Assembly (NCBI RefSeq): GCF_007845675.1
Contig: NZ_VOBR01000012.1
Coordinates: 124,001 to 188,000 of the forward strand
Source of the DNA: Lentzea tibetensis
GTDB lineage: Bacteria > Actinomycetota > Actinomycetes > Mycobacteriales > Pseudonocardiaceae
Reading direction: 5' to 3'
Length of the DNA: 64,000 nt
Shown piece after piece: positions 1 through 64,000 of the stretch. The notes below the pieces were generated by a model. It searched no databases. It was not told where the DNA came from and was given only the letters and a program-made list of their open reading frames with translations. The translations under genes were made by a program, and so were the position numbers. The first letter of the stretch is position 1; each line of letters starts with the position of its first letter.

Positions 1-1943
1 CACCAGTCCAATGTGGAGGAGTCGTCCTCCCGGTAGTCCGCACCACCACTGGAGGTGCGCCCGGACACCGCGGGCAGGAACTGGTTGTGCTCGGTCAACG
101 CCCGCACCACGGCGACCCGCGCGTCCAGGTGCGCGCCGAAACCCACGAGCACGTCCTCGACCGGGTGATCGACTCGCCGCGACACGGCGGCGAACACCGG
201 GATGCCCAGGTCGGCGGTGAGATCGAGCACCCACAGCTCGCGCCCCACTCCGGCGAGGTGGTCCCGCAGCGCGTCGACGTACGGATCGCCGAGACCGTCC
301 AGATCGACCCCTGGGCGACGGGCCCGGTTGTACCACCACAGTGCGACGGCGTCGCGCTCGACCAATTCGCAGAACCCTTGCAGCACGGCCTCCGCGACGG
401 TGTTGCCCGCGGCGTTGCCGTTGGCGTCGGGCGAGCAGAACGCGGACTCCACCAGATCCGGGTGCCCGAACCAGGTGTGGGCCGCCGGCAGCAGCCGTTC
501 CCGTTCGTGGGTGAGCGACCACGCGGACGTCCACGAGATCGGCCGCGCGGGATCCAGCCGCTCGGGCACCTGGTGCAGCCTGCCCGCTGCGGAGCTGTTC
601 CACTGCTCCCGGTCCGCGTACTGGCGCGGCGAGAACAACAACAGGTCGTCGACCCCGACCGCCTTCTCGCGCCCCAGTTCGGCGAAGCTCCCGCGGATCA
701 CCGGGTAGTTGTCGCGCCACACGCCGCAGTACCGCTCGATCGCCTCGCAGACCGCGCTGGCCTTGGCCTGGGCCTCGGTCGGCCCCTTGCCGCCGCTCTG
801 GCCGCGCAGGGTGCGCCGCAGCCCGTCGACGCTGTCGCCCTGCACCGCGAAGTTGTGCCCGGCGGTGTAGCTGAAGATCAGCTCATCGTCCACATCGGAC
901 AGTTGCCGCACCGAGCTCACCACGCCGAGCAGCCTGCCGACGTGCTTCTCCAGTCGCCGGGAAGTCGACTCCGGAGGTTCGACCCGGTAACCGCCGTCGG
1001 TGGTGAACCACGCGGGCCGCGACGAGAGCCGCACCTCAGCGGGCCGACGCATCAGGTCCGGCTCGCCGCACCCCGCGCACTGCGGCTGCTGGATCAGCTG
1101 GTGCCGCTCGGAGGTCAGTCCGGCGACGTCGAACGACAGCAGCACCCCGTCCAGCGCGGGCAGCTCACCGGTCACGACCGCGGTCACCGCGGCACCGGCG
1201 ATCAGGTGCGTCGCCACGCCGATCGAGTGCGGCAGCGCCGCGCGCGACGTGCGCGGCGCGTCCTCGCCGGTGGAGCGGCGCAGGTACTGCCCGACCGGCC
1301 GGTTGCCGTCCAAGCGCTCGCGCAGGCACCACCAGCACCCGGTGACGCCAGGCCGGAAGTGCGGCCCCACCCAGATCTCGGCACCGACGGGTTTGGCGAG
1401 CAACCACGACCGCCCGGCCGTGCGCATCGCGGCGTCGAGCTCTCCCAGCCGCGGATCCAGGTAGTCGTCCGCGAGCACGATCGTGAAGTCCGCCGCGGCC
1501 ACCCGCTGCCATGGCGTTATCCGACTCCGCACCCCCTCGACCGCCAAAGCGCCTGCCGTGCCGAGGACGTCGACCTCGCCGACCGCCGTCAGTGCCACCG
1601 TCGCGCCGCCGAGCACGCGGGCGGCCAGGCCGGGGTCGACGCCACGGGCGTCCCACGCGGCCGTCGCCTGGACGGAGACACCGTCGGGCAGGCCATCGGC
1701 GAGCAGGCCGAGGCGCCGGAACTTCGCCAGCGCACGCAGGCACTCGGCCAGGCTGGCCCGGTCGCCCACCGCGGCCGCGATCTCGCCGACGCTGCGCGTG
1801 CCGTCCAGCAGCGGGACGACGGCCACCTCGCCCTCCCCGCGCACAAGGTGGTGACCGCTCTCGGAGAGCAGGAAGACCTCGTCCGGAGCCACCACTCGTA
1901 CCGCGAGATGCGACCTCAGCCGCGGTCGATCGTCGGGGTGCAC
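1..1943 (-). CDS. fused TOMM (azoline RiPP) YcaO cyclodehydratase, C-terminus cut by window edge
   Basis: About 647 codons are visible and the 3' end lies outside the window. The N-terminal part looks like the leader-binding/E1-like half of fused C-D cyclodehydratases. It carries two zinc-type cysteine pairs, CWWC and CAGC. From about residue 380 the YcaO ATP-binding pattern appears: GKGPTEAQAKASAVCEAIER, then NAAGNTVAEAVLQGFCELVERD near residue 520. In this family the protein binds a precursor leader peptide and uses ATP to convert Cys/Ser/Thr to thiazolines or oxazolines. The GTG start at 1943 is preceded by a good ribosome site (GAGGAAAC). No precursor peptide or dehydrogenase is recognisable beside it, so partners probably lie beyond the left edge. 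The family call is firm; the product is unknown. Confidence 0.88.
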   Translation of the reverse strand, partial: MHPDDRPRLRSHLAVRVVAPDEVFLLSESGHHLVRGEGEVAVVPLLDGTRSVGEIAAAVGDRASLAECLRALAKFRRLGLLADGLPDGVSVQATAAWDARGVDPGLAARVLGGATVALTAVGEVDVLGTAGALAVEGVRSRITPWQRVAAADFTIVLADDYLDPRLGELDAAMRTAGRSWLLAKPVGAEIWVGPHFRPGVTGCWWCLRERLDGNRPVGQYLRRSTGEDAPRTSRAALPHSIGVATHLIAGAAVTAVVTGELPALDGVLLSFDVAGLTSERHQLIQQPQCAGCGEPDLMRRPAEVRLSSRPAWFTTDGGYRVEPPESTSRRLEKHVGRLLGVVSSVRQLSDVDDELIFSYTAGHNFAVQGDSVDGLRRTLRGQSGGKGPTEAQAKASAVCEAIERYCGVWRDNYPVIRGSFAELGREKAVGVDDLLLFSPRQYADREQWNSSAAGRLHQVPERLDPARPISWTSAWSLTHERERLLPAAHTWFGHPDLVESAFCSPDANGNAAGNTVAEAVLQGFCELVERDAVALWWYNRARRPGVDLDGLGDPYVDALRDHLAGVGRELWVLDLTADLGIPVFAAVSRRVDHPVEDVLVGFGAHLDARVAVVRALTEHNQFLPAVSGRTSSGGADYREDDSSTLDW

Positions 1944-2113
1944 GTTTCCTCCCTCGCCCGGCGCGTCACCAGCACATCGCGCTCCGTCAGCGGAGAACAA
2001 GGAAATCGCCAATAGAGTGCGGAGTTCGTTCCGGTACCGCGCCTCGGCGGCCGGTGGGCGGGAGTTGTTCTCTCGGTGGAACGCCGCGAACCTCTCGGCG
2101 TAGCATCGAGCGC

Positions 2114-3205
2114 GTGCCATCGTCGGATCGTGGTACCGCTGGTTCCGGGCCGCCGCAGGAACTGAGGTTCTGCCGGTCCGCCGACGGCGTGCGCATCGCG
2201 TACGCGCGGCACGGTTCCGGGCCACCGCTGGTGATCGCGACCTGCTGGCTCAGCCATCTGCAGCACGACTGGCAGAGCCCGGTGTGGCGGCACTTCCTCG
2301 AAGACCTCGGCCGGATCGCGACCGTCGTGCGCTACGACGAGCGCGGCCACGGGCTGTCGGACTGGGACGTCGACGACTTCGGCCTCGAGGCGCGGATCGC
2401 GGACCTCGAGGCCGTGGTCGACCACGCCGGGCTGGACCGGTTCGCGTTGATGGCGATGTCGCAGGGCGGGCCGCCGTCGATCGCCTACGCGGCGCGGCAT
2501 CCCGAGCGGGTCTCCCGGCTGCTGTTCTACGGCAGCTACGCGGCGTTCCGCGATCCGACGCCGGAGGACCTCGAGCTCGACGCGACGTTCGAGCAGCTGA
2601 TCAAGGTGGGATGGGCTCGGCCCGACTCGGCGTTCCGGCGGGTGTTCACGTCGTTGATGATCCCCGGCGCGACCGAGGAGCAGATGCGCTGGGTCGACGA
2701 GCTGCAACGGGTCTCGACGCCGATGGAGAACGCGCTCGCCTCGCGCAGGCAGCGCAAGAAGGCGAACGTGGTCGACCTGCTGCCGCAGCTCGACGTGCCG
2801 ACGCTCGTGCTGCACTCCCGGCACGACCGGATGGTCGGCTTCGAGGACAGCCGCTTCCTCGCGTCGGTGATCGCCGGGGCGCGCTTGGTCGTGCTGGAGA
2901 GCTCGAACCACGTCGTGCTGGGCGACGAACCGGCCTGGCCGGTCTTCCTCGACGAGGTCGCCGCGTTCCTGGCACCCGACGGCAGGCCCGCGCGGCCGGC
3001 GCCGGACCTCTCGGGACTCTCGCCGCGGGAGCTGGACGTGCTCAGGCTGGCGGCCGAGGGCCAGGACAACGAGAGCATCGCCCGCGCACTGACGCTGAGC
3101 GTGCGCACGGTCGAGCGGCACCTGCACAACACTTACAACAAGCTCGGGATCCAGGGGAAGTCGGCCCGCACGGCCGCGGTCGCGAGGCTGCTCACCGGCA
3201 GCTGA
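2114..3205 (+). CDS. alpha/beta-hydrolase-LuxR fusion transcriptional regulator
   Basis: This 363-residue protein has two parts. Residues of about 20-270 form an alpha/beta hydrolase with an apparently complete triad: nucleophile Ser in MAMSQGG, an Asp in HSRHDRMV and a His in SSNHVVLG. Residues of about 297-363 form a LuxR/NarL-type helix-turn-helix (LSPRELDVLRLAAEG ... SVRTVERHLHNTYNKLG). Such proteins are thought to sense a small lipophilic or ester ligand and control neighbouring genes. The hydrolase starts directly at GTG 2114 without a clear Shine-Dalgarno. A TAGCAT box ends 7 bases upstream, with TGGAAC 18 bases before it, so the mRNA may be leaderless. It is divergent from the YcaO gene and heads the + strand redox genes, which it probably regulates (inference). 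Confidence 0.85.
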   Translation: MPSSDRGTAGSGPPQELRFCRSADGVRIAYARHGSGPPLVIATCWLSHLQHDWQSPVWRHFLEDLGRIATVVRYDERGHGLSDWDVDDFGLEARIADLEAVVDHAGLDRFALMAMSQGGPPSIAYAARHPERVSRLLFYGSYAAFRDPTPEDLELDATFEQLIKVGWARPDSAFRRVFTSLMIPGATEEQMRWVDELQRVSTPMENALASRRQRKKANVVDLLPQLDVPTLVLHSRHDRMVGFEDSRFLASVIAGARLVVLESSNHVVLGDEPAWPVFLDEVAAFLAPDGRPARPAPDLSGLSPRELDVLRLAAEGQDNESIARALTLSVRTVERHLHNTYNKLGIQGKSARTAAVARLLTGS

Positions 3206-3291
3206 ACTACGTGCATCCCGACAGTGCCGCGAGTGGAAGTTGCGTGCACGCACGGACGCGGCGCCCCGAGGTGTGTTCGTAGTTTCAGTGC

Positions 3292-3876
3292 ATGGACAAG
3301 GGATTCCTCGAGCGGCCGAGAGCGTCAGCCGAAGCGCAGCGCCTCTACGACGCCGATGTGGAGCGAGTTGGGTTCGTGATGAACCTATCGCTCCTGTGGG
3401 CGCATGAACCGACCCTCCACAGCGGACTGTTCGATCTCTTCGAACGGGCCGCGAAGGCCGGTGGACTGACGTTCCGGCAGCGCAGCGTCCTGGTGGCCGC
3501 GTGCGCGTCGGTGATGGGAGACGCGTACTGCTCGCTGGCGTGGGGCAACCGGCTGGCGAGCGTCGCGGGAGCCGATGTCGCGGGCCGCGTCCTGCGTGGC
3601 GAGGACGACCAGCTGGACGCGGACGACCGGGTGCTCGCGGAGTGGGCTCGCAAGCTCGCCCGCGACCCGAACGCCACCGCGGCCGGCGACGTCCAGGCGC
3701 TGCGCGACGCCGGCTACGACGACGGGCAGATCTTCGGGATCACCACCTTCGTCGCGCTCCGCATCGCCTTCGCCACCATCAACGACTCGCTGGGCGCGCA
3801 GCCCGACCACGAACTGCTGCTGGCCGCTCCCGACCCCGTGCTGGAAGCCGTCACGTACGGGCGCGCCTGCGGCTGA
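3292..3876 (+). CDS. carboxymuconolactone decarboxylase / AhpD-like family protein
   Basis: The 194-residue protein is all-helical in character. Its central segment, RQRSVLVAACASVMGDAYCSL, resembles the alkylhydroperoxidase D/CMD fold. Only one cysteine sits where AhpD-type peroxidases have a CxxC pair, so thiol peroxidase activity by the classic mechanism is doubtful. It lies 86 bases after the LuxR-type regulator and 41 before an OsmC gene, suggesting a small stress- or detoxification-related set. No Shine-Dalgarno is evident before the ATG at 3292. The family assignment is good; the exact reaction is unknown. Confidence 0.7.
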   Translation: MDKGFLERPRASAEAQRLYDADVERVGFVMNLSLLWAHEPTLHSGLFDLFERAAKAGGLTFRQRSVLVAACASVMGDAYCSLAWGNRLASVAGADVAGRVLRGEDDQLDADDRVLAEWARKLARDPNATAAGDVQALRDAGYDDGQIFGITTFVALRIAFATINDSLGAQPDHELLLAAPDPVLEAVTYGRACG

Positions 3877-3917
3877 GCAGCCGACCGTCAGTTCACCCCG
3901 AGTGAGGAGCAAGTTTC

Positions 3918-4481
3918 ATGACCACCACCGAGAACCACGTCCGCAACGGCGTCGACACCGCGACCCTGTTCGCCACGCTCGACGCCGTGAAGGGCGAGAC
4001 CGGCATCGCCAAGTTCCAGTTCAGGGCCACCAACCAGTGGCTCAGCGGAACCCACAACCGGTCCACCATCCACGGCTTCCACGGCGCCATGCAGGAGATG
4101 ACCCACCGCGAGCCGTTCACGTTCGACGCCGACCACCCGCCCGTGCTGGTCGGCAAGGACAACGCACCGACGCCGGTCGAGTACGTGCTGCACGCGCTGG
4201 CCGCCTGCCTCACCGCGGGCATCGCCAACATCGCGGCGGCCCGCGGCGTGCACCTCACCGAGGTCTCGTCGACGGTCGAGGGCGACATCGACCTGCTCGG
4301 CATCCTGGGGCTGTCGGACGAGGTCCGCAACGGCTACCAGCAGCTCAGGGTCAGCTTCGTGCTCAGGGGCGACGACCCGGAGAAGCTGCGTTCCGTGGTC
4401 GAGCAGTCGCGGCGGCGTTCCGCCGTGTACGACGTCGTGACCAACGGGGTGCCCGTGTCGATCGACGTGGACGCCGGATAA
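3918..4481 (+). CDS. OsmC family protein (peroxiredoxin-like)
   Basis: The 187-residue protein shows the OsmC/Ohr-like pattern of a beta-rich N-terminus (FQFRATNQWLSGTHNRSTI). A helix follows containing the reactive-Cys region LHALAACLTAGIANIAAARG, and the C-terminal half is beta-rich. Only one of the two cysteines usual in Ohr/OsmC is obvious (AAC). Proteins of this family reduce organic hydroperoxides or bind small thiols in the cytoplasm. It has a good ribosome site (GAGGAGCAAG) and ends 3 bases before the next ATG, so it is co-translated with the downstream flavoprotein. Confidence 0.85.
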   Translation: MTTTENHVRNGVDTATLFATLDAVKGETGIAKFQFRATNQWLSGTHNRSTIHGFHGAMQEMTHREPFTFDADHPPVLVGKDNAPTPVEYVLHALAACLTAGIANIAAARGVHLTEVSSTVEGDIDLLGILGLSDEVRNGYQQLRVSFVLRGDDPEKLRSVVEQSRRRSAVYDVVTNGVPVSIDVDAG

Positions 4482-4484
4482 CCG

Positions 4485-5684
4485 ATGCGCACCACCGACA
4501 CGGTCATCATCGGCGCAGGCCAGGCAGGTCTCGCTGCCAGCCGGTGCCTCACCGACCGCGGTCACGACCACGTCGTCCTCGACCGCGGCGGCATCGGGCA
4601 GCGCTGGCGGACCTGCTCGTGGGACTCGCTGCACCTGTTGACGCCCAACTGGATGAACGGCCTGCCCGGCAGGCCGTACGCGGGGCCGGACCCCGACGGG
4701 TTCGCCCCCGCGGCCGCGTTCACCGACCAGCTCGCCGAGTACGCGCGGTCGTTCGCCGCACCCGTCGAGGAACACGCGGACGTGTCGCGGCTTCGCCTGC
4801 GGGGCAACGACTTCGAGGTCGTCACGGGCGCGGGGACGTGGCGCGCCCGGCACGTCGTCATGGCCACCGGCTGGTGCGACCGGCCCGCGATCCCGGCGTT
4901 GGCCCGTTCCCTGACAGCGCACCAGGTCACGCCTGCCGAGTACCGCAACCCGCGTTCGCTGCCGCCGGGCGGTGTCCTCGTCGTCGGGGCGTCGGCGACC
5001 GGTGTCCAGCTAGCCGACGAGCTCCGGTCCGCCGGGCGTGACGTGACGATCGCCGCCGGCAGCCACACCCGCATGGAGCGCAGCCACCTCGGCAGGGACA
5101 TCTACTGGTGGCTCGCCCGCCTCGGCGTGCTCGACAGGACGATCGACGAGATGCCCGACCCGGTGCGGGCGCGGCGCGAGCCGTCGCCGCAGCTGGCAGG
5201 GCGGGTGGATCGGATCGACCTGACCACGTTGCAGGCCAAGGGAGTTCAGCTGGTGGGCCGGGTGCTCGCCGCCGACGGCCACCGCGTGCGCCTGTCCCCC
5301 GACCTGCCCTCGACCATCGCCGCGGCCGACCAGCGCTGGCGGCGGCTGCTCGACAGGATCGACGCGCACGCGGGCACCCGCAGCTCCGAGCGCACCCGGA
5401 CCACCACCCCGGCCCGCGTCATCAGCGAGCTCGACCTGCGCCGCGCGGGCATCCGCACCGTCTTGTGGGCCACCGGACACCGCCGTTCCCACCCGTGGCT
5501 GCGGATCCCGGTGCTCGACCGCCACGGCGAGATCCGCCAGCACCGCGGCCGCACGCCCGCACCGGGCCTCTACGTGCTCGGTCAGCGCTTCCAGCACCAC
5601 CGCAGCTCGAACTTCATCGGCGGAGTCGGCCGCGACGCAGCATTCGTCGCCGACCACATCACCGGGAGACACGCCCATGCATGA
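4485..5684 (+). CDS. flavin-containing monooxygenase-like NAD(P)/FAD oxidoreductase
   Basis: The 399-residue protein has an N-terminal FAD motif (IIGAGQAGLAA) and a second dinucleotide motif near residue 165 (VLVVGASATGVQLADEL). This is the layout of FMO/Baeyer-Villiger-like and lysine N-hydroxylase-like enzymes. A cytoplasmic NADPH-dependent oxygenation is likely; the substrate is unknown. It starts 3 bases after the OsmC stop. Its last bases are the template for the duplication described at 5577-6010. The TGA stop lies inside ATGCATGA, where a duplicated start codon of the next gene also begins. Confidence 0.82.
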   Translation: MRTTDTVIIGAGQAGLAASRCLTDRGHDHVVLDRGGIGQRWRTCSWDSLHLLTPNWMNGLPGRPYAGPDPDGFAPAAAFTDQLAEYARSFAAPVEEHADVSRLRLRGNDFEVVTGAGTWRARHVVMATGWCDRPAIPALARSLTAHQVTPAEYRNPRSLPPGGVLVVGASATGVQLADELRSAGRDVTIAAGSHTRMERSHLGRDIYWWLARLGVLDRTIDEMPDPVRARREPSPQLAGRVDRIDLTTLQAKGVQLVGRVLAADGHRVRLSPDLPSTIAAADQRWRRLLDRIDAHAGTRSSERTRTTTPARVISELDLRRAGIRTVLWATGHRRSHPWLRIPVLDRHGEIRQHRGRTPAPGLYVLGQRFQHHRSSNFIGGVGRDAAFVADHITGRHAHA

Positions 5685-5961
5685 CGCAGTAGTCGTCGGC
5701 GCCCGCGCCGCAGGCGCCACCACCGCCTTCCCGCTCGGTCAGCGCTACCAGCACCACCGCAGCTCGAACTTCATCGGCGGAGTCGGCCGCGACGCGGCAT
5801 TCGTCGCCGACCACATCACCAGCTCGAACTTCATCGGCGGAGTCGGCCGCGACGCGGCATTCGTCGCCGACCACATCACCAGCTCGAACTTCATCGGCGG
5901 AGTCGGCCGCGACGCGGCATTCGTCGCCGACCACATCACCGGGAGACACGCCCATGCATGA
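5677..5961 (+). pseudogene. chimeric 94-codon ORF made by the duplication
   Basis: This ORF begins with a copy of the first 19 codons of the downstream flavoprotein (MHDAVVVGARAAGATTAF). It then continues, in frame, with the C-terminal end of the upstream flavin monooxygenase repeated three times, ending GRHAHA. It uses the same ATGCATGA stop-start overlap at both sides: its start overlaps the upstream stop at 5684 and its stop overlaps the real start at 5954. It keeps translational coupling between the flanking genes intact. It contains no complete domain and is most likely a by-product of duplication, although it could be translated as a small repeat protein. Confidence 0.7.
5761..5940 (+). 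repeat. three perfect 60-base tandem copies
   Basis: Three consecutive identical 60-base units lie at 5761-5820, 5821-5880 and 5881-5940. A fourth copy with one mismatch (CAG for CGG) lies at 5604-5663, inside the end of the flavin monooxygenase gene. The unit length is a multiple of three, and each copy encodes the same 20 residues, beginning SSNFIGGVGRD. Identity of the three copies points to recent replication slippage or unequal exchange, or to an assembly collapse/expansion. A read-spanning check would separate these. Confidence 0.95.
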
Positions 5962-7105
5962 CGCAGTAGTCGTCGGCGCCCGCGCCGCGGGCGCCGCCAC
6001 CGCCTTCCTGCTCGCCCGCGCCGGACTGCGCGTGCTGCTCGTCGACCGCGGGAGCTACGGCACCGACACCCTGTCGACGCACGCGCTGATGCGCGGTGGC
6101 GTGCTGCAGCTGTCCCGGTGGGGACTGCTCGACCAGGTCGTCGCCGCGGGTACGCCCCCCGTGCGCCGCACGACGTTCCGCTACGCGGGGACGACCGTGC
6201 CGATCACGATCAAGCCCTCCTTCGGCGTCGACGCCCTGTACGCGCCGCGGCGCACGGTGCTCGACCCGATCCTCGTCGACGCGGCCGCCGCCGCGGGCGC
6301 CGACGTGCGGTTCGGCGTCGCGGTCGCGGACGTCGAGCGCGACGGTCGCGGCCACGTCACCGGCGTCAAGGGCCGGTCCCGCGACGGCGGTGCGTTCCAC
6401 GCGCGGGCGCGCATCGTCATCGGCGCGGACGGGATCCGCTCCACCGTCGCCGACCGCGTCGGCGCCCCGTTCGAGCGCGTCGGCGGCTCCGTCGCCGCCG
6501 TCACCTACGGGTACTGGTCAGGCCTGGAGACCGACGGCTACGAGTGGAACTTCCGCCCCGACGCGGCGTCCGGCGTCGTGCCGACCAACGACGGCCAGGC
6601 CTGCGTGTACACCAGCGCGTCGCCCCGCCGCATCGGCCGGGGCGGGCTGGCGCCCCTCACCCGGATCGTCGCCGAGTCGGCACCCGATCTGAGCGTCCGG
6701 CTGGCCGATGCGACCGCACCGTCCGCGCTGCGCACGTTCACCGGGGCGCCCGGCCACGTCCGGCGGTCGTGGGGCCGGGGCTGGGCGCTGGTGGGCGACG
6801 CGGGCTACTTCAAGGACCCGCTCAGCGCGCACGGGCTGACCGACGCGTTGCGCGACGCCGAGCTGCTGGCCCGCGCCGTCGCCGAGGTCGTCGACGGCGC
6901 GGACGAGCGGGACGCGCTCGCCGGCTACCAGGCGACCCGCGACGCCCTGTCCACCGCGCTGTTCGACGTCATGGACGTGATCGCCGGGCACCGCTGGAGC
7001 GAGGACGAGATCGCCGGTCTGCTGCTCCAGCTCAACGCCGCGATGGCCGACGAGGTCGAAGCCCTTGCCGCGCTGCCACTTCCCGTCGCGGCCACACCGG
7101 GCTGA
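5954..7105 (+). CDS. FAD-dependent oxidoreductase (group A monooxygenase / geranylgeranyl reductase type)
   Basis: The 383-residue protein starts with a dinucleotide fold (VVVGARAAGAATAFLLARAG). It has the second FAD signature near residue 275 (GWALVGDAGYFKDPLSAHG) and a DG motif (IVIGADGIRSTVADR). This matches FAD-linked hydroxylases and reductases acting on hydrophobic or aromatic substrates. Its start codon overlaps the stop of the chimeric ORF, implying coupling to the upstream genes. Substrate unknown. It is followed by a second, related flavoprotein, which makes three flavoproteins in a row. Confidence 0.8.
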   Translation: MHDAVVVGARAAGAATAFLLARAGLRVLLVDRGSYGTDTLSTHALMRGGVLQLSRWGLLDQVVAAGTPPVRRTTFRYAGTTVPITIKPSFGVDALYAPRRTVLDPILVDAAAAAGADVRFGVAVADVERDGRGHVTGVKGRSRDGGAFHARARIVIGADGIRSTVADRVGAPFERVGGSVAAVTYGYWSGLETDGYEWNFRPDAASGVVPTNDGQACVYTSASPRRIGRGGLAPLTRIVAESAPDLSVRLADATAPSALRTFTGAPGHVRRSWGRGWALVGDAGYFKDPLSAHGLTDALRDAELLARAVAEVVDGADERDALAGYQATRDALSTALFDVMDVIAGHRWSEDEIAGLLLQLNAAMADEVEALAALPLPVAATPG

Positions 7106-7192
7106 CGACGTGTGGAGGACCTGTGGAGGTCTGGTGGAGGTGTTGTGGCGACAGCACTTCGACCGGATCGGCGGCGCTACCTTCGGCGGGAC

Positions 7193-8290
7193 ATGGAAAC
7201 CGTGGACGTCCTCGTCGTCGGCGCCGGGCTCGCCGGCCTGCACGCAGCGCGCCTGCTCGCGCTGCGGGGCTTCGACGTGCTCGTGTGCGAACGCCGCACC
7301 AACCTCGACATCGGCATCCGGACCACGGGCATCTTCGTGCGGCGAACGCTGGAGGACTTCGCGTTGCCCGACGACCTGCTCGGACCCGCGGTGCGTCGCG
7401 TCCTGCTCCATCCGCCGTCGCTGCGCGCACCGGTGGAGCTCGTCAGCTCGCGCGACGAGTACCGCGTCGCCGACATGGCGGGCATCTACGCGCACGCGCT
7501 GTCCCAGGCGAGGCGGGCCGGTGTGCGGGTGCGCCTCGGCGTCTCGTACCCGTCGAACGACATCAGGGCTCGGTTCACCATCGGTGCCGACGGAGCCCGG
7601 TCGACGGTCGCGCGCAGGCTCGGGCTCGACGTCAACCAGCGTCTGATCATCGGCGTAGAAGAGGTGTTCCCGGTCGGCACGAGCACCTCGGCGCCGACGT
7701 TCCACTGCGTGCTGGATCCGCGGCTCGCACCCGGTTACCTCGCCTGGGTCGTCGACGACGGGCAGCACGCGCACGTCGGCCTGGCCGGACGGCCGGACCG
7801 GCTCACCGCGCCGCTCCCCCGGCTGCTGCGGTCGTTCGCCGACCGGTTCCCCGGCGTGCCGTCGCCCGCCGGGCCGATCCGCCGTCGCGGCGGGCCGATC
7901 CCCGTCGGCGGCGTCCTGCGCCGCATCGTGTGCACCGAGGGCCTGCTCGTCGGCGACGCGGCGGGCGCGGTGTCACCGCTGACCGCGGGCGGGCTCGACC
8001 CGTGCCTCCGGATGTCCGAGCTCGCGGCCGCCGTCACCGGCGACTACCTGCGCACCGGTGACGCCTCCGTGCTGCGGCACTACGACGGCGCCGCGCTGCG
8101 CGCCCGGTTCCGCATCCGGCTCCTGCTGCGCGATGTCCTTTCGTGGGCGAAGGAACCAGCCGCGACCGAGGCCGCGTTCAGTGTGCTGCGCACGCCGCTC
8201 GGACGCGCCGCCGCGGCCCGCGTCCTCTTCGGCGACGGCTCGTTCCCCGACACCCGGCACTCGATGACGAGACATCCGATGTCAGCGTGA
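7193..8290 (+). CDS. FAD-dependent oxidoreductase (geranylgeranyl reductase-like)
   Basis: The 365-residue protein has the FAD motif VLVVGAGLAGLHAARLL at its N-terminus, FTIGADGARSTVARRLG in the middle and LLVGDAAGAVSPLTAGGLD near residue 250. The last matches the geranylgeranyl-reductase/halogenase-like branch of FAD proteins. I chose ATG 7193 because the earlier in-frame start (7112) would add a low-quality stretch upstream of the FAD motif. A purine run just before 7193 (GGCGGGAC) can act as a ribosome site. The 80 bases before it contain short TGTGGAGG-type direct repeats of unknown role. Confidence 0.78.
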   Translation: METVDVLVVGAGLAGLHAARLLALRGFDVLVCERRTNLDIGIRTTGIFVRRTLEDFALPDDLLGPAVRRVLLHPPSLRAPVELVSSRDEYRVADMAGIYAHALSQARRAGVRVRLGVSYPSNDIRARFTIGADGARSTVARRLGLDVNQRLIIGVEEVFPVGTSTSAPTFHCVLDPRLAPGYLAWVVDDGQHAHVGLAGRPDRLTAPLPRLLRSFADRFPGVPSPAGPIRRRGGPIPVGGVLRRIVCTEGLLVGDAAGAVSPLTAGGLDPCLRMSELAAAVTGDYLRTGDASVLRHYDGAALRARFRIRLLLRDVLSWAKEPAATEAAFSVLRTPLGRAAAARVLFGDGSFPDTRHSMTRHPMSA

Positions 8291-8378
8291 TGGGAGCGGT
8301 CGGCCCCCGCGCCGACGTTGCGCGCATTTCCCTTGACTGAGAACGTTTGTGAGCATGTGTCGCAATGGTCTGGACGCG

Positions 8379-8407
8379 TTGTCCATTCGTGTCCGATCCT
8401 CTATGGT
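8379..8407 (+). promoter_or_regulatory. candidate housekeeping-type promoter of the alginate-lyase-like gene
   Basis: TTGTCC (8379-8384) and TATGGT (8402-8407) are separated by 17 bases, 54 bases ahead of the ATG at 8461. This is the best promoter-like pair in the 170-base gap. It was assigned by eye only. Confidence 0.45.
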
Positions 8408-8460
8408 CGGATGACTCTCGCGGTAAGACCCCCTGCATCTCTACCCCGAGGAGATCCGAC

Positions 8461-9624
8461 ATGCGCAAGTTCCGGCTTCACCTCGTGCTCGCAGGCGTGC
8501 TCGCGGCCGGACTCGTGAGCACTCCGGCCACCGCCGCACCCGCCGCCTTCGCCCATCCCGGCGTGCTCGTCAGCCGCGCCCAGCTCGACGCGGCCCGCAC
8601 CAGGGTGAACGCCGGTCTCCAGCCGTGGAAGTCCGCATACGACTCCATGCGCGCCAGCGCATACGCGTCGCTGAGCCGGACACCGAAACCGCGCGCGGTC
8701 GTCGAATGCGGCCCGGCCTCCAACCCCAACAACGGGTGCAGCGACGAACGAGAGGACGCGCTCGCCGCGTACACGCAGTCGTTGCTCTGGTACATCACGA
8801 AGGACGACCGGCACGCGAAGAAGGCGATCCAGCTGATGGACGCCTGGTCCGCGGTGATCAAGGACCACACGAACCACAACGCCCGGCTGCAGACCGGCTG
8901 GGCCGGCGCCTCCTTCGCCAGGGCGGCCGAGATCATCAAGCACACGTACACCAGCTGGCCGCAGGCGGGCCGATTCGCCAAGGTGCTGCGCGAGGTCTAC
9001 CTGCCCGAGATCCGCGACGGCGGCGGCTGCACCAACGGCAACTGGGAGCTCATCATGATGGACGCGGCCGTGGGGATCGCCGTGTTCCTCGACGACCGCG
9101 CCGCGTTCGACAAGGCGATCGGGATCTGGCGCGGCCGGGTGCCCGGCTACGTCTACCTCGCCTCCGACGGCTCACGGCCGAAGGCGCCGTCCACCTGCCC
9201 GTCGAAGGACACGCAGGCCGAGATCGTCGACTACTGGCAGGGCCAGAGCCGGTTCGTCGACGGGCTGGCCCAGGAGACCTGCCGCGACTTCGGGCACACG
9301 GGGTGGGGCCTCGAGGCGATGGCGCACGTCGCCGAGACGGCGTGGCACCAGGGCGTGAACCTGTACCGCGAGGCGCAGGACCGGATGACGAAGGCCTCGT
9401 ACTTCCACGTGCGGTACGAACAGGGCGCCGCGGTCCCGTCCTGGCTGTGCGGTGGCAAGGTCAGCCGCGGCCTCGCCGCCACCACCGAGGTGGTCGTCAA
9501 CCACTACCGCAACCGGCTCGGTCTGGAGATGGACACGTCCCAGCGCTACACCGAGAGCAAGCGACCGGCCGGGGCGAGCTACTTCTACGCCTGGGAAACG
9601 CTTACCCACGCAGGCAGCCCTTGA
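8461..9624 (+). CDS. secreted alginate lyase family protein
   Basis: The 387-residue precursor has a clear Sec signal peptide (MRKFRLHLVLAGVLAAGLVS, cleavage near ATAAPA). It is followed by an (alpha/alpha) toroid-like lyase sequence containing the conserved NNHNARLQTGW-type region (here NHNARLQTGWAGASF), NGNWELIMMDA and the DFGHTGWGLEAMAHVAE block typical of PL5/alginate-lyase-superfamily proteins. It presumably cleaves a uronate-containing polysaccharide outside the cell by beta-elimination. ATG 8461 follows a strong GAGGAG site. It appears monocistronic, with a promoter candidate upstream and a weak hairpin with a T-rich tail at about 9632-9659. Confidence 0.82.
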   Translation: MRKFRLHLVLAGVLAAGLVSTPATAAPAAFAHPGVLVSRAQLDAARTRVNAGLQPWKSAYDSMRASAYASLSRTPKPRAVVECGPASNPNNGCSDEREDALAAYTQSLLWYITKDDRHAKKAIQLMDAWSAVIKDHTNHNARLQTGWAGASFARAAEIIKHTYTSWPQAGRFAKVLREVYLPEIRDGGGCTNGNWELIMMDAAVGIAVFLDDRAAFDKAIGIWRGRVPGYVYLASDGSRPKAPSTCPSKDTQAEIVDYWQGQSRFVDGLAQETCRDFGHTGWGLEAMAHVAETAWHQGVNLYREAQDRMTKASYFHVRYEQGAAVPSWLCGGKVSRGLAATTEVVVNHYRNRLGLEMDTSQRYTESKRPAGASYFYAWETLTHAGSP

Positions 9625-9725
9625 CACCTCACCGGATCGGCTGTCCGGCGGGTTTTCTTCACGGGCGCGCCCGATAGCGTCTGATGCTGCCGCCGTCACA
9701 GAGCACGGATCCAGAGAGGTTCCTC

Positions 9726-10346
9726 ATGCTGACAATGGCAGCGGCAACACTCATGGCCCTTTCGGCGCTGGCTCCTGTCGACGCAACGGACGATGCCGAC
9801 CCGGCCGCTCCGCCGGTGCGGGTCGAGGTGGTGACCGTCAACGGCTCCGGTTGCCCCGCGGGCACGTCGGAGGTCACGACCAGAGGCAGAACGTTCAGCG
9901 TCTCCTACAGCGCCTTCTTCGCCCAGGCAGGCGGCGGAGCGCGTCCCACCGACTTCAGGAAGAACTGCCAGCTGAACATCCGGGTGAGCCTGCCCGAGGG
10001 CTACACCTACGGCCTCGCCCGGTCCTCCTACAACGGCTTCGCCCACCTCGAAGCGGGCGCGACGGCGTTGCACCGGATCAACTTCTACTTCCAGGGCATG
10101 TCGTCCACGACGTACCTGAACTACCCGTTCAGCGGCCCGATGAGCGACGACTGGCAGTCGACCTACCGGCCGCGCCCCTCGGAGATCGTCTACTCCCCGT
10201 GCGGTGAGAACCGCAACCTCAACATCAACGCGGAGCTGCGGGTCAACCTCGGCACCTCGGACCGGACCCAGCGGAGCTTCATCCTGGCGGCGGAGAGCAA
10301 CGGCGCCGTCCGCGCGAAGTACGACTTCACGACGAAGCCCTGCTGA
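9726..10346 (+). CDS. secreted DUF4360 domain protein
   Basis: The 206-residue precursor carries a short hydrophobic signal segment (MLTMAAATLMALSALAPVDA) and then the DUF4360 pattern: VNGSGCPAGTSEV at the start, a central FRKNCQLNIRVSLPEGYTYG and a C-terminal Cys. Four cysteines suggest disulphides in an extracellular beta-sandwich. The family is common as secreted proteins in actinomycetes and fungi and has no established function. ATG 9726 follows AGAGAGG; an earlier in-frame ATG at 9684 lacks a site. It is convergent with the next gene, with a strong hairpin between them. Confidence 0.8.
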   Translation: MLTMAAATLMALSALAPVDATDDADPAAPPVRVEVVTVNGSGCPAGTSEVTTRGRTFSVSYSAFFAQAGGGARPTDFRKNCQLNIRVSLPEGYTYGLARSSYNGFAHLEAGATALHRINFYFQGMSSTTYLNYPFSGPMSDDWQSTYRPRPSEIVYSPCGENRNLNINAELRVNLGTSDRTQRSFILAAESNGAVRAKYDFTTKPC

Positions 10347-10362
10347 CCCTTCCAGGTGCGGC

Positions 10363-10407
10363 GTGAAGCAGGTCCTCGCGCAGCTCGCGCGCGAGGACCT
10401 ACTTCAC
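10363..10407. terminator. bidirectional hairpin between convergent genes
   Basis: A 12-base perfect stem (10370-10381 with 10389-10400, 7-base loop) extends by six more pairs (GTGAAG/CTTCAC) after one mismatch. It lies between the + strand DUF4360 gene and the minus-strand membrane protein, and overlaps the stop codon of the latter. It is symmetrical and can serve both strands. Confidence 0.75.
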
Positions 10408-11157
10408 CGGCTGACCGGACGAGAAGAGGTCGGCGTGCCAGTGCTCGAACAACGCGACGATCCTGGCCTCCGCGGTCCTGACGACCGTCGCCTCGAACCC
10501 CGAGGTCCGCGACGCGGCCCAGCCGAACCACATCTCCTTGGTCCCGTCCCGGTACTCGAAGATCGTGAAGTTCATGAACACCGGCGTCGCGTTCCGGATG
10601 ACGACGGCCTCGTACACCCCGTGCCCGCCCGGCACCACGCCACGAGACCGATCCCGCGCGAGGTCAGCGTGGTTGGTGCTCACCACCTCCCGGAACGTCA
10701 GGCCTTCAGCCACCGCGCGCCGGACCGCGAGGTCCCACGGCGAGTTCGGCCCGTGCCGCACGGCCATGGTCAGCTTGGGTGACGCGATCCTCGTGTTGAT
10801 CACCGTACGCGCGTCCGCGATGCGCGCCGTGAGCGACGTCATCGCCTCTTCGCCCGTCTGGTAGCGGAACACGTCCACCGCGGGCCACGAGGCGAGCACC
10901 CGCGCCATCTCCGCCTGCTGCGCGGCGAGCACTCCCATCCGGAAGTCCTCCTGCTGGAAGTACAGCGCCAGCAGGAAACCCGTGCACAGGAACAGGATCC
11001 CGAGCCCGGTGCTCTGCGCCGCACGCAGGTCGCGGGGCACGCCGAACGCATTCCACATGAAGTCGAACGACGTCAGGTTCAAGCTGAGCACACCGAGCAC
11101 CAGCCCGGTGACGATCGACAGCAACGCCCATCTCGTTCTTCGCCCGCGAACCAGCAC
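10399..11157 (-). CDS. two-helix membrane protein of unknown function
   Basis: The 252-residue protein starts with two hydrophobic segments: about residues 10-31 (WALLSIVTGLVLGVLSLNL) and 48-68 (TGLGILFLCTGFLLALYF). A soluble domain of about 180 residues follows, rich in aromatic residues towards its end (TPVFMNFTIFEYRDGTKEMWFG, then HWHADLF). I do not recognise the domain. The segment around EYRDGTKEMWFG resembles membrane-tethered PLD-like or sensor domains of unknown role, but no HKD motif is present. GTG 11157 follows GGGAGG. The downstream hairpin at 10363-10407 terminates it. Confidence 0.6.
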   Translation of the reverse strand: MLVRGRRTRWALLSIVTGLVLGVLSLNLTSFDFMWNAFGVPRDLRAAQSTGLGILFLCTGFLLALYFQQEDFRMGVLAAQQAEMARVLASWPAVDVFRYQTGEEAMTSLTARIADARTVINTRIASPKLTMAVRHGPNSPWDLAVRRAVAEGLTFREVVSTNHADLARDRSRGVVPGGHGVYEAVVIRNATPVFMNFTIFEYRDGTKEMWFGWAASRTSGFEATVVRTAEARIVALFEHWHADLFSSGQPVK

Positions 11158-11237
11158 CGCGCCTCCCGTTGGAGATCACCGCTGCAATCGCGCCGCCCGG
11201 CCGCCGCGTTACGCGGGCCTGACCGGAGACCTGCCCC

Positions 11238-11777
11238 TCACCTGACGACCTCGGCGTGCTGCTTCAGCGCCGCGTTCTCGGCCGCCATGCCGTTGCGCAT
11301 CGCCTGCCCCATGGCCAGACCCGCCGCACCGGACAGCAGCCCGTCGAGCAGCAGCTCGTTCTTCACCAGGACCGTGCCGTCGCCCTGTGCCGTCAGCGTG
11401 CGGCAGCGCTGCCCGTAGACGAACCACGCGTTCCACCCGGCGTCCTTCCAGCAGAACCGCTTCTCCGCGTCGACCTTCAGCACGACGTGCTGAGCGGCCA
11501 TGGTGTGCTTGCCCAGCACCACCTTCACCCGCACCTCGGCACCCGGTTCGGCGCGGCCCTGCGCCTGCACGACCCACGGGTTCCAGCTCTCGTAGCCCGG
11601 CAGGTCGACCAGGAGCTGCCAGATCCGCGCGGGCTCGGCCGCGATCGAGGTCTCCACCCGGTACACCAGCGACCGGCTCGACGGCTCTCGCGGCTCCAGG
11701 TTCGGATCGGCCGATGCGGGGGCCATGCCGGCCAGCAGAGCCGCGGCGGTGGTGCCCGCGATGACGGCGAAACGCAC
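11238..11777 (-). CDS. exported SRPBCC (START-like) family protein
   Basis: The 179-residue precursor has a signal peptide (FAVIAGTTAAALLAGMAPAS) followed by the SRPBCC helix-grip pattern: YRVETSIAAEPARIWQLLVD, then YESWNPWVVQAQG, a beta-rich middle and a long C-terminal helix. Such folds bind hydrophobic ligands. An exported version with no other domain is uncommon but occurs in actinomycetes. The start is GTG 11777. Gene neighbours give no functional hint. Confidence 0.72.
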   Translation of the reverse strand: MRFAVIAGTTAAALLAGMAPASADPNLEPREPSSRSLVYRVETSIAAEPARIWQLLVDLPGYESWNPWVVQAQGRAEPGAEVRVKVVLGKHTMAAQHVVLKVDAEKRFCWKDAGWNAWFVYGQRCRTLTAQGDGTVLVKNELLLDGLLSGAAGLAMGQAMRNGMAAENAALKQHAEVVR

Positions 11778-11865
11778 GTGATCACTCCGTACCTCGAAGG
11801 ACAGAACGTGAAGACAATACGCGTTTTGCCTGAGGTCGGGATGCCTGTCAAAGGGGTGATCTCGC

Positions 11866-12396
11866 TCAGCCCGAAGCGGTGAGCTTCACGACGTAGGTCA
11901 GCACCCCGCTGGTGAGCGCGGGCCGCGTGTCCAGGGCCTTCTCGAACGCCAGCAACCCGATGTCGAGCGGGTCGGCGTGCACGTCGAACAGCGGCGTGTA
12001 CCCCGTGGCCAGGTACAGGGATCGGGCTTCCGGCTGGCGTGGTCCCGTCGTCAGGCGCAGGCGGCGGTACCCGAGGCGGACCGCCTCGTTCTCCAGCGCT
12101 GCGACGACCTGACGCGCGAGGCCGCGTCGGCGGTGCGCCGAGTGCGTCCACACCCGCTTCAGCTCGGCCGTGCGCTCGTCGCAGCGGCGCAGCGCCCCAC
12201 CGGCGACCGCCCCGCCCGCGCGCATCAGGAGCAGCAGGGATCCGTGCGGTGGGGCGAACTCGTCATCGTGGTGGCGCGTCATCTCCGCGTGCGCCACCTC
12301 GTCGCCGTAGCGGCTCGCGTACTCGCGGGTCAGCTCCGCCAGCATCACCGCGACCTCCGGTGCGTCGGCACGGGTTCGGCGCACCACGGTGTCCAC
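11866..12396 (-). CDS. GNAT family N-acetyltransferase
   Basis: The 176-residue protein shows the GNAT acetyl-CoA loop (HSAHRRRGLARQVVAALENEA) and the following strand-helix (YRRLRLTTGPRQPEARSLYLATGYTPL). It transfers an acetyl group to an amine; the substrate is unknown. I chose GTG 12396, which has GGGGTGA a few bases upstream. The frame stays open to 12564, but that upstream part looks non-coding. GTG 12405 is an alternative. About 195 bases of apparently non-coding DNA separate it from the next gene. Confidence 0.75.
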   Translation of the reverse strand: MDTVVRRTRADAPEVAVMLAELTREYASRYGDEVAHAEMTRHHDDEFAPPHGSLLLLMRAGGAVAGGALRRCDERTAELKRVWTHSAHRRRGLARQVVAALENEAVRLGYRRLRLTTGPRQPEARSLYLATGYTPLFDVHADPLDIGLLAFEKALDTRPALTSGVLTYVVKLTASG

Positions 12397-12590
12397 TGTG
12401 GTCACCCCGCTCGACGGTCCGGCTCGGAAAGCTCTTCGCGCACCCGCACTCCACCGTTCGACTCGACGAGGTACCCGTGCACGACGTGCGTCGCCGCGGC
12501 CGTTCCGCGACTCAAGGTAGGCACCTGCGGAGAACGGCCGCAAGAGCGCTTCCGTTGCGTCCACTTGATGAACACGGTTGACAACGGTGC

Positions 12591-14321
12591 TCAGCCGGCA
12601 GATCGCAGCGTGCGCAGAACCTCTCGGGCCGTCGCGTCGTTCTGCCGGAACGCCGGAGCGTTCGTGCGGGGCCGGGCGAACGCCGCGTACGCGCGTCCCG
12701 TCGTGTAGGGCCCGAGCGCGAACCGGTGCCGGTGCTCCTGGCCGTTCTCGCCGATCAGCCTGCCGTCCGGCGACACCCGGACCAGGCCACCGGGTCCTTC
12801 GGTCACCTCACCGGTCGCGTGCAGTCCGCGCAGCACCGGATCCGCGGTGCGGGTGAGGCTGTGCGTGGGCAACCGCGCCTCGACCAGCCCGGCAGCCCGC
12901 ACGAGCTCCGGCGAACTGCTGCTGCCCGCCAGGAAGGCTCCTTCGACGGCGTCGACCCACATGTCCGCACCGAGGAACCGCACGACTCCGGCACGGGACA
13001 AGGCGAGCAGCTGTTCGAGCCGGACCGGTGGCGGGCCGCTCGCCACGTAGCTGAAGAACCCGTGCCACCAGTCGCCGAGCTCGCCGAGACGGGGCAGCTG
13101 CCCGTACACCGACAGCAGTGCCATGAACGCGCCCAGGTCCGCGCTGTGCGCCGGATCCGAGCGGCGCCGCACGTCCGCCGTGACGTAGTCGCGCAGGTGG
13201 TCCTGGAACTCCTCACCGGACGCGAACTCGAGCCCGTCGATCGGACGGTCGAGGCGTTCGAGGTCGATGCGGTCGGCGGGATCCGGCACGGCACGCTCGA
13301 TCAACGCCCGCATGTCCTCGCTGTACCAGTCATGTCGGGTGAACTCGGCGTCGAACTCGGCGAGGCCGACGGCGACCCGGCCGGGGTGTCCGGTGAACAG
13401 CTCGAAGTAGTGCCCCCACGCGATCTCCTTGGCCAGCAACGGCCACACGTCCGCGCGGAAGTCCGACGCCCCGCGGGCCAGCAGCTCGTCGACGGTCGTC
13501 GCCGCGAAGAACCTCGGCAGCCGAGGCACTTCTCCCTGCAGCCGGTAGCCGGTCTTGGCGTGGTACGGCACACCGCGCCGCGAACCGACGTGCAGGCGCG
13601 GCTCGTTCCCGGACGGCTCGTACCGCAGTTCTCCCCCTACGTGAACGAACTTCCCGCCGCGGCCTTCGGTGAGCAGCACCATCAGGTCGACGAACGCGAG
13701 TCCGAAGCCGCGCACCACGACGTCACGGCGCGCGGGAATCCCGGACAGGTCGACATCCGCTGTGTACGCGGGCGGCAGGTAGCACAGCCCGTGCGCGGCG
13801 GCGTGCTCCGCCAGTTTCCGGTGCTCGGGAAGCTCGTCGGCGTCGAGGTGCCCGAGCGCGAGCACCACCACGTCGGCCGTCAGCGCCTCACCGCTCTCCA
13901 GGCAGACGCGCCTGCCCGCGAGGCGGACGGCCCGCGTCCGGTGCACCCGCACCGACATGGTGTCCGGCAAGGAGTCCACGGCCGAGTCGAAGAACCAGGA
14001 GAGGTACTCGCTCTGCACCTGCCTGGTGGGGAACGAAGTCGGCTCGACGCCCGACCACTCGGCGAGCGACGGCCCCGGCCGGATCGGCCCTTCGCACACC
14101 ACGCTCTCGTCGGTGAACATCGTGACGTCCTCGGCCATCGAGTTCATCCACAGCAGCGGGGACTGCTCGCGCCGCCACACCCGTCCGGCGCCCGCGGGGA
14201 ACGGGTCGATCACGTGCACCACGACCCGTCGGTCACCGAGCAGTTCGGCGTTCGCACCGATCCGCTCGAGCAGACCCGCGGCGCGCGGTCCGCCGCCGAT
14301 GACTACCAACGTCACGCTCAT
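12591..14321 (-). CDS. large FAD/NAD(P)-binding protein (NAD_binding_9 type)
   Basis: The 576-residue protein begins LVVIGGGPRAAGLLERIGAN. It continues with a second signature in the region of residue 165, VVVLALGHLDADELP, then RDVVVRGFGLAFVDLMVLLTEGRGGKF. This is the pattern of the FAD/NAD(P)-binding domain proteins related to lysine/ornithine N-hydroxylases that carry a long helical C-terminus. The redox reaction is unknown. It is divergent from the LLM oxidoreductase gene across 125 bases. The two may share regulation. Confidence 0.78.
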   Translation of the reverse strand: MSVTLVVIGGGPRAAGLLERIGANAELLGDRRVVVHVIDPFPAGAGRVWRREQSPLLWMNSMAEDVTMFTDESVVCEGPIRPGPSLAEWSGVEPTSFPTRQVQSEYLSWFFDSAVDSLPDTMSVRVHRTRAVRLAGRRVCLESGEALTADVVVLALGHLDADELPEHRKLAEHAAAHGLCYLPPAYTADVDLSGIPARRDVVVRGFGLAFVDLMVLLTEGRGGKFVHVGGELRYEPSGNEPRLHVGSRRGVPYHAKTGYRLQGEVPRLPRFFAATTVDELLARGASDFRADVWPLLAKEIAWGHYFELFTGHPGRVAVGLAEFDAEFTRHDWYSEDMRALIERAVPDPADRIDLERLDRPIDGLEFASGEEFQDHLRDYVTADVRRRSDPAHSADLGAFMALLSVYGQLPRLGELGDWWHGFFSYVASGPPPVRLEQLLALSRAGVVRFLGADMWVDAVEGAFLAGSSSSPELVRAAGLVEARLPTHSLTRTADPVLRGLHATGEVTEGPGGLVRVSPDGRLIGENGQEHRHRFALGPYTTGRAYAAFARPRTNAPAFRQNDATAREVLRTLRSAG

Positions 14322-14446
14322 GACGTCGAGCCACGCACGCGATCACCTGACAGGTCAAGGCATTCCGAGGAGTGGACGCCCGTTGACGAGCAGCCGCGAC
14401 ACTGGTCGACTCGGTTCTCGACTGCCGACACGACCGGGGGGTCATC

Positions 14447-15547
14447 GTGCCCGTTGAGTTCCTTGGTATCGCCGCGACCAACAACGGATCGGAAACGACG
14501 CCGCGCACGGGCGGATCGTTCGACAAGGACTACACGATCCGGCTCGCCCGCGCGCACGAGGAGCACGGCTGGGACCGGGTGCTCTTCGCCTACGGCTCCG
14601 GCTCACCGGACCCCGCGCCCGCCGCCGCCCACCTGGCGAGCCGGCTGGACAAGCTGCAGATCCTGCTGGCACACCGGCCGAACGTCTCCTACCCCACCTA
14701 CGCCGCCAAGACCTTCGCCACGCTGGACCACATCAGCGACGGCAGGCTGACCGTGCACTTCATCACCGGCGGCAGCGACCACGAGCAGCAACGCGAAGGC
14801 GACTACCTCACCAAGGACGACCGCTACTCGCGCACGCAGGAGTACATCCAGGTCGTCAAGAAGATCTGGACGACCCGCGAGCCGTTCGACCACGAGGGTG
14901 AGCACTACCGGTTCGCGGACTTCGTCAGCGACGTCTTCCCGGTGCAGCAACCACGTCCACGCGTGTCGTTCGGCGGTTCGTCGCCGGCGGCGTACCACGC
15001 GGGTGGTGCGGAGGCCGACATCTTCTGCCTGTGGGGCGAGCCGCTCGCGCAGACCGCCGAGCAGATCGAGTCGGTGAAGGCGGCGGCGAAGGCCGCGGGC
15101 CGCACGGACGTGCCGAAGATCCAGGTCGCGTTCCGGCCGATCATCGCGCCGACCGAGGAACTGGCGTGGGAGAAGGCGCACCGCACCCTGGACGCGATCA
15201 CCGCGAGGACCGGCGGAGGCGCGAGCCCGCTCACCCGGCGCCATTCGCTGACGAACCCGCAGAACGCCGGTTCCCAGCGCCTGCTCGCGGTGGCCGAGCG
15301 GGGAGAGCGCTTCGACCGTGCACTGTGGACACCCACCGCGAAGGCGACCGGAGGCGCCGGCAACTCCAACGCGCTCGTCGGTACCCCGGAAACCGTCGCG
15401 CAGGCGTTGCTCGACTACTACGACCTCGGCGTGGAGATCCTCTCCGCCCGCGGCTACGACCTGCTGAACGACGCCATCGACTTCGGCCGGTACGTGATCC
15501 CGATCGTGCGCGAGGAAGTGGCCGAGCGGGACCGCGCGGCCGCCTGA
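14447..15547 (+). CDS. LLM-class FMN-dependent oxidoreductase (SsuD-like)
   Basis: The 366-residue protein has the luciferase-like TIM-barrel pattern of alkanesulfonate-type monooxygenases: FLGIAATNNGSE at the N-terminus, LQILLAHRPNVSYPTYAAKT, LTVHFITGGSDHEQQREGDY, RYSRTQEYIQVVKKIWTT and PRVSFGGSSPAAYHAG. It would use FMNH2 and O2 supplied by a separate reductase; none lies next to it. The GTG start at 14447 follows a G-rich run. Enzymes of this type also occur in azoline-RiPP clusters, but this gene is 12 kb from the YcaO gene, so a link is only a possibility. Confidence 0.85.
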   Translation: MPVEFLGIAATNNGSETTPRTGGSFDKDYTIRLARAHEEHGWDRVLFAYGSGSPDPAPAAAHLASRLDKLQILLAHRPNVSYPTYAAKTFATLDHISDGRLTVHFITGGSDHEQQREGDYLTKDDRYSRTQEYIQVVKKIWTTREPFDHEGEHYRFADFVSDVFPVQQPRPRVSFGGSSPAAYHAGGAEADIFCLWGEPLAQTAEQIESVKAAAKAAGRTDVPKIQVAFRPIIAPTEELAWEKAHRTLDAITARTGGGASPLTRRHSLTNPQNAGSQRLLAVAERGERFDRALWTPTAKATGGAGNSNALVGTPETVAQALLDYYDLGVEILSARGYDLLNDAIDFGRYVIPIVREEVAERDRAAA

Positions 15548-15638
15548 CCGCGGCCGAGGACGAGAGGCGAACTCAGCACGCCGAACGAGGGAGACATCGC
15601 GCACCTGAGGCGTACCGTTGCCGGTACAGGAGGGTCGC

Positions 15639-16070
15639 ATGGATCCCTGGCTGATCTGGCTCGTCGTGGCGCTGGTGCTCGCCATCGCCGAGATCCTCAC
15701 GCTCACCGCCGTGCTCGGCCTGTTCGCCGTGGCCGCGCTGGTCACCGCGGGGACGGCCGCGATCGGCGTGCCGGTGGCGGGTCAGCTCATCGCGTTCGCC
15801 GTCGTCTCGGCGGCCGGTGTCGTCCTCGTCCGGCCGTGGGCGCACCGAGCCATGCTGGAGCCTCGGCTCGAGCGCTTCGGGATCGACGCGCTGGTGGGGA
15901 GCTCCGCTCACGTCCTCCAAGAAGTCAGCGGTCACGCGGGGCTGGTGCGCATCGGGGGCGAGGAGTGGTCGGCTCGCGCCTACGACGACTCGATCGTGAT
16001 CCCGGCGGGCGCCACCGTCGACGTGCTGCAGATCAACGGCAGCATCGCCGTTGTCTACCCACGGGAGTGA
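15639..16070 (+). CDS. NfeD family membrane protein
   Basis: The 143-residue protein has two to three N-terminal transmembrane segments (WLIWLVVALVLAIAEILTL, VLGLFAVAALVTAGTAAIG, LIAFAVVSAAGVVLV). A C-terminal OB-fold NfeD domain (LVGSSAHVLQEV ... ARAYDDSIVIPAGATVDV) follows. ATG 15639 follows AGGAGGG. It ends 3 bases before the SPFH gene. NfeD-SPFH pairs form membrane microdomain complexes, and the tight spacing supports this here. Confidence 0.88.
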   Translation: MDPWLIWLVVALVLAIAEILTLTAVLGLFAVAALVTAGTAAIGVPVAGQLIAFAVVSAAGVVLVRPWAHRAMLEPRLERFGIDALVGSSAHVLQEVSGHAGLVRIGGEEWSARAYDDSIVIPAGATVDVLQINGSIAVVYPRE

Positions 16071-16073
16071 GCC

Positions 16074-17114
16074 ATGTCAGCCTTGATGCTCGCCGCATTC
16101 GTGTTCGCGCTGTTCGTGGTGTTCACCGTGTACCGCTCGGTGCGCATCGTGCCGCAGGCCCGCGCCCGCAACGTCGAACGGCTCGGCCGGTACCAGCGCA
16201 CGTTGAAACCGGGCCTCAGCTTCGTCATCCCCTACATCGACCGGGTCTACCCGGCCATCGACCTGCGCGAGCAGGTCGTCTCGTTCCAGCCGCAGCCGGT
16301 GATCACCGAGGACAACCTGGTGGTCGAGATCGACACCGTCCTGTACTTCCAGGTGACCGACCCCCGTGCGGCCGCGTACGAGATCGCCAGCTACCTGCAG
16401 GCGGTCGAGCAGCTGACGGTCACCACCCTGCGCAACGTCGTCGGTTCCATGGACCTCGAGCGCACGCTCACCTCGCGCGACACCATCAACAGCCAGCTGC
16501 GCGGCGTGCTGGACGACGCGACCGGCAAGTGGGGGCTGCGGGTCAACCGGGTGGAGATCAAGGCGATCGACCCGCCGAAGACCATCAAGGACGCGATGGA
16601 GAAGCAGATGCGGGCCGAGCGGGACAAGCGGGCCGCGATCCTGACCGCCGAAGGCCAGCGGCAGTCGCAGATCCTCACCGCCGAAGGCGACAAGCAGGCC
16701 GCCGTGCTGCGCGCCGAAGGCAACCGGGCCGCCACGATCCTCAAGGCCGAGGGCCAGTCCCGCGCGATCGACCAGGTGTTCCAGGCCGTGCACCGCAACG
16801 ACCCGGACCCGAAGCTGCTCGCCTACCAGTACCTGCAGATGCTGCCGCAGCTCGCGCAGGGTCCCGGCAACACGTTCTGGGTGATCCCCAGCGAGTTCAC
16901 CACCGCGCTGCACGACGTGTCGCGCGCCTTCTCCGAGGTGCTGCCCCGGTCCAGCGCGGCGAGGCCGAGCGACTCGGACGAGGTCGCCGCGCAGGCCGCC
17001 GAGGACGCGGCACAGGCGGCCGAAGCCGCCGCGGAAGCGGTCGCGGACGCCGCGGACGTCCGGCCGCTCGGAGGATCCGCGCCGTTCCCCGGCAAGGACC
17101 CGGCAACGACGTGA
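16074..17114 (+). CDS. SPFH/stomatin-prohibitin-like membrane protein
   Basis: The 346-residue protein has an N-terminal membrane anchor (MLAAFVFALFVVFTVYRSV), an SPFH domain (VERLGRYQRTLKPGLSFVIP, DLREQVVSFQPQPVITEDN) and a coiled-coil segment of repeated AEG units (ILTAEGQRQSQILTAEGDKQ) that drives oligomerisation. The C-terminal tail is Ala/Glu/Asp-rich. It scaffolds membrane complexes with the adjacent NfeD protein. No terminator is obvious in the 250 bases after it, which precede the polyketide cluster. Confidence 0.9.
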   Translation: MSALMLAAFVFALFVVFTVYRSVRIVPQARARNVERLGRYQRTLKPGLSFVIPYIDRVYPAIDLREQVVSFQPQPVITEDNLVVEIDTVLYFQVTDPRAAAYEIASYLQAVEQLTVTTLRNVVGSMDLERTLTSRDTINSQLRGVLDDATGKWGLRVNRVEIKAIDPPKTIKDAMEKQMRAERDKRAAILTAEGQRQSQILTAEGDKQAAVLRAEGNRAATILKAEGQSRAIDQVFQAVHRNDPDPKLLAYQYLQMLPQLAQGPGNTFWVIPSEFTTALHDVSRAFSEVLPRSSAARPSDSDEVAAQAAEDAAQAAEAAAEAVADAADVRPLGGSAPFPGKDPATT

Positions 17115-17366
17115 CCGGCTCGCCGAGAGCATCCGGGAATGTCGCATCCAGAACGTCAAGTTTCCTACAGAACAATCATCGATCCACGTCGAGAACATTC
17201 TCACCGATCACGTCGGCCTATCCCGACTGAATCACGGTAATCCCAGCTCAGGACCACACCGACCGACCCTGGAAACCGGTCTGACCGGCATTGGCCACCA
17301 CTCGGGCAACCGCCTGACTTGCGTAGGCTTTTCGCCGTCGCCGGATTACTGCTTCCAGGGGGAATC

Positions 17367-18767
17367 ATGCCGCAGACCATTGTGCCGGCCGCGAAGTCCG
17401 ATCATCGTGCACCGCACGTGCGGCTGGGGCAGTTGCTGGACGACGGCTCGGGGGAGCCGCTGTTCGCGGACGACGGCAGCCGCGTTCAGGTGGTGCGCGG
17501 ACGCATCGACGGCACGAGCGTCATCGCCTACTGCACGGACGGGTCGTCCATGGGCGGTGCGGTCGGTTACGCCGAGGCGATGCGGATCGTCGATGGCATC
17601 GACACCGCCGTGCGGGACAGCTGTCCCGTGATCGGCGTCTGGCACTCCGGCGGCGCCGCGCTGGCCGAGGGCGTCGAGTCGATGGACGGCGTCGGCCGGA
17701 TGTTCGCGGCCATGACCCGCGCGTCGGGCCGGATCCCCCAGCTCTCGGTCGTGGTCGGCCCCGCGGCGGGCGCGGCCGCGTACGGCCCCGCGCTCACCGA
17801 CATCGTGATCATGTCCAGGTCCGGCCGGATGTTCGTCACCGGTCCGGACGTGGTGCGCGCCGTCACCGGTGAACAGGTCGACATGGAGGAGCTCGGCGGC
17901 GGCGAGGCGCACGGCCGCAAGTCCGGTGTGGCGCACGTGGTCGTGGACACGGAGCAGGCCGCGTTCCTGGCCGCGAGACACCTCGCTGTCCTCTGTGGAC
18001 GACAGGGCCGGTTCCAGCACGTCGGCGAGGTCGGCGAGGACCTGTCCGCTCTGCTCCCCGAGGCGGCCAACCGCGCGTACGACGTGCACCCGCTGGTGCA
18101 CCGGATGGTCGACGAGTTCCAGGAGCTGCAACCGAACTGGGCGGCCAACATCGTCATCGGCCTCGGCAGGCTGGCGGGCCGCACGGTGGGGATGATCGCC
18201 AACAACCCGTTGCGCAAGGGCGGCTGCCTGGACTCCCTGGCGGCCGAGAAGGCCGCGCGGTTCGTGCGGATGTGCGACTCGTTCGGAATCCCCCTCGTCG
18301 TGCTCGTGGACGTGCCCGGCTACCTGCCCGGCGTCACGCAGGAGTGGACGGGCGTCATCCGCCGCGGTGCCAAGCTCCTGCACGCGTTCGCCGAATCCGT
18401 TGTACCACGGGTGACTCTGGTGACGCGCAAGTCCTACGGCGGCGCGTACATCGCCATGAACTCCCGTTCGCTGGGCGCGACCACCGTGTTCGCCTGGCCG
18501 GACGCGGAGGTCGCGGTGATGGGTGCCGACGCGGCCGTGGGCATCCTGCACCGCAAGAAACTCGCCGCCGCACCCGAGCACGCACGCGCCGAGCTGCGCG
18601 CCCGCCTGGTCGCCGAACAGCTGGAAGTCGCCGGTGGCGTCAAGAAAGCCATCGCGATCGGCGCTGTCGACGAGGTGATCGCACCGGCGACCACCCGGCA
18701 CCGGCTCGCGGCCGCACTGGCGGCCGCGCCCGCCGAACGCGGGCGCCACACCAACATCCCGCTGTGA
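17367..18767 (+). CDS. acyl-CoA carboxylase carboxyltransferase (beta) subunit
   Basis: The 466-residue protein has both crotonase-like halves of the acetyl/propionyl-CoA carboxylase beta subunit: DGSSMGGAVGYAEAMRIVDG and WHSGGAALAEGVESM in the first, GCLDSLAAEKAARFVRMCDSF and LVVLVDVPGYLPGVTQEW in the second, plus YGGAYIAMNSRSLGA. It would transfer CO2 from carboxybiotin to an acyl-CoA, supplying malonyl- or methylmalonyl-CoA. Related proteins (e.g. JadN of jadomycin) also occur in angucycline clusters. No biotin carboxylase is nearby, so it must share one encoded elsewhere. ATG 17367 follows AGGGGGA. I place it as the left end of the polyketide cluster. Confidence 0.85.
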   Translation: MPQTIVPAAKSDHRAPHVRLGQLLDDGSGEPLFADDGSRVQVVRGRIDGTSVIAYCTDGSSMGGAVGYAEAMRIVDGIDTAVRDSCPVIGVWHSGGAALAEGVESMDGVGRMFAAMTRASGRIPQLSVVVGPAAGAAAYGPALTDIVIMSRSGRMFVTGPDVVRAVTGEQVDMEELGGGEAHGRKSGVAHVVVDTEQAAFLAARHLAVLCGRQGRFQHVGEVGEDLSALLPEAANRAYDVHPLVHRMVDEFQELQPNWAANIVIGLGRLAGRTVGMIANNPLRKGGCLDSLAAEKAARFVRMCDSFGIPLVVLVDVPGYLPGVTQEWTGVIRRGAKLLHAFAESVVPRVTLVTRKSYGGAYIAMNSRSLGATTVFAWPDAEVAVMGADAAVGILHRKKLAAAPEHARAELRARLVAEQLEVAGGVKKAIAIGAVDEVIAPATTRHRLAAALAAAPAERGRHTNIPL

Positions 18768-18774
18768 AGGGGCT

Positions 18775-18803
18775 TTGACAGGCTCGCCGTTCCGTGCCAC
18801 GCT
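18775..18803 (+). promoter_or_regulatory. candidate promoter of the polyketide operon
   Basis: TTGACA (18775-18780) is followed after 17 bases by CACGCT (18798-18803), about 155 bases ahead of the P450 start. The -35 is perfect and the -10 weak, which would fit activation by a regulator such as the OmpR-type protein of the cluster. Confidence 0.4.
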
Positions 18804-18956
18804 TTGGTGAAGCGGCAGAGTTGTGCCCATTTCCCGGGATCCGAGCCGATCGGCTCGTCTGACACCCCGAACCACGAACTTCCCAGCACTGGGCGAAGTG
18901 TGTCCTCAGTGCTGTCTGCCGCCATGAAGAGTCGCCGCCGTGAGGAGCAATCCGCC

Positions 18957-20135
18957 GTGACGCTCGCGTTCACCAGTTCCGACATCGACCTGTGGTCAGA
19001 GGAAGTGATCCGGTCGCCCTACGAGACGTACCGGCACCTGAGGGATCTCGGACCTGCCGTCTGGCTGGAGCAGTACCAGGTGTTCGTCGTGGCCCGCTAC
19101 CAGGACGTGTACGACGCGCTGCACGACCACGAGGCCTTCTCGTCCGGCTCCGGCGTCGCGCTCAACGAGCAGCTCAACCAGAAGATGAAGGGCAGCGCGC
19201 TGGTCAGCGACCCGCCCTACCACGACCACGTGCGTCGGGTGATGGGCAAACCCTTGACCCCCAGGGCTTTGCGCGAGCACCGCGACGACTTCCAGCGACT
19301 TGCAGACGAGCTCGTCGACCACCTGCTCGAGCGCGGCTCCTTCGACGCCGTCGTCGACTTCGCCCAGCTGTTCCCGCTGTCGGTGGTGCCCGACCTGCTC
19401 GGCTGGCCGTCCGATGGCAGGGACCAGTTCCTCGCGTGGGCGTCCGCCGGGTTCAACGCGCTCGGCCCGATGAACGAGCGGGCGCTGGCCGACATCCCCG
19501 TGCTGGCGGGGATGTGGGCCTTCATGGCGGACATCGTGCAGCCGGGCAGGTTGCGCGCGGGCAGCTGGGGAGCCGACCTGGTCGAGGCCGCCCAGCAGGG
19601 CACCGTGAGCAAGCAGCTGCTGCCCGCGCTGATCGGCGACTACCTCGTCCCGTCGCTCGACACCACGGTCTCCGCGCTGACGAGCGCGATGCTCTTCCTC
19701 GGGCGTCATCCCGAGCAGTGGCAGGCGGTTCGCGCGGACCACTCGCTGATTCCCAACGTGCTCAACGAGGTCATCCGGCTGGAGACGCCGATCCGGGCGC
19801 TGTCACGGGTGCTGACCCGCGAGCGGGACCTGGGCGGGACCGTGCTGCCAGCCGGAGCGCGCGTGGTGCTGCTGTACGGATCGGCCAACCGCGACGAACG
19901 GCACTGGGACTCGCCCGACGAGTTCGACGTCAAGCGCGCCAACGCGAACAGCCACGTCGGCTTCGGCCACGGCATCCACGGCTGCATCGGACAGGGGCTC
20001 GCCCGGCTGGAGGGCCACGCGCTGCTGACCGCGCTGGCGACGAAGGCGGAGACGATCGAGGTCGGCGAGCCGGAGTACCGGGTGCACAACACCATCCGCG
20101 CGATCTCGGCGCTGCCCGCCGCTCTCAAGGCGTGA
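18957..20135 (+). CDS. cytochrome P450
   Basis: The 392-residue protein shows the haem-ligand loop FGHGIHGCIGQGLARLEG, the K-helix ExxR (EVIRLETP) and an I-helix region LVPSLDTTVSALTSA, in which the usual Ala/Gly-Gly pair is replaced by Pro-Ser-Leu before the conserved Asp-Thr-Thr. It is a soluble class I P450, almost certainly reduced through the adjacent ferredoxin. It would oxidise the polyketide or its alkyl starter side chain (inference). GTG 18957 lies 9 bases after GGAG. The longer reading frame back to 18804 runs through the promoter region. Confidence 0.9.
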   Translation: MTLAFTSSDIDLWSEEVIRSPYETYRHLRDLGPAVWLEQYQVFVVARYQDVYDALHDHEAFSSGSGVALNEQLNQKMKGSALVSDPPYHDHVRRVMGKPLTPRALREHRDDFQRLADELVDHLLERGSFDAVVDFAQLFPLSVVPDLLGWPSDGRDQFLAWASAGFNALGPMNERALADIPVLAGMWAFMADIVQPGRLRAGSWGADLVEAAQQGTVSKQLLPALIGDYLVPSLDTTVSALTSAMLFLGRHPEQWQAVRADHSLIPNVLNEVIRLETPIRALSRVLTRERDLGGTVLPAGARVVLLYGSANRDERHWDSPDEFDVKRANANSHVGFGHGIHGCIGQGLARLEGHALLTALATKAETIEVGEPEYRVHNTIRAISALPAALKA

Positions 20136-20146
20136 GGGGACGAACG

Positions 20147-20341
20147 ATGAGGATGATCGTCGACCGCGATCGCTGTGAGGGACACGGGCTCTGCGAGGAC
20201 GTCGCGCCCCGGCTGTTCCAGATCGACGACGACGGTGAGCTGGTGGTGCGGTTCACCGGAGACGTGCCCGCGGGTGAGGAAACCCGGGCGGGCCAGGCGG
20301 TGCGGATCTGCCCGGTCGGCGCGTTGCGCACGTCCGGCTGA
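20147..20341 (+). CDS. [3Fe-4S]-type ferredoxin
   Basis: The 64-residue protein has the CEGHGLCEDVAP motif and a later CPVGAL, giving three cluster cysteines with Ala near the position of a fourth. This is the signature of actinobacterial [3Fe-4S] ferredoxins that serve P450s. It begins 11 bases after the P450 stop and ends 3 bases before the KSIII-like gene, so it is translated with its P450 partner. Confidence 0.9.
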   Translation: MRMIVDRDRCEGHGLCEDVAPRLFQIDDDGELVVRFTGDVPAGEETRAGQAVRICPVGALRTSG

Positions 20342-20344
20342 GCC

Positions 20345-21376
20345 GTGAGCGCCGAGGAGATGTACGTCGCGGGCACGGCGACGCACCTGCCGCCCGCGAT
20401 GAGCGTGGACCAGGCGATCGCCGAGGGCCTCTGCGAGGAGTCGCCTGCCCGTGCCATGCGGGTGGCGTCGGTGACCGTGTCCGAGAAGGAGTCCGGTCCG
20501 GAGCTGGCCGCGACGGCCGCGCGGACCGCGCTCGAACGGGCGGGGACCGCACCGGCCGAGATCGATCTCGTGCTGCACGCGTCGATCTACTACCAGGGCC
20601 AGGAACTGTGGGCACCCGCGTCGTACGTCCAGCGGGTGGCCGTCGGCAACCACTGCCCGGCGATGGAGATCCGCCAGGTGTCGAACGGCGGCATGGCCGC
20701 GATGGAGCTGGCGACGGCGTACCTGCGGGCCGATCCGTCCCGCACCGCCGCCCTGCTGACGTCAGGCGACTGGTTCTGCGCGCCCGGTTTCGACCGCTGG
20801 CGCAGTGATCCCGGCACCGTCTACGCCGACGGCGGCACCGCACTGGTGCTGTCCCGGCGGCGGGGGTTCGCCAGGGTGCGGAGCCTCGCGACGGTGTCCA
20901 GGCCGGAGCTGGAAGGCATGCACCGGGGCACCGTCCCGTTCGGACCGGTTCCGTTCGCCCACCGCGACCGGGTCGACCTGGAGGCGTGCAAGGACGAGTT
21001 CCTCGGTGAGGCGGGCAAGTCCTTCGCGCTGACCCACCTCGTCTCCGGGCAGCGGGAGGCGATCAGGCAGGCACTGGCCGACGCTGGGCTCGACCTCGCC
21101 GACATCGACTGGTTCGTGTTGCCGCACCTGGGATACCGGCGGCTCGCGGCCGGTTACTTCAGCCAGTTCGACATCGACCCCGAGCGCTCGACCTGGCCGT
21201 GGAGCCGCACGGTCGGACACCTCGGGGCGGGCGACCAGTTCGCCGGCTTCGACCACCTCGTCACCACCGGGGCCGCCGGTCCCGGCAGCACGTGCCTGCT
21301 CGTCGGCGTCGGCGCCGGCTTCAGCTGGTCCTGCGCGGTGATCGAGGTGCTCGACACACCGCCATGGGTGGCATGA
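20345..21376 (+). CDS. KSIII-like ketosynthase/acyltransferase with Ser in place of the catalytic Cys
   Basis: The 343-residue protein has the thiolase fold of KAS III. The usual Cys of the nucleophile loop is Ser113 ([12 protein letters not shown]). The His is kept (FVLPHLGYR), while the usual Asn loop reads GHLGAGDQF. DpsC of daunorubicin also uses Ser, and acyl-transferring KSIII relatives such as CerJ have an Asp in this loop. The protein therefore probably selects or transfers a starter acyl group rather than condensing by the standard route. GTG 20345 follows the ferredoxin stop. With the adjacent acyltransferase it forms a starter-unit pair comparable to DpsC-DpsD. Confidence 0.83.
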
Positions 21377-21404
21377 GCCCGCCCGCGACATCACGGGAGA
21401 GCCG

Positions 21405-22394
21405 ATGACCCGACAGCTCGTGCTGCTGCTGCCCGGACAGGGATCGCAGCACCAGGGGATGGCGGTACCGCTGTACGACCGTGAACCGGTCTTCACCGAG
21501 GTGCTCGACGAGTTCTTCGCGGGCATGGGTGCCGAGGGCCGCAGGCTGCGGGACGACTGGCTCAGCGACGCCCCGGAGATCCCGATCGACGACGGGCCGC
21601 GGGCCCAGCCGCTGCTGTTCGTGATCGGCTACGCGATCGGCCGCGTGCTGCAGGCGAAAGGGCACCAGCCCGCGTTGCTGCTCGGGCACAGCGTGGGGGA
21701 ATTGGCCGCCGCGGCACTCGCCGGGGTGTACGACCTGCCTGCCGCGGCACGCATCCTGCACGGCAGGTCCGCGGCGCTGACCGACGCTCCCGCTGGCGGC
21801 ATGCTGGCCGTCGCCGCACCACCGGACCGGGTCACCGCGCTCATCGAACCCGCCTGGGCCGCAAGGGGTCTGGCGATCGGCGCGGTCAACGGGCCCAACC
21901 AGACGATCCTCTCCGGCGCGGAACCGGAGCTGCGGCTCGCCGCGCGCGCCGCCGAGGCGGCGGAGCTGACCGCACGCCGGGTGCTCAGCATGCAGCCCTT
22001 CCACTCGCCGGTGCTCGACGAGGCCGCCGGGCAGTTCGAGAAGGCCATCGCCGCCGAACGGCTGCACGAACCGAAGATCCCGATCCTGTCCGCTCGCACG
22101 GCCCGCGTGGTCACCGCGGGTGAGGCCGTCGACCCGGCCTTCTGGGCGCGCCTGATGTGCGAGCCGGTGCTGTTCTGGCCGGCCCTGTCCAGCCTGCCCG
22201 CCGACGGCGAGTACACGTTCGCCGAGGCAGGACCGGGCAACAGCCTGTCCACAGCGGCCAGGCGACTGCCGTCCGTCCGAACGGGACGAAGCCGGGTGCT
22301 CACCCTGCTGCCACCGCAGGGAAAGCCGGCCTGGCCGGTGTGGCAGGCGGGACTCGACCAGCTGGCCGCAGACACCACACCGTCACCACAGTGA
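21405..22394 (+). CDS. malonyl/acyl-CoA:ACP acyltransferase
   Basis: The 329-residue protein has the acyltransferase signature: LLLPGQGSQHQGM, the nucleophile elbow LLGHSVGELAAAALAG, GAVNGPNQTILSG and the His in MQPFHSPVLDE. It loads an acyl group onto an ACP. Most type II clusters borrow the fatty-acid enzyme. A dedicated copy next to a KSIII-like gene suggests a role in starter handling, as proposed for DpsD/AknF. It lies 28 bases after the KSIII gene. Confidence 0.88.
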   Translation: MTRQLVLLLPGQGSQHQGMAVPLYDREPVFTEVLDEFFAGMGAEGRRLRDDWLSDAPEIPIDDGPRAQPLLFVIGYAIGRVLQAKGHQPALLLGHSVGELAAAALAGVYDLPAAARILHGRSAALTDAPAGGMLAVAAPPDRVTALIEPAWAARGLAIGAVNGPNQTILSGAEPELRLAARAAEAAELTARRVLSMQPFHSPVLDEAAGQFEKAIAAERLHEPKIPILSARTARVVTAGEAVDPAFWARLMCEPVLFWPALSSLPADGEYTFAEAGPGNSLSTAARRLPSVRTGRSRVLTLLPPQGKPAWPVWQAGLDQLAADTTPSPQ

Positions 22395-22402
22395 GGAAAG
22401 AC

Positions 22403-22732
22403 ATGCACAGCACGCTGATCGTGGCGCGGATGAAGCCCGAGTCCGCACAGGACGTGGCCCGACTGTTCGCCGAGTTCGACACCACCGAGATGCCGCACCT
22501 GATGGGCACGACGCGGCGCGAGCTGTTCCAGTACCAGGGCCTGTACTTCCACCTCCAGGACTTCGACGGCGAGGAAGGTCACCGGGGCATCGACGAGGCC
22601 CGGTCGCACCCGTTGTTCCAGGGCATCAGCGCGGACCTGCGCCCGTTCATCGACCCGTACGACCCGCAGACGTGGCGCTCGCCCGCAGACGCGATGGCGA
22701 CGCGCTTCTACCACTGGGCACCACCTGCCTGA
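22403..22732 (+). CDS. TcmI-family polyketide cyclase
   Basis: The 109-residue protein contains the family pattern TLIVARMKPESAQDVARLF, then LYFHLQDFDG and the C-terminal SPADAMATRFYHWAPP. Such small cyclases close the last rings of aromatic polyketides (JadI/LanF/PgaF type in angucyclines). It sits immediately before KS-alpha, exactly the F position of angucycline clusters. ATG 22403 follows GAGGAAAG. Confidence 0.9.
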   Translation: MHSTLIVARMKPESAQDVARLFAEFDTTEMPHLMGTTRRELFQYQGLYFHLQDFDGEEGHRGIDEARSHPLFQGISADLRPFIDPYDPQTWRSPADAMATRFYHWAPPA

Positions 22733-22767
22733 CGGCGCCGAGATTCCAGATCAGGAGGTGACGCCTC

Positions 22768-24024
22768 ATGGGGCGTCGAGTTGTCATCACGGGCATCGGG
22801 GTGCTGGCGCCGGGCGGCGCGGGCGTCAAGGAGTTCTGGAGTCTGCTCAGTGAGGGGCGCACCGCGACCCGGCCACTGACCTTCTTCGACCCGAGCCCGT
22901 TCCGCTCCCAGGTGGCCGCCCAGGTCGACTTCGTCCCCGAGGCCCACGGGTTCAGCCCGCAGGAGATCCGGCGGATGGACCGCGCGGCGCAGTTCGCGGT
23001 GGCCGCCGCGGCCGAGGCCGTCTCCGACAGCGGGTGCGAATTCGCCCAGGTCGACCCGAGCCGGATCGGGGTCAGCATCGGCAGCGCGGTCGGCGCCACG
23101 ATGAGCCTCGAAGAGGAGTACCGGGTCGTCAGCGACAACGGCAGGCTCGAGCTGGTCGACCACGGCTACACGGTGCCGCACCTCTACGACCACTTCGTGC
23201 CGAGCTCGTTCGCCGCCGAGACGGCGTGGAAGGTCGGGGCGGAGGGTCCGGTGACCGTCGTGTCGACCGGCTGCACGTCCGGGATCGACTCGGTCGGTTA
23301 CGCCGCCGAGCTGATCAGGGAGGGCTCCGCGGACATCATGATCGCCGGTGCGACCGACGCGCCGATCTCACCGATCACGGTGGCCTGCTTCGACGCGATC
23401 AAGGCCACCACTCCGCGCAACGACGACCCCGAGCACGCGTCGCGGCCGTTCGACTCGACCCGCAACGGGTTCGTGCTGGCCGAGGGCGCGGCCGTGCTCG
23501 TGCTGGAGGAGCTGGAGAGCGCGCGGCGGCGGGGTGCGCACGTCTACGCCGAGGTGGCCGGGTACGCCACGCGCTCCAACGCCTACCACATGACCGGGCT
23601 GCGTCCGGACGGCAGGGAGATGGCCGAGGCGATCAGGATGGCGATGAACGAGGCCCGGATGGACGCCGAGGACGTCCACTACGTCAACGCGCACGGTTCG
23701 GGCACCAAGCAGAACGACCGGCACGAGACGGCCGCGTTCAAGCGCGCGCTCGGCGACCACGCGTACCGGACGCCGGTGAGCTCCATCAAGTCGATGGTCG
23801 GTCACTCGCTCGGCGCGATCGGGACGATCGAGATCGTCGCCTCCGTGCTGGCGATCGAGAACAACGTGGTGCCGCCCACCGCGAACCTGCACAACCCGGA
23901 TCCCGAGTGCGACCTGGACTACGTCCCGGTCACGGCCAGGGAGTGGCAGACCGACGCCGTGCTGACGGTCGGCAGCGGGTTCGGCGGCTTCCAGAGCGCC
24001 ATGGTGCTGCGGAGGGTCCCGTGA
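22768..24024 (+). CDS. minimal PKS ketosynthase alpha (KS-alpha)
   Basis: The 418-residue protein carries the full KAS II triad: Cys in [14 protein letters not shown], His in [14 protein letters not shown] and His in [11 protein letters not shown]. It condenses malonyl-ACP units with its KS-beta partner to build the poly-beta-ketone. A strong ribosome site (AGGAGGTG) precedes the ATG. Its stop overlaps the GTG of KS-beta (GTGA), the usual coupling for a 1:1 heterodimer. Confidence 0.97.
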
Positions 24025-25226
24025 GGCCGGCGGTGACCGGGATCGCCGCGGTCGCGCCCAACGGCCTCGGCACCGAGGAGTTCTGGGCAGGGACGCTGGC
24101 CGGGCGCACCGGACTCGGCGTGCTGACCCGCTTCGACCCGGAGCGCTACCCGGCGCGACTGGCGGGCGAGGTCAAGGGGTTCACCGCCGCGGACCACCTG
24201 TCCAGCCGGATGCTGCCGCAGACCGACCACATGACCCGGCTCAACCTCGTCGCCGGGGACTGGGCGCTGGCCGACGCCGGAGTGCGGCCGCGGGAGTGGC
24301 CGGACTTCGACATGGGCGTCATGACGGCGAGCTCGGCAGGCGGTTACGAGTTCGGCGAGCGCGAGCTGCGGAACATGTGGCACAAGGGCCACGAGCACGT
24401 CAGCGCCTACCAGTCGTTCGCCTGGTTCTACGCGGTGAACAGCGGCCAGCTGTCGATCCACAACGGGATGCGCGGGCCGAGCGGCGTCGTGGTCAGCGAC
24501 CAGGCCGGCGGGCTCGACGCGCTCGCACAGGCCCGCAGGCAGATCCGCAAGGGCACCCCGCTGATGCTCACCGGCGCCGTCGACTCCTCGCTCTGCTCGT
24601 GGGGCTGGGTCGCGCACCTGGCGGGCGGCAGGCTGAGCACCAGCCAGGACCCGGACCGGGCCTACCTCCCCTTCGACGCGGCGGCGAACGGCCACGTCCC
24701 CGGTGAGGGCGGGGCACTGCTCGTGCTCGAGGACGGTGCCGCGGCCAGGGCCCGCGGAGCGCGGATCTACGGCGAGATCGCCGGCTACGGCGCGACGTTC
24801 GACCCGCGGCCGGACAGCGGACGGCCGCCCGCGCTGCGCCGGGCGATCGAGCTCGCGCTGCGGGACGCGGACGCCGCGCCGGGTGACGTCGACGTGGTGT
24901 TCGCCGACGCGGCCGCGATCCCGGAGCTCGACCACGTCGAGGCCACCGCGATCACCGGCGTGTTCGGCCGCGAGGCGGTACCGGTGACCGCACCGAAGAC
25001 GATGACCGGGCGACTGAGCTCCGGCGCGGGCGCACTGGACGTGGCGACCGCACTGCTGTCCATCCGGGACTCGGTGATCCCCGCGACCGCGAACGTCTCA
25101 CCCGCGCCCGGCTACGGCCTCGACCTCGTCACGGGCGAGCCGAGGCAGATTCCCGTGACCACCGCGCTGGTCATCGCCCGCGGGCACGGCGGCTTCAACT
25201 CCGCCGTCGTGGTCCGCGCCGTCTGA
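24021..25226 (+). CDS. minimal PKS chain-length factor (KS-beta)
   Basis: The 401-residue protein parallels KS-alpha but has Gln where the nucleophile Cys would be ([12 protein letters not shown]), the hallmark of decarboxylating chain-length factors. The second His motif is also lost ([17 protein letters not shown]). It sets chain length; the gene order suggests a decaketide, but the gating residues were not modelled. The GTG start overlaps the KS-alpha stop. Confidence 0.96.
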
Positions 25227-25257
25227 CTGTCCACATGAAACTTCCGAAAGGACTGAA

Positions 25258-25527
25258 ATGGCTGACGCACGTGTGACCCTGGACGACCTCAAGCGGATCC
25301 TGCTCGACGCGGCGGGTGCCGACGAGGGCGTCGACCTGAGCGGTGACGTCGTCGACGTCGCCTTCTCCGACCTCGGCTACGACTCGCTCGCGCTGCTCGA
25401 GGCGGCCAACCGGATCCAGCGCGAGTACCGCGTGCAGCTCGACGACGACGCGCTCGCCGCGGCGGAGACACCGGGCGCGTTCCTCGACCTCGTCAACGAG
25501 CACCTGGCGGCAGGCTCCCCCGCCTGA
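25258..25527 (+). CDS. acyl carrier protein
   Basis: The 89-residue protein has the phosphopantetheine Ser in DLGYDSLALLEAAN. It carries the growing polyketide. It starts 31 bases after KS-beta with a GAAAGGAC site, completing the minimal PKS. Confidence 0.95.
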   Translation: MADARVTLDDLKRILLDAAGADEGVDLSGDVVDVAFSDLGYDSLALLEAANRIQREYRVQLDDDALAAAETPGAFLDLVNEHLAAGSPA

Positions 25528-25553
25528 CACGGGCGCCCGAAAGGAGAAGTGGC

Positions 25554-26339
25554 ATGTCCACCGAGCAGAAGCGGGTCGCACTGGTGACCGGGGCGACCAG
25601 TGGTATCGGGCTCGCCGTGGCGCAGACCCTCGGCGCGCAAGGGCACCGGGTGTTCCTGTGCGCCCGCAAGCCCGACGGTGTCGACTCGGCCGTCGAGCAG
25701 CTGCGCGACGAGGGTGTCGAGGCGGACGGCGCGCAGTGCGACGTCACCGACGGCGAACAGATCCGCGCGTTCGTGCGGGCCGCGGTCGAGCGGTTCGGCA
25801 CGGTCGACGTGCTGGTCAACAACGCCGGGCGGGCCGGTGGCGGGGTGACCGCCGACATCACGGACGAGGTCTGGTTCGACGTGATCAACACGAACCTCAC
25901 CAGCGTGTTCCAGATGACCCGTGAGGTGCTCACCGCGGGCGGCATGCGGGAGAAGGACCGGGGCCGGATCATCAACATCGCCTCGACCGCGGGCAAGCAG
26001 GGTGTGGTGCTGGCCGCGCCGTACTCGGCGTCCAAGCACGGCGTCGTCGGCTTCACCAAGGCGCTCGGCAACGAGCTGGCGCCGACCGGGATCACCGTGA
26101 ACGCGGTCTGCCCCGGATACGTGGAAACCCCGATGGCACAAGGGGTGCGCAGCCGGCACGCGGCGTTCTACGGCACCACCGAGCAGGCGATCCTGGAGAG
26201 GTTCCAGGCCAAGATCCCGCTCGGCCGCTACTCCACTCCCGACGAGGTCGCCGGACTGGTCGGCTACCTGGCCTCCGACACCGCCGCATCCATCACCGCA
26301 CAGGCGATCAACGTCTGCGGCGGTCTCGGAAACTTCTAG
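25554..26339 (+). CDS. polyketide C9-type ketoreductase (SDR)
   Basis: The 261-residue SDR has the cofactor motif VTGATSGIGLAVAQTL, NNAG (VLVNNAGRAGGG), Ser in INIASTAGKQG and Tyr-Lys in YSASKHGVVGF. It is closely patterned on ActIII-type ketoreductases, which reduce the C9 carbonyl of the nascent chain with NADPH. It sits at the D position after the ACP. Strong ribosome site AGGAGAAG. Confidence 0.94.
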   Translation: MSTEQKRVALVTGATSGIGLAVAQTLGAQGHRVFLCARKPDGVDSAVEQLRDEGVEADGAQCDVTDGEQIRAFVRAAVERFGTVDVLVNNAGRAGGGVTADITDEVWFDVINTNLTSVFQMTREVLTAGGMREKDRGRIINIASTAGKQGVVLAAPYSASKHGVVGFTKALGNELAPTGITVNAVCPGYVETPMAQGVRSRHAAFYGTTEQAILERFQAKIPLGRYSTPDEVAGLVGYLASDTAASITAQAINVCGGLGNF

Positions 26340-26347
26340 GGGAATCC

Positions 26348-27295
26348 TTGTCGCAGCAGGAGAACACCCGCCACGTCCAGCACGAGGTGTCGGTGCGCGC
26401 GCAGGCGTCCGACATCTACCGGCTGATCGCCGAGGTGTGGAACTGGCCGCGGATCTTCCCGCCGACCATCCACGCCGACCGCGTCGACGGGGACGACACC
26501 GCGGAGCGGATCCGGATCTGGGCCACCGCCAACGGACAGGCCAAGAACTGGACCTCGCGCCGCACGCTGGACCCGCAGGCGCTGCGCATCGACTTCCGCC
26601 AGGAGGTCTCCAGCCCGCCGGTGGCCGCGATGGGCGGCGCCTGGCTCATCGAGCAGGTCTCCGCCGAGGAGTCGCTGGTCCGGTTGCTGCACGACTACCG
26701 GGCGGTCGACGACGATCCGGAGTCGCTGGCGTGGATCGACCAGGCCGTCGACCGCAACAGCCGGTCCGAGCTGGCCTCGCTCAAGGTCAACGTCGAGCTG
26801 GCGCTGAACGAGGAGCGGACGGTGTCGTTCGAGGACACCGTCCGGATCAACGGGTCGGCGAAGGACGTCTACGCCTTCATCAACGAGGCCTGGCACTGGG
26901 CGGAACGGCTCCCCCACGTGTCCCGCGTGTCGTGCACGGAGGACACGCCGGGTCTGCAGGAGCTCGAGATGGACACCACGGCGAAGGACGGTTCGACCCA
27001 CACGACGAAGTCGTACCGGGTGTGCCTGCCCGGCCGGATCCACTACAAGCAGGTCACCCTGCCGCCGTTGCTGGCACTGCACACCGGCTACTGGGTGATC
27101 GAGGAGGACGCCGCCACCGGGATCACCACCGCCACCTCCCAGCACACCATCGTGATCAACGCGGAGAAGGTCGCCGACGTGCTCGGCGCGGGCGTGAGCC
27201 TGGCCGAGGCGAAGACGTTCGCCCGGCGGGCGTTGAGCACCAACAGCCTCGCCACGCTCGGGCACGCCAAGCAGTACGCCGAGCAACGGGCCTGA
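26348..27295 (+). CDS. didomain aromatase/cyclase
   Basis: The 315-residue protein has two SRPBCC domains. The first begins HEVSVRAQASDIYRLIAEVW with IFPPTIHADRV. The second begins around residue 160 with FEDTVRINGSAKDVYAFINE. Didomain ARO/CYCs of this size aromatise the first ring of C9-reduced chains, consistent with the ketoreductase just upstream. It uses a TTG start 5 bases after AGGGGA. Confidence 0.93.
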   Translation: MSQQENTRHVQHEVSVRAQASDIYRLIAEVWNWPRIFPPTIHADRVDGDDTAERIRIWATANGQAKNWTSRRTLDPQALRIDFRQEVSSPPVAAMGGAWLIEQVSAEESLVRLLHDYRAVDDDPESLAWIDQAVDRNSRSELASLKVNVELALNEERTVSFEDTVRINGSAKDVYAFINEAWHWAERLPHVSRVSCTEDTPGLQELEMDTTAKDGSTHTTKSYRVCLPGRIHYKQVTLPPLLALHTGYWVIEEDAATGITTATSQHTIVINAEKVADVLGAGVSLAEAKTFARRALSTNSLATLGHAKQYAEQRA

Positions 27296-27299
27296 CCAC

Positions 27300-28742
27300 G
27301 TGGACACGGACGTCATCGTCGTCGGTGCAGGCCCGGTCGGGCTGCTGCTGGCAGGCGAGCTGCGACTCGGCGGCGCCGAGGTCGTGGTCGTCGAGAGGCT
27401 GGCCCGGCCGACCACGGAGTCCCGCGCATCGACCCTGCACGCTCGCACCGCGGAGGTGTTCGACCAGCGCGGGTTGCTGGAACCGCTGGGTGACCCGCCG
27501 CGCGACGCGGCGGGTCACTTCGGCGGCATCCCGCTCGACCTCGGCGACCTGCCGAGTCCGCACGCGGGCATCTGGAAGGTGCCGCAGACCCGCGTCGAGG
27601 AGCTGCTGGCGCAGTGGGCCGCGGGGCTCGGCGCGGACATCCGCCGCAATCACGAGCTGACCGGTCTCGTTCAGCACGACGACCACGTCGAGGCGCACCT
27701 GACCAGTCGGGTCACCTTGCGAGCGTCCTACGTGGTCGGTTGCGACGGCGAGCGGAGCGCCGTGCGGCGGCTGGCCGGGTTCGCGTTCCCCGGTGCCGCG
27801 GCGAGCAGGGAGATGCTGCGCGCCGACGTGGCGGGCATCGACGTTCCCGCCCGCCGGTTCGAACGGCTGCCCGGCGGCCTCGCCGTGTCGGCGCGGCGGC
27901 CGGACGGGGTCACCAGGGTGATGGTCCACCGGTACGGGGAGCCCCCCGCGGTCCGCACCGGGGAGCCGGCGTTCGCGGAGGTCGCCGAGCGGTGGGCGCA
28001 GGTCACCGGTGAGGACATCAGCGGCGGAACACCGTTGTGGGTCAACGCCTTCGACGACACCAGCAGGCAGGCGGCGAGCTACCTGGACCGGCGCGTGTTC
28101 CTCGCGGGCGACGCGGCGCACGTGCAGATGCCGGTCGGCGGTCAAGCGCTGAACCTCGGCCTGCAGGACGCCGCCAACCTCGGGTGGAAGCTCGCCGCCG
28201 CGGTCGCGGGCCACGCGCCCGCCGCGTTGCTGGACACCTACCACCACGAACGGCATCCGGTAGGACAGCGGGTGCTGACCAACATCCGGGCGCAGGCGCA
28301 CGTGCTGCTCGGCGCGGGCGAGGTCGGCCCGGTCCGGTCCGTGCTGGCCGAGCTGCTGCGGTTCGAACCGGTCCGCGCGCACCTCGCCGGGATGATCAGC
28401 GGCCTGGACGTGCGGTACGACGCGGGGCCCGGCGATCATCCGCTGGTCGGGATGCGAGTCCCGCCGACGGAGTTCGCCGACGGCACCAGCACGACCCGGT
28501 TGCTCCGCTCCGGCCGCGGCGTGCTGATCGACCTGGCCGACCGGCGGACGGACATCTCACCGTGGGCGGACCGCGTGCTGCGGGCGGTGGCCCGGCCACC
28601 CGCGGGCAGCCCGCTGGACGACCTCACCGCGGTGCTGCTGCGCCCGGACGGGCACGTCGCGTGGACCGGCGGCACCGAACCCGAGAAAGCACTGCGCCGC
28701 TGGTTCGGCGAACCCCAGACAGGAGATGGGCAGCATGGGTGA
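27300..28742 (+). CDS. FAD-dependent aromatic polyketide monooxygenase (PgaE/LanE-like)
   Basis: The 480-residue group A flavoprotein has VIVVGAGPVGLLLAGELRLG, the DG motif YVVGCDGERSAVRRLAGF and VFLAGDAAHVQMPVGGQALN, with a C-terminal thioredoxin-like domain. It would hydroxylate the angular polyketide (the C12-type oxygenase step in angucyclines) with NADPH and O2. It occupies the E position of the F-A-B-C-D-L-E order. Its GTG starts 5 bases after the aromatase gene, and it overlaps the next gene by 8 bases. Confidence 0.9.
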   Translation: MDTDVIVVGAGPVGLLLAGELRLGGAEVVVVERLARPTTESRASTLHARTAEVFDQRGLLEPLGDPPRDAAGHFGGIPLDLGDLPSPHAGIWKVPQTRVEELLAQWAAGLGADIRRNHELTGLVQHDDHVEAHLTSRVTLRASYVVGCDGERSAVRRLAGFAFPGAAASREMLRADVAGIDVPARRFERLPGGLAVSARRPDGVTRVMVHRYGEPPAVRTGEPAFAEVAERWAQVTGEDISGGTPLWVNAFDDTSRQAASYLDRRVFLAGDAAHVQMPVGGQALNLGLQDAANLGWKLAAAVAGHAPAALLDTYHHERHPVGQRVLTNIRAQAHVLLGAGEVGPVRSVLAELLRFEPVRAHLAGMISGLDVRYDAGPGDHPLVGMRVPPTEFADGTSTTRLLRSGRGVLIDLADRRTDISPWADRVLRAVARPPAGSPLDDLTAVLLRPDGHVAWTGGTEPEKALRRWFGEPQTGDGQHG

Positions 28743-29505
28743 TCTGACGGGCAAGATCGCGCTCGTCACGGGGTCCAGCCGGGGCATCGGCCGGGCCACC
28801 GCGCTGCGGCTGGCGCGCGACGGTGCGCTGGTCGCCGTGCACTCGGGCGACGACACCACCGGTCTCGACGAGACCGTCGAGACCATTGTCGGGCAAGGAC
28901 ATCGGGCGTTCCCGGTGGTGGCCGAGTTCGGCAGGCCCGGCGACGTCGACACCCTGTTCGACGGCCTGGAAAAGGGTCTGCTGGAACATTCCGACCGCCA
29001 CGAGCTCGACATCCTCGTCAACAACGCGGGCGTGCTCGCCACGATGCCGCCGGAGATGGTCACCCCGGCGGACTTCGACCGGATGATGGCGGTGAACGCC
29101 AAGGCGCCCTACTTCGTCGTGCAGCGCGCACTGCCGCTCATCCCCCGCGGCGGGCGGATCATCAACATCTCGACCGGGCTGACGAAGTTCGCGAACCCGC
29201 AGGAGATCCCGCACGCGATGGCCAAGGCCGCGCTCGAGATGATCACCCTGCACTTCGCGCGCCACCTCGGCCTGCGCGGGATCACCGTGAACACCGTCGC
29301 CCCCGGCGTGGTCGACAACGGCGACCCGTTCCTGCAGGCACCCGCGCTGCGCAAGATGCTGGGCGGGCTCTCGGTCTTCGAGCAGGTCGGGGAACCCGAG
29401 CACATCGCCGACGTCGTGGCGTTCATCGCCTCCGCGGATGCCAGGTGGGTCACCGGCGCCTGGATCGACGCGACCGGCGGCACCCTGCTCGGTCAGAGCC
29501 TCTGA
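28735..29505 (+). CDS. short-chain dehydrogenase/reductase (LanV position) with His in place of catalytic Tyr
   Basis: The 256-residue SDR has the cofactor motif VTGSSRGIGRATALRL, ILVNNAGV and the catalytic Ser in INISTGLTKF. The expected YxxxK reads His160-AMA-Lys (IPHAMAKAALEM). TAC to CAC is a single-base change. Its position after the FAD monooxygenase matches LanV/UrdM-type 6-ketoreductases of angucyclines. Whether His supports catalysis or the gene acts in binding or with altered chemistry cannot be told. I chose ATG 28735 because AGGAG lies 9 bases upstream; ATG 28726 is an alternative. Confidence 0.85.
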   Translation: MGDLTGKIALVTGSSRGIGRATALRLARDGALVAVHSGDDTTGLDETVETIVGQGHRAFPVVAEFGRPGDVDTLFDGLEKGLLEHSDRHELDILVNNAGVLATMPPEMVTPADFDRMMAVNAKAPYFVVQRALPLIPRGGRIINISTGLTKFANPQEIPHAMAKAALEMITLHFARHLGLRGITVNTVAPGVVDNGDPFLQAPALRKMLGGLSVFEQVGEPEHIADVVAFIASADARWVTGAWIDATGGTLLGQSL

Positions 29506-29563
29506 CCGCCACAACCTGGTTCCACCAGGAAATCCCCACCACGGAACGGAGTTGAGTATCACG

Positions 29564-30532
29564 ATGTCCACGAAGGGCAGGCTGCGGCTGCTCCTCGGCG
29601 TGGCCACCGCCGCCGCACTGCTGACCAGTGCGACGTCCGCGGTCGCCGCTCCGGCGCTCGAGTCGTCCGGTGCCGGCGGCAAGGTCTTCGCCTGGGGCAA
29701 CGACGAGTACGGCGAGGTGTCGAAGATCCCGCAGGAGCTGGGCAGCGGCGTCACCGCGCTGGCCGCGGGCAGCTACCACAACGGTTTCGCCCTCAAGCGG
29801 GGCCGGTTGCACGTGTGGGGCAACGACGACTACGGCCAGGTGTCGAAGGTCCCGCAGGAGCTGAAGGACGGCGGCGTCGACGCGGTCGCGGCCGCCGGTG
29901 CCACCGGGTTGGCGCTCAAGCGCGGCAAGCTGCACGCCTGGGGCTACGACGAGTCCGGTGAGGTGTCGAAGGTTCCGCAGACGCTGAAGGACGGCGGCGT
30001 CACCGCGGTCGTCGGCGGCTACGGCACCGGCTACGCCATCAAGAACGGCAAGGTGCACGCGTGGGGTGACGACGAGTTCGGCCAGGTGACGAAGATCCCG
30101 CAGACGCTGAAGGACGGCGGCGTCAGCGCCGTCGCCGCGGGCACCAAGACCGGATACGCCATCAAGAACGGCAAGGTCTACGCCTGGGGCAACGACGAGT
30201 ACGGCCAGGTGACGAAGCTGCCGCAGGAACTGGGCAGCGGCGTCACCGCGGTCACCGGCGGCTACGGCACCGGGTACGCCGTCAAGAACGGCAAGCTGCA
30301 CGCGTGGGGCGACGACCAGTACGGCCAGATCTCGTCGATCCCGCAGACCCTCCGCAGCGGCGGCGTCTCCGCCATCGCCGCGGGGTTCGACAACGGCTAC
30401 GCGGTCAAGCACGGCAAGGCGTACGCCTGGGGCTTCGACGACTTCGGGCAGGTGTCGACCGTCCCGCGGGAGCTCGGCAGCTGCGTGGTCGCCATCGCCG
30501 CCGGTGGCTTCACCGGTTACGCGCTGCGCTAG
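29564..30532 (+). CDS. secreted seven-repeat RCC1-like beta-propeller protein
   Basis: The 322-residue precursor has a Sec signal peptide (LLLGVATAAALLTSATSAVA) and then seven repeats of about 41 residues. Each is built on AWGxDxxGQVxxxPQ-L---GVxAVAAG---GYAIKNGK. Seven WG-D repeats would make one complete seven-bladed RCC1-type propeller. Repeats 4 and 5 are nearly identical at DNA level, indicating recent expansion. It lies 58 bases after the SDR in the same direction and before the first strong terminator, so it is probably part of the polyketide transcript. No enzymatic residues are visible. A role in binding the product or cell envelope is speculation. Confidence 0.85.
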   Translation: MSTKGRLRLLLGVATAAALLTSATSAVAAPALESSGAGGKVFAWGNDEYGEVSKIPQELGSGVTALAAGSYHNGFALKRGRLHVWGNDDYGQVSKVPQELKDGGVDAVAAAGATGLALKRGKLHAWGYDESGEVSKVPQTLKDGGVTAVVGGYGTGYAIKNGKVHAWGDDEFGQVTKIPQTLKDGGVSAVAAGTKTGYAIKNGKVYAWGNDEYGQVTKLPQELGSGVTAVTGGYGTGYAVKNGKLHAWGDDQYGQISSIPQTLRSGGVSAIAAGFDNGYAVKHGKAYAWGFDDFGQVSTVPRELGSCVVAIAAGGFTGYALR

Positions 30533-30547
30533 TCCTGATCGAGTGAG

Positions 30548-30574
30548 CAGGGGTCCCGCGTCGCGGGGCCCCTG
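30548..30574 (+). terminator. hairpin terminator after the polyketide operon
   Basis: A 13-base stem with one G-T pair (CAGGGGTCCCGCG against CGCGGGGCCCCTG) and a minimal loop lies 15 bases after the RCC1 stop. It is followed by TTCGCTGTC rather than a strong T run. It separates the operon from the OmpR-type regulator. Confidence 0.7.
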
Positions 30575-30620
30575 TTCGCTGTCATCCCATCGTTTCCGAA
30601 GCCACCAGAAGGGCCGGAGC

Positions 30621-31367
30621 ATGCGCACGTTGATAGTGGAGCCCGATGCCACCGCCGAGTCGCTCGGCCGGACGTTGGAACGGCACGGGCACGAGGTGCA
30701 GATCGCCCCCACCGGCGAACGGGCGAGGCCGCTGTTCCGCTGGGCCGACCTGATCCTGCTCGAGCTGGAGCTGCCGGACATCGACGGGGTGATGATCTGC
30801 CAGGAGATCCGCTCGGAGCAGGACGCCGTCGTGATCATCACGTCGAAGCGGTCGGCCGAGGTCGACAAGGTGCTCGGCCTGCAGGCCGGCTCGGACGACT
30901 ACCTCGTCAAGCCGTTCGGCGTCCGCGAGCTGCTCGCCCGGATCGACGCGGTGATGCGGCGGGTGCGGCAGGCGCCGGAGCAGCCGCGGTCGATGGTGCA
31001 CGGTCCACTCAGGATCGACCCGGTCGGGCACGAGGTGTACGTCGGCACGCGCCGGGTGCACGTCACCCGCAAGGAGTTCAAGCTGCTCCACCTGCTCGCC
31101 TCGGCGCCGGACGCGGTGCTGACCCGCGAGCAGATCATGTCCGAGGTGTGGGAGGACGACTGGACGGCCAGCCGCACCATCGACACCCACGTGAGCATGT
31201 TGCGCCGCAAGCTCGGCTCCGGCGACTGGATCATCACCGTGCGAGGAGTGGGTTTCCGGCTCGGCTCGGTCGGTGTGCCCACCCCGCTGCACAAGGAGCC
31301 GCGCAGGCTGGCGCTGCTCGACGCCGGGCACCCCGGCGGCGAGCTGTCGGCCGGCGGCATGAGCTGA
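30621..31367 (+). CDS. OmpR-family atypical response regulator (JadR1-like)
   Basis: The 248-residue protein has an N-terminal receiver (about 1-120) and a C-terminal winged helix (VTRKEFKLLHLLASAPDAVL ... DTHVSMLRRKLG). The phospho-acceptor position after the third strand is Glu48 (LILLELELPDIDG) instead of Asp. The acidic pocket is incomplete (VEPD), while the switch region (IITSK) and the Lys (VKPFG) are kept. No histidine kinase lies nearby. Such pseudo-receivers (JadR1, LndI type) are pathway-specific activators of angucycline clusters that respond to ligands rather than phosphorylation. It is likely to control the operons on both sides. The ATG at 30621 has a plausible upstream GAAGGGCCGG site. 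Confidence 0.88.
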   Translation: MRTLIVEPDATAESLGRTLERHGHEVQIAPTGERARPLFRWADLILLELELPDIDGVMICQEIRSEQDAVVIITSKRSAEVDKVLGLQAGSDDYLVKPFGVRELLARIDAVMRRVRQAPEQPRSMVHGPLRIDPVGHEVYVGTRRVHVTRKEFKLLHLLASAPDAVLTREQIMSEVWEDDWTASRTIDTHVSMLRRKLGSGDWIITVRGVGFRLGSVGVPTPLHKEPRRLALLDAGHPGGELSAGGMS

Positions 31368-31394
31368 CGCCGGCCGTGCTCGTGGCGTCAGCTC
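31361..31394. terminator. bidirectional hairpin overlapping two stop codons
   Basis: GAGCTGACGCC (31361-31371) pairs perfectly with GGCGTCAGCTC (31384-31394) around a 12-base loop. The stem contains the TGA of the OmpR-type gene and reaches into the stop of the convergent aldo/keto reductase. Confidence 0.65.
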
Positions 31395-32226
31395 AGCGCC
31401 GCGCGACGCCGTCGAGCCGCTGGTACTGGTCGTCGCTCAGCTCCAGGTCCGCCGCGGCGACGTTCTCCTCGAGGTGGGCGACCCGGCCGGTGCCGGGGAT
31501 CGGCACCATCACCGGTGACCGGTGCAGCAGCCACGCCAGCGCGACCTGCGCCGGGGTGGCGCCCAGTTCGGTTGCCACCGCGGCGATCTCGCCGGCGGGC
31601 TGGGACGCGGCCGGGTGGACGGGCCGCCACGGCAGGAACGCGATGCCCGCTTCCGTGCACGCGTCGAGCACGTCCTCGTACTCGCGGTACAGCATGCTGT
31701 AGCGGTTCTGCACGCTCGCGATGTCCGCGACCTGCCGTGCCTGCGCCAACTGCTCGACCGTCACCTCGGACAGTCCGATGTGGACGATCTTGCCCGCTTC
31801 CTGTTGTTCCCGCAGCGCACCCACCTGGTCGGCGAGCGGCACCTCCGGGTCGACCCGATGCAGCTGGAGCAGCTCGATCCGGTCCAGCCGCAACCGGCGC
31901 AGGCCCTCGTCCACCTGCTTCTTCAGGAAGTCCGGCCGCCCGCAGAGCGCCGCTTCGCGAGGCCCGTCCGGTGGTGCGACACCGACTTTGGTCGCGATGA
32001 GCAGGTCGTCGGGGTACGGGTGCAGCGCCTCGGCGAGCAGTTCCTCGTTGGCGCCCCAGCTGTACAGCTGCGCGGTGTCGATGAGCGTGACGCCCAGCTC
32101 GACGGCGCGCCGGGCGACAGCAACGGAGCTCTTCCTGGCCCCGGACGCGACGTTCAGGTGCATGGCCCCGAAGCCGAGCCGCCGTACCTCACGCTCCCCA
32201 CCGATGCGGAAGGTGCTCGATGTCAT
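31393..32226 (-). CDS. aldo/keto reductase
   Basis: The 277-residue protein has the AKR tetrad: Asp and Tyr in LIDTAQLYSWGANEELL, Lys in LLIATKVGV and His in ELLQLHRVDPEVP. It reduces a carbonyl with NADPH. In a deoxysugar cluster it could act as a sugar ketoreductase or enoyl reductase (EryBII-type AKRs do so). It could also reduce a polyketide carbonyl or serve general detoxification. It ends against the OmpR-type gene. Confidence 0.85.
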   Translation of the reverse strand: MTSSTFRIGGEREVRRLGFGAMHLNVASGARKSSVAVARRAVELGVTLIDTAQLYSWGANEELLAEALHPYPDDLLIATKVGVAPPDGPREAALCGRPDFLKKQVDEGLRRLRLDRIELLQLHRVDPEVPLADQVGALREQQEAGKIVHIGLSEVTVEQLAQARQVADIASVQNRYSMLYREYEDVLDACTEAGIAFLPWRPVHPAASQPAGEIAAVATELGATPAQVALAWLLHRSPVMVPIPGTGRVAHLEENVAAADLELSDDQYQRLDGVARR

Positions 32227-32282
32227 GTGCGGATTCGCCCCTCAGTCGAAGTCGGGTCACGGACAACACCGACCCCAGCACC

Positions 32283-32591
32283 CTAGCGCGATGATCCGGT
32301 CCGCAACCGGGGCATGATCTCCCGCACCACGTACTCGTCCACGTCTCCGCCGCGCAACGGCGTTTCGACGACGGTGGTCCCACCGGACTCAGCCGCGCGC
32401 CGCAGCAGGTCGCGCGACTCCCGCTCGACGCCGGCACCGATCACCAGCACGGCGACGTCTCCCGCGGACATGGCCTCGCACGCGGCCTCGTCCGTCGTCG
32501 CGCCGACGGCACCGGCACCACGGGCACGGGTCGCCGCGACCACCGCGGCGACGACCGCTCCTTCGCGTCCGACGACCAGCACGCTTCTCAC
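32283..32591 (-). CDS. 102-residue protein of unknown function coupled to a flavin monooxygenase
   Basis: The protein (VRSVLVVGREGAVVAAVVAA...) looks like a single small Rossmann- or receiver-like alpha/beta domain: a first strand VLVVG, a middle strand VAVLVIGAG and a final helix VVREIMPRL. It lacks a cofactor glycine motif that I can trust. Its GTG start overlaps the TGA of the upstream flavin-dependent gene (GTGA), so the two are translationally coupled and may work together. I do not recognise the family. Confidence 0.6.
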   Translation of the reverse strand: MRSVLVVGREGAVVAAVVAATRARGAGAVGATTDEAACEAMSAGDVAVLVIGAGVERESRDLLRRAAESGGTTVVETPLRGGDVDEYVVREIMPRLRTGSSR

Positions 32592-33721
32592 CAATCGTCT
32601 CCGATGGGTGCGCTGCCGGGCGCCTTGCCGGGCTCCCACAGGCGGCCTTCGGCGTAGCCCAGCGCGGCCAGCTCGAACCGCAGTGCGATGTGCGAGGCCA
32701 TCGTGTTGGCGTCGCGCCAGAAGCGCTGCAGCGGACGCCCTTCACCGAGGTTGGACGTGCCGCCCTCGGCCGCCAGGCGGTTGACCGCGGTCTTGAGGAT
32801 GTCCACCGCGAGCGAGATGTCGCGGGTGTTGCGGGCGATGTCCTCCTCGGTGACCTCCGCGCCGCGGTCGGCGACGTCGGCGCAACGCTCGAGCAGCAGC
32901 CGCGCGGCGTCGATCTCACCGGACGTGCGGGCGTACGTCGTCGCGAGCACGCTCGCGCTCGGCGCCGCGGGATTCCACGCGGCCGCCTTGCCCTTGGCGT
33001 AGGAGTACCAGACCGCGAGCGCACCGTCGGCCGCGCCGAGCAGAGGCGCGGCGAAGGACAGGAGGTTCACCGCCTCCAACGGAACCCGGTGGCACGCCGC
33101 GGTCGAGTCCGTCGGGCGGCCGGCGAGGATGTCGTCCCGCGCGAAGCTGCGCGCCGCGGGCACGAAGACGTCCTTGACGGACACGTTGTGGCTACCGGTC
33201 GCCCGCATGCCGATGCTGTCCCACGAGTCGTCGGACAGCACCTCGGACCGCCGCACCGCGAACACGCGCGCGCTTCCGCTGTCCTGCTCCACCGCGCACA
33301 GCAGGACCCAGTCCGCGTAGTCGATGCCGCTGATGTACGGCCAGCGCCCGGACACCGTCCAGCCGTCACCGGACTCGACGGCCTCACCGAAGCCGGCGAG
33401 CGAGCCGACGATCAGCGGATCCGGCCCCTGCGCCCAGATCTCGCGGTAGCCGTCGGCAGGCAGGAACGCGGTCATCCGGCCGAGGTGGGCGGTGAGCGAC
33501 GCGCACCACGCGGTCGCCGGGCAGGCCTCCCCCACCGCGCCGACGGCCCGGACGAGCTCGCGGAACGTGCCCTGCACGCCGCCGAACTCGCTCGGCACGA
33601 AGTAGCGGGCGAAGCCCACGTCGAGCATCGACTTGACCACTTCCGGGTCCAGCTTGCGCCGGTCCTCAGCCTGACGCGCGGCCGCGGCCGCACGGGCGGC
33701 CAGATCCTCGACGTTCAGCAT
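32588..33721 (-). CDS. acyl-CoA dehydrogenase-fold (class D) flavin monooxygenase
   Basis: The 377-residue protein has the ACAD fold pattern: FARYFVPSEFGGVQGTF, the beta-domain signature GWTVSGRWPYISGIDYADWV and IGMRATGSHNVSVKDVFVP, with a helical C-terminus. Homologues in natural-product clusters include two-component aromatic hydroxylases (ActVA-ORF5/HpaB type) and aminosugar N-oxygenases (ORF36/KijD3 type). Both chemistries are plausible here beside aromatic polyketide and aminosugar genes. It needs reduced flavin, perhaps from the FMN reductase at 37713-38294. I chose ATG 33721; ATG 33763, preceded by GGGAAG, would add 14 residues. Confidence 0.8.
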   Translation of the reverse strand: MLNVEDLAARAAAAARQAEDRRKLDPEVVKSMLDVGFARYFVPSEFGGVQGTFRELVRAVGAVGEACPATAWCASLTAHLGRMTAFLPADGYREIWAQGPDPLIVGSLAGFGEAVESGDGWTVSGRWPYISGIDYADWVLLCAVEQDSGSARVFAVRRSEVLSDDSWDSIGMRATGSHNVSVKDVFVPAARSFARDDILAGRPTDSTAACHRVPLEAVNLLSFAAPLLGAADGALAVWYSYAKGKAAAWNPAAPSASVLATTYARTSGEIDAARLLLERCADVADRGAEVTEEDIARNTRDISLAVDILKTAVNRLAAEGGTSNLGEGRPLQRFWRDANTMASHIALRFELAALGYAEGRLWEPGKAPGSAPIGDDW

Positions 33722-33813
33722 GCTGCCCCACTTCACCACTGGCGGACATTCGTCACAAAGCATGCCGGACACTTCCCTGCGACCGTCAAGACGATCCAGC
33801 ACACTTTTCAATG

Positions 33814-33891
33814 ACCTGACACGGAGTTGTTCCTAACCTGACAATTCCCCGATTGATACCGCAACACCTGGTTTGCCATGCTTTTGTCAGG
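33814..33891. promoter_or_regulatory. candidate operator: ACCTGACA direct repeats 22 bases apart plus inverted copy
   Basis: In the 199-base divergent gap between the class D monooxygenase and rmlA, ACCTGACA occurs at 33814-33821 and 33836-33843, start-to-start exactly 22 bases (two helical turns). An inverted copy, TGTCAGG, lies at 33885-33891. Such spacing is typical of binding sites for winged-helix activators of the OmpR/SARP type. The cluster's own OmpR-type protein is the natural candidate ligand (inference). Confidence 0.5.
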
Positions 33892-33920
33892 CGTTTCTGC
33901 CAACCACCGGAAGGCACTCG

Positions 33921-34784
33921 ATGAAGGGCATCATCCTGGCGGGTGGCCGGGCGACCCGGCTGCATCCGCTCACGCTCAGCGTCTCGAAGCAGCTGCTTCC
34001 CGTGCACGACAAGCCGATGATCTACTACCCGCTGTCGGTGCTGATGCTCGCCGGGGTCAGGGAGATCCTGCTCATCTCGACGCCGCACGACCTCGGGTCC
34101 TTCCGCGCACTGCTCGGCGACGGTGGCCAGCTCGGGCTGGACATCTCCTACGCGGCACAGGAGGAGCCGCGCGGCATCGCCGAGGCCTTCCACATCGGAG
34201 CGGACCACATCGGGTCCGACGACGTCGCGCTCATCCTCGGCGACAACATCTTCCACGGTCCGGGGTTCGGCGAAGTGTTGCAGCACAACGCGGCCGACGT
34301 GAAGGGGTGCGTCCTCTTCGGATACCGGGTGCCCGATCCCGAGCGCTACGGCGTCGCCGAGGCCGACGCGCAGGGGCGCATCGTCACGCTGGAGGAGAAG
34401 CCCACCCGCCCGCGGTCGAACCTCGCGGTGACCGGACTCTACTTCTACGACAACGACGTCGTCGAGATCGCCAGGTCGATCGAACCCTCCGCGCGCGGCG
34501 AGCTGGAGATCACCGACGTCAACCTCGTCTACGCCGGACGCGGTGCCGCGACCCTGGTCGACCTCGGCCGCGGCTTCACCTGGCTGGACACGGGCACGCA
34601 CAACTCGCTGACCGACGCGAGCCACTACATGCAGCTCATGGAGCAGCGCCAGGGAATCCGCGTCGCGTGCATCGAGGAAGTCGCGCTGAACATGGGTTAC
34701 ATCGACGCGGAGGCCTGTCACCGGCTGGGAAGGCAGCTCGCGAACTCCGACTACGGCCAGTACGTGATGACGATTTCCGCTTGA
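33921..34784 (+). CDS. rmlA: glucose-1-phosphate thymidylyltransferase
   Basis: The 287-residue protein has the nucleotidyltransferase start MKGIILAGGRATRLHPLT, the Lys in VSKQLLPVHDKPMIYYPLS, LILGDNIFHGPGF and VTLEEKPTRPRSNLAVTGLY. It makes dTDP-glucose, the first step of the deoxysugar pathway. The dTDP-glucose 4,6-dehydratase (rmlB) normally next in the pathway is absent from the window. ATG 33921 was chosen over an upstream in-frame start because GGAAGG lies just ahead. Confidence 0.94.
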   Translation: MKGIILAGGRATRLHPLTLSVSKQLLPVHDKPMIYYPLSVLMLAGVREILLISTPHDLGSFRALLGDGGQLGLDISYAAQEEPRGIAEAFHIGADHIGSDDVALILGDNIFHGPGFGEVLQHNAADVKGCVLFGYRVPDPERYGVAEADAQGRIVTLEEKPTRPRSNLAVTGLYFYDNDVVEIARSIEPSARGELEITDVNLVYAGRGAATLVDLGRGFTWLDTGTHNSLTDASHYMQLMEQRQGIRVACIEEVALNMGYIDAEACHRLGRQLANSDYGQYVMTISA

Positions 34785-34815
34785 GCGGTTGAAAAATGGG
34801 GAGAATAAGGAAGAC

Positions 34816-35499
34816 ATGGCATACCTGTCCGTCGACGACGGCTATCTGAACATCCTCAACTGGTTCGGCACCGACACGCCGTACAAGCACGAGCGCATCG
34901 TCGAGGCCATGCGTGACATCGTCGACAACGCTCACGAGTTCCCCGGCTGGGTGTCGTCGTCGGTGCACTCCGGTCAGGACGTGCCCGGCACCGCCAACCT
35001 GATCCAGATGCGGTCGCGGGACGCCATCGAGGCGCGCTACAAGCGCGAGAAGATGGTCAACGTGACGATGCCGGCGTTCTACCAGTGGACGACGTCGTTC
35101 AAGTCGATCAAGGCCGAGGTCGTGTTCACGCAGACGCACCCGGACCTCGGCGGGATCGTCGAGATCTCGGCCGAGCGCGACGACTTCACGGTGCTGACGC
35201 TGTTCGCTGCCGACCCGGAGAACCAAGCGCAGCTGGTCGAGGCGCTGGCGCAGCCCGACGAGTGGCTGAAGACCGTGCCGGGCTTCCGTTCGCACAGCAT
35301 CCTGCGCGGCATCGACGGGACGCACGTCGCGATGTACGCCCAGTGGGACAGCAAGGAGTCCTACGACGCGTTCCACGTGCTGCCCGAGAGCGAGCGCCCC
35401 GCCGAGGTGCGCGAGCGGCGGGCGCTGGGGCAGGCCCTGGTCAACTCGCACGAGCCGCACACCTACACCGTCGTGCACTCGCGGTCGGCCGCTCGATGA
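34816..35499 (+). CDS. didomain antibiotic-biosynthesis-monooxygenase protein (AlpJ/JadG/GilOII-like)
   Basis: The 227-residue protein is made of two ferredoxin-like ABM domains. The first runs over about residues 5-105 (GYLNILNWFGTDTPYKHERI, PGWVSSSVHSG). The second covers about 120-215 (VLTLFAADPENQAQLVEAL, VPGFRSHSILRGIDG, AMYAQWDSKESYDAF). From memory of the family, this size and the FGTDTP/PGW patterns match the AlpJ, JadG and GilOII oxygenases that cleave or contract ring B of dehydrorabelomycin with reduced flavin. If correct, the product is a rearranged angucycline. A simpler anthrone-oxygenase role is the alternative. It is co-transcribed with rmlA and the next glycosyltransferase. 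Confidence 0.72.
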   Translation: MAYLSVDDGYLNILNWFGTDTPYKHERIVEAMRDIVDNAHEFPGWVSSSVHSGQDVPGTANLIQMRSRDAIEARYKREKMVNVTMPAFYQWTTSFKSIKAEVVFTQTHPDLGGIVEISAERDDFTVLTLFAADPENQAQLVEALAQPDEWLKTVPGFRSHSILRGIDGTHVAMYAQWDSKESYDAFHVLPESERPAEVRERRALGQALVNSHEPHTYTVVHSRSAAR

Positions 35500-36635
35500 A
35501 CGTCCTGTTCGTCACCGGGCCGAGCCCGGCCACGATGTTCTGGGCGCCTCCGCTGGCCACCGCGCTGCGCAACGCGGGCCACACCGTGGTCCTGGCCACG
35601 ACCGAGGAGACGACGCCGATCGCCCAGCAGATGGCGATCCCGTTCGTGCCGGTGTGCGACCGCCCGCTCGAGGCGCTGCTGTCCACCGACCGCAACGGCG
35701 TCGAGCTCCCGTGGCCGGTCACCGTCGAGGAGCAGATCGAGTTCCACGGCGCGTGGATGGCCCGCCTCGCCGCGGCCAGCTACGCCAAGCTGCGCGAGCT
35801 GGCCGACCACTGGCGCCCGGACGTGGTCGTCGGCGGCAGCCAGTCCTACGCCGCCGGCCTGCTCGCCGCCCGCCTCGGCGTGCCGCACGTGCGCCACACG
35901 TGGGACGCGCTGGAGATCCCCGAGGCGAACCCCTACGCCGACGTCGAACTCGCCCCCGAGCTCGGCGAGCTCGGGCTGGACGCGTTGCCGCACCCCGACC
36001 TGGTGCTCGACGTGACGCCACCGAGCATCAGCCCGGCGCCGCACGCGCCGGGCACGGTGCACGCCCGCTGGATCGGGACCAACCTGGCCCGGCCGATCGA
36101 CCCGTGGATGCTGGCGCGCGGCTCCCGGCCGCGCATCTGCGTCACCGCGGGCACGAGGGTCGCCGCCAGCGAGAGCCAGGAGTTCCTGATCGGCCTCGCC
36201 CGCGACCTCGGCGACCTCGACGCCGACCTCGTGGTCGCCGCGCCCGAGGACGTCGCACCGGCCGTGCGCGAAGCGCTGCCGGAGCTGCGGGTGGGCTGGA
36301 TGCCGCTGGAGGTGCTCGTGCCGAACTGCGATCTCATCGTGCACCACGGCGGCGGCTCCACCGCGATGAACGCCATGGCCGCCGGCACACCGCAGCTGGT
36401 GCTCTCCGAATGGCCGCTGTACAAGCCGCTGTGGCAACGGCTCGCCGACCACGGGTCCGCCATCGTGCTCAGCGGAGCCGAGGAACACGCCACCGAACGC
36501 GTCGCCAAGGCATGCGACCAACTGCTCGGTGACCGCACGTTCGCCGAGCGGGCGTCGGCCATGGCCGACGAGATCGCCGGGCTGCCCGGCCCGGTCGATC
36601 ACGTGCGCCGGATCGACGGTCTCGTCGGCCGGTGA
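35496..36635 (+). CDS. GT1-family glycosyltransferase
   Basis: The 379-residue protein has the GT-B fold with an N-terminal acceptor domain (VLFVTGPSPATMFWAPPLAT) and the C-terminal donor signature VPNCDLIVHHGGGSTAMNAMAAGTPQL. It would attach a dTDP-deoxysugar to the aromatic aglycone. Its ATG overlaps the stop of the ABM oxygenase (ATGA). It is followed by a strong hairpin at 36642-36678. Confidence 0.92.
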   Translation: MNVLFVTGPSPATMFWAPPLATALRNAGHTVVLATTEETTPIAQQMAIPFVPVCDRPLEALLSTDRNGVELPWPVTVEEQIEFHGAWMARLAAASYAKLRELADHWRPDVVVGGSQSYAAGLLAARLGVPHVRHTWDALEIPEANPYADVELAPELGELGLDALPHPDLVLDVTPPSISPAPHAPGTVHARWIGTNLARPIDPWMLARGSRPRICVTAGTRVAASESQEFLIGLARDLGDLDADLVVAAPEDVAPAVREALPELRVGWMPLEVLVPNCDLIVHHGGGSTAMNAMAAGTPQLVLSEWPLYKPLWQRLADHGSAIVLSGAEEHATERVAKACDQLLGDRTFAERASAMADEIAGLPGPVDHVRRIDGLVGR

Positions 36636-36641
36636 ACGCGG

Positions 36642-36678
36642 TTCCGGCCGGGGCGCGTACGTCACGCCCCGGCCGGAA
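36642..36678. terminator. 14-base perfect stem terminator, copy 1
   Basis: TTCCGGCCGGGGCG (36642-36655) pairs perfectly with CGCCCCGGCCGGAA (36665-36678) around a 9-base loop and is followed by TCCTGTTGTTCTG. It begins six bases after the glycosyltransferase stop. Confidence 0.8.
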
Positions 36679-36911
36679 TCCTGTTGTTCTGCACGGCCAC
36701 CGCGATACCGGCCCCGCAGGCCGCTTTCGCGCTCAGCGAAACCGAGTACCGCTCCGGCCATGCCGAGCGGACCGGAATTGTCAGTGCTGGCTGGGAGAAT
36801 GAAATCAGGGGACCCCCAGGCGGGGACCCCGGCGAAGCCGCGCCTCGACCCAGCGACCACGCGAACCAGACCAGCGGCCACGCCGCACGGCCAACACGCG
36901 ATCAACACGGC
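36679..36911. other. non-coding spacer between two copies of one terminator
   Basis: About 230 bases lie between the two near-identical hairpins. I see no convincing gene. Short repeated phrases (CCGCACGGCC, CGCGATCAACACGG) recall the flanks of the hairpins, as if the hairpin with its surroundings had been duplicated and the inside had decayed. Confidence 0.5.
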
Positions 36912-36946
36912 TCCGGCCGGGGCGCGTACGTCACGCCCCGGCCGGA
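36912..36946. terminator. perfect stem terminator, copy 2
   Basis: TCCGGCCGGGGCG (36912-36924) pairs with CGCCCCGGCCGGA (36934-36946) around the same CGTACGTCA-type loop as copy 1. The copies agree over about 50 bases including the flanks. It lies 20 bases beyond the stop of the minus-strand methyltransferase and serves that operon. Confidence 0.8.
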
Positions 36947-36966
36947 TTCCTGTTGTCCTGCTCCGA

Positions 36967-37683
36967 CTACCGCAGCACGCCGACGAAGAGCCCAGGCCCC
37001 GACCACGCGGGCCGGATGTGCTCGACGGTCAGCCCGGCGAGCTCGAACGCGGCCTCGTACTGCGCCTGTTCGAACAGCGCGAGCTCGTGCTGCTCGGCGA
37101 CGTGGCGAATCCCGTGCTCGGGATCCGCGACCACCCAGTGGACCTCCATGCGGCTCCGGTCACCGAGATCGACCGTGTGCGAGACGCGGGAGATGGTCCG
37201 GTCGCCGACCTTCACGGTGTCCCCGGCGACGTAGCGGTCCAGCAGCTCGCCCGGTGTCCACCACGCTTCGACCAGCAGCACGCCACCCGGCTCGAGATGA
37301 CGGGCGAGACACGCGATCGTCTGCCGCAGCCCCGCTTCGTGCGCTGTGTACCCGATGGAGCTGTACATGCAGGTGACAGCGCTGAAGCGGCGGTCGAGGG
37401 AGAAGTCGCGCATGTCGCCCTGGTGCAGGCGGACCCCTGGGAGCAACGGGCGGGCCACCGAGAGCATGGCCTCGGACAGCTCGATCCCTTCGACGTGCTC
37501 GAACTCGTGGACGAAGTGCTCGAGGTGCGACCCGCTACCGCAGGCCACGTCGAGCAACGAGGACGCCTGCGGCATCCGTTCGCGAACCAGTGCGGCCAGA
37601 TGCGCCGCCTCGGCCGCGTAGTCCTTGCCCTTCCGCTCGCGGTAGAAGTCGTGGTACACGCTCGCGGTATCGGCTTCGTACAA
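36967..37683 (-). CDS. dTDP-3-aminosugar N,N-dimethyltransferase (DesVI/TylM1-like)
   Basis: The 238-residue SAM-dependent methyltransferase has the SAM loop SSLLDVACGSGSHLEHF and the family's typical N-terminus (YEADTASVYHDFYRERKGKD), TCMYSSIGY and HRHLEPGG-like LARHLEPGGVLLVEAWW. Length and layout match DesVI/TylM1 (about 237 residues), which dimethylate the 3-amino group of dTDP-aminosugars. It uses a TTG start with a G-rich site just ahead. It is the last gene of the ten-gene sugar operon. Confidence 0.9.
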   Translation of the reverse strand: MYEADTASVYHDFYRERKGKDYAAEAAHLAALVRERMPQASSLLDVACGSGSHLEHFVHEFEHVEGIELSEAMLSVARPLLPGVRLHQGDMRDFSLDRRFSAVTCMYSSIGYTAHEAGLRQTIACLARHLEPGGVLLVEAWWTPGELLDRYVAGDTVKVGDRTISRVSHTVDLGDRSRMEVHWVVADPEHGIRHVAEQHELALFEQAQYEAAFELAGLTVEHIRPAWSGPGLFVGVLR

Positions 37684-37712
37684 GATCTCCCCCTCGTGCG
37701 ACTGGCGGCCTG

Positions 37713-38294
37713 CTAGAAGGCCACCTGGTACGGCGTCTTGGCGCGCGCCTCGCGCAACGGCAACGCCCACCAGGCGAGCTGGTCGAGCAGCACCTTGGTC
37801 GCGGTGCTCGACGCCTCGACGTCGGCGGGCAGCTTGTCCTCGCCGCCGAAGTCGCCGGTGTAGATGCCGAAGCTGACGTAGTCCCGCATGGTGACCGCGT
37901 GCATCTCGGCGTAGACCAGCCGGAGCGCCTCGACGGCGCGCTGGCCGCTGGCGGTGCCGCCGTAGGAGACGAAGCCGACCGGCTTGCCCCGCCACTGCGT
38001 GTAGTGCCAGTCGATCAGGCTCTTGATCGACGCCGGGAAGCTGTGGTTGTACTCCGGCGTGACGACCACGAACGCGTCCGCGGCCTCGAGGGCCTCGGTG
38101 ATCGGGGCCAGCTCGGCGGGCGGCTCGTTGGTGATGATCAGCGGCGGCGGGTAGTCGGCGAGATCGACGACAGTGATCTTGAACTGATCGTGCTTGGCCG
38201 CTTCATCCCTGAACCACTTGGCCACCATCTCCCCCGCGCGGCCGGGCCGCACGCTGCCAATGATGATGGCGAGGTTGATCGGGGTGTCGGTCAT
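37713..38294 (-). CDS. NADPH-dependent FMN reductase
   Basis: The 193-residue flavodoxin-like protein has the motif AIIIGSVRPGRAGEMVAKWF and VVVTPEYNHSFPASIKSLID with GKPVGFVSYGGTASGQRAVE, all typical of the NADPH_red FMN-reductase family. It probably supplies reduced flavin to the class D monooxygenase (32588-33721) or the ABM oxygenase (34816-35499), as GilH does for GilOII. A strong site, GGAAGGAAG, precedes the ATG. Confidence 0.9.
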   Translation of the reverse strand: MTDTPINLAIIIGSVRPGRAGEMVAKWFRDEAAKHDQFKITVVDLADYPPPLIITNEPPAELAPITEALEAADAFVVVTPEYNHSFPASIKSLIDWHYTQWRGKPVGFVSYGGTASGQRAVEALRLVYAEMHAVTMRDYVSFGIYTGDFGGEDKLPADVEASSTATKVLLDQLAWWALPLREARAKTPYQVAF

Positions 38295-38333
38295 GAACTT
38301 CCTTCCAGGTTCGGTACTTCGGTTGTGCACCGG

Positions 38334-39533
38334 TCACTCGGCCGGACGGCGCGGGCGCCGGTAGCGCTGGTACGAGGCCGTGAAATCGGCGAGCTGCTCC
38401 ACCACCCGTGAAGGGGCGGGCATCGCGGCCATCTCCTGGGCGACCTCCTCACTCGCCTTGCGGTATGCGGAGTTGACCAGCACGTCCTCGACGGCAGGCT
38501 TGAGCGTGGCTGGAACGGCGCTGTCCATGGCCACCACGGCACCCGCCCCACGGGCCGCGACAAGTCGAGCGTTGGCGACGGCCGGACCGGCAGCGGCCGG
38601 CAGCACCAACTGAGGAACCCCCACAGCGAAAGCTGCGTACATCGTACCGAGACCACCGTGATGAATCACGGAATCGCTCACCGCCAGCAACGCGCGCATC
38701 GGCACCCAGTCGACCAGGGTCACGTGTTCCGGCAACGGATCCGGCAGCGCGGGCAGGTCCGCGCCCGCCGTCGCGACGACCAGGTCGACGCCGAGATCCG
38801 CGGTACCGAGAACGACTTCTCGCATCAGGCCGCCGTCGCCGAACCAGCGGGTGAACGAGCCGAGCGTCAGCACGACGCGCGGCCGCGGCCCGCGGCTCAG
38901 CAGCCACTCCGGCAGGTGCGAGCCGCCGGTGTAGGCCGTGAACCGCATCGGCAGCACCGATCGCCGTTGCGCGGGCGGGCCGAAGGCGTCGAGCGACGGC
39001 GGGCTCACGTCGATCTCGACGTCGCGGACCTCCTTCGTCAGATCCGGGACACCGCGCCGTTCCGCCTCCGCCGCGAAGGCGGCCAGTGCGGGCGGCGGCG
39101 TCGGCAGCGGGGTGCCGAGGCCGTGCATGACCGCGGGCACGCCGAGGACCCTGGCGGTGACGAGACCGGCGACCGCCGGCGGCGTGTAGACGACGAGGTC
39201 GGGCTGCCACGCCCTCGCGGTGTCGAGCAGGCCGTCGATCATCGCCGCGCTGGTGTCCGCGAAGACCTTCCCGACGAACCGGGCCATCTGCTCGCCGCCG
39301 ACCTCCATGCCGGAGCCGCCTTCGGCGAGCATGTCCGCCAGCTTCTCGTAGTTCCGGCGCGCCTCGCCGTCGTCGGTGGCGACGGCGAGCAGCCCGGCGT
39401 CCGCCGCGGTCTGCAACGCCGGACCGCTGACCGCGGCCAGCACGTCGTGCCCCGCCGACTGGGCGGCCTGCGCCAGCGACACCCACGGCAGGGTGTGGGA
39501 CGTCCCCGGGAGGGTCGTGAACAGGAAGCGCAT
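38334..39533 (-). CDS. GT1-family antibiotic glycosyltransferase (EryCIII-like)
   Basis: The 399-residue protein has the typical start MRFLFTTLPGTSHTLPWVSL, a DUF1205-like middle and the donor-binding region LLAVSDSVIHHGGLGTMYAAF. It is the second glycosyltransferase of the cluster and the one embedded in the sugar operon, so it is the better candidate for the aminosugar transfer. No P450-like activator protein accompanies it, unlike EryCII/DesVIII-dependent enzymes. GGAGAAG precedes the ATG. Confidence 0.92.
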   Translation of the reverse strand: MRFLFTTLPGTSHTLPWVSLAQAAQSAGHDVLAAVSGPALQTAADAGLLAVATDDGEARRNYEKLADMLAEGGSGMEVGGEQMARFVGKVFADTSAAMIDGLLDTARAWQPDLVVYTPPAVAGLVTARVLGVPAVMHGLGTPLPTPPPALAAFAAEAERRGVPDLTKEVRDVEIDVSPPSLDAFGPPAQRRSVLPMRFTAYTGGSHLPEWLLSRGPRPRVVLTLGSFTRWFGDGGLMREVVLGTADLGVDLVVATAGADLPALPDPLPEHVTLVDWVPMRALLAVSDSVIHHGGLGTMYAAFAVGVPQLVLPAAAGPAVANARLVAARGAGAVVAMDSAVPATLKPAVEDVLVNSAYRKASEEVAQEMAAMPAPSRVVEQLADFTASYQRYRRPRRPAE

Positions 39534-39544
39534 GTCTTCTCCTT

Positions 39545-40177
39545 TCAGGTGGTCGTGGCGCCGACGGCGGCGTTCGGATCGCTCAACAGGCGGTCCAGCT
39601 CCACGCACTGCTCGTACGACGGGAGCAGGCCGAGCCGCAGCGCCTCGGCCAGGGTGATCGCCGTGCGATCGCGCTCGGCCATGACCAGCTCGATGCCGTC
39701 CGGAACGGGCAGGCCGAGCTCCGGGTCGAGCACCGAGAGCGCGCGCTCGTCCTCGGTCACGTACGGCTTGGAGATCATGTACGAGATGACCGTGTCGTCG
39801 GTGAGCGCGACGAAGCCGTTGGCCACGCCCACCGGCAGGTACATGGAGCGGAACGACTTCTGGTCCATCACCACGGTGTCGCTCCTGCCGAACGTCGGCG
39901 AACCGACGCGGATGTCGGCCACCAGGTAGAGCGCTTCGCCACGGGCGCAGTACGCGTACTTCGCCATCCCCGGCGGGGTGACCGTGTAGTGCATGCCCCG
40001 CACGACACCGCGCTGCGAGTAGCTGTGGATCGTCTGCGCCACACCGAAGAGCGCGCCGCCGTGCGCCGCTTCGAAGGTCGCGCGCTCGAACGGCGTCGCG
40101 ACCAGCCCCCGCCCGTCGTAGTAGACGTCCGAGCAGAACTCGAGCGCCCCTTCGACGGCCAGCTCGCGAACCTCCAT
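39545..40177 (-). CDS. dTDP-4-keto-6-deoxyhexose 3,5- or 5-epimerase (RmlC/EvaD-like)
   Basis: The 210-residue cupin has the RmlC signature HSYSQRGVVRGMHYTVTPPG, LYLVADIRVGSPTFGRSD and YLPVGVANGFVALTDDTVISY. In vancosamine-type pathways it epimerises C5 to give the L-sugar. Its ATG overlaps the aminotransferase stop. Confidence 0.91.
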   Translation of the reverse strand: MEVRELAVEGALEFCSDVYYDGRGLVATPFERATFEAAHGGALFGVAQTIHSYSQRGVVRGMHYTVTPPGMAKYAYCARGEALYLVADIRVGSPTFGRSDTVVMDQKSFRSMYLPVGVANGFVALTDDTVISYMISKPYVTEDERALSVLDPELGLPVPDGIELVMAERDRTAITLAEALRLGLLPSYEQCVELDRLLSDPNAAVGATTT

Positions 40178-41286
40178 CAGAGGGTCTCCAGCACTTCACG
40201 CAGGGCCGAGATGACCTTGTCCTGCACGTCCTCGGACAGCGAGGGGTACATCGGCAGCGAGAAGATCTCGCCCGCCAGCCGCTCCGTGACCGGCAGCGAA
40301 CCCTTCTCCCAGCCGAGGTGGGCGAAGCCGGTCATGGTGTGCACCGGCCACGGGTAGCTGATGTTCAGGTGGATGTCGTAGCCCTTGAGCCGCTCGATGA
40401 TCTCGTCGCGCTGCGGGTGGCGGACGACGTACACGTAGTAGACGTGCTCGTTGCCCTCGTTGACCTTCGGCAGCACCAGGCCGGTGTCGCCGAGCCCTTC
40501 GGAGTACCGCGCGGCCACGGCCTGGCGGCCCGCCACGTAGTCGTCCAGGCGACGCAGCTTGCGGCGCAGGATCTCGGCCTGCACCTCGTCGAGCCTGCTG
40601 TTGTGGCCGGGCGTCTCGACGACGTAGTACCGCTCCTCCATGCCGTAGTAGCGCAGGCGGCGCAGGTTCTGGGCGGTGGTCTCGTCGGAGGTGACGGTGG
40701 CCCCGCCGTCGCCGTACGCGCCGAGCACCTTCGTCGGGTAGAAGGAGAACGCGGCGGCGTCACCGAACGAGCCGGCGAGCTTGCCGTTCCGACGGGCTCC
40801 GTGCGCCTGTGCGCAGTCCTCGAGCAGAGCGAGGTCGAGGTCACCGGCGAGCGCGGTCAGCGCTTCGACGTCCACGCACTGCCCGTAGAGGTGCACGGGC
40901 AGCAGGCAGCTCGTCCGCTCGGTGATCGCGGCCTCCACTTTGGACACGTCCATCAGGAAGTCGTCCTCGTTGACGTCGACGAAGACCGGCGTGGCGCCGA
41001 CCGCGTCGATCGCCACCACCGTGGGTGCGGCGGTGTTCGACACGGTGATGACCTCGTCGCCCGGCTTGACGCCGATGGCCTGCAGGCCGAGCTTGATCGC
41101 GTTGGTGCCGTTGTCGACGCCGACGCAGTGCCCGACACCGTGCCACGCGGCGAACTCGGTCTCGAACGAGCGCACGCTGGGGCCGAGCACCAGCTGGCCG
41201 GAGCCGAACACGGTCTCGACCGCGTCGAGCAGGTCCGCGCGCTCCTTCTCGTACTCCGCCTGGTAGTCCCACACTCGGGTCGGCAT
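40177..41286 (-). CDS. dTDP-3-ketohexose 3-aminotransferase (DegT/DnrJ/EryC1 family)
   Basis: The 369-residue PLP enzyme has the family's [36 protein letters not shown] and the PLP-Lys motif [16 protein letters not shown]. It installs the 3-amino group with glutamate as donor (EvaB/TylB type). ATG 41286 follows GAAAGGAC. Confidence 0.93.
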
Positions 41287-41312
41287 CTGAAGTCCTTTCG
41301 ATCTCGCCGGGG

Positions 41313-42305
41313 TCATGGCGTGGTGGTCGGTACGGGCTGCCGCAGGAGTGCCGCGACGGTGCGGTCGATCCCTTCGCGCAGCGGCACCCGCGCCGTCCAG
41401 CCGGTGGCCGACCCGAACGGAACGGGGTTGATGAACACGTTGAGGAAGTCGGTGACGACGGCGGCACCCGGTGGTGTGACGGTGACGACCGGGACCTCCG
41501 GCTTGCCGGTGGCGTCGGCCACGGCTTCGGCCACCGTGCGGAACACGTCACCGAGCCGGTCGGCAACACCGGTGCCGATCATCCAGTGCCGGCCGACGAG
41601 CGCGTCCGGGTGATCGAGCGCGGCCAGGAAGGCGCGGCCGACGTCCTCGACGTAGGTGATGTCGCGGACCACGGTCCCGTCGTGCCACATGGTCAGCTGC
41701 TCACCGGCCAGCGCCTTGCGGATCATGGTCGTGACCACACCGGCGTCCGGCGCGCCGGACAGCGCGGTCTGACCGAAGACCGTGGCCAGCCGCAGGCTGA
41801 TGCCGCGCACGGCACCGGCCGCGGAAGCCGCCATGAGGACGTTCTCGGCCTCGAGGTTCTGCCGGTCGTACTCGGTGTCGGGGTCGTCGGGCTCGGTGCC
41901 GTCCATCGGGTGGTCCGGCGTGTGCCCGATCTGCGTGCACGCGCCGGCGAACACGACGAGCGGTGGCGAGCCCGGCCGGTCCGCGAGCACCCGGACGAGC
42001 GAGCGCATGATGCCGACGTTCACCGGTTCGGTGGCGGCCGGGTTCTCCTCTGGCAGGCGCCAGTCGCCGCTGTGCTTGGCCAGGTGGAACACGACGTCCG
42101 CACCGTCGACGGCACGGGCGACGCCGTCCGGGTCGGTGAGGTCGATCGACACCGCCTCGGTGCCGGCGACCGCGTCGGGCGGCACCACGCAGTTCCGCCG
42201 GGCCACCAGGCGCAGCGACACGGGGCGCTGGGCCAGCAGCCCCGACACGACCGATCCGACGTACCCCGAGGCGCCCAGCACGGCAATCCTCGGCGACCGG
42301 GTCAT
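41313..42305 (-). CDS. dTDP-4-keto sugar 4-ketoreductase (EvaE/DnmV-like SDR)
   Basis: The 330-residue extended SDR starts [20 protein letters not shown], with FAGACTQIG and then Tyr146 in [13 protein letters not shown]. The expected YxxxK is Tyr146-DRQ-Asn150, i.e. Asn in place of Lys. The C-terminal half retains the family pattern ([33 protein letters not shown]). By position it reduces C4 of the aminosugar in the last step of the pathway. Either Asn is tolerated or a neighbouring residue serves instead. Start and stop overlap neighbours at the upstream side (ATGA with the 2,3-dehydratase). Confidence 0.85.
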
Positions 42306-43714
42306 CGGGCCGCCCCGTCACGCGTGGTGGCCAGGGTTGCCGTGCAGGCCAACAGGGTTCGCGCCTGCATCGCGACGTAGTGGCTGTGCCGCACCAGTTC
42401 TGTGAGCTGGTGCAGGGTCATCCACCGGAAGCCGGGGTGCTCGAGCTGCTCGTCGACCTCGACGATCACGTAGCGGTTGCGGGTCTGGAAGAACCGGCCG
42501 CCTTCCTCGGACAACATCGTGTCGTACAGCACGCGGTCCTCCGGTGCGTCGAGCACGACGTCGAGGAAGGGCGGCCGGGCGATGTCGCCGTGGTCGAGGT
42601 TCGCCGGCGTGCACTGCACGGTCGGCGCGATCTCGGCGACGTCGGCGAAGCCGGGCTCGACCCGCATGCCGACCAGCACGTGCAGCACACCGTCGAACCG
42701 CGCGACGACGAACGCGGCGAGACCGACGTGCCTGGCCGCGACCATCGGCTGGTCCCACCGCCCGACCTCGCGCCCGCCCGCCTCGACCCGCACGCCGATG
42801 ACGTCGAAGAAGCGGTCGGTCTCGTGCGAGATCACGTCCGCGCCGTACCGCCACTGCGGCAACCGGTTGAGCGGCGCGTCGTGCACCTCGATGTCGGTCA
42901 CCGTGCGGACGTCGGTGATCCAGCTGAGCAGGTCGGCCGTGTCGTGCACGCTGCGCCGGTCGCCGCTCCACGACCTGATCAGCGAGAGCACCCGCTCGTC
43001 GCGGTCGAGCGCCATCGTGGCCGGCATCAGGTCGAGGAACGGCAGGCACGACAACACCGAACGCGCGTCCATGTTGACCAGGTCGTCGACCTGCAGGAGC
43101 TCGTGGATCTGCTGGATGGTCAGCCAGTGGAAGCCGTCGAGCACGGGCACGTCGCCCGCGACCTCGATGATCACGTTGCGGTTGCGCTTGAGCAGGAACC
43201 AGCTGCCCTGCTCGGACTGCCGGACGTCGGCGATCACCCGGTGCCTGTCGCGCTCGCGGAAGTAGTCGAGGTACGGCACGGGGTTGCCGCCGTGCACCCG
43301 CGTGTAGTTGCTGCGGGTGGCCTGCACGGTCGGCGACACCTGGATGCCGTTGATGTTGCCGGGCTCGGCCTTGAGCTGCATCAGGTAGTGCGGCACCCCG
43401 TCGAACTGCTTGACGAGGATGCCCAGGATGCCGATCTCGGGCTGGTTGATGATCGGCTGGTGCCACTGCCGGGTGCCCGCCGGGCCCGCGACGCTCACGT
43501 CGACGCCCTGGATCGTGTAGAACTTCCCGCTGGCGTGCCGGATGTTGCCCGAGTCGGGGTCGGCGCTCCACTGCGCGAGCTGGTCGAGCGGGATCCGCTC
43601 GGCCCGCGTGTACATCGAGTCCCTGGCGGCGTCGAGCGCCGTGTGGAACTCGGTGAGGCGGGCGGTGTCGTAGTGCCCGTAACCGTTGGGGCTGCCCAAG
43701 GTGCGCGCGCTCAC
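42302..43714 (-). CDS. dTDP-4-keto-6-deoxyglucose 2,3-dehydratase (EvaA/TylX3-like)
   Basis: The 470-residue protein is built of two similar halves, each with WxxxQPxxxxPExGxLxxxxxxxxGVxHxLxxxxxEPG patterns (WHQPIINQPEIGILGILVKQ and WDQPMVAARHVGLAAFVVAR). This internal duplication is characteristic of NDP-hexose 2,3-dehydratases. It removes the C2 hydroxyl, giving the 2-deoxy-3-keto sugar on which the aminotransferase and C-methyltransferase act. Overlaps on both sides show tight coupling. Confidence 0.94.
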   Translation of the reverse strand: MSARTLGSPNGYGHYDTARLTEFHTALDAARDSMYTRAERIPLDQLAQWSADPDSGNIRHASGKFYTIQGVDVSVAGPAGTRQWHQPIINQPEIGILGILVKQFDGVPHYLMQLKAEPGNINGIQVSPTVQATRSNYTRVHGGNPVPYLDYFRERDRHRVIADVRQSEQGSWFLLKRNRNVIIEVAGDVPVLDGFHWLTIQQIHELLQVDDLVNMDARSVLSCLPFLDLMPATMALDRDERVLSLIRSWSGDRRSVHDTADLLSWITDVRTVTDIEVHDAPLNRLPQWRYGADVISHETDRFFDVIGVRVEAGGREVGRWDQPMVAARHVGLAAFVVARFDGVLHVLVGMRVEPGFADVAEIAPTVQCTPANLDHGDIARPPFLDVVLDAPEDRVLYDTMLSEEGGRFFQTRNRYVIVEVDEQLEHPGFRWMTLHQLTELVRHSHYVAMQARTLLACTATLATTRDGAAR

Positions 43715-45162
43715 GTCGAGACTTCCGGCGTGCCGAACCAGCGACCGAGCACGTCGCCCAGTTCGTCGACGTGGCCGGGCGTCGCCCAGGCGACGTGACC
43801 GTCGGGCCGCACGAGCACCGCGCTGGTGCCGTCGAACGGGCTGCCTGCGGCCGTGACGACGTCGACCCGGCCCGCCCATCGAGCGGCGACGGAACGCAGG
43901 TGGCTGTCGCCCTTGAAGTCGAACAGCACGCCCCGGCCGCCGTGCAGCGCCTGGGCCGTCGTGGTTCCGTCGTCCAGTTCGGACGGTGGGATCCGGCGGC
44001 CGAGCAGCGGGTGGTCGCCGCCGCCGACGTCGTAGCGGACGTCGAGCCCGCTGACCATGCCCGCGAGGTGACGGCCGACCTCCTCGAAGCGCAGGAGCTC
44101 GGCGAAGACGCTCCGCACCGGGTCGACCTCGGGCCCGCTGAGGTACAGGTGGCCCTGCGCGGAGGTGTTCATCAGCAGGCGGACGCCGACCGGGTGGCGC
44201 TCGTCGTGGTAGGTGTCGAGCAGCCCGTCCGGCGCCCAGCCCCGCACCGCGGCGGCGAGCTTCCAGCCCAGGTTGACGGCGTCCTGCACGCCGACGCTGA
44301 GGCCCTGGCCACCGGCGGGCAGGTGGATGTGCGCGGCGTCGCCCGCCAGCAGCACCCGGCCGCGGCGGTACTCGGTCGCCTGCCGTGCCGCGTCACCGAA
44401 GACGCTCACCCACTCGGGCGTGCCACCGGAGATGTCCTCACCGGTGAGCCGCTTCCACACGTCCACGACCTCGGCGAACTCCAGCGGCTCGGTGCGTTCG
44501 CCCGGCGTCGCACCCAGCTCGCACGCGATGATGCGGTCGACACCGGGACCGAGCGGGGCGTTCATGACCATGCCGCCGGGCACCCGCATGCCGGTGAAGC
44601 GCGGCGGCAGGTCGCAACCGCGCACGTCGGCGAGGTACATCTCGCGGGTGGAAGCGGTGCCCTCGAAGGAGAACCCGCCGAGCTTGCGGACGGTGCTCTG
44701 GCCGCCGTCGCACCCGACCAGCCACGCCGACCGCAGCGTGCTGCGGCCTTCCGGCCCCTCGACGGTGATCTCCACGTGGTCGTCGTGGCCGGCCAGCGCC
44801 ACGATCTCGTGGCCGCGCAGGAACTTCGCGCCCAGCTCGGCCGCCCAGTCGCCGAGCACCTGCTCGACCCGCGACTGCTGGATGCCGCGCGCGCCGAAGT
44901 CCGCCCCCGGCAGCACGCTGAAGTCCAGCGGCAGTCCGCCGAAGTGCCCCATCGGGCTCATCTCGACGTCGCCGAACCTCGGCAGCAGGCCGCGCTGGTC
45001 GAACACCTCGGTCGCTCTGGTGGTGAAGCCGAGACCCCGGGACTGCCCGGTGGGCTCGGCGAGGCGCTCGACGACGAGGACGCTGACTCCCGCCGTGCGC
45101 AGCTCGCCGGCCAGCATCAGACCGGTCGGGCCCGCACCGACGACGATGACGTCGCTCTCCAC
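43711..45162 (-). CDS. FAD-dependent aromatic polyketide hydroxylase, second copy
   Basis: The 483-residue group A monooxygenase has VIVVGAGPTGLMLAGELRTA, WLVGCDGGQSTVRKLGGFSF and VLLAGDAAHIHLPAGGQGLS, plus the thioredoxin-like C-terminal domain. It is closely similar in layout to the copy at 27300-28742 (VGLLLAGELR, DAAHxxxPxGGQ). Rearranged-angucycline pathways use two or three such enzymes (JadF/JadH, AlpE/AlpG types). It lies inside the sugar operon and overlaps the 2,3-dehydratase start. Confidence 0.9.
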   Translation of the reverse strand: MESDVIVVGAGPTGLMLAGELRTAGVSVLVVERLAEPTGQSRGLGFTTRATEVFDQRGLLPRFGDVEMSPMGHFGGLPLDFSVLPGADFGARGIQQSRVEQVLGDWAAELGAKFLRGHEIVALAGHDDHVEITVEGPEGRSTLRSAWLVGCDGGQSTVRKLGGFSFEGTASTREMYLADVRGCDLPPRFTGMRVPGGMVMNAPLGPGVDRIIACELGATPGERTEPLEFAEVVDVWKRLTGEDISGGTPEWVSVFGDAARQATEYRRGRVLLAGDAAHIHLPAGGQGLSVGVQDAVNLGWKLAAAVRGWAPDGLLDTYHDERHPVGVRLLMNTSAQGHLYLSGPEVDPVRSVFAELLRFEEVGRHLAGMVSGLDVRYDVGGGDHPLLGRRIPPSELDDGTTTAQALHGGRGVLFDFKGDSHLRSVAARWAGRVDVVTAAGSPFDGTSAVLVRPDGHVAWATPGHVDELGDVLGRWFGTPEVST

Positions 45163-45195
45163 AACTTCCCCCTGTCCTGCGTCGGAAACTGGCGA

Positions 45196-46377
45196 CTACG
45201 CGGGTTCGGCCTCCGCCACGCGAGCCTTCTTGCTGGTGCCGAACCTGCGCTGCATCGGGCGTTCGACGAACGTGTGGAGCGCCGCGGACAGCAGGATCCC
45301 CAGCGCGAGGACGCCGAGCACGAATCCGGCCGCGGTCAGGTAGGTCGGCTGGTACTCCCAGCCGAGCAGGTAGACCACCGTGACGATCCCGAAGAAGTGC
45401 ACGAGGTAGAACGCGTAGGAGATCTGGCCGAGCCAGACCATGAACGGCGTGGCCAGCCACGACCGTCCCGATCGGACGTCCGCCATCGCGACCGCCGGGA
45501 TCAGCAGCGCGATCGGGATGACCGTGGCCGCCACGATCGCGTAGTTCTTGGGCACGTTCAGCGCCACCGCGTACCCGCCGAGGAACACGAGCCCCGCCGC
45601 CCAGGCCGGCACCCGGATCCACCGCCCGGTGAGCACGATCCGGGCCATCAGGATGCCGAGCACGAACTCCGCGAGCCTGCTGAGCGGCAGCACGTAGATG
45701 AACCAGTACTCCCAGCTGCCGAGGCCCTCGTAGGCGGCTTCACCGGCCGGGAGGAGCCGCGCCAGCTGCGGGACGCAGAAGACCAGTGCCGCCATCGCGG
45801 CCACCCAGTACCAGAGCCGCTCGGGGCGGATCCGGCTGATTCCCTTCAGCAGCAACGGGAAGCAGAGGTAGAACAGCGCCTCGACGGACAGCGACCAGCT
45901 CACCAGGTTGAACGAGAAGGCGAGGTTCAGATCGGGTATCCAGGCGTGCACCAGCAGCAGCTGCGGCACCAGGCCGGGCAGCTGCTCGCCGACCGGCAGG
46001 AAGCCGAAGTTCTGGCCCAGCCACACCATGAACGCCGTCGCGATCAGGAACGCCACGAAGTGGTTGGGGTAGATCTTGAAGAACCGCCGTCGCCAGAACT
46101 TCGGCGCGGTGTCGCTCGCACGGGCCGACCAGGTCAGCACGAACCCGCTGAGCACGAAGAAGACCGAGACCCCGACGTAGCCGCCGAGGCTCGTGACGGT
46201 CCTGATCGAATCGCCCACCGGCCCCTGGGGCAGCGCGGTCGGCAGCAGGAACACGTGCGACAGGAAGACCATGAACGCCGCGATCCAGCGCAGGCCGGTC
46301 AATGAATCCAGCTGCGCCGGCATGCTCGCCGCGGAGCCCGCTCTCTCCAGCTGGCCGGTGGCCACTTTCTTACCCAC
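45196..46377 (-). CDS. membrane acyltransferase (acyltransferase_3 family)
   Basis: The 393-residue protein has about ten hydrophobic segments and the family start LDSLTGLRWIAAFMVFLSHV, whose His belongs to the proposed active site. It also has VFFVLSGFVLTWSA and RFFKIYPNHFVAFLI. Such enzymes O-acylate sugars on macrolides and other antibiotics (MidB/CarE-like). Within a sugar operon an O-acetylation of the aminosugar is plausible. The start codon is GTG 46377. Confidence 0.88.
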   Translation of the reverse strand: MGKKVATGQLERAGSAASMPAQLDSLTGLRWIAAFMVFLSHVFLLPTALPQGPVGDSIRTVTSLGGYVGVSVFFVLSGFVLTWSARASDTAPKFWRRRFFKIYPNHFVAFLIATAFMVWLGQNFGFLPVGEQLPGLVPQLLLVHAWIPDLNLAFSFNLVSWSLSVEALFYLCFPLLLKGISRIRPERLWYWVAAMAALVFCVPQLARLLPAGEAAYEGLGSWEYWFIYVLPLSRLAEFVLGILMARIVLTGRWIRVPAWAAGLVFLGGYAVALNVPKNYAIVAATVIPIALLIPAVAMADVRSGRSWLATPFMVWLGQISYAFYLVHFFGIVTVVYLLGWEYQPTYLTAAGFVLGVLALGILLSAALHTFVERPMQRRFGTSKKARVAEAEPA

Positions 46378-46394
46378 TTCCCCTTGGTCGAGGA

Positions 46395-47642
46395 CTATCC
46401 GTAGATTTCGAATTCAGGTAGCGCGAAAACCAGCTTGCCGCCACCGGCGAGGTATTCCTGCTCACGCTCGATGAAACCGTCGCGGTAGATCCACGGCAGG
46501 ACGAGCAACTGGTCGGGCTTGCGCGCCTTGGCCTCTTCTTCCGACACGATCGGGATCTTGGTGCCCGCCGTGAAGCACCCGTGCTTCTCGGCGTTGACCT
46601 CACCGATCACGGGCAGGTCGTCCTCCGTGATGCCGCAGTACTGCAGGACCACGTTGCCCTTGGTCGACGCGCCGTAGCCGAGGGTCAGCTTGCCCGCGGC
46701 CTTGGAGGCGTCGAGGAACTCGCGCAGCTCGTCGCGGTGCGCCGTGATGCGCTGCCCGAACGCGTCGAACGGGACCATCGTGTCGAGCTTGGCCTCGGTC
46801 TCCTTCGCCCGGAGCGCCGCCAGCCCGGCCTCGTCGACCTGGCGGGTGCTGGTGTCCTTGGCCAGCACCGTGTTCAGGCTGCCGCCGTAGACGTCGACGA
46901 CCTTGGCCTGCACCACCTTGAGCCCGGCCCGCTCCGCCATGTACTCGATCTGCTGGAGCCCGTAGAACTCCAGGTGCTCGTGGCAGATGTTGTCGTAGCA
47001 GTTGGTGTCGAGCATGCTCGGCAGGTAGCTGTGCTCCACCATCCAGACGCCGTCGTCGGCCAGCACCGCCCGGACGTCCTTCATGAACGCGATCGGGTCG
47101 GGCAGGTCGTAGAACATCGCGATCGACGTGACGACCTTCGCCTTGCGGTCGCCGACCCGGTCCTGGAAAGCCTTGGCGGAGAAGAAGTCGACGATCAGCT
47201 CGGCGCCCGCCGGGTAGCGGTCGCGGAACTTCTCCGCGGACGGGTCGCACCCGACCAGCTGCCGCCCGTCCCGCGGGTACTGGTGCAGCAGCGTGGAGTC
47301 GTTGCTGCCGATGTCCAGCACGAGGTCGCCGGGCCCGACGTCGACGAGCGCGGTCACCTCCGCGACCTTGGTCTTCAGGTGGTTGACCATGAAGGGCCGG
47401 ATGCTCGACCGGTAGCCGTACCGCTCGCCGTACATGAGCGTCATGTCGGCGTCGTGCCGGAGCTGGACCAGCCCGCACCCGCCCGGCGCGCACTTGACGA
47501 GCTCGAGCGGAGCCACCAGGTCCGGCTCGTCGCGGGTCAGGGGAAAGACACCGGTGAGCGCCTGCTCACCCAGGTCGAGGATCGTCAGCAGTTCCCGATT
47601 ACCACAAATGCGGCAGGCATTTATGGTCTCGTACTTCAGCAT
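46395..47642 (-). CDS. dTDP-3-keto sugar C3-methyltransferase (TylCIII/EvaC-like)
   Basis: The 415-residue protein has the zinc-binding N-terminus (ACRICGNRELL and a later CAPGGCGL), the SAM fold LVLDIGSNDSTLLHQYP, HEHLEFYGLQQIEYM and the C-terminal hydrolase-like domain LGYGASTKGNVVLQYCG. This three-domain layout defines the TylCIII/EryBIII/TcaB9 family that methylates C3 of a 3-keto (or aminated) deoxysugar. It is the first gene of the minus-strand sugar operon. The 166 bases upstream contain its promoter, not clearly recognisable. Confidence 0.94.
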   Translation of the reverse strand: MLKYETINACRICGNRELLTILDLGEQALTGVFPLTRDEPDLVAPLELVKCAPGGCGLVQLRHDADMTLMYGERYGYRSSIRPFMVNHLKTKVAEVTALVDVGPGDLVLDIGSNDSTLLHQYPRDGRQLVGCDPSAEKFRDRYPAGAELIVDFFSAKAFQDRVGDRKAKVVTSIAMFYDLPDPIAFMKDVRAVLADDGVWMVEHSYLPSMLDTNCYDNICHEHLEFYGLQQIEYMAERAGLKVVQAKVVDVYGGSLNTVLAKDTSTRQVDEAGLAALRAKETEAKLDTMVPFDAFGQRITAHRDELREFLDASKAAGKLTLGYGASTKGNVVLQYCGITEDDLPVIGEVNAEKHGCFTAGTKIPIVSEEEAKARKPDQLLVLPWIYRDGFIEREQEYLAGGGKLVFALPEFEIYG

Positions 47643-47808
47643 TCATCCCCCAACGTCGCACATTCAGGCTGAGTGAGTTGGGCGTGCCGCACCGCCGCAC
47701 CATTTCGCGCGAACCGGGGGCAATCACCTGAAAGCGAAGCTAACACCGGTCCGGCTGGTTTCACGGAGACCGGAAGATAAGTTCACAAAGCCCTGACGTG
47801 ACCGCCGA

Positions 47809-50800
47809 TCAGCGCGCCCAGCGGACCGGCCCAGGCGGGTCGTACCGGCACGTCGAACCCGTCGACACGCACTGCCGCAGATGCTCGGCCAGCGCCGGGT
47901 GCCGGTCGTCGAGCCTGCGCAGACTGTTGCGGATCCGCTCGGTCACAGCCTTGCGCGTCCGCTCAGTCGCGTCGCCCAGCCGGCGTGACCGGCCGAGCAA
48001 GCCGGTGGCCCTGCGGATCTCGGTCAGCAACGCCTCCCGTTCCCGGTCGAGCTCGGCGGCGCGTGCGTCGGCGCCCTGTGCGAGTGCGGCGTCGATCCGC
48101 TCGTCGAGCTGGGTCAGTCGCTTGCGGTAGGCGGACTTGGCGCGCTCGTCCAGCACCGGGTCGGACCCGAGCCGTCGCGCGCCGCGGGCCGGCTCATCGC
48201 CGGCCGCGAACAGCAGGTCGGCGGCGGGCACGTCCTTCCCCGGACGACCGAGCAGCACGTGCAGGTCGCGCAACCCCTTGGCGTCCGGCACGTGCACGGT
48301 CACGCCTTCGTAGGTGAGCCACCACACCTGCCCGTCGAACCGGAAGGTGTCGCCCGGCGACTCGGCCACCTCGGGCTCGGCCCGCAGGAGATGGGCGACT
48401 CCGAGGTCGTGGGCGTCGCGCGCCGCCGCTTCGGTGAGCGCGGCGGCGCGTTCGGCGTCACCGGGCCCGGCCCGAGCGTTCAGCACCTCGGCGAGGTGGC
48501 AGCGGGCGCGCACCGACCACGGGCGGGCACCCAGCCGGTCGGCCGCGGACCGCGCGGCGGTGAACCCTTCGGCAGCGGCGTCCCAGTTCCCGTCGGCAGC
48601 GTCGAGGAGCGCCGTCCAGAACACGACAGGACCGTCGATCGACGCTCCGAACATCGTCAGCCACTGCCCGGCGATCGGCGCCAGTTCGGCGCGCACCCGG
48701 CCACGCGCAGACGGATCACCGCCCGCGGCGGCCAGCTGAGCGCGCAGGCGCAGCCACAGCGGTTCGTACCAGCGGGACACCGGTTCGCTCGCGCCGCCAC
48801 CCCTGGCGGCGAGCCGTGAAGCCGCGGCGATGTCGCCCCGTTCGACCGCGGTCACGGCCAGCAACAGCTCGGGACACGGGTGGTCCCGGCCCGCGGCGGA
48901 CCGGACCAGCGCGTCGGCGGCGTCGAACCGGCCCCGCGCCAGCTCCAGCGTCCACCGCTGCTGGATCCGCAACGTCGCGAGGTCGCCGTTCGCGGCTACG
49001 TCCGCGCGGTTGTCCCGTTCGATCTCGTCGGCCTGCTCGATGCAGGCGCCCGCCTCGTCGAAACGGCCGGTCAGGGTCGCGAAGGCCGTCCGCGTCCACA
49101 GCGCGGTCGACGACGGATCCGCGGTCGCTCGATCCTCCAGCTCGGCCATCCCGGCCGGATCCCCCAGCTCCAGCGACGTCACCGCCCGCAGCAACGCCGC
49201 CAGCTGCATGACCGAGTGGTCGGACTTCCGCTGCGCCGCCGCCCCGAGCTCCTCGGCGATCGCCAGCCGCTCGACGGCGGTACCGGGCGACCAGATCGTG
49301 TCGTGGCGGGCCATGAGTCCTTCCATGAGCGCCACGTCGTCGCCCGCCTCGCGGGCGATCTCGACGGCCCGCGCGGTCAGCTCCCGTTCCCGCTCGACGT
49401 CCGAGCCGCCGTGTCCGCCGGAGTCGAAGAGGGCGGCGTGCGCCTCGTTGATCAGGTCGGTGGTCAGCCGCACCGCCTCGGGTGGGTGGACGAGCCAGAC
49501 CGACGCCCGCAGCCGCAACGCGGCGCGCACCAGCAGCACCGGGTCGCCCGCGGACCGAGCCGCGGCCGCCACGTCGTGGAACGTGCGCAGTGCGGCGGCC
49601 TCGTCACCCATGTGGTGCTGCGACGAGCCGAGGTCCAGCGCCACGGCCGCCCACTCGTGGGCGTCGTCGGGCGGCACGAGACGCAGCGCTCTGGTGAGGT
49701 GGACGCTCGCCTCGCCGGACGCCATGCGGCCCCACGCGTCATCGGCGGCCGCCCTCAGCAGGGCGACGGCGGTGGACGCGGCCACCTCGGGCACACCGAG
49801 GTACGCGTGGTGGGCGGTCTCACCGGGAGCGGCACGGGCCGCGCAGGCGGGCAGTGCCTCGAAGGCGCCGACCGCGGCCGCGTGCCAGCGGCGGGCGTCG
49901 GCCTCGGCGAGGTTCTCGTACAGGGTTTCGCGCACGAGGTCGTGCACGAACGCCAGCCTGCCCTGCTCGGCGCGGGGGACGACCAGACGCGCAGACACCG
50001 CCTCGGCCAGCAACGAGTTCACCTCGCGGCCCGGCCTGCCGGTCATCTCGGCGAGCACCTCGCGGTCGAACTCGGGGCCGAGAACAGCCGCGGCCGCGAG
50101 GAGTTCCACCACCGGCGCGGGCAGCAGACCCAGCCGGCGTTCAACGGCGTCGCGCACGCCCGGCGCGACCACGTCGACCGAGTTGGTGCTGTGCCACAGC
50201 CGAGCGGTCTGCTCGACGAAGAAGGGATTGCCACCGGTCCTGCGATGGACCTCGGCGACCAGCCCGCGCGACGGTTCGCGGCCCGCGGTGCGCGCGAGCA
50301 GCGCGCGGACGTCGTCGGGCCCGAGCTCGGTCAGCGTCACCGACGACGCCTTGGGCAGCAGGGGAAGCAGCAGCGGGCCGAGCGGATGCCCGCAGCTCTC
50401 GACCTCCACGTCCCGGTAGACACCGATCACCAGCAGCTGCTCGAACCAGGCGTGGCGGGTGACGAACTCCAGCAGCCGGACCGACGGCGGGTCGGCCCAG
50501 TGCAGGTCGTCGAGCACGACGACCAGCGGGCGCCCGCGTGCCGCGGTGACCAGCAGCGTGGTCACCGCGTCGTGCAGCCCGAAACCGTCACCGCTCGCCG
50601 CCGGACCGCCGGTTTCCCCCAGCAGCGCGGCGATCTCGCCGCCGGCGGCGTCGGCCCACGCCTCGGGTGTCATCGTCCGGCGCAGGCCGCGCAGGATCTG
50701 CATCCACGGCCAGTAGCTCGGCGCGTCCTCCCGGTCCCAGCACGTGCCGGTGGCGACGAGCGCGCCGCGTCGTTCGGCGGTCGCGGCGGCCTCGGCCACC

Positions 50801-50925
50801 AGCACCGTCTTGCCGATGCCCGCCTCACCCGTCACGAAGACCAGTCCCCCGTGGCTGTCGAGCGTGCGGGTCACCGCGGTGTCGAGCAGCGCCGCCTGCC
50901 GGGCCCGGCCGAGCAGCGTCGTCAC
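47809..50925 (-). CDS. large AAA-ATPase/TPR regulator without LuxR helix-turn-helix
   Basis: The 1038-residue protein has an N-terminal AAA/STAND ATPase (Walker [19 protein letters not shown] near residue 25-45, Walker [16 protein letters not shown] near 145). A long helical TPR-like middle and a C-terminal DNA-binding-like region ([40 protein letters not shown]) follow. The usual LuxR HTH of LAL regulators is missing. The C-terminal tail is typical of a group of actinobacterial ATPases often found near secondary-metabolite genes. GTG 50925 follows GGGGAGG. It is divergent from the exporter and may regulate the cluster. Confidence 0.85.
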
Positions 50926-51032
50926 CGCGGGCCTCCCCTCACACCGGTGTTGCCGCCATTTCGAATGTTCCGGCCGCCACAGCCGTTGTGGCGCCCCCAC
51001 AGGTGGAACTCAAGGCTACCGAGGGAGCTTGT

Positions 51033-52034
51033 GTGCGCACTGACGCGGGAAAGCGGCCGGGCGACGGCCGCCAGCTGGCCATCGAGGCCCGCGGACTGGT
51101 CAAGACGTTCGGGGAGACGCGGGCACTGGACGGGCTCGACCTCACGGTTCCCGCGGGCGGGGTCTACGGCGTGCTCGGCCCGAACGGGGCGGGCAAGACG
51201 ACCGCGCTGCGCATCCTGGCGACGCTCCTGCCACCGGACTCCGGCAGCGCGCGGGTGCTCGGGCACGACGTGAGCGCCGACGCCGACGCGGTGCGCGGCA
51301 AGATCAGCCTCACCGGCCAGTTCACCTCGGTCGACGAGGAGCTGACCGGCCGGGAGAACCTGATCCTGCTCGGCCGCCTGCTGGGGTACCGGCACACCGA
51401 CGCCAAGCTGCGCGCCGGACAGCTGCTGAAGGCGCTCGGCCTCACCGACGCCGGCGACCGTCAGGCCAAGCACTACTCGGGCGGCATGCGACGGCGGCTC
51501 GACATCGCGGCGGGCATCGTGGTGACCCCCAGCGTGATGTTCCTCGACGAGCCGACGACCGGGCTCGACCCGCGCAGCCGCAACCAGGTGTGGAACATCG
51601 TCCGCACCCTGGTCGCCAGGGGCACCACGGTCGTGCTCACGACGCAGTACCTGGACGAGGCCGACCAGCTCGCCGACCGGATCGCGGTCATCGACCACGG
51701 CCGGGTCATCGCCGAGGGCACCCCCGGCGCGCTGAAGGCGTCGGTCGGCTCCGGGACCCTGCGGATCCGGGTGCAGGACCCGGCCCAGCGGTTCGACGCG
51801 GTGCGCGTGCTGACCGAGGCGCTCGACGTCGAGGTGCAGCTGGAGTCCGATCCCTGCGCGCTCACCGCCAGGGTCGACGACAGCGAGCGCAGCGTCCACG
51901 CGCTCGGCGAGCTGATGCGAGCGGGCATGACGCCCGCCGAGTTCGCACTCGGCCAGCCCAGTCTCGACGAGGTCTTCCTGGCGCTGACCGGCCACCCGGC
52001 CGAGAGCGCGCCGGACGACGAAGCAGCGGCCTGA
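51033..52034 (+). CDS. DrrA-type ABC transporter ATP-binding protein
   Basis: The 333-residue protein has Walker A ([20 protein letters not shown]), signature [15 protein letters not shown], Walker [19 protein letters not shown] and the C-terminal extension of daunorubicin-resistance ATPases ([17 protein letters not shown]). It probably exports the glycosylated polyketide and confers self-resistance together with the adjacent permease. GTG 51033 follows GAGGGAG. Confidence 0.93.
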
Positions 52035-52064
52035 CCCCACAGCTCGAAGAAAGGACACGGTCGC

Positions 52065-52919
52065 ATGACCACAGACGTCCCGGCGTCGGCCACCCGCGAG
52101 GAGCCGATCGACTACGACATGCTCGCGGCGCTGGACGCGGGTGAGCGACCTGGGCGGGCCGGCGGGTTCTCCGCGTCGATGAGCCATCTCTACCGGGCGA
52201 TGCTGCGCGTCAAGCACAGCCCCGCGCAGATCATCGACGTCACGCTGTTCCCGCTGATCATGCTGCTGATGTTCACGTTTCTGTTCGGCGGCGCGCTCTC
52301 CGACGGCGACACCGGCGCGTACCTTCAGTTCTTCCTGCCGGGCGTGCTGGTGAACACGGTGCTCATGATCACCATGTACGTGGGGATGGGCCTGTCCAGC
52401 GACGCCGAGAAGGGCGTGTTCGACAGGTTCCGCTCGCTGCCGATGTGGCGGCCGTCGGCCATCATCGGCCCGCTGCTCGCCGACGCCTTCCGCTACACGA
52501 TGGCGTCGATCATGATGCTGACCTTCGGCCTGATCCTCGGCTACCGGGCGGAGGGCGGCGTCGTCGGCGTGGTGCTCGCGGTGCTCGTGCTCATCGTGTT
52601 CGCGTTCTGCCTGTCCTGGTTGTGGACCCTGGTGGGCTTGGTGATGCGCAGCGAGAAGGCCGTGACCGCGGTCAGCATGATGGTGCTGATGCCGTTGACG
52701 TTCGCGAGCAACGTCTACGTCAACCCCGCCACGATGCCCGGCTGGCTCGAGGCGTTCGTCAGCGTCAACCCGATCAGCCACGTCGTGACGGTGGTCCGCG
52801 GCCTGACGAGCGGAGCCGGTGTCACCACCGGCCAGCTCGGACTGGTGCTGGCCGAGGCGGCCGCTCTGCTGCTCCTCTTCGGCCCGCTCACGATGCGCAA
52901 GTACCGGACGATGAACTGA
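52065..52919 (+). CDS. DrrB-type ABC transporter permease
   Basis: The 284-residue protein has six hydrophobic segments of the ABC-2 permease type (LFPLIMLLMFTFLFGGALSD, LPGVLVNTVLMITMYVGMGL, VLVLIVFAFCLSWLWTLVGL). It also carries the family motif AEKGVFDRFRSLPMWRPSA. It pairs with the upstream ATPase 30 bases away. I take it as the right end of the polyketide cluster. Confidence 0.92.
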   Translation: MTTDVPASATREEPIDYDMLAALDAGERPGRAGGFSASMSHLYRAMLRVKHSPAQIIDVTLFPLIMLLMFTFLFGGALSDGDTGAYLQFFLPGVLVNTVLMITMYVGMGLSSDAEKGVFDRFRSLPMWRPSAIIGPLLADAFRYTMASIMMLTFGLILGYRAEGGVVGVVLAVLVLIVFAFCLSWLWTLVGLVMRSEKAVTAVSMMVLMPLTFASNVYVNPATMPGWLEAFVSVNPISHVVTVVRGLTSGAGVTTGQLGLVLAEAAALLLLFGPLTMRKYRTMN

Positions 52920-52927
52920 CCGGACGT

Positions 52928-52953
52928 GGTGGCGGCCCGTCCGGGCCGCCACC
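52928..52953. terminator. bidirectional hairpin after the exporter
   Basis: GGTGGCGGCCC (52928-52938) pairs perfectly with GGGCCGCCACC (52943-52953) around GTCC. It lies between the convergent permease and the small HTH gene. Confidence 0.8.
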
Positions 52954-52966
52954 GGCGGTCCGTGCC

Positions 52967-53149
52967 TCATTCGGGAGGGCTGCGCCTGCGCGCGATGGCC
53001 ATCAACTCGTCGAGGTCGTACTCCGCTCTGCCGGGTGTGCCGTAGCGGGTGAGCTTGCCCTGGCTGGCCCACTTGCGGATGGTCGCCTTCTCCACCCCCA
53101 GCGCCAGTGCGGCCAGCTCGGTCGGGACGGTGCGGCGGCGTTCGCTCAT
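52967..53149 (-). CDS. small helix-turn-helix (BldC/excisionase-like) protein
   Basis: The 60-residue protein is a single MerR/BldC-type winged helix: VPTELAALALGVEKATIRKW, then SQGKLTRYGTPGRAEYDLDE. Such proteins bind DNA as short oligomers or serve as excisionases. Its ATG overlaps the stop of the upstream gene (ATGA), so the two form a unit. Confidence 0.75.
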   Translation of the reverse strand: MSERRRTVPTELAALALGVEKATIRKWASQGKLTRYGTPGRAEYDLDELMAIARRRSPPE

Positions 53150-53664
53150 GCCGCGCCGACCAGCAGCAGCCACTGGTGCGTCGGCCAGTCGTGCCCCGCC
53201 TCGCAGCGCGCGCTGACCGGGCCGCCGCCGCGCAGCGTGGCCCACACCGGGCGGCCGCACGCGGGCCGCGAGCACTTGCCGAGGTCCTGCCGCACGCCGC
53301 TGTCCGCTGAGGATACCCGGCGGGCGTCGGCGGCGATCCCCCCGATCTCCTCGGCGAAGTCGGCGGCCGCCGGATGCCCGGCCAGCCAGTCGGCGTGCGC
53401 CGACAAGAACGCCACCAGCACCGGTACTTCCCGCCGGCGAGGCGCGGACACCCCCCGCTCGCTCGTCACCATTCCGGACCACGACGCCAGCACCGCCAGC
53501 ATCCGCGACCGGACCCGGAGCGCGCCCTCGTGCAGGTTCAGCCCTCGCGACTGCCCACCTCGGACCCTTTCATCAAGCAGACGGCGTCCCCCTCCGCCGC
53601 CAAGAACCACTTCGCACGCGTCGTACAGGCCAGGTAATGCGGCCAGGTCATCTTTCGTGCTCAT
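53146..53664 (-). CDS. hypothetical protein with C-terminal zinc ribbon
   Basis: The 172-residue protein has a helical N-terminal part of about 115 residues with no known motif and a C-terminal CSRPACGRPV ... CEAGHDW element that looks like a short zinc ribbon. Proteins of this type paired with a tiny HTH protein occur repeatedly in actinomycetes and their prophages (OvmZ-like). Function unknown. A regulator pair or a phage remnant are both possible. Confidence 0.65.
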   Translation of the reverse strand: MSTKDDLAALPGLYDACEVVLGGGGGRRLLDERVRGGQSRGLNLHEGALRVRSRMLAVLASWSGMVTSERGVSAPRRREVPVLVAFLSAHADWLAGHPAAADFAEEIGGIAADARRVSSADSGVRQDLGKCSRPACGRPVWATLRGGGPVSARCEAGHDWPTHQWLLLVGAA

Positions 53665-54144
53665 CGGTGCTCCAATCTCGCGCGCCGAGAAATAGTGAGC
53701 GCCCCACGCCCAAGGTTGCGCGCCCCAAAGTCGGACCAGCTCTTTGATGTGGCTTGATGGATATCAATGTGGATCGGCACGAGGGCAGCCCACACCGACC
53801 GACCTCGATCAGCAGTGATCAGCGGTCCGGTACGGGTGCGCCTCGAAAGCCAGGAAGAGTTATCTGCGTACGGCTGTCAGCCGCAGCGAATCAGCAAACC
53901 AAGACCAGCTCAGTCAGCTCACAACGTGCGTTGCCCCCATGAAATTTGCGGCGATTTCTTCAGTTCTACCAGAGACACCACAGCGGCATCTTGCAAGCAC
54001 TGCAATGTGTCCCAGGTCACATCAATTATAGACATTCAGCGGTAGTCAAAGATTCATTCTAGATCTGCCCCGCCAAAGCGCCGGCCGATTGGCCGGAAGC
54101 GGTCACCCCGTGAACGATCCGCACTTCTGCAAAAGTTCCACAGC
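53665..54144. other. 480-base intergenic region, lower GC
   Basis: I find no convincing gene. The region is noticeably poorer in GC than its surroundings between about 53,850 and 54,060 (e.g. ATCAATTATAGACATTCA at about 54,022). A GCGCCCCA direct repeat (53,699 and 53,720) lies just before the zinc-ribbon gene. A small hairpin, CCGGCC-GATT-GGCCGG, at about 54,082-54,097 probably ends the LmbU-type gene. It may be a breakpoint or the relic of an integrated element. Confidence 0.4.
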
Positions 54145-54804
54145 TCAGGTTTCACCCTCATCCAGCACCTGGTCCGCCACCTGGTCCAGGCTGGCGACGA
54201 CCCAGTTCTCCAGCGACGCGCTCGACCGCTCGGCGGCCGCCCGCCACCGGTCGATGCGGTCCCGATCGGCACTGATCTTCGGCAGGACGGGCGCGTCGGG
54301 GAACTCCTGCTCCGGCTGCCTGCTCTGCTTGAGCTGCCGCCGCAACTGATGCACCGACCAGCCCTGCTCGACCGCCAGGTCGAGCCATCGGTCCTGCTCG
54401 TCGGCAGTCAGCCGGGCGACTTCCATGTGGTGGTTGAAGGTCAGCGTGTCTCGACGTCGAGACATCGGAAACCGTCGAGCGATCCACGCGTAGTTGCGCA
54501 ACGTCTGGTAGTTCAGGCCGACGAGGTCCAACGCCCGCCGGTACCGGTCGGCGTACTGCGCTTCGCCGTAGGCGAGCCAATCCCCCAGGCACCACGCCGT
54601 GGAGTCGGCCACCTGGACGAGATGCGCGCCCACCCGTTGCCAATGGTCGAACGCGAGCGCGCGCTTGGGAAACTGCAGCCCGACCCGAGTGGACCGAACC
54701 CGGCTGTGCGCCGGTGGACCAGTTCTGCCCGGCGCGTGAGTGACTCCACGATTCCCCACCGAGTCCTGCTCTTTGTTGCGCTGGTTCTCCTCATCCCGTC
54801 GCAA
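54145..54804 (-). CDS. LmbU-family transcriptional regulator
   Basis: The 219-residue protein matches the LmbU pattern: VGLQFPKRALAFDHWQRVG, STAWCLGDWLAYGEAQYADR, LVGLNYQTLRNYAWIARRFP and LTFNHHMEVARLTADEQDRW. LmbU proteins are actinobacterial activators or repressors of antibiotic genes. TTG 54804 is preceded 8 bases earlier by GGAGGG, which supports it over the in-frame GTG 54759. It lies 1.9 kb beyond the exporter, so control of the polyketide cluster is possible but not shown. Confidence 0.85.
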   Translation of the reverse strand: MRRDEENQRNKEQDSVGNRGVTHAPGRTGPPAHSRVRSTRVGLQFPKRALAFDHWQRVGAHLVQVADSTAWCLGDWLAYGEAQYADRYRRALDLVGLNYQTLRNYAWIARRFPMSRRRDTLTFNHHMEVARLTADEQDRWLDLAVEQGWSVHQLRRQLKQSRQPEQEFPDAPVLPKISADRDRIDRWRAAAERSSASLENWVVASLDQVADQVLDEGET

Positions 54805-55352
54805 GCGGACAGCCCTCCAGGAACTAGTGGCCCGTCAATCCGGCATGCCAAAGATCCCTGGGATCGCCAAAGTCGTGAACCGAGGACAACGGCCGACCAG
54901 TTCAAGTCCGGACAAGGGTCTCCCGCCCTCGCCCGCAAATTGGTCGTGCGGCCAATCGTTGATACCGCGCGTAACCACGCGGCTACACCCCGGACATCAG
55001 CTCCCAGTCAGACAATCGGCAGGCCTCGAGAAGTCAGGCCTTGTCGGAATCGCCACTGCGAACGAAGTCCTGGATCGCTGACCCCCAGCGCGGGCCGCCC
55101 TGATCAGGCCGGTACCCCCGGACACTTCGCGAATAGCATGAACACCCCATGCGGTCACACTATAGACGAGACAGACGTTCCGAAAGATGGTTGCGCCATG
55201 TTCGTCAACCCTGTTGGACGCCCACCAACTGGTACAAACGTCCCGGTCCCGCACCGATCATCCCACCAATTGGGCGCCGCAACAGCGGCGCCGTTGCGCG
55301 GGTCGCCGCCGCGGCGGAACGCCCGGAGGCGTTCGCGCCGCGCTTGGTCGCT
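54805..55352. other. 548-base intergenic region
   Basis: This gap between the LmbU-type gene and the end of the GH92 gene has no credible coding frame on either strand. It should hold the promoter of the LmbU-type gene and the 3' end of the GH92 transcript. No clear hairpin was seen near 55,353. Confidence 0.4.
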
Positions 55353-57578
55353 CTAGCGGACGCCGTCGTAGGACGGCGGTGCGTCACCTGGACCGGATCC
55401 CCACGACGTGGGGCTCGCGCCGAGGGTGAAGTCGACCGTGCCACCGTTGGTGAACATGGCTCCGGGCAGCCACGTCTTCGTCGATGCCACGCCGTTCACC
55501 TTCAGCGACTGGATGTAGTAGTTGCTGTTCGACGCCTGCGGCGCGTTGATCGTGAGCGTCCTGCCGCTGGTGAGGTGGATGACGACCTTGGTGAACGTCG
55601 GCGAGTTGAGAACCACGTCGGCCGTGCCGAGGTGCTGCGGGTAGATGCCCATCGTGGCCCACACGTACTGCGCGCTCATCGTGCCGAGGTCGTCGTTGTT
55701 CGGGTACGTGCAGCAGTTGTTGCCATAGGTGGTGGTCAGCCAGCGGTGCACCGTCGACTGCGTGCTCGACGGCCTGCCCGTCCAGTTGTAGAACCACTGC
55801 TGGCCCTGCGAGAACTCGTTGGTGAGGAACGCCCTCGTCGGCTTCTCGTTGTTGAAGCTGAGAAACAGGTCGTCGAGCAGGCGGTTGGTGGCATCGTTGC
55901 CGCCGAGCAGCTTCGCCAGCGCGGGCTGGTCGGTCGGCACCTGGAAGCGGTACTGCGCCGCGGAACCCTCGACGTAGGGCTTCTGGTCGCCCGGCTGCAC
56001 GTGCGTGAACGTGCCGTCGGCGTTGCGGGGCGAGAGCAGCCCGGTCTGCGGGTCGAAGATGTTCTTCCAGTTCAACGCCCGCTTGGCGAGGAAGTCGCCG
56101 TTCACCTTGTCGCCCAAGGCATACGCGAGGCGCGACAGTGCGAAGTCCTGCTGGGTCCACTCGATGGTCAGCGACGGGTCGTTGACGGTGTAGCCGAGCC
56201 GGTCGTACCCGGTGGTGTTGCGGCGCACCCGGTTGTCGGTGCGAGCTTGCTTGACCAGGTCGGCGAGCAACGCCTTGTCGTCGATGCTGCGCGCACCGAA
56301 CGCGCGGAACTCGGCCACGATGGCGGGCGCCGAGTCGCCGATCATCACGCCGTTGAACGAGTTCATGAAGCCCCACTGCGGAATCGCCCCGGCCTGGTCG
56401 TAGGCCTGCTTGAGCGACGTGGCCATGTCCCCGGTCTCGGCAGGTGCGATCAACGCCGCCAGTGACGCCTGGTTGTGGTAGGTGTCCCAGCCGGAGAAGT
56501 TCTGGTAGTGCGCCCGTTGTCCGGGCGCAACGGTGTGCACCGCGTTGTCGTACCCGATGTATTGGCCGTTGACGTCGCTGACCACGTTCGGGTGGTTGAG
56601 CTGGTGGTACAGGTTGGAGTAGAAGACCGTCTGCTCCGCCGCCGTCCCACCGGCGATCTCGATCCGCCGCAGGTACTGGTTCCACTTGTCGCGCGTGGCC
56701 GTGCGGACCTTGTCGAAGTCCCAGCCGGGATTCTCGGTCTGCCGGTTCAGCCTCGCTCCCGCGTCGCTGACGAACGACAGGCCGACCTTGGCCTGCAGCA
56801 CGGGGGCGGCGGTCGTGTCGAACGTCAGGAAGATCCCGCCCGGCTTCGCGGCGTCGCCGAGGATCTTCGCGGACGTGAACGGGCGGTCGAAGACCATGTT
56901 GAAGTGCACGACGTAGGTCGCCTTGTCACCGCAGAAGTGGCCGCTCGTCGTGTTGCCGATGATCTCGTTGTTGCCGACGATCCTGGCCGAACTGCCGTCG
57001 GCCTCCCGCTGCTGCTGGCTGTCGCGCAGCTTCACCAGGACGGCCGCCTGCGTGGTCGCCGGGTAGGTGATCCGCGCGATCCCGCTGCGCTGGGTCGTGG
57101 TCAGCTCGGTGCGGATCTGGCCGTTGCTGCTCTTCGCCGAGTAGTACCCGGCGGTGGCGATCTCGCTGCTGTGGTCCAACGTTGTCATCGTGGCGTTGAT
57201 GTCGGCCGGCGCGCCGCCGATCATCGGCAGGATCGGGTCGTCGCCCATCGCACCGCAGCCGGGCCCCGCGAGTGCGGTCAGCCCGTAGCCGCGGAGCTGG
57301 TCGTCGTTGTGCCGGTAGTTGCCGCCCGCCCCGCGGCGCTTGGTGTTGGGGCTCCACTGGATCGAGCCGAACGGTGCCTGCGCGCCGGGGAAGTTGTTGC
57401 CGGCACCGGTCTGGACGATGGTGTTCACGGTCGCGGCGGGGTCGGCGACGAGCGCCGCCGCCTCGGTGCGGACCGGGCCGGCGAAGGCCTGCCCGACAGG
57501 TGATGCGGCGGCGACCAGCGCCACGGCGCACCCGGCGATGCCGAGCCGTGCCAGGCGGTGATACCTCGGAGATCGCAT
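55353..57578 (-). CDS. secreted GH92 family glycosidase (alpha-mannosidase type)
   Basis: The 741-residue precursor has a signal peptide (ARLGIAGCAVALVAAASPVG) and the GH92 blocks: GNNFPGAQAPFGSIQWSPNT, LTALAGPGCGAMGDDPILPM, HQLNHPNVVSDVNGQYIGYD, YQNFSGWDTYHNQASLAALI and LGTMSAQYVWATMGIYP. GH92 enzymes are calcium-dependent exo-alpha-mannosidases acting by inversion on glycans outside the cell. The Ca-binding and acid/base residues were not individually checked. GAGAGGAG precedes the ATG. It is divergent from the GH59 gene. Confidence 0.9.
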   Translation of the reverse strand: MRSPRYHRLARLGIAGCAVALVAAASPVGQAFAGPVRTEAAALVADPAATVNTIVQTGAGNNFPGAQAPFGSIQWSPNTKRRGAGGNYRHNDDQLRGYGLTALAGPGCGAMGDDPILPMIGGAPADINATMTTLDHSSEIATAGYYSAKSSNGQIRTELTTTQRSGIARITYPATTQAAVLVKLRDSQQQREADGSSARIVGNNEIIGNTTSGHFCGDKATYVVHFNMVFDRPFTSAKILGDAAKPGGIFLTFDTTAAPVLQAKVGLSFVSDAGARLNRQTENPGWDFDKVRTATRDKWNQYLRRIEIAGGTAAEQTVFYSNLYHQLNHPNVVSDVNGQYIGYDNAVHTVAPGQRAHYQNFSGWDTYHNQASLAALIAPAETGDMATSLKQAYDQAGAIPQWGFMNSFNGVMIGDSAPAIVAEFRAFGARSIDDKALLADLVKQARTDNRVRRNTTGYDRLGYTVNDPSLTIEWTQQDFALSRLAYALGDKVNGDFLAKRALNWKNIFDPQTGLLSPRNADGTFTHVQPGDQKPYVEGSAAQYRFQVPTDQPALAKLLGGNDATNRLLDDLFLSFNNEKPTRAFLTNEFSQGQQWFYNWTGRPSSTQSTVHRWLTTTYGNNCCTYPNNDDLGTMSAQYVWATMGIYPQHLGTADVVLNSPTFTKVVIHLTSGRTLTINAPQASNSNYYIQSLKVNGVASTKTWLPGAMFTNGGTVDFTLGASPTSWGSGPGDAPPSYDGVR

Positions 57579-57625
57579 TGACACTCCTCTCGAGATGCAT
57601 CCGCGGCGGCATGACAACGATGACA

Positions 57626-57654
57626 GTTCTAGGAGGCGGCCTCCGGATCCGCAA
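57626..57654 (-). promoter_or_regulatory. candidate promoter of the GH92 gene
   Basis: On the minus strand TTGCGG (57654-57649) and TAGAAC (57631-57626) are 17 bases apart, 48 bases ahead of the ATG at 57578. This is a good fit to the actinomycete housekeeping consensus. Confidence 0.45.
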
Positions 57655-57807
57655 CGTCCGGAATTTCGGAACGAGGCCATCCGGGTGACGGCCGATCGGG
57701 GTGCGATCTTGTCCACCCCGGACAGCTTTGCGCGGCGGCGAAGGATCGAGAACCTAGACTCGCCCGTGCCGCCGTCGCCGACAACGTTGTCGAGCGAGGT
57801 GCAACGG

Positions 57808-60168
57808 ATGAACCGATTGCTCGTGATTCTCATTCTGCTGCTGGGGTCGGTGGTGGTCACCCCGGCGCAGGCGGCGACGACGATCACCGTGGACGGCACG
57901 CAGGGCGGCCGCACCTATGACGGCGTGGGCGCGGTCAGCGGTGGCGGCGGCAACAGCAAGCTGCTGCTCGACTACCCGGAACCCCAGCGCGGACAGATAC
58001 TCGACTACCTGTTCAAACCGGGCTACGGCGCCGGGGTCCAGCTGTTCAAGGTGGAGATCGGCGGAGACATGAACTCCACCGACGGCTCCGAGCCGAGCCA
58101 CATGCACACCCGCAACGACGAGAACTACCAGCGCGGCTACGAGTGGTGGCTGATGGAGCAGGCCAAGGCGCGCAACCCGTCGATCAAGCTCGCGGGGCTG
58201 GCGTGGGGCGCTCCCGGCTGGATCGGGAACGGCGAGTTCTGGTCGCAGGACATGGTCGACTACATCGTCAAGTGGCTCAAGGGCGCGCGTGATCACCACG
58301 GCCTGACCATCGACTACATCGGTGGCTGGAACGAGAACGGCTGGGACAGGGGCTGGTTCGTCGCGCTCAAGAAGGCATTGCGGGACAACGACCTGCCCAC
58401 GCTCGTGGTCGGCGCGGACTCCACCGGCTGGGGCGTCGCCGACGACATGGTGAACGACAGCGCGTTCCACGACGCGGTCGACGTGCTCGGCACGCACTAC
58501 CCGTGCGACGGCGCCAACGGCGGTGGCGCGACCGCCTACTCGTGCCATTCGACGTCGACCGCGCAGAACATCGGGAAACCGTTGTGGGCGGCCGAGAACG
58601 GCTCGCAGGACTTCCACCTCGGCGCCGACCGGATGGCCCGCCAGATCATCCTCGGCTACGTCGACGCCAAGATGACGGCCTACATCAACTGGCCGCTGAT
58701 CGCCGCGCTGCCACCGGGTCTGCCCTGGGTGACCACGGGACTCGCGGAGGCGCCGCAGCCGTGGTCGGGCAAGTTCGAGATCGGCAAACAGGCGTGGACG
58801 ATGGCGCACTTCACCCAGTTCACCAGGCTGGGCTGGAAGTTCGTCGACTCCGCTTCCGGCCTGCTCGACGGCAACCGGGCCAACGGCAGCTACATCAGCC
58901 TGCAGGCCGCGAACCACTCCGCGCACTCGACCGTCATCGAGACGACCCGCGCCAGCCAGCCCCAGACCGTCACGTTCAACGTCCGCGGCGGCCTGCCCAC
59001 CGGCCCGATGCGGGTGTACGCCACGAACCTCCGCTCGACCAACCCGGCTGACTGGTTCGTCCGGAAGGCCGACGTCAGCCCTGGGTCAGCGCTCACCCTG
59101 CAGCCGGGCCACATCTACTCCGTCAGCACGCTGACCGGTCAGGGCAAGGGCACCGCCGCCTCCCCCGGCGGCGGCGGATTCCCGTTGCCGCACAAGGATG
59201 ACTTCGAGTCCTACGACCTGGCCCGCCCGGCGAGGTACCTGGCGGACCAGCACGGCTCGTTCGAGGTCGTCGGCTGCGGTGGCGGCCGCGGCGGCAAGTG
59301 CGTGCGGCAGATGGCGCCGGTGAAGGTGATTCCGTGGCAGGACAACTCCGCCACGCCCTACGCCCTGATCGGGGACAACAGCCTCGGCGACTACACGATC
59401 AGCTCGGACGTGATGTTCGAGCAGGCCGCGTCGGTGTCGCTGCTGGGCCGCTTCGGCGACCGCGACTACTGGGAGGTCGGCAGGATCAACGCCTACCACG
59501 TCAAGGTCGCCAGCAACGGCGCGTGGTCGATCGCCCGCGGGTCGACGTCCGGCGCGATGACCGTGCTGGCGAGCGGCACCCGCGCCGCGCTCGGCACCAA
59601 CAGCTGGCACACCGTGTCCGCGAGCTTCCAGGGCAGCACCATCACGGCTCGCGTCGACGACCAGGTGCTCGGCAGCGCGACCGACGGCGCCTACCGCTCG
59701 GGGCCGGGCGGCCTGCAGGTCGGCGAGTGGCGCAACGTCCAGTTCGACGACCTCGCGCTGACCGGAGGATCGGCCGCGACGGCGTACAAGATCGTGAACC
59801 GCAACAGCGGCAAGCTGTTGTCCACCAGCGGGGAGGAGATCGTCCAGTCGTCCGACAACGGCTCGGCGGCACAGCGGTGGCGCCAGGACGGCACCGCGCT
59901 GATCAACGTCGGCAGCGGCAAGGCGCTCGACGTACCCGGTTTCTCGACCACACCGGGAACCCAGCTGATCCAGTGGACGCCGAACGGCGGCGCCAACCAG
60001 CAGTGGACGATCAGCTCCGCGGGTGGCTACTCGACGCTGACCAACTCCCACAGCGGCCTGCCGGCCGAGGTGTCCGGTTCGTCCACAACGGACGGTGCGC
60101 CGGTGGTCCAGGGCAACGCGACCGGCGGCAGAAACCAGCAGTGGACGCTCGTGCCCGCGAACGACTGA
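57808..60168 (+). CDS. secreted GH59 galactocerebrosidase-like enzyme with ricin-type lectin domain
   Basis: The 786-residue precursor has a signal peptide (LLVILILLLGSVVVTPAQAA). The GH59 catalytic domain follows (TYDGVGAVSGGGGNSKLLLD, FKVEIGGDMNSTDGSEPSHM). The likely acid/base Glu is in GGWNENGWDRGW and the nucleophile Glu in LWAAENGSQDF, by comparison with human GALC. A middle beta-sandwich lectin-like domain and a C-terminal beta-trefoil with QRW/QQW repeats follow. GH59 removes beta-galactose, e.g. from galactosyl lipids; the bacterial substrate is open. It is terminated by the hairpin at 60175. Confidence 0.92.
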   Translation: MNRLLVILILLLGSVVVTPAQAATTITVDGTQGGRTYDGVGAVSGGGGNSKLLLDYPEPQRGQILDYLFKPGYGAGVQLFKVEIGGDMNSTDGSEPSHMHTRNDENYQRGYEWWLMEQAKARNPSIKLAGLAWGAPGWIGNGEFWSQDMVDYIVKWLKGARDHHGLTIDYIGGWNENGWDRGWFVALKKALRDNDLPTLVVGADSTGWGVADDMVNDSAFHDAVDVLGTHYPCDGANGGGATAYSCHSTSTAQNIGKPLWAAENGSQDFHLGADRMARQIILGYVDAKMTAYINWPLIAALPPGLPWVTTGLAEAPQPWSGKFEIGKQAWTMAHFTQFTRLGWKFVDSASGLLDGNRANGSYISLQAANHSAHSTVIETTRASQPQTVTFNVRGGLPTGPMRVYATNLRSTNPADWFVRKADVSPGSALTLQPGHIYSVSTLTGQGKGTAASPGGGGFPLPHKDDFESYDLARPARYLADQHGSFEVVGCGGGRGGKCVRQMAPVKVIPWQDNSATPYALIGDNSLGDYTISSDVMFEQAASVSLLGRFGDRDYWEVGRINAYHVKVASNGAWSIARGSTSGAMTVLASGTRAALGTNSWHTVSASFQGSTITARVDDQVLGSATDGAYRSGPGGLQVGEWRNVQFDDLALTGGSAATAYKIVNRNSGKLLSTSGEEIVQSSDNGSAAQRWRQDGTALINVGSGKALDVPGFSTTPGTQLIQWTPNGGANQQWTISSAGGYSTLTNSHSGLPAEVSGSSTTDGAPVVQGNATGGRNQQWTLVPAND

Positions 60169-60174
60169 TCCGCT

Positions 60175-60208
60175 CGGTGACGGCACCCTGATGCGGGTGC
60201 CGTCACCG
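60175..60208. terminator. bidirectional hairpin between convergent genes
   Basis: A 14-base perfect stem (60175-60188 with 60195-60208, sequence CGGTGACGGCACCC and its complement) with a 6-base loop starts 6 bases after the GH59 stop. It faces the end of the minus-strand GGDEF gene. Confidence 0.8.
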
Positions 60209-60258
60209 CACAGCGGGACGATGGCAGCAGAACTGTCTTGCCCAGCAAGGAGTTCGCG

Positions 60259-63200
60259 TCATGCGGTACGTGGTCCGCGACGCTGGGCGCAGCTGGCCGG
60301 ATCCACTTCGAGTGCGGTTGCCACGAGTGCGTCGAGATCCATGACGCGCCCGGCCGCGATCGCTGCCTCCACCTCGGCGTCGGTGAGCACGGCGCGGATG
60401 CGGAGCAGCGTCCTGTCCCGGACGGCCGCCTGGTGCTTGGTCATCGGCGTGCTGTCCTGTGCGCGGATCACCTCGACGGCACCGAGCATGCGGGCGGCCA
60501 GCGCGGGTTCCACCGTGCTGAGGAGATCGGTCAGGGAGCTGAGCGTGTAGAGGACCGCGAACCGGTCGCCGAACCCGTGGTGCTGGCGGATCGCGGTGGT
60601 GTACAGGCGGTACGCCTCGACCGGATCGCCGTCCAGCCGGGTGAGCCTGCCGAGGATGTGGAGTGCGTACGCCTCGCCGCCGATGTCACCGATCTGCCTG
60701 CCGATCTCGACGGCTTCGGTGAGCAGCGGGCGGGCGGCCGCGGCATCGCCGAGGTCCACGCAGACGTCACCGAGACCGACCAGGGTCAGCAGGAGCGAGC
60801 GGAGGTTGCCGAGCAGGCGGTCCAGCTCGATGTCGCGCAGCAGGAGCTTGCGGGCGGTGTGCAGGTCACCCTCGAAGAGGGCGATCATGGACAGGTTGCC
60901 GCTCGCCGCGGCCAGGATGGTGTCGCGCTTCCCGCGTGACTCCTGGATCTCGACGCACTCACCGAAGCAGGCGCGGGCCCGGTCGATGTCTCCGCTCTGC
61001 CTGGCGACCAGACCGACGACGTTGAGCGCCTTCGCCACGAGGTCGAGGTCGCCGAGTTCGCGGCCGAGCTGCAAGCTCTTCTCGCCCAGGGACAAGGCGG
61101 CCGCCTGGTCGTCCTGCTTGATGGCGAGGAACGCCGCGGACTCCATCAGCCAGCCTCGGACACCGTCAGGCAGCGGCCGGTCCACCGCCTCCGCGAGCAG
61201 GCGGCGGTGCCATTCCCGGCCCTCGCGGATGTGCCAGCCCTTCTGCCAGTACCGGGTGACACCGAGAACGATCCGGGCGGCGGTGAGCGTGTCCCGTTCG
61301 GCCATCGCCCAGATGTGCGCCGCCCGCAGGTTCAGGTACTCGCGGCTGACCCGTGCGTACCACGACGCACCTTCGGGACCGGCCAGTCCCTTGTCGGCGC
61401 GTTCGGCGAACGCGGCGAAGTAGGCGGCGTGGCGCTGGGCGAGCCCCTCGTCGGCTGCCGTGGCCAGCCGTTCGCCCGCGTAGGCCCGGATGGTCTCCAG
61501 CATGGTGTACCGGACGCCGTCCGCGGTGTTCCGCGCGCCGAGGAGGTTCCGGTCGACCAGCCCGGCCAGCCGATCGGTGAGCCTGCTGATGGACTCGCCC
61601 GCCGTCGCGCCGGAGGGCACGCAGACGGCGGCGATGGCGTCGGCCGGGCAGCCTCCGGCGAAGACGGCCAGGCGGGTCAGCAGCTCCTGGTCGCCCGCGT
61701 CGAGCAGGGCGAAGCTCCAGTCGATGGTGGCCCGCAGCGTCTGCTGCCGGGCAGGCAGGTCCTGGGGCCCGGTCGCGGGCAGCTCCGACCGTTCGTTCAA
61801 CTGGGCCAGGATCCGGGTCGGCGAGAGAACGTCGCAGTTCGCCGCGGTGAGCTCGATGGCGAGCGGGAGGCCGTCCAGCCGGCAGCACACCTCGGCGGCG
61901 GCGCGCAGGTCGTCCGGGCTGAAGGTCAGTCCGTAGACGGCTTCGGTGGCTCGCGACACGAACAGCGCCAGCGCGGGCGAGGCGTCCAGCGCCGCGGCCG
62001 TCTCCTCCGGCCGGGTCGGCAGCCGGTCCAGGTCGGGCACCAGCAGCGGCGGGACCGGGTAGACCTGTTCGCCGGTGAGCCGCAGCCGTTGCCTGCTGGT
62101 GATCAGCACCCGCACACCGGGCGCGGCGGCCAGCAGCGCGGCGACGAACGAGCCCGCGCTCAGCACGTGTTCGAAGTTGTCCAGCACCAGCAGCAGCTCG
62201 AGCCCGCTCAGCGCCCGGATCACCGTGTCGGCCAGCGGCTCGTCCGCGCCCTCCGGCACCTCCAGCACCGCGGCCGCCGCGGAGACCACCAGCTCGGTCG
62301 TCGTGGCCTCGGCGAGGGACAGGAACACGGCCCCGTCGGCGAACTCGTCGGCCACGGCACCCGCGACGGCCAGTGCCAGCCGGGTCTTGCCGATGCCACC
62401 GGCGCCGGTCAGCGTGACCAGCCTTCGATCGGCCAGCAGATCGGCGACCCGCGCGGTGTCGCGCGCCCGGCCGACCAGGCTGCTCACCGCCGCGGGCAGT
62501 CGCCGCCGGGCGTTGTCGGCGCGGGCCACGGCCACCGGCGACACGCCCCAGTCGCCGTTGCCGCCCTGCTCCAGGTGCCCGAGGTCGGCGAGTTGCGTCA
62601 GTGCGCGTTCGGCCTGGGCGATGAACCCGCCGCTGCGCCGGGCCAGCCACTGCACCAGCTCCCGCGTGGGTTCGCCGTGCAGCGTCGACCGCAGCCAGAC
62701 GTGCAGCGCCGACTCGGACAGCGGCGCCAGCACCACGGTGTCCAGCAGCGGCACCGGCGGGGCGGGCCCGACCGGATCGTGCACCGCCTGCACCAGGCCC
62801 ACCACGCGCGGGCCACTCCGGCCCGCCAGCCTCCGCACCCGTCGGCCCACCTCGGCGAGGTCGGCATCGGTGTCGGCGATCACCAGCACCCGCTCGGCCT
62901 GATCCACACCGCGTTCGGCCGCATCGGTGCCCACGTGCAGCACCGCGAACCCGCGCATGCCCGCCAGCTTGCCCACCTCGGCCAGGAACCGGGTGTGCCC
63001 GGCCCCCCGCTCGCCGGCCACCCGCAGCGCACCGCGCCCGCGAGCGTCCAGCCGGACGAGGAAGTCACGGGCGACCGCGAACGCCGCGTCCCGCTCGAGC
63101 AACCGGTCCGAACTCCGGCGCCCGCCCGCCTGCAGGTCGTCACCGACCGCGCGTCCCCTGCCCCGGCGCTTGGCCAGGTAGTTGCGGCGGTCAGCGAGCT

Positions 63201-63663
63201 CGATCAGCTCGTGGCGGTCGGCCGCGTCATCCGGATAGGTCGCCAGTCCCAGGCTGATCGACACCGACAACGGCGGATCTCCGGGGAACGGCTCGGCGCC
63301 GATGGCGTCCACCAGCCGTTGCGCGACCTGCGCCGCCTCCACCGCGGAAGTCTCCGGCAGCACCAGCACGAACTCGTCACCGCCGTAGCGCACCAGCACG
63401 TCGGTGTCGCGGGCCACCGTCCTCGCGCGCTCGACGATCAACCGCAGCACCGTGTCGCCGCGGGCGTGGCCGTACGCGTCGTTGACGGTCTTGAAGTGAT
63501 CGACGTCGAACACGAACACCGAGCAGCAGCCACCGGTACGCCGTGCCCGGACGATCGCCCCGTCCAGGCAGCCGTCCAGACCCCCACGCGCAAGCGCACC
63601 AGTAACCGCGTCGGTGAGCAGCGTGCGAAGCACACCGCGGTCGATACTGGGAGGGTTGGTCAC
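60259..63663 (-). CDS. GGDEF-STAND ATPase-TPR fusion protein
   Basis: The 1134-residue protein combines domains rarely joined. Residues of about 15-165 are a canonical diguanylate cyclase domain: FVFDVDHFKTVNDAYGHARG with metal Asp, GGDEF at 94-98 and an RxxD inhibitory site (RDTD, 85-88) five residues before it. Residues of about 190-400 look like a degenerate P-loop domain (AGERGAGHTR). From about 410 an NB-ARC/STAND module follows with Walker A (LTLTGAGGIGKTRLALAVA-like) and LELLLVLDNFEHVLSAG, a winged helix and about 400 residues of TPR helices. It should make c-di-GMP under control of an ATP- and ligand-dependent switch. No membrane segments and no HTH are seen. The start is GTG 63663. 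Confidence 0.88.
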   Translation of the reverse strand: MTNPPSIDRGVLRTLLTDAVTGALARGGLDGCLDGAIVRARRTGGCCSVFVFDVDHFKTVNDAYGHARGDTVLRLIVERARTVARDTDVLVRYGGDEFVLVLPETSAVEAAQVAQRLVDAIGAEPFPGDPPLSVSISLGLATYPDDAADRHELIELADRRNYLAKRRGRGRAVGDDLQAGGRRSSDRLLERDAAFAVARDFLVRLDARGRGALRVAGERGAGHTRFLAEVGKLAGMRGFAVLHVGTDAAERGVDQAERVLVIADTDADLAEVGRRVRRLAGRSGPRVVGLVQAVHDPVGPAPPVPLLDTVVLAPLSESALHVWLRSTLHGEPTRELVQWLARRSGGFIAQAERALTQLADLGHLEQGGNGDWGVSPVAVARADNARRRLPAAVSSLVGRARDTARVADLLADRRLVTLTGAGGIGKTRLALAVAGAVADEFADGAVFLSLAEATTTELVVSAAAAVLEVPEGADEPLADTVIRALSGLELLLVLDNFEHVLSAGSFVAALLAAAPGVRVLITSRQRLRLTGEQVYPVPPLLVPDLDRLPTRPEETAAALDASPALALFVSRATEAVYGLTFSPDDLRAAAEVCCRLDGLPLAIELTAANCDVLSPTRILAQLNERSELPATGPQDLPARQQTLRATIDWSFALLDAGDQELLTRLAVFAGGCPADAIAAVCVPSGATAGESISRLTDRLAGLVDRNLLGARNTADGVRYTMLETIRAYAGERLATAADEGLAQRHAAYFAAFAERADKGLAGPEGASWYARVSREYLNLRAAHIWAMAERDTLTAARIVLGVTRYWQKGWHIREGREWHRRLLAEAVDRPLPDGVRGWLMESAAFLAIKQDDQAAALSLGEKSLQLGRELGDLDLVAKALNVVGLVARQSGDIDRARACFGECVEIQESRGKRDTILAAASGNLSMIALFEGDLHTARKLLLRDIELDRLLGNLRSLLLTLVGLGDVCVDLGDAAAARPLLTEAVEIGRQIGDIGGEAYALHILGRLTRLDGDPVEAYRLYTTAIRQHHGFGDRFAVLYTLSSLTDLLSTVEPALAARMLGAVEVIRAQDSTPMTKHQAAVRDRTLLRIRAVLTDAEVEAAIAAGRVMDLDALVATALEVDPASCAQRRGPRTA

Positions 63664-63808
63664 GGCGCTCCGTTAGAGTTAGACGACCGTTCTCCGATGC
63701 TAGTTGCTGATGCCAGCCGACGTGGGACGACATCGTGTTCGGCACGTACCGTAACCGAAGCGAGCAATGGACACTACAGTCCCAACGGGAATCAAGTGTC
63801 AGCCGCCG

Positions 63809-64000
63809 TCAGCGATTGTCGCGATCATCGGCGATGTCGACCGTGGCGAAGCAGACCCGAGCGTCCTCGTTGTAGAGGCCGATCTTGCCTTGCAGGTAAG
63901 GACGTTCGCGGTCGACGAAGGTCGTGAGCAGCGCGCCGTCGACGTAGGCGCTGATGGCCGATCCGTCCTGCCGCACCTGATAGGTATGCCATTTCCCGAT
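63809..64000 (-). CDS. C-terminal 63 residues of a LamG/concanavalin-like protein, cut by window edge
   Basis: The visible end reads IGKWHTYQVRQDGSAISAYV, then VDGALLTTFVDRERPYLQG, KIGLYNEDARVCFATVDIAD, stop. The pattern of a beta-strand, an AYVDG turn and KIGLYNEDA is that of the last part of laminin-G/3-keto-disaccharide-hydrolase-like carbohydrate-binding sandwiches. Given the GH59 and GH92 genes nearby, the whole gene may encode another secreted carbohydrate-active protein. The rest lies outside the window. Confidence 0.65.
   Translation of the reverse strand: MGKWHTYQVRQDGSAISAYVDGALLTTFVDRERPYLQGKIGLYNEDARVCFATVDIADDRDNR

Follow-up and report, generated by a model that had tools for sequence, protein, structure and literature searches.

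A conserved Lentzea tibetensis gene cluster predicted to make an aminoglycosylated angucycline, with a LanV-type reductase that lacks its catalytic tyrosine

How angucycline pathways choose between two ring-system fates, one with ring B intact and one with ring B oxidised, may be revealed by the loss of a single residue in a gene cluster of Lentzea tibetensis. The locus lies in a window of 64,000 nt (the whole stretch of DNA analysed, from contig NZ_VOBR01000012.1), in which 34 genes were called at 17418-52919, and it raises the question of which of these fates its product would follow. An earlier note on this DNA had called an angucycline-type polyketide synthase (PKS) with oxygenases, and gene families and active-site motifs support that call. 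The reading that we favour, and judge on balance to be the probable one, is of an intact cluster for a glycosylated "atypical" (ring-B-oxidised) angucycline that is primed with propionate and carries an N,N-dimethylvancosamine-type sugar. If true, three separately known modules would be joined in one pathway, i.e., DpsC-type propionate priming, AlpJ-type ring oxidation and N,N-dimethylvancosamine.

The locus and its Actinoplanes orthologue

A single region of Actinoplanes sp. NBRC 103695 (NZ_BSTL01000031.1) holds syntenic orthologues for 31 of the 34 genes, with identities of 64-85% (mean 75.4% over the 31 genes), and it is colinear with the Lentzea cluster except for the g49-g51 block, which is inverted. 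The cluster is conserved across two actinobacterial families, and so many orthologues in one region suggest that the pathway is intact and that its genes are grouped by more than chance. Matches to g18 and g47 were not seen in the Actinoplanes cluster, rmlB is present there and missing from the Lentzea cluster, and the 2,3-dehydratase and 4-ketoreductase, which are separate genes in Lentzea (g45 and g44), are fused there in a single 801-aa ORF. The literature searched held no description of the Actinoplanes cluster, nor of any cluster with all of the features that the earlier note had listed, in line with its statement that it knew of no such cluster. If the favoured reading is true, both strains could be put forward in genome mining as possible sources of an aminosugar angucycline that is as yet uncharacterised. 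Genes assigned to regulation, export and other functions are:

29564..30532, +, g31, secreted-looking RCC1-repeat protein (PF13540; conserved in Actinoplanes, 73%)
30621..31367, +, g32, OmpR-type response regulator
47809..50925, -, g49, large AAA_16 ATPase, regulator-like (PF13191)
51033..52034, +, g50, ABC transporter ATPase, DrrA-like (PF00005, PF13732)
52065..52919, +, g51, ABC-2 transporter membrane protein, DrrB-like (PF01061)

Starter unit and polyketide core

The gene order given in the earlier note (cyclase, KS-alpha, KS-beta, ACP, KR, aromatase/cyclase, FAD monooxygenase, SDR) was borne out at 22403-29505, and the DpsC-like KSIII and acyltransferase (AT) that it had named are present as well. 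The priming and core genes are:

17418..18767, +, g18, AccD/PccB-type acyl-CoA carboxyltransferase (PF01039, 413 bits)
20345..21376, +, g21, DpsC-like priming ketosynthase, KSIII type (PDB 4xs7, daunorubicin PKS; DpsC, 450 bits)
21405..22394, +, g22, AT, DpsD/AknF type by place (GHSVGE motif)
22403..22732, +, g23, TcmI-type polyketide cyclase (PF04673, 149 bits)
22768..24024, +, g24, KS-alpha (active-site Cys in STGCTSG)
24021..25226, +, g25, KS-beta, chain length factor (Cys replaced by Gln, VVSDQAGG)
25273..25527, +, g26, ACP
25554..26339, +, g27, polyketide ketoreductase (YSASK intact)
26348..27295, +, g28, aromatase/cyclase (PF10604/PF03364)

The Ser-His-Asp triad described for DpsC in the available text of PMC12664062 is kept in g21 (S113, H292, D297), so that its starter unit is most likely propionate, which lends support to the non-acetate starter proposed earlier. 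We suggest that g21 and g22 would prime the type II PKS with propionate (step 1), leaving an ethyl group instead of the usual methyl, and that a benz[a]anthracene would be formed by KS-alpha, KS-beta, ACP, KR, aromatase and cyclase (step 2). Malonyl-CoA is probably supplied by g18, relatives of which (41-46% identity) occur in many of the 80 loci compared; its membership in the cluster is less sure, since it has no match in Actinoplanes.

A DpsC-like triad with an adjacent AT is also found in daunorubicin and aclacinomycin priming (DpsC-DpsD, AknE2-AknF), whereas in Lentzea the priming pair is joined to an angucycline-type PKS. This pair, together with the SnogD-like glycosyltransferase g41, could indicate an anthracycline-type cluster, a reading that we consider highly improbable given the LanV-type SDR and the M- and E-class oxygenases at the locus. 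In the KS-beta tree, g25 groups with the Actinoplanes KS-beta (support 100), inside a set of loci carrying PgaE/PgaM-type oxygenases and apart from the DpsC-bearing loci G022, G053, G065, G139, G270 and L059, which also speaks against an anthracycline. A KS-beta placement with anthracycline-type clades, which the earlier note had set as a refuting outcome, was not observed; the FastTree deep split has a support of 89, which is not strong, and the tree was made without named anthracycline or pentangular reference enzymes. One locus in that comparison (L023) is from strain CB02414, which the title of a paper ties to rubiginones.

Among 26 genomes surveyed, a DpsC-like gene (at least 50% identity) was found near an AlpJ-type gene in Lentzea and Actinoplanes only. 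Lomaiviticin and gilvocarcin are described as propionate-primed in the available text of PMC12664062, which gives the gilvocarcin pathway as one without a priming KS, unlike the Lentzea cluster with g21, and nenestatin relatives bear ethyl/homo groups (available text of PMC13028485). The likeness of these three systems to the Lentzea cluster lies in propionate priming or the ethyl group and in AlpJ-family chemistry. No DpsC-like gene was found in 40 kb from three genomes guessed to be lomaiviticin-like by gene content. To our knowledge, a branched N,N-dimethyl sugar is not part of the lomaiviticin, nenestatin or gilvocarcin pathways.

Proposed ring B oxidation and the catalytic residue of g30

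The P450 with its ferredoxin-like protein, the didomain ABM protein, the class D monooxygenase and two FAD monooxygenases (g29, g46) named in the earlier note are all present among the following genes:

18957..20135, +, g19, cytochrome P450 (heme-Cys motif FGHGIHGCIG; 82% identity in Actinoplanes)
20153..20341, +, g20, small ferredoxin-like P450 partner (by place, same pairing in other loci; no NCBIfam match)
27300..28742, +, g29, M-class FAD monooxygenase, CabE/PgaE relatives (PDB 2qa2 CabE 479 bits, 2qa1 PgaE 466 bits)
28735..29505, +, g30, LanV/UrdMred-type SDR (PDB 4osp 335 bits, 4kwh 318 bits; presumably UrdMred and LanV)
31393..32226, -, g33, aldo/keto reductase
32588..33739, -, g35, class D flavin monooxygenase, HsaA/XiaF type
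34816..35499, +, g37, didomain ABM oxygenase, AlpJ-like, 227 aa (PDB 9kdp 243 bits, 5f9p 169 bits)
37713..38294, -, g40, NAD(P)H:FMN reductase-like protein (PF03358)
43711..45162, -, g46, E-class (PgaE-like) FAD monooxygenase (by oxygenase tree)

AlpJ-family oxygenases of atypical angucyclines comprise AlpJ, JadG, GilOII and Flu17, and the earlier note had placed g37 among such ring-rearranging enzymes. The homology stands, as g37 matches 5f9p, which we take to be AlpJ, over its full length (42% identity over 233 aa, E 5e-57), whereas two ABM proteins from another angucycline-type cluster gave a partial match only (best E 8e-8). The grouping with AlpJ does not: in a tree with 5f9p as the AlpJ reference, and with JadG and GilOII left out, g37 fell in a 14-row clade that includes 9kdp and is sister to the 5f9p clade (split 100/100), so we file it as AlpJ-like, not as an AlpJ orthologue. 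No member of this clade was tied to ring cleavage in the comparison. The locus resembles those of the AlpJ family in its full-length didomain ABM protein and in the E- and M-class FAD oxygenases alongside, and differs from them in the separate clade of g37, the activity of which is predicted; in the pathway that we favour, ring B would be oxidised, and possibly cleaved, by this enzyme, with further tailoring by g19/g20 and g35 (step 4).

The membership of g30 in the LanV/UrdMred family agrees with the landomycin/gaudimycin analogy drawn earlier, an analogy that is weakened by the absence of the catalytic Tyr: at its position in the YxxxK motif g30 has His, encoded by CAC at 29212-29214. The Actinoplanes orthologue (77% identical) has His there too, as do all three loci with both a LanV-type SDR and an AlpJ-type oxygenase (the Lentzea window, Actinoplanes and G741), and Tyr is found in 42 of 42 SDR relatives from loci without a detected AlpJ-type oxygenase, and also in six plasmid loci read from 83 records. 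Within the stretch examined per locus, a LanV-type SDR was not seen in 29 of 32 AlpJ-type loci, and a Tyr-bearing one in none of the 32. His-bearing rows form one clade in the g30 tree (support 95/92), and we therefore count one event, not three. Without the catalytic Tyr, g30 is not classed here among working 6-ketoreductases, and C-6 is probably not reduced; the distribution of His and Tyr over these loci favours a pathway with C-6 unreduced and ring B oxidised. In that pathway the E-class g46 and the M-class g29, classes that are both represented at the locus by the oxygenase tree, would oxidise the core beside a Tyr-less partner SDR (step 3). Relatives of g29 are present in 70 of the 80 loci compared.

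A typical angucycline with ring B kept, i.e., an aquayamycin/landomycin/gaudimycin-like core with an ethyl group and an aminosugar on which g37 only hydroxylates (e.g. at C-5), is unlikely in our view, though a serious contender. In its favour are the presence of g30 and its conservation in Actinoplanes, the position of g37 outside the 5f9p clade, and the weak grouping (85) of g29 with oxygenases from loci where the SDR keeps its Tyr and an AlpJ-type gene was not detected. Grecocycline offers a parallel, compared here by description: in the available text of PMC4943663 it is an angucycline whose aminosugar sits at C-5, with a LanV-like reductase, a 379-aa UrdGT2-like glycosyltransferase and a 227-aa monooxygenase, GreL, put forward there as a possible C-5 hydroxylase. 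Its aminosugar, however, is tolyposamine, made with a 4-aminotransferase, and that text holds no mention of propionate. Against the retention of ring B stand the His of g30 and the lack of a Tyr-bearing SDR in the stretches examined of the 32 AlpJ-type loci.

Returning to the ring-B-oxidised pathway, we tentatively propose a more detailed model, which as a whole is rather doubtful: the lineage of AlpJ-type pathways in Lentzea, Actinoplanes and G741 would have kept a Tyr-less LanV-type SDR that has ceased to reduce C-6. Its role would now be that of a dehydratase, or of a scaffold or chaperone for the paired FAD oxygenase, and it would hand the AlpJ-type oxygenase a 6-oxo/6-hydroxy intermediate that is still unreduced. 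Whether ring B stays intact or is oxidised would then depend on the SDR being active, missing or Tyr-less, and the product here would be a ring-B-oxidised, ethyl-bearing N,N-dimethylvancosaminyl angucycline with a skeleton not yet described. If true, Tyr or His in LanV-type SDRs would be a simple, testable marker for this fork.

Predicted amino sugar and glycosylation

32283..32582, -, g34, unassigned 99-aa ORF at the place of the Actinoplanes 4,6-dehydratase
33921..34784, +, g36, glucose-1-phosphate thymidylyltransferase, RmlA (TIGR01207, 424.5 bits, cut-off 360.65)
35496..36635, +, g38, glycosyltransferase, LanGT2/UrdGT2 family (PDB 4rig 343 bits, 2p6p 334 bits; presumably LanGT2 and UrdGT2)
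36967..37683, -, g39, sugar N,N-dimethyltransferase, DesVI/TylM1 type (PDB 3bxo, "N,N-dimethyltransferase", 274 bits, 3pfg 240 bits; presumably DesVI and TylM1)
38334..39533, -, g41, glycosyltransferase, SnogD-like (PDB 4amb SnogD, 186 bits)
39545..40177, -, g42, dTDP-sugar epimerase, RmlC/EvaD type (PF00908)
40177..41286, -, g43, DegT-type aminotransferase, probably C-3 (PF01041, 362 bits)
41313..42281, -, g44, 4-ketoreductase-like extended SDR
42302..43714, -, g45, NDP-hexose 2,3-dehydratase (PF03559, 512 bits)
45196..46377, -, g47, membrane O-acyltransferase, Acyl_transf_3 (PF01757)
46395..47642, -, g48, NDP-sugar C-methyltransferase (PF08421, PF13489, PF08484)

With the Eva gene scheme as the reference for vancosamine-type pathway families, genes were found for each family of N,N-dimethylvancosamine formation, i.e., 2,3-dehydratase, 3-aminotransferase (DegT), C-methyltransferase, epimerase, 4-ketoreductase and N,N-dimethyltransferase, in agreement with the branched N,N-dimethyl aminosugar proposed earlier. 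The sugar set had also been called complete, which it is not: a dTDP-glucose 4,6-dehydratase was not found in the Lentzea cluster, where g34 occupies the place of the Actinoplanes enzyme (L115:1402-2403, equivalent to between g33 and g35). One RmlB above the curated cut-off is encoded outside the cluster in the Lentzea genome (G000:C24:112598-113557) and may supply the missing step. The putative 4-ketoreductase g44, assigned by family, has Asn for the catalytic Lys (YDRQN in Lentzea and Actinoplanes; YxxxK in the seven of seven other relatives read). Both points count against the pathway that we favour, in which a sugar of the N,N-dimethylvancosamine type, the stereochemistry of which we infer, would be made by g36, the genomic 4,6-dehydratase, g45, g43, g48, g42, g44 and g39 (step 5).

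Such a sugar could also point to a pluramycin-type (anthrapyran) cluster, as kidamycin has N,N-dimethylvancosamine, two glycosyltransferases and sugar C- and N-methyltransferases (available text of PMC9452638), as here, and hedamycin a DpsC-like enzyme (available text of PMC12664062). We regard this as very unlikely: kidamycin and hedamycin, with their anthrapyran core, take starters from type I PKS modules (available text of PMC10646177), whereas a genome ketosynthase search found no others, type I included, besides KS-alpha and KS-beta in the 64-kb window; kidamycin has two N-methyltransferases against one here; and the locus carries angucycline-type oxygenases with an AlpJ-type enzyme.

Alternatively, though this seems quite unlikely to us, the product could be a known compound, likened here by compound descriptions, the cluster for which is unsequenced or lies outside the set compared. 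Examples would be a benzanthrin or, in the manner of the brasiliquinones, a 3-ethyl benz[a]anthraquinone that bears an amino sugar. Brasiliquinones carry a 3-ethyl group and an amino sugar, and benzanthrins carry amino sugars, but we know of no need for an AlpJ-type oxygenase in either. In favour of a known compound, the available text of PMC11766693 and PMC8532670 places brasiliquinones (Nocardia) and benzanthrins (Nocardia/Amycolatopsis lurida) as quinone antibiotics among angucyclines of rare actinomycetes. A benzanthrin mutant was obtained by gene disruption in strain CS090a, which is not among the strains named as sequenced in the available text of PMC5797532.

In the propionate-primed, ring-B-oxidised pathway that we favour, the aminosugar would be attached by g41 and a sugar would be added to the core by g38 (step 6), with g47 perhaps acylating sugar or core; the substrates, the order of the six steps and a C- or O-linkage are proposed from family membership. 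The presence of two glycosyltransferases with only one clear set of sugar genes at the locus weighs against this pathway, and in the aminosugar cluster of G232 the relative of g41 is the only glycosyltransferase matched.

Content and conservation of the cluster

The window is part of a 9.36-Mb genome (contig C14, positions 124001-188000) and carries 57 genes called by codon bias, most of which were identified via Pfam, NCBIfam and PDB searches. In a comparison of rpoB with nine named genomes, the closest was Saccharothrix carnea at 96.7%, followed by Actinosynnema at 91.7%; a 16S gene was looked for in the assembly and not found. The genes that an earlier note had listed from the sequence are present in g18-g51 (17418-52919), and its outline of the region was borne out as a real, apparently intact cluster; its description of the sugar gene set as complete did not hold, since a 4,6-dehydratase is absent. 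The unassigned cluster g18-g51 is of an ordinary kind, uncommon in its combination of genes and unexpected in one member, a short-chain dehydrogenase/reductase (SDR) that lacks its catalytic Tyr.

Among the KS-beta scan loci, the best 80 of 528, one from Actinoplanes sp. NBRC 103695 matched g19-g33, g35 and g36 at 63-85%, and once extended it supplied orthologues for 31 of the 34 genes (64-85% identity, mean 75.4%), colinear with the window save for an inverted block, g49-g51. No counterpart of g18, g34 or the acyltransferase g47 was found in the extended Actinoplanes cluster, and rmlB was found in Actinoplanes only, between the orthologues of g33 and g35 (L115:1402-2403). Judged by sequence, the cluster is a conserved unit. 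A related KS-alpha occurs in all 25 genomes of the genus that were compared, at no more than 71% identity to g24 in each of the 24 others, so the cluster is rare in its genus. In these 24 the KS-alpha is 68-71% identical to g24, and several have a DpsC-like gene about 10-12 kb off; the window's own contig has another type II ketosynthase pair ~130 kb upstream (G000:C14:16004-18030).

Among the titles and abstracts listed in searches of open-licence papers, none describes this cluster, and the product is possibly an already known compound. Of the closest described systems, kidamycin has the sugar predicted here, N,N-dimethylvancosamine, for which a loss of 171 Da was used, and the two-transferase logic (PMC9452638) but differs in its type I PKS starter (PMC10646177), while propionate priming in lomaiviticin and gilvocarcin (PMC12664062) and the ethyl group of nenestatins (PMC13028485) are in common with what is predicted for the window cluster.

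Starter unit, ketosynthases and FAD monooxygenases

The ketosynthase g21 matched DpsC at 450 bits and CerJ at 231 bits. PMC12664062 gives the DpsC triad as S118-H297-D302, with which S113, H292 and D297 of g21 align when the tag of the crystallised chain is allowed for; from this triad and the adjoining acyltransferase g22, a propionate starter is therefore predicted. Since DpsC is described there as promiscuous in vitro, other short starters are possible for g21. DpsC-like genes are not rare: matches at E 1e-60 or better came from 74 of 298 genomes in the window's family and, at 1e-90, from 14 of 300 in that of Actinoplanes.

The active-site Cys is kept in the KS-alpha and replaced by Gln in the KS-beta. 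In a KS-beta tree of 104 rows (FastTree, midpoint root for drawing), the window and Actinoplanes were paired at 100, among loci with angucycline-type oxygenases. Seven rows fell on the opposite side (the DpsC-bearing G022, G053, G065, G139, G270 and L059, plus G408), separated by a split with a support of 89, which is under the strong-support mark. A relative of the FAD monooxygenase g29 was present in 70 of the 80 KS-beta scan loci. In a further FastTree tree of 213 rows, g29 and g46 belonged to two FAD oxygenase classes, for which we coined the labels M and E; g29 (M) clustered weakly (85), mostly with SDR-bearing loci without a detected AlpJ-type gene, and g46 (E) lay on a separate branch shared with Actinoplanes only.

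The AlpJ-like oxygenase and the SDR without its catalytic Tyr

The didomain ABM oxygenase g37 had full-length matches to PDB 9kdp (243 bits) and to 5f9p (169 bits), the latter of which we take to be AlpJ. An ABM tree of 34 rows was split at 100/100 into a clade of 14, comprising the window, Actinoplanes, 9kdp and several clusters whose P450-ferredoxin pair resembles g19-g20, and another of 20 with 5f9p and others. By homology, g37 is thus AlpJ-like, outside the 5f9p clade; we take AlpJ-family chemistry as given in PMC11181247. The 9kdp chain is identical to the ABM protein of genome G118 (L131 18896-19630) at all 222 residues compared; a P450-ferredoxin pair is encoded near the latter, together with an O-methyltransferase and a protein of the class III aminotransferase type. 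The S. bicolor and uw30 loci share the rmlA-ABM-GT order; gilvocarcin kinship was considered for them, and a search for a GilR-type BBE protein gave matches on contigs that differ in length from those of the loci, where lengths could be compared.

AlpJ-type genes (E 1e-30 or better) were found in 26 genomes in total: 7 of 296 in the family and 9 of 394 in the class, the window genome being counted in both, and 11 of 300 in Actinoplanes' family. A DpsC-like gene (at least 50% identity) stood near one in only two of the 26, the window genome and Actinoplanes, within stretches of usually 40 kb and sometimes less (G408, 20 kb; G326, 19 kb; G514, 9 kb, on the same contig as L054, 17.7 kb). G779 has a relative of 37%, and G232 one of 38% elsewhere in its genome. 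For G080, which has an AlpJ-type gene, the 40 kb covered contained no PKS match.

The SDR g30 is a member of the LanV/UrdMred family, with 335 bits to PDB 4osp and 318 bits to 4kwh, presumably UrdMred and LanV, respectively. At its YxxxK site, the catalytic Tyr is replaced by His (HAMAK; codon CAC, 29212-29214), as it is in Actinoplanes. In an alignment of 46 SDR rows, in which Actinoplanes appears twice, four rows, from the window, Actinoplanes and G741, carried His and the other 42 carried Tyr. The His rows form a single clade (95/92) with a long branch for G741, and the change from Tyr to His was therefore one event.

An AlpJ-type gene was present at all three His loci and, within the stretch covered, at none of the 42 Tyr loci. 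Counting relatives of at least 45% identity, with the repeat loci L006, L068, L072 and G514 removed beforehand, we found an SDR at 3 of the 32 AlpJ-type loci and saw none at the other 29; among genome-contig loci without an AlpJ-type gene, an SDR was present at 42 of 70, where flanks reach at most 10 kb and an AlpJ-type gene may fall beyond, as at L006. For Tyr-bearing SDRs, at 0/32 against 42/70, the Fisher p was 4e-10, kinship being ignored. In the plasmid set, the 6 SDR records read (of 83) all had Tyr and no g37 relative, two of them (L255 and L258) having nearly the same gene order, and neither of the 2 ABM records read (of 22) had a LanV-type SDR. Read most simply, pathways in which an AlpJ-type oxygenase acts make no use of C-6 reduction, and the Tyr-less g30 yields a concrete prediction for the pathway.

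A Streptomyces sp. Mut1 plasmid locus (L257) was considered as an AlpJ-type locus beside a Tyr-bearing SDR and was rejected. Its tandem ABM genes (2403-3811; 219 and 212 aa), which lie beside a P450-ferredoxin pair within an angucycline-type cluster that has a fused Tyr-bearing SDR, belong to another ABM family, and ABM annotation alone can therefore mislead.

Sugar genes, glycosyltransferases and surroundings

Pfam assigned g45 as a 2,3-dehydratase, g43 as a DegT aminotransferase and g42 as an epimerase, and g48 has all three NDP-sugar C-methyltransferase domains; we take this set to be the vancosamine scheme. To this vancosamine-type scheme g39, nearest to PDB 3bxo (274 bits) and 3pfg (240 bits), presumably DesVI and TylM1, is predicted to add N,N-dimethylation. 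The 4,6-dehydratase step may be supplied from C24:112598-113557, the sole RmlB above the cut-off among 16 genome matches. When 31001-34000 was queried with the RmlB of the Actinoplanes cluster, no remnant turned up (best E 1.0); within 32226-32588, where Actinoplanes has rmlB, the window has an unassigned 99-aa ORF. In the 4-ketoreductase g44, Asn (41856-41858) occupies the position (YDRQN) that is Lys (YxxxK) in all seven other relatives read, and sequencing error is unlikely because the Actinoplanes orthologue also reads YDRQN. The 2,3-dehydratase and 4-ketoreductase, two genes in the window, form one 801-aa frame in Actinoplanes (joined L113-L116, 30610-33015).

The glycosyltransferase g38 groups with LanGT2/UrdGT2, and g41 with SnogD. 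In the related, angucycline-type cluster of G232, where aminosugar genes are present and a C-methyltransferase match is absent, only one glycosyltransferase was matched, a relative of g41, which makes g41 the likelier aminosugar transferase. This cluster (L129, L130) gave no match to the starter enzymes; it carries an AlpJ-type gene as well as a protein whose weak P450 match falls below the cut-off, possibly a glycosyltransferase activator.

Within the cluster, g31 (29564-30532) encodes a secreted-looking RCC1-repeat protein whose counterpart in the Actinoplanes cluster is about 72% identical; we know of no role for such a protein in pathways of this kind. Outside it, g06 and g07 (5677-7105) share their first 14 residues and resemble a partial duplication of a FAD-binding protein. 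The call for g53 is too short, its 172-aa frame (53146-53664) resembling a 212-aa protein adjoining the Actinoplanes cluster (38% over 166 aa). On the right flank, genes at 55353-63519 encode a GH92 protein, a GGDEF/ATPase/TPR protein and a GH59 protein that bears a ricin-type lectin domain, and are probably unrelated to the cluster.
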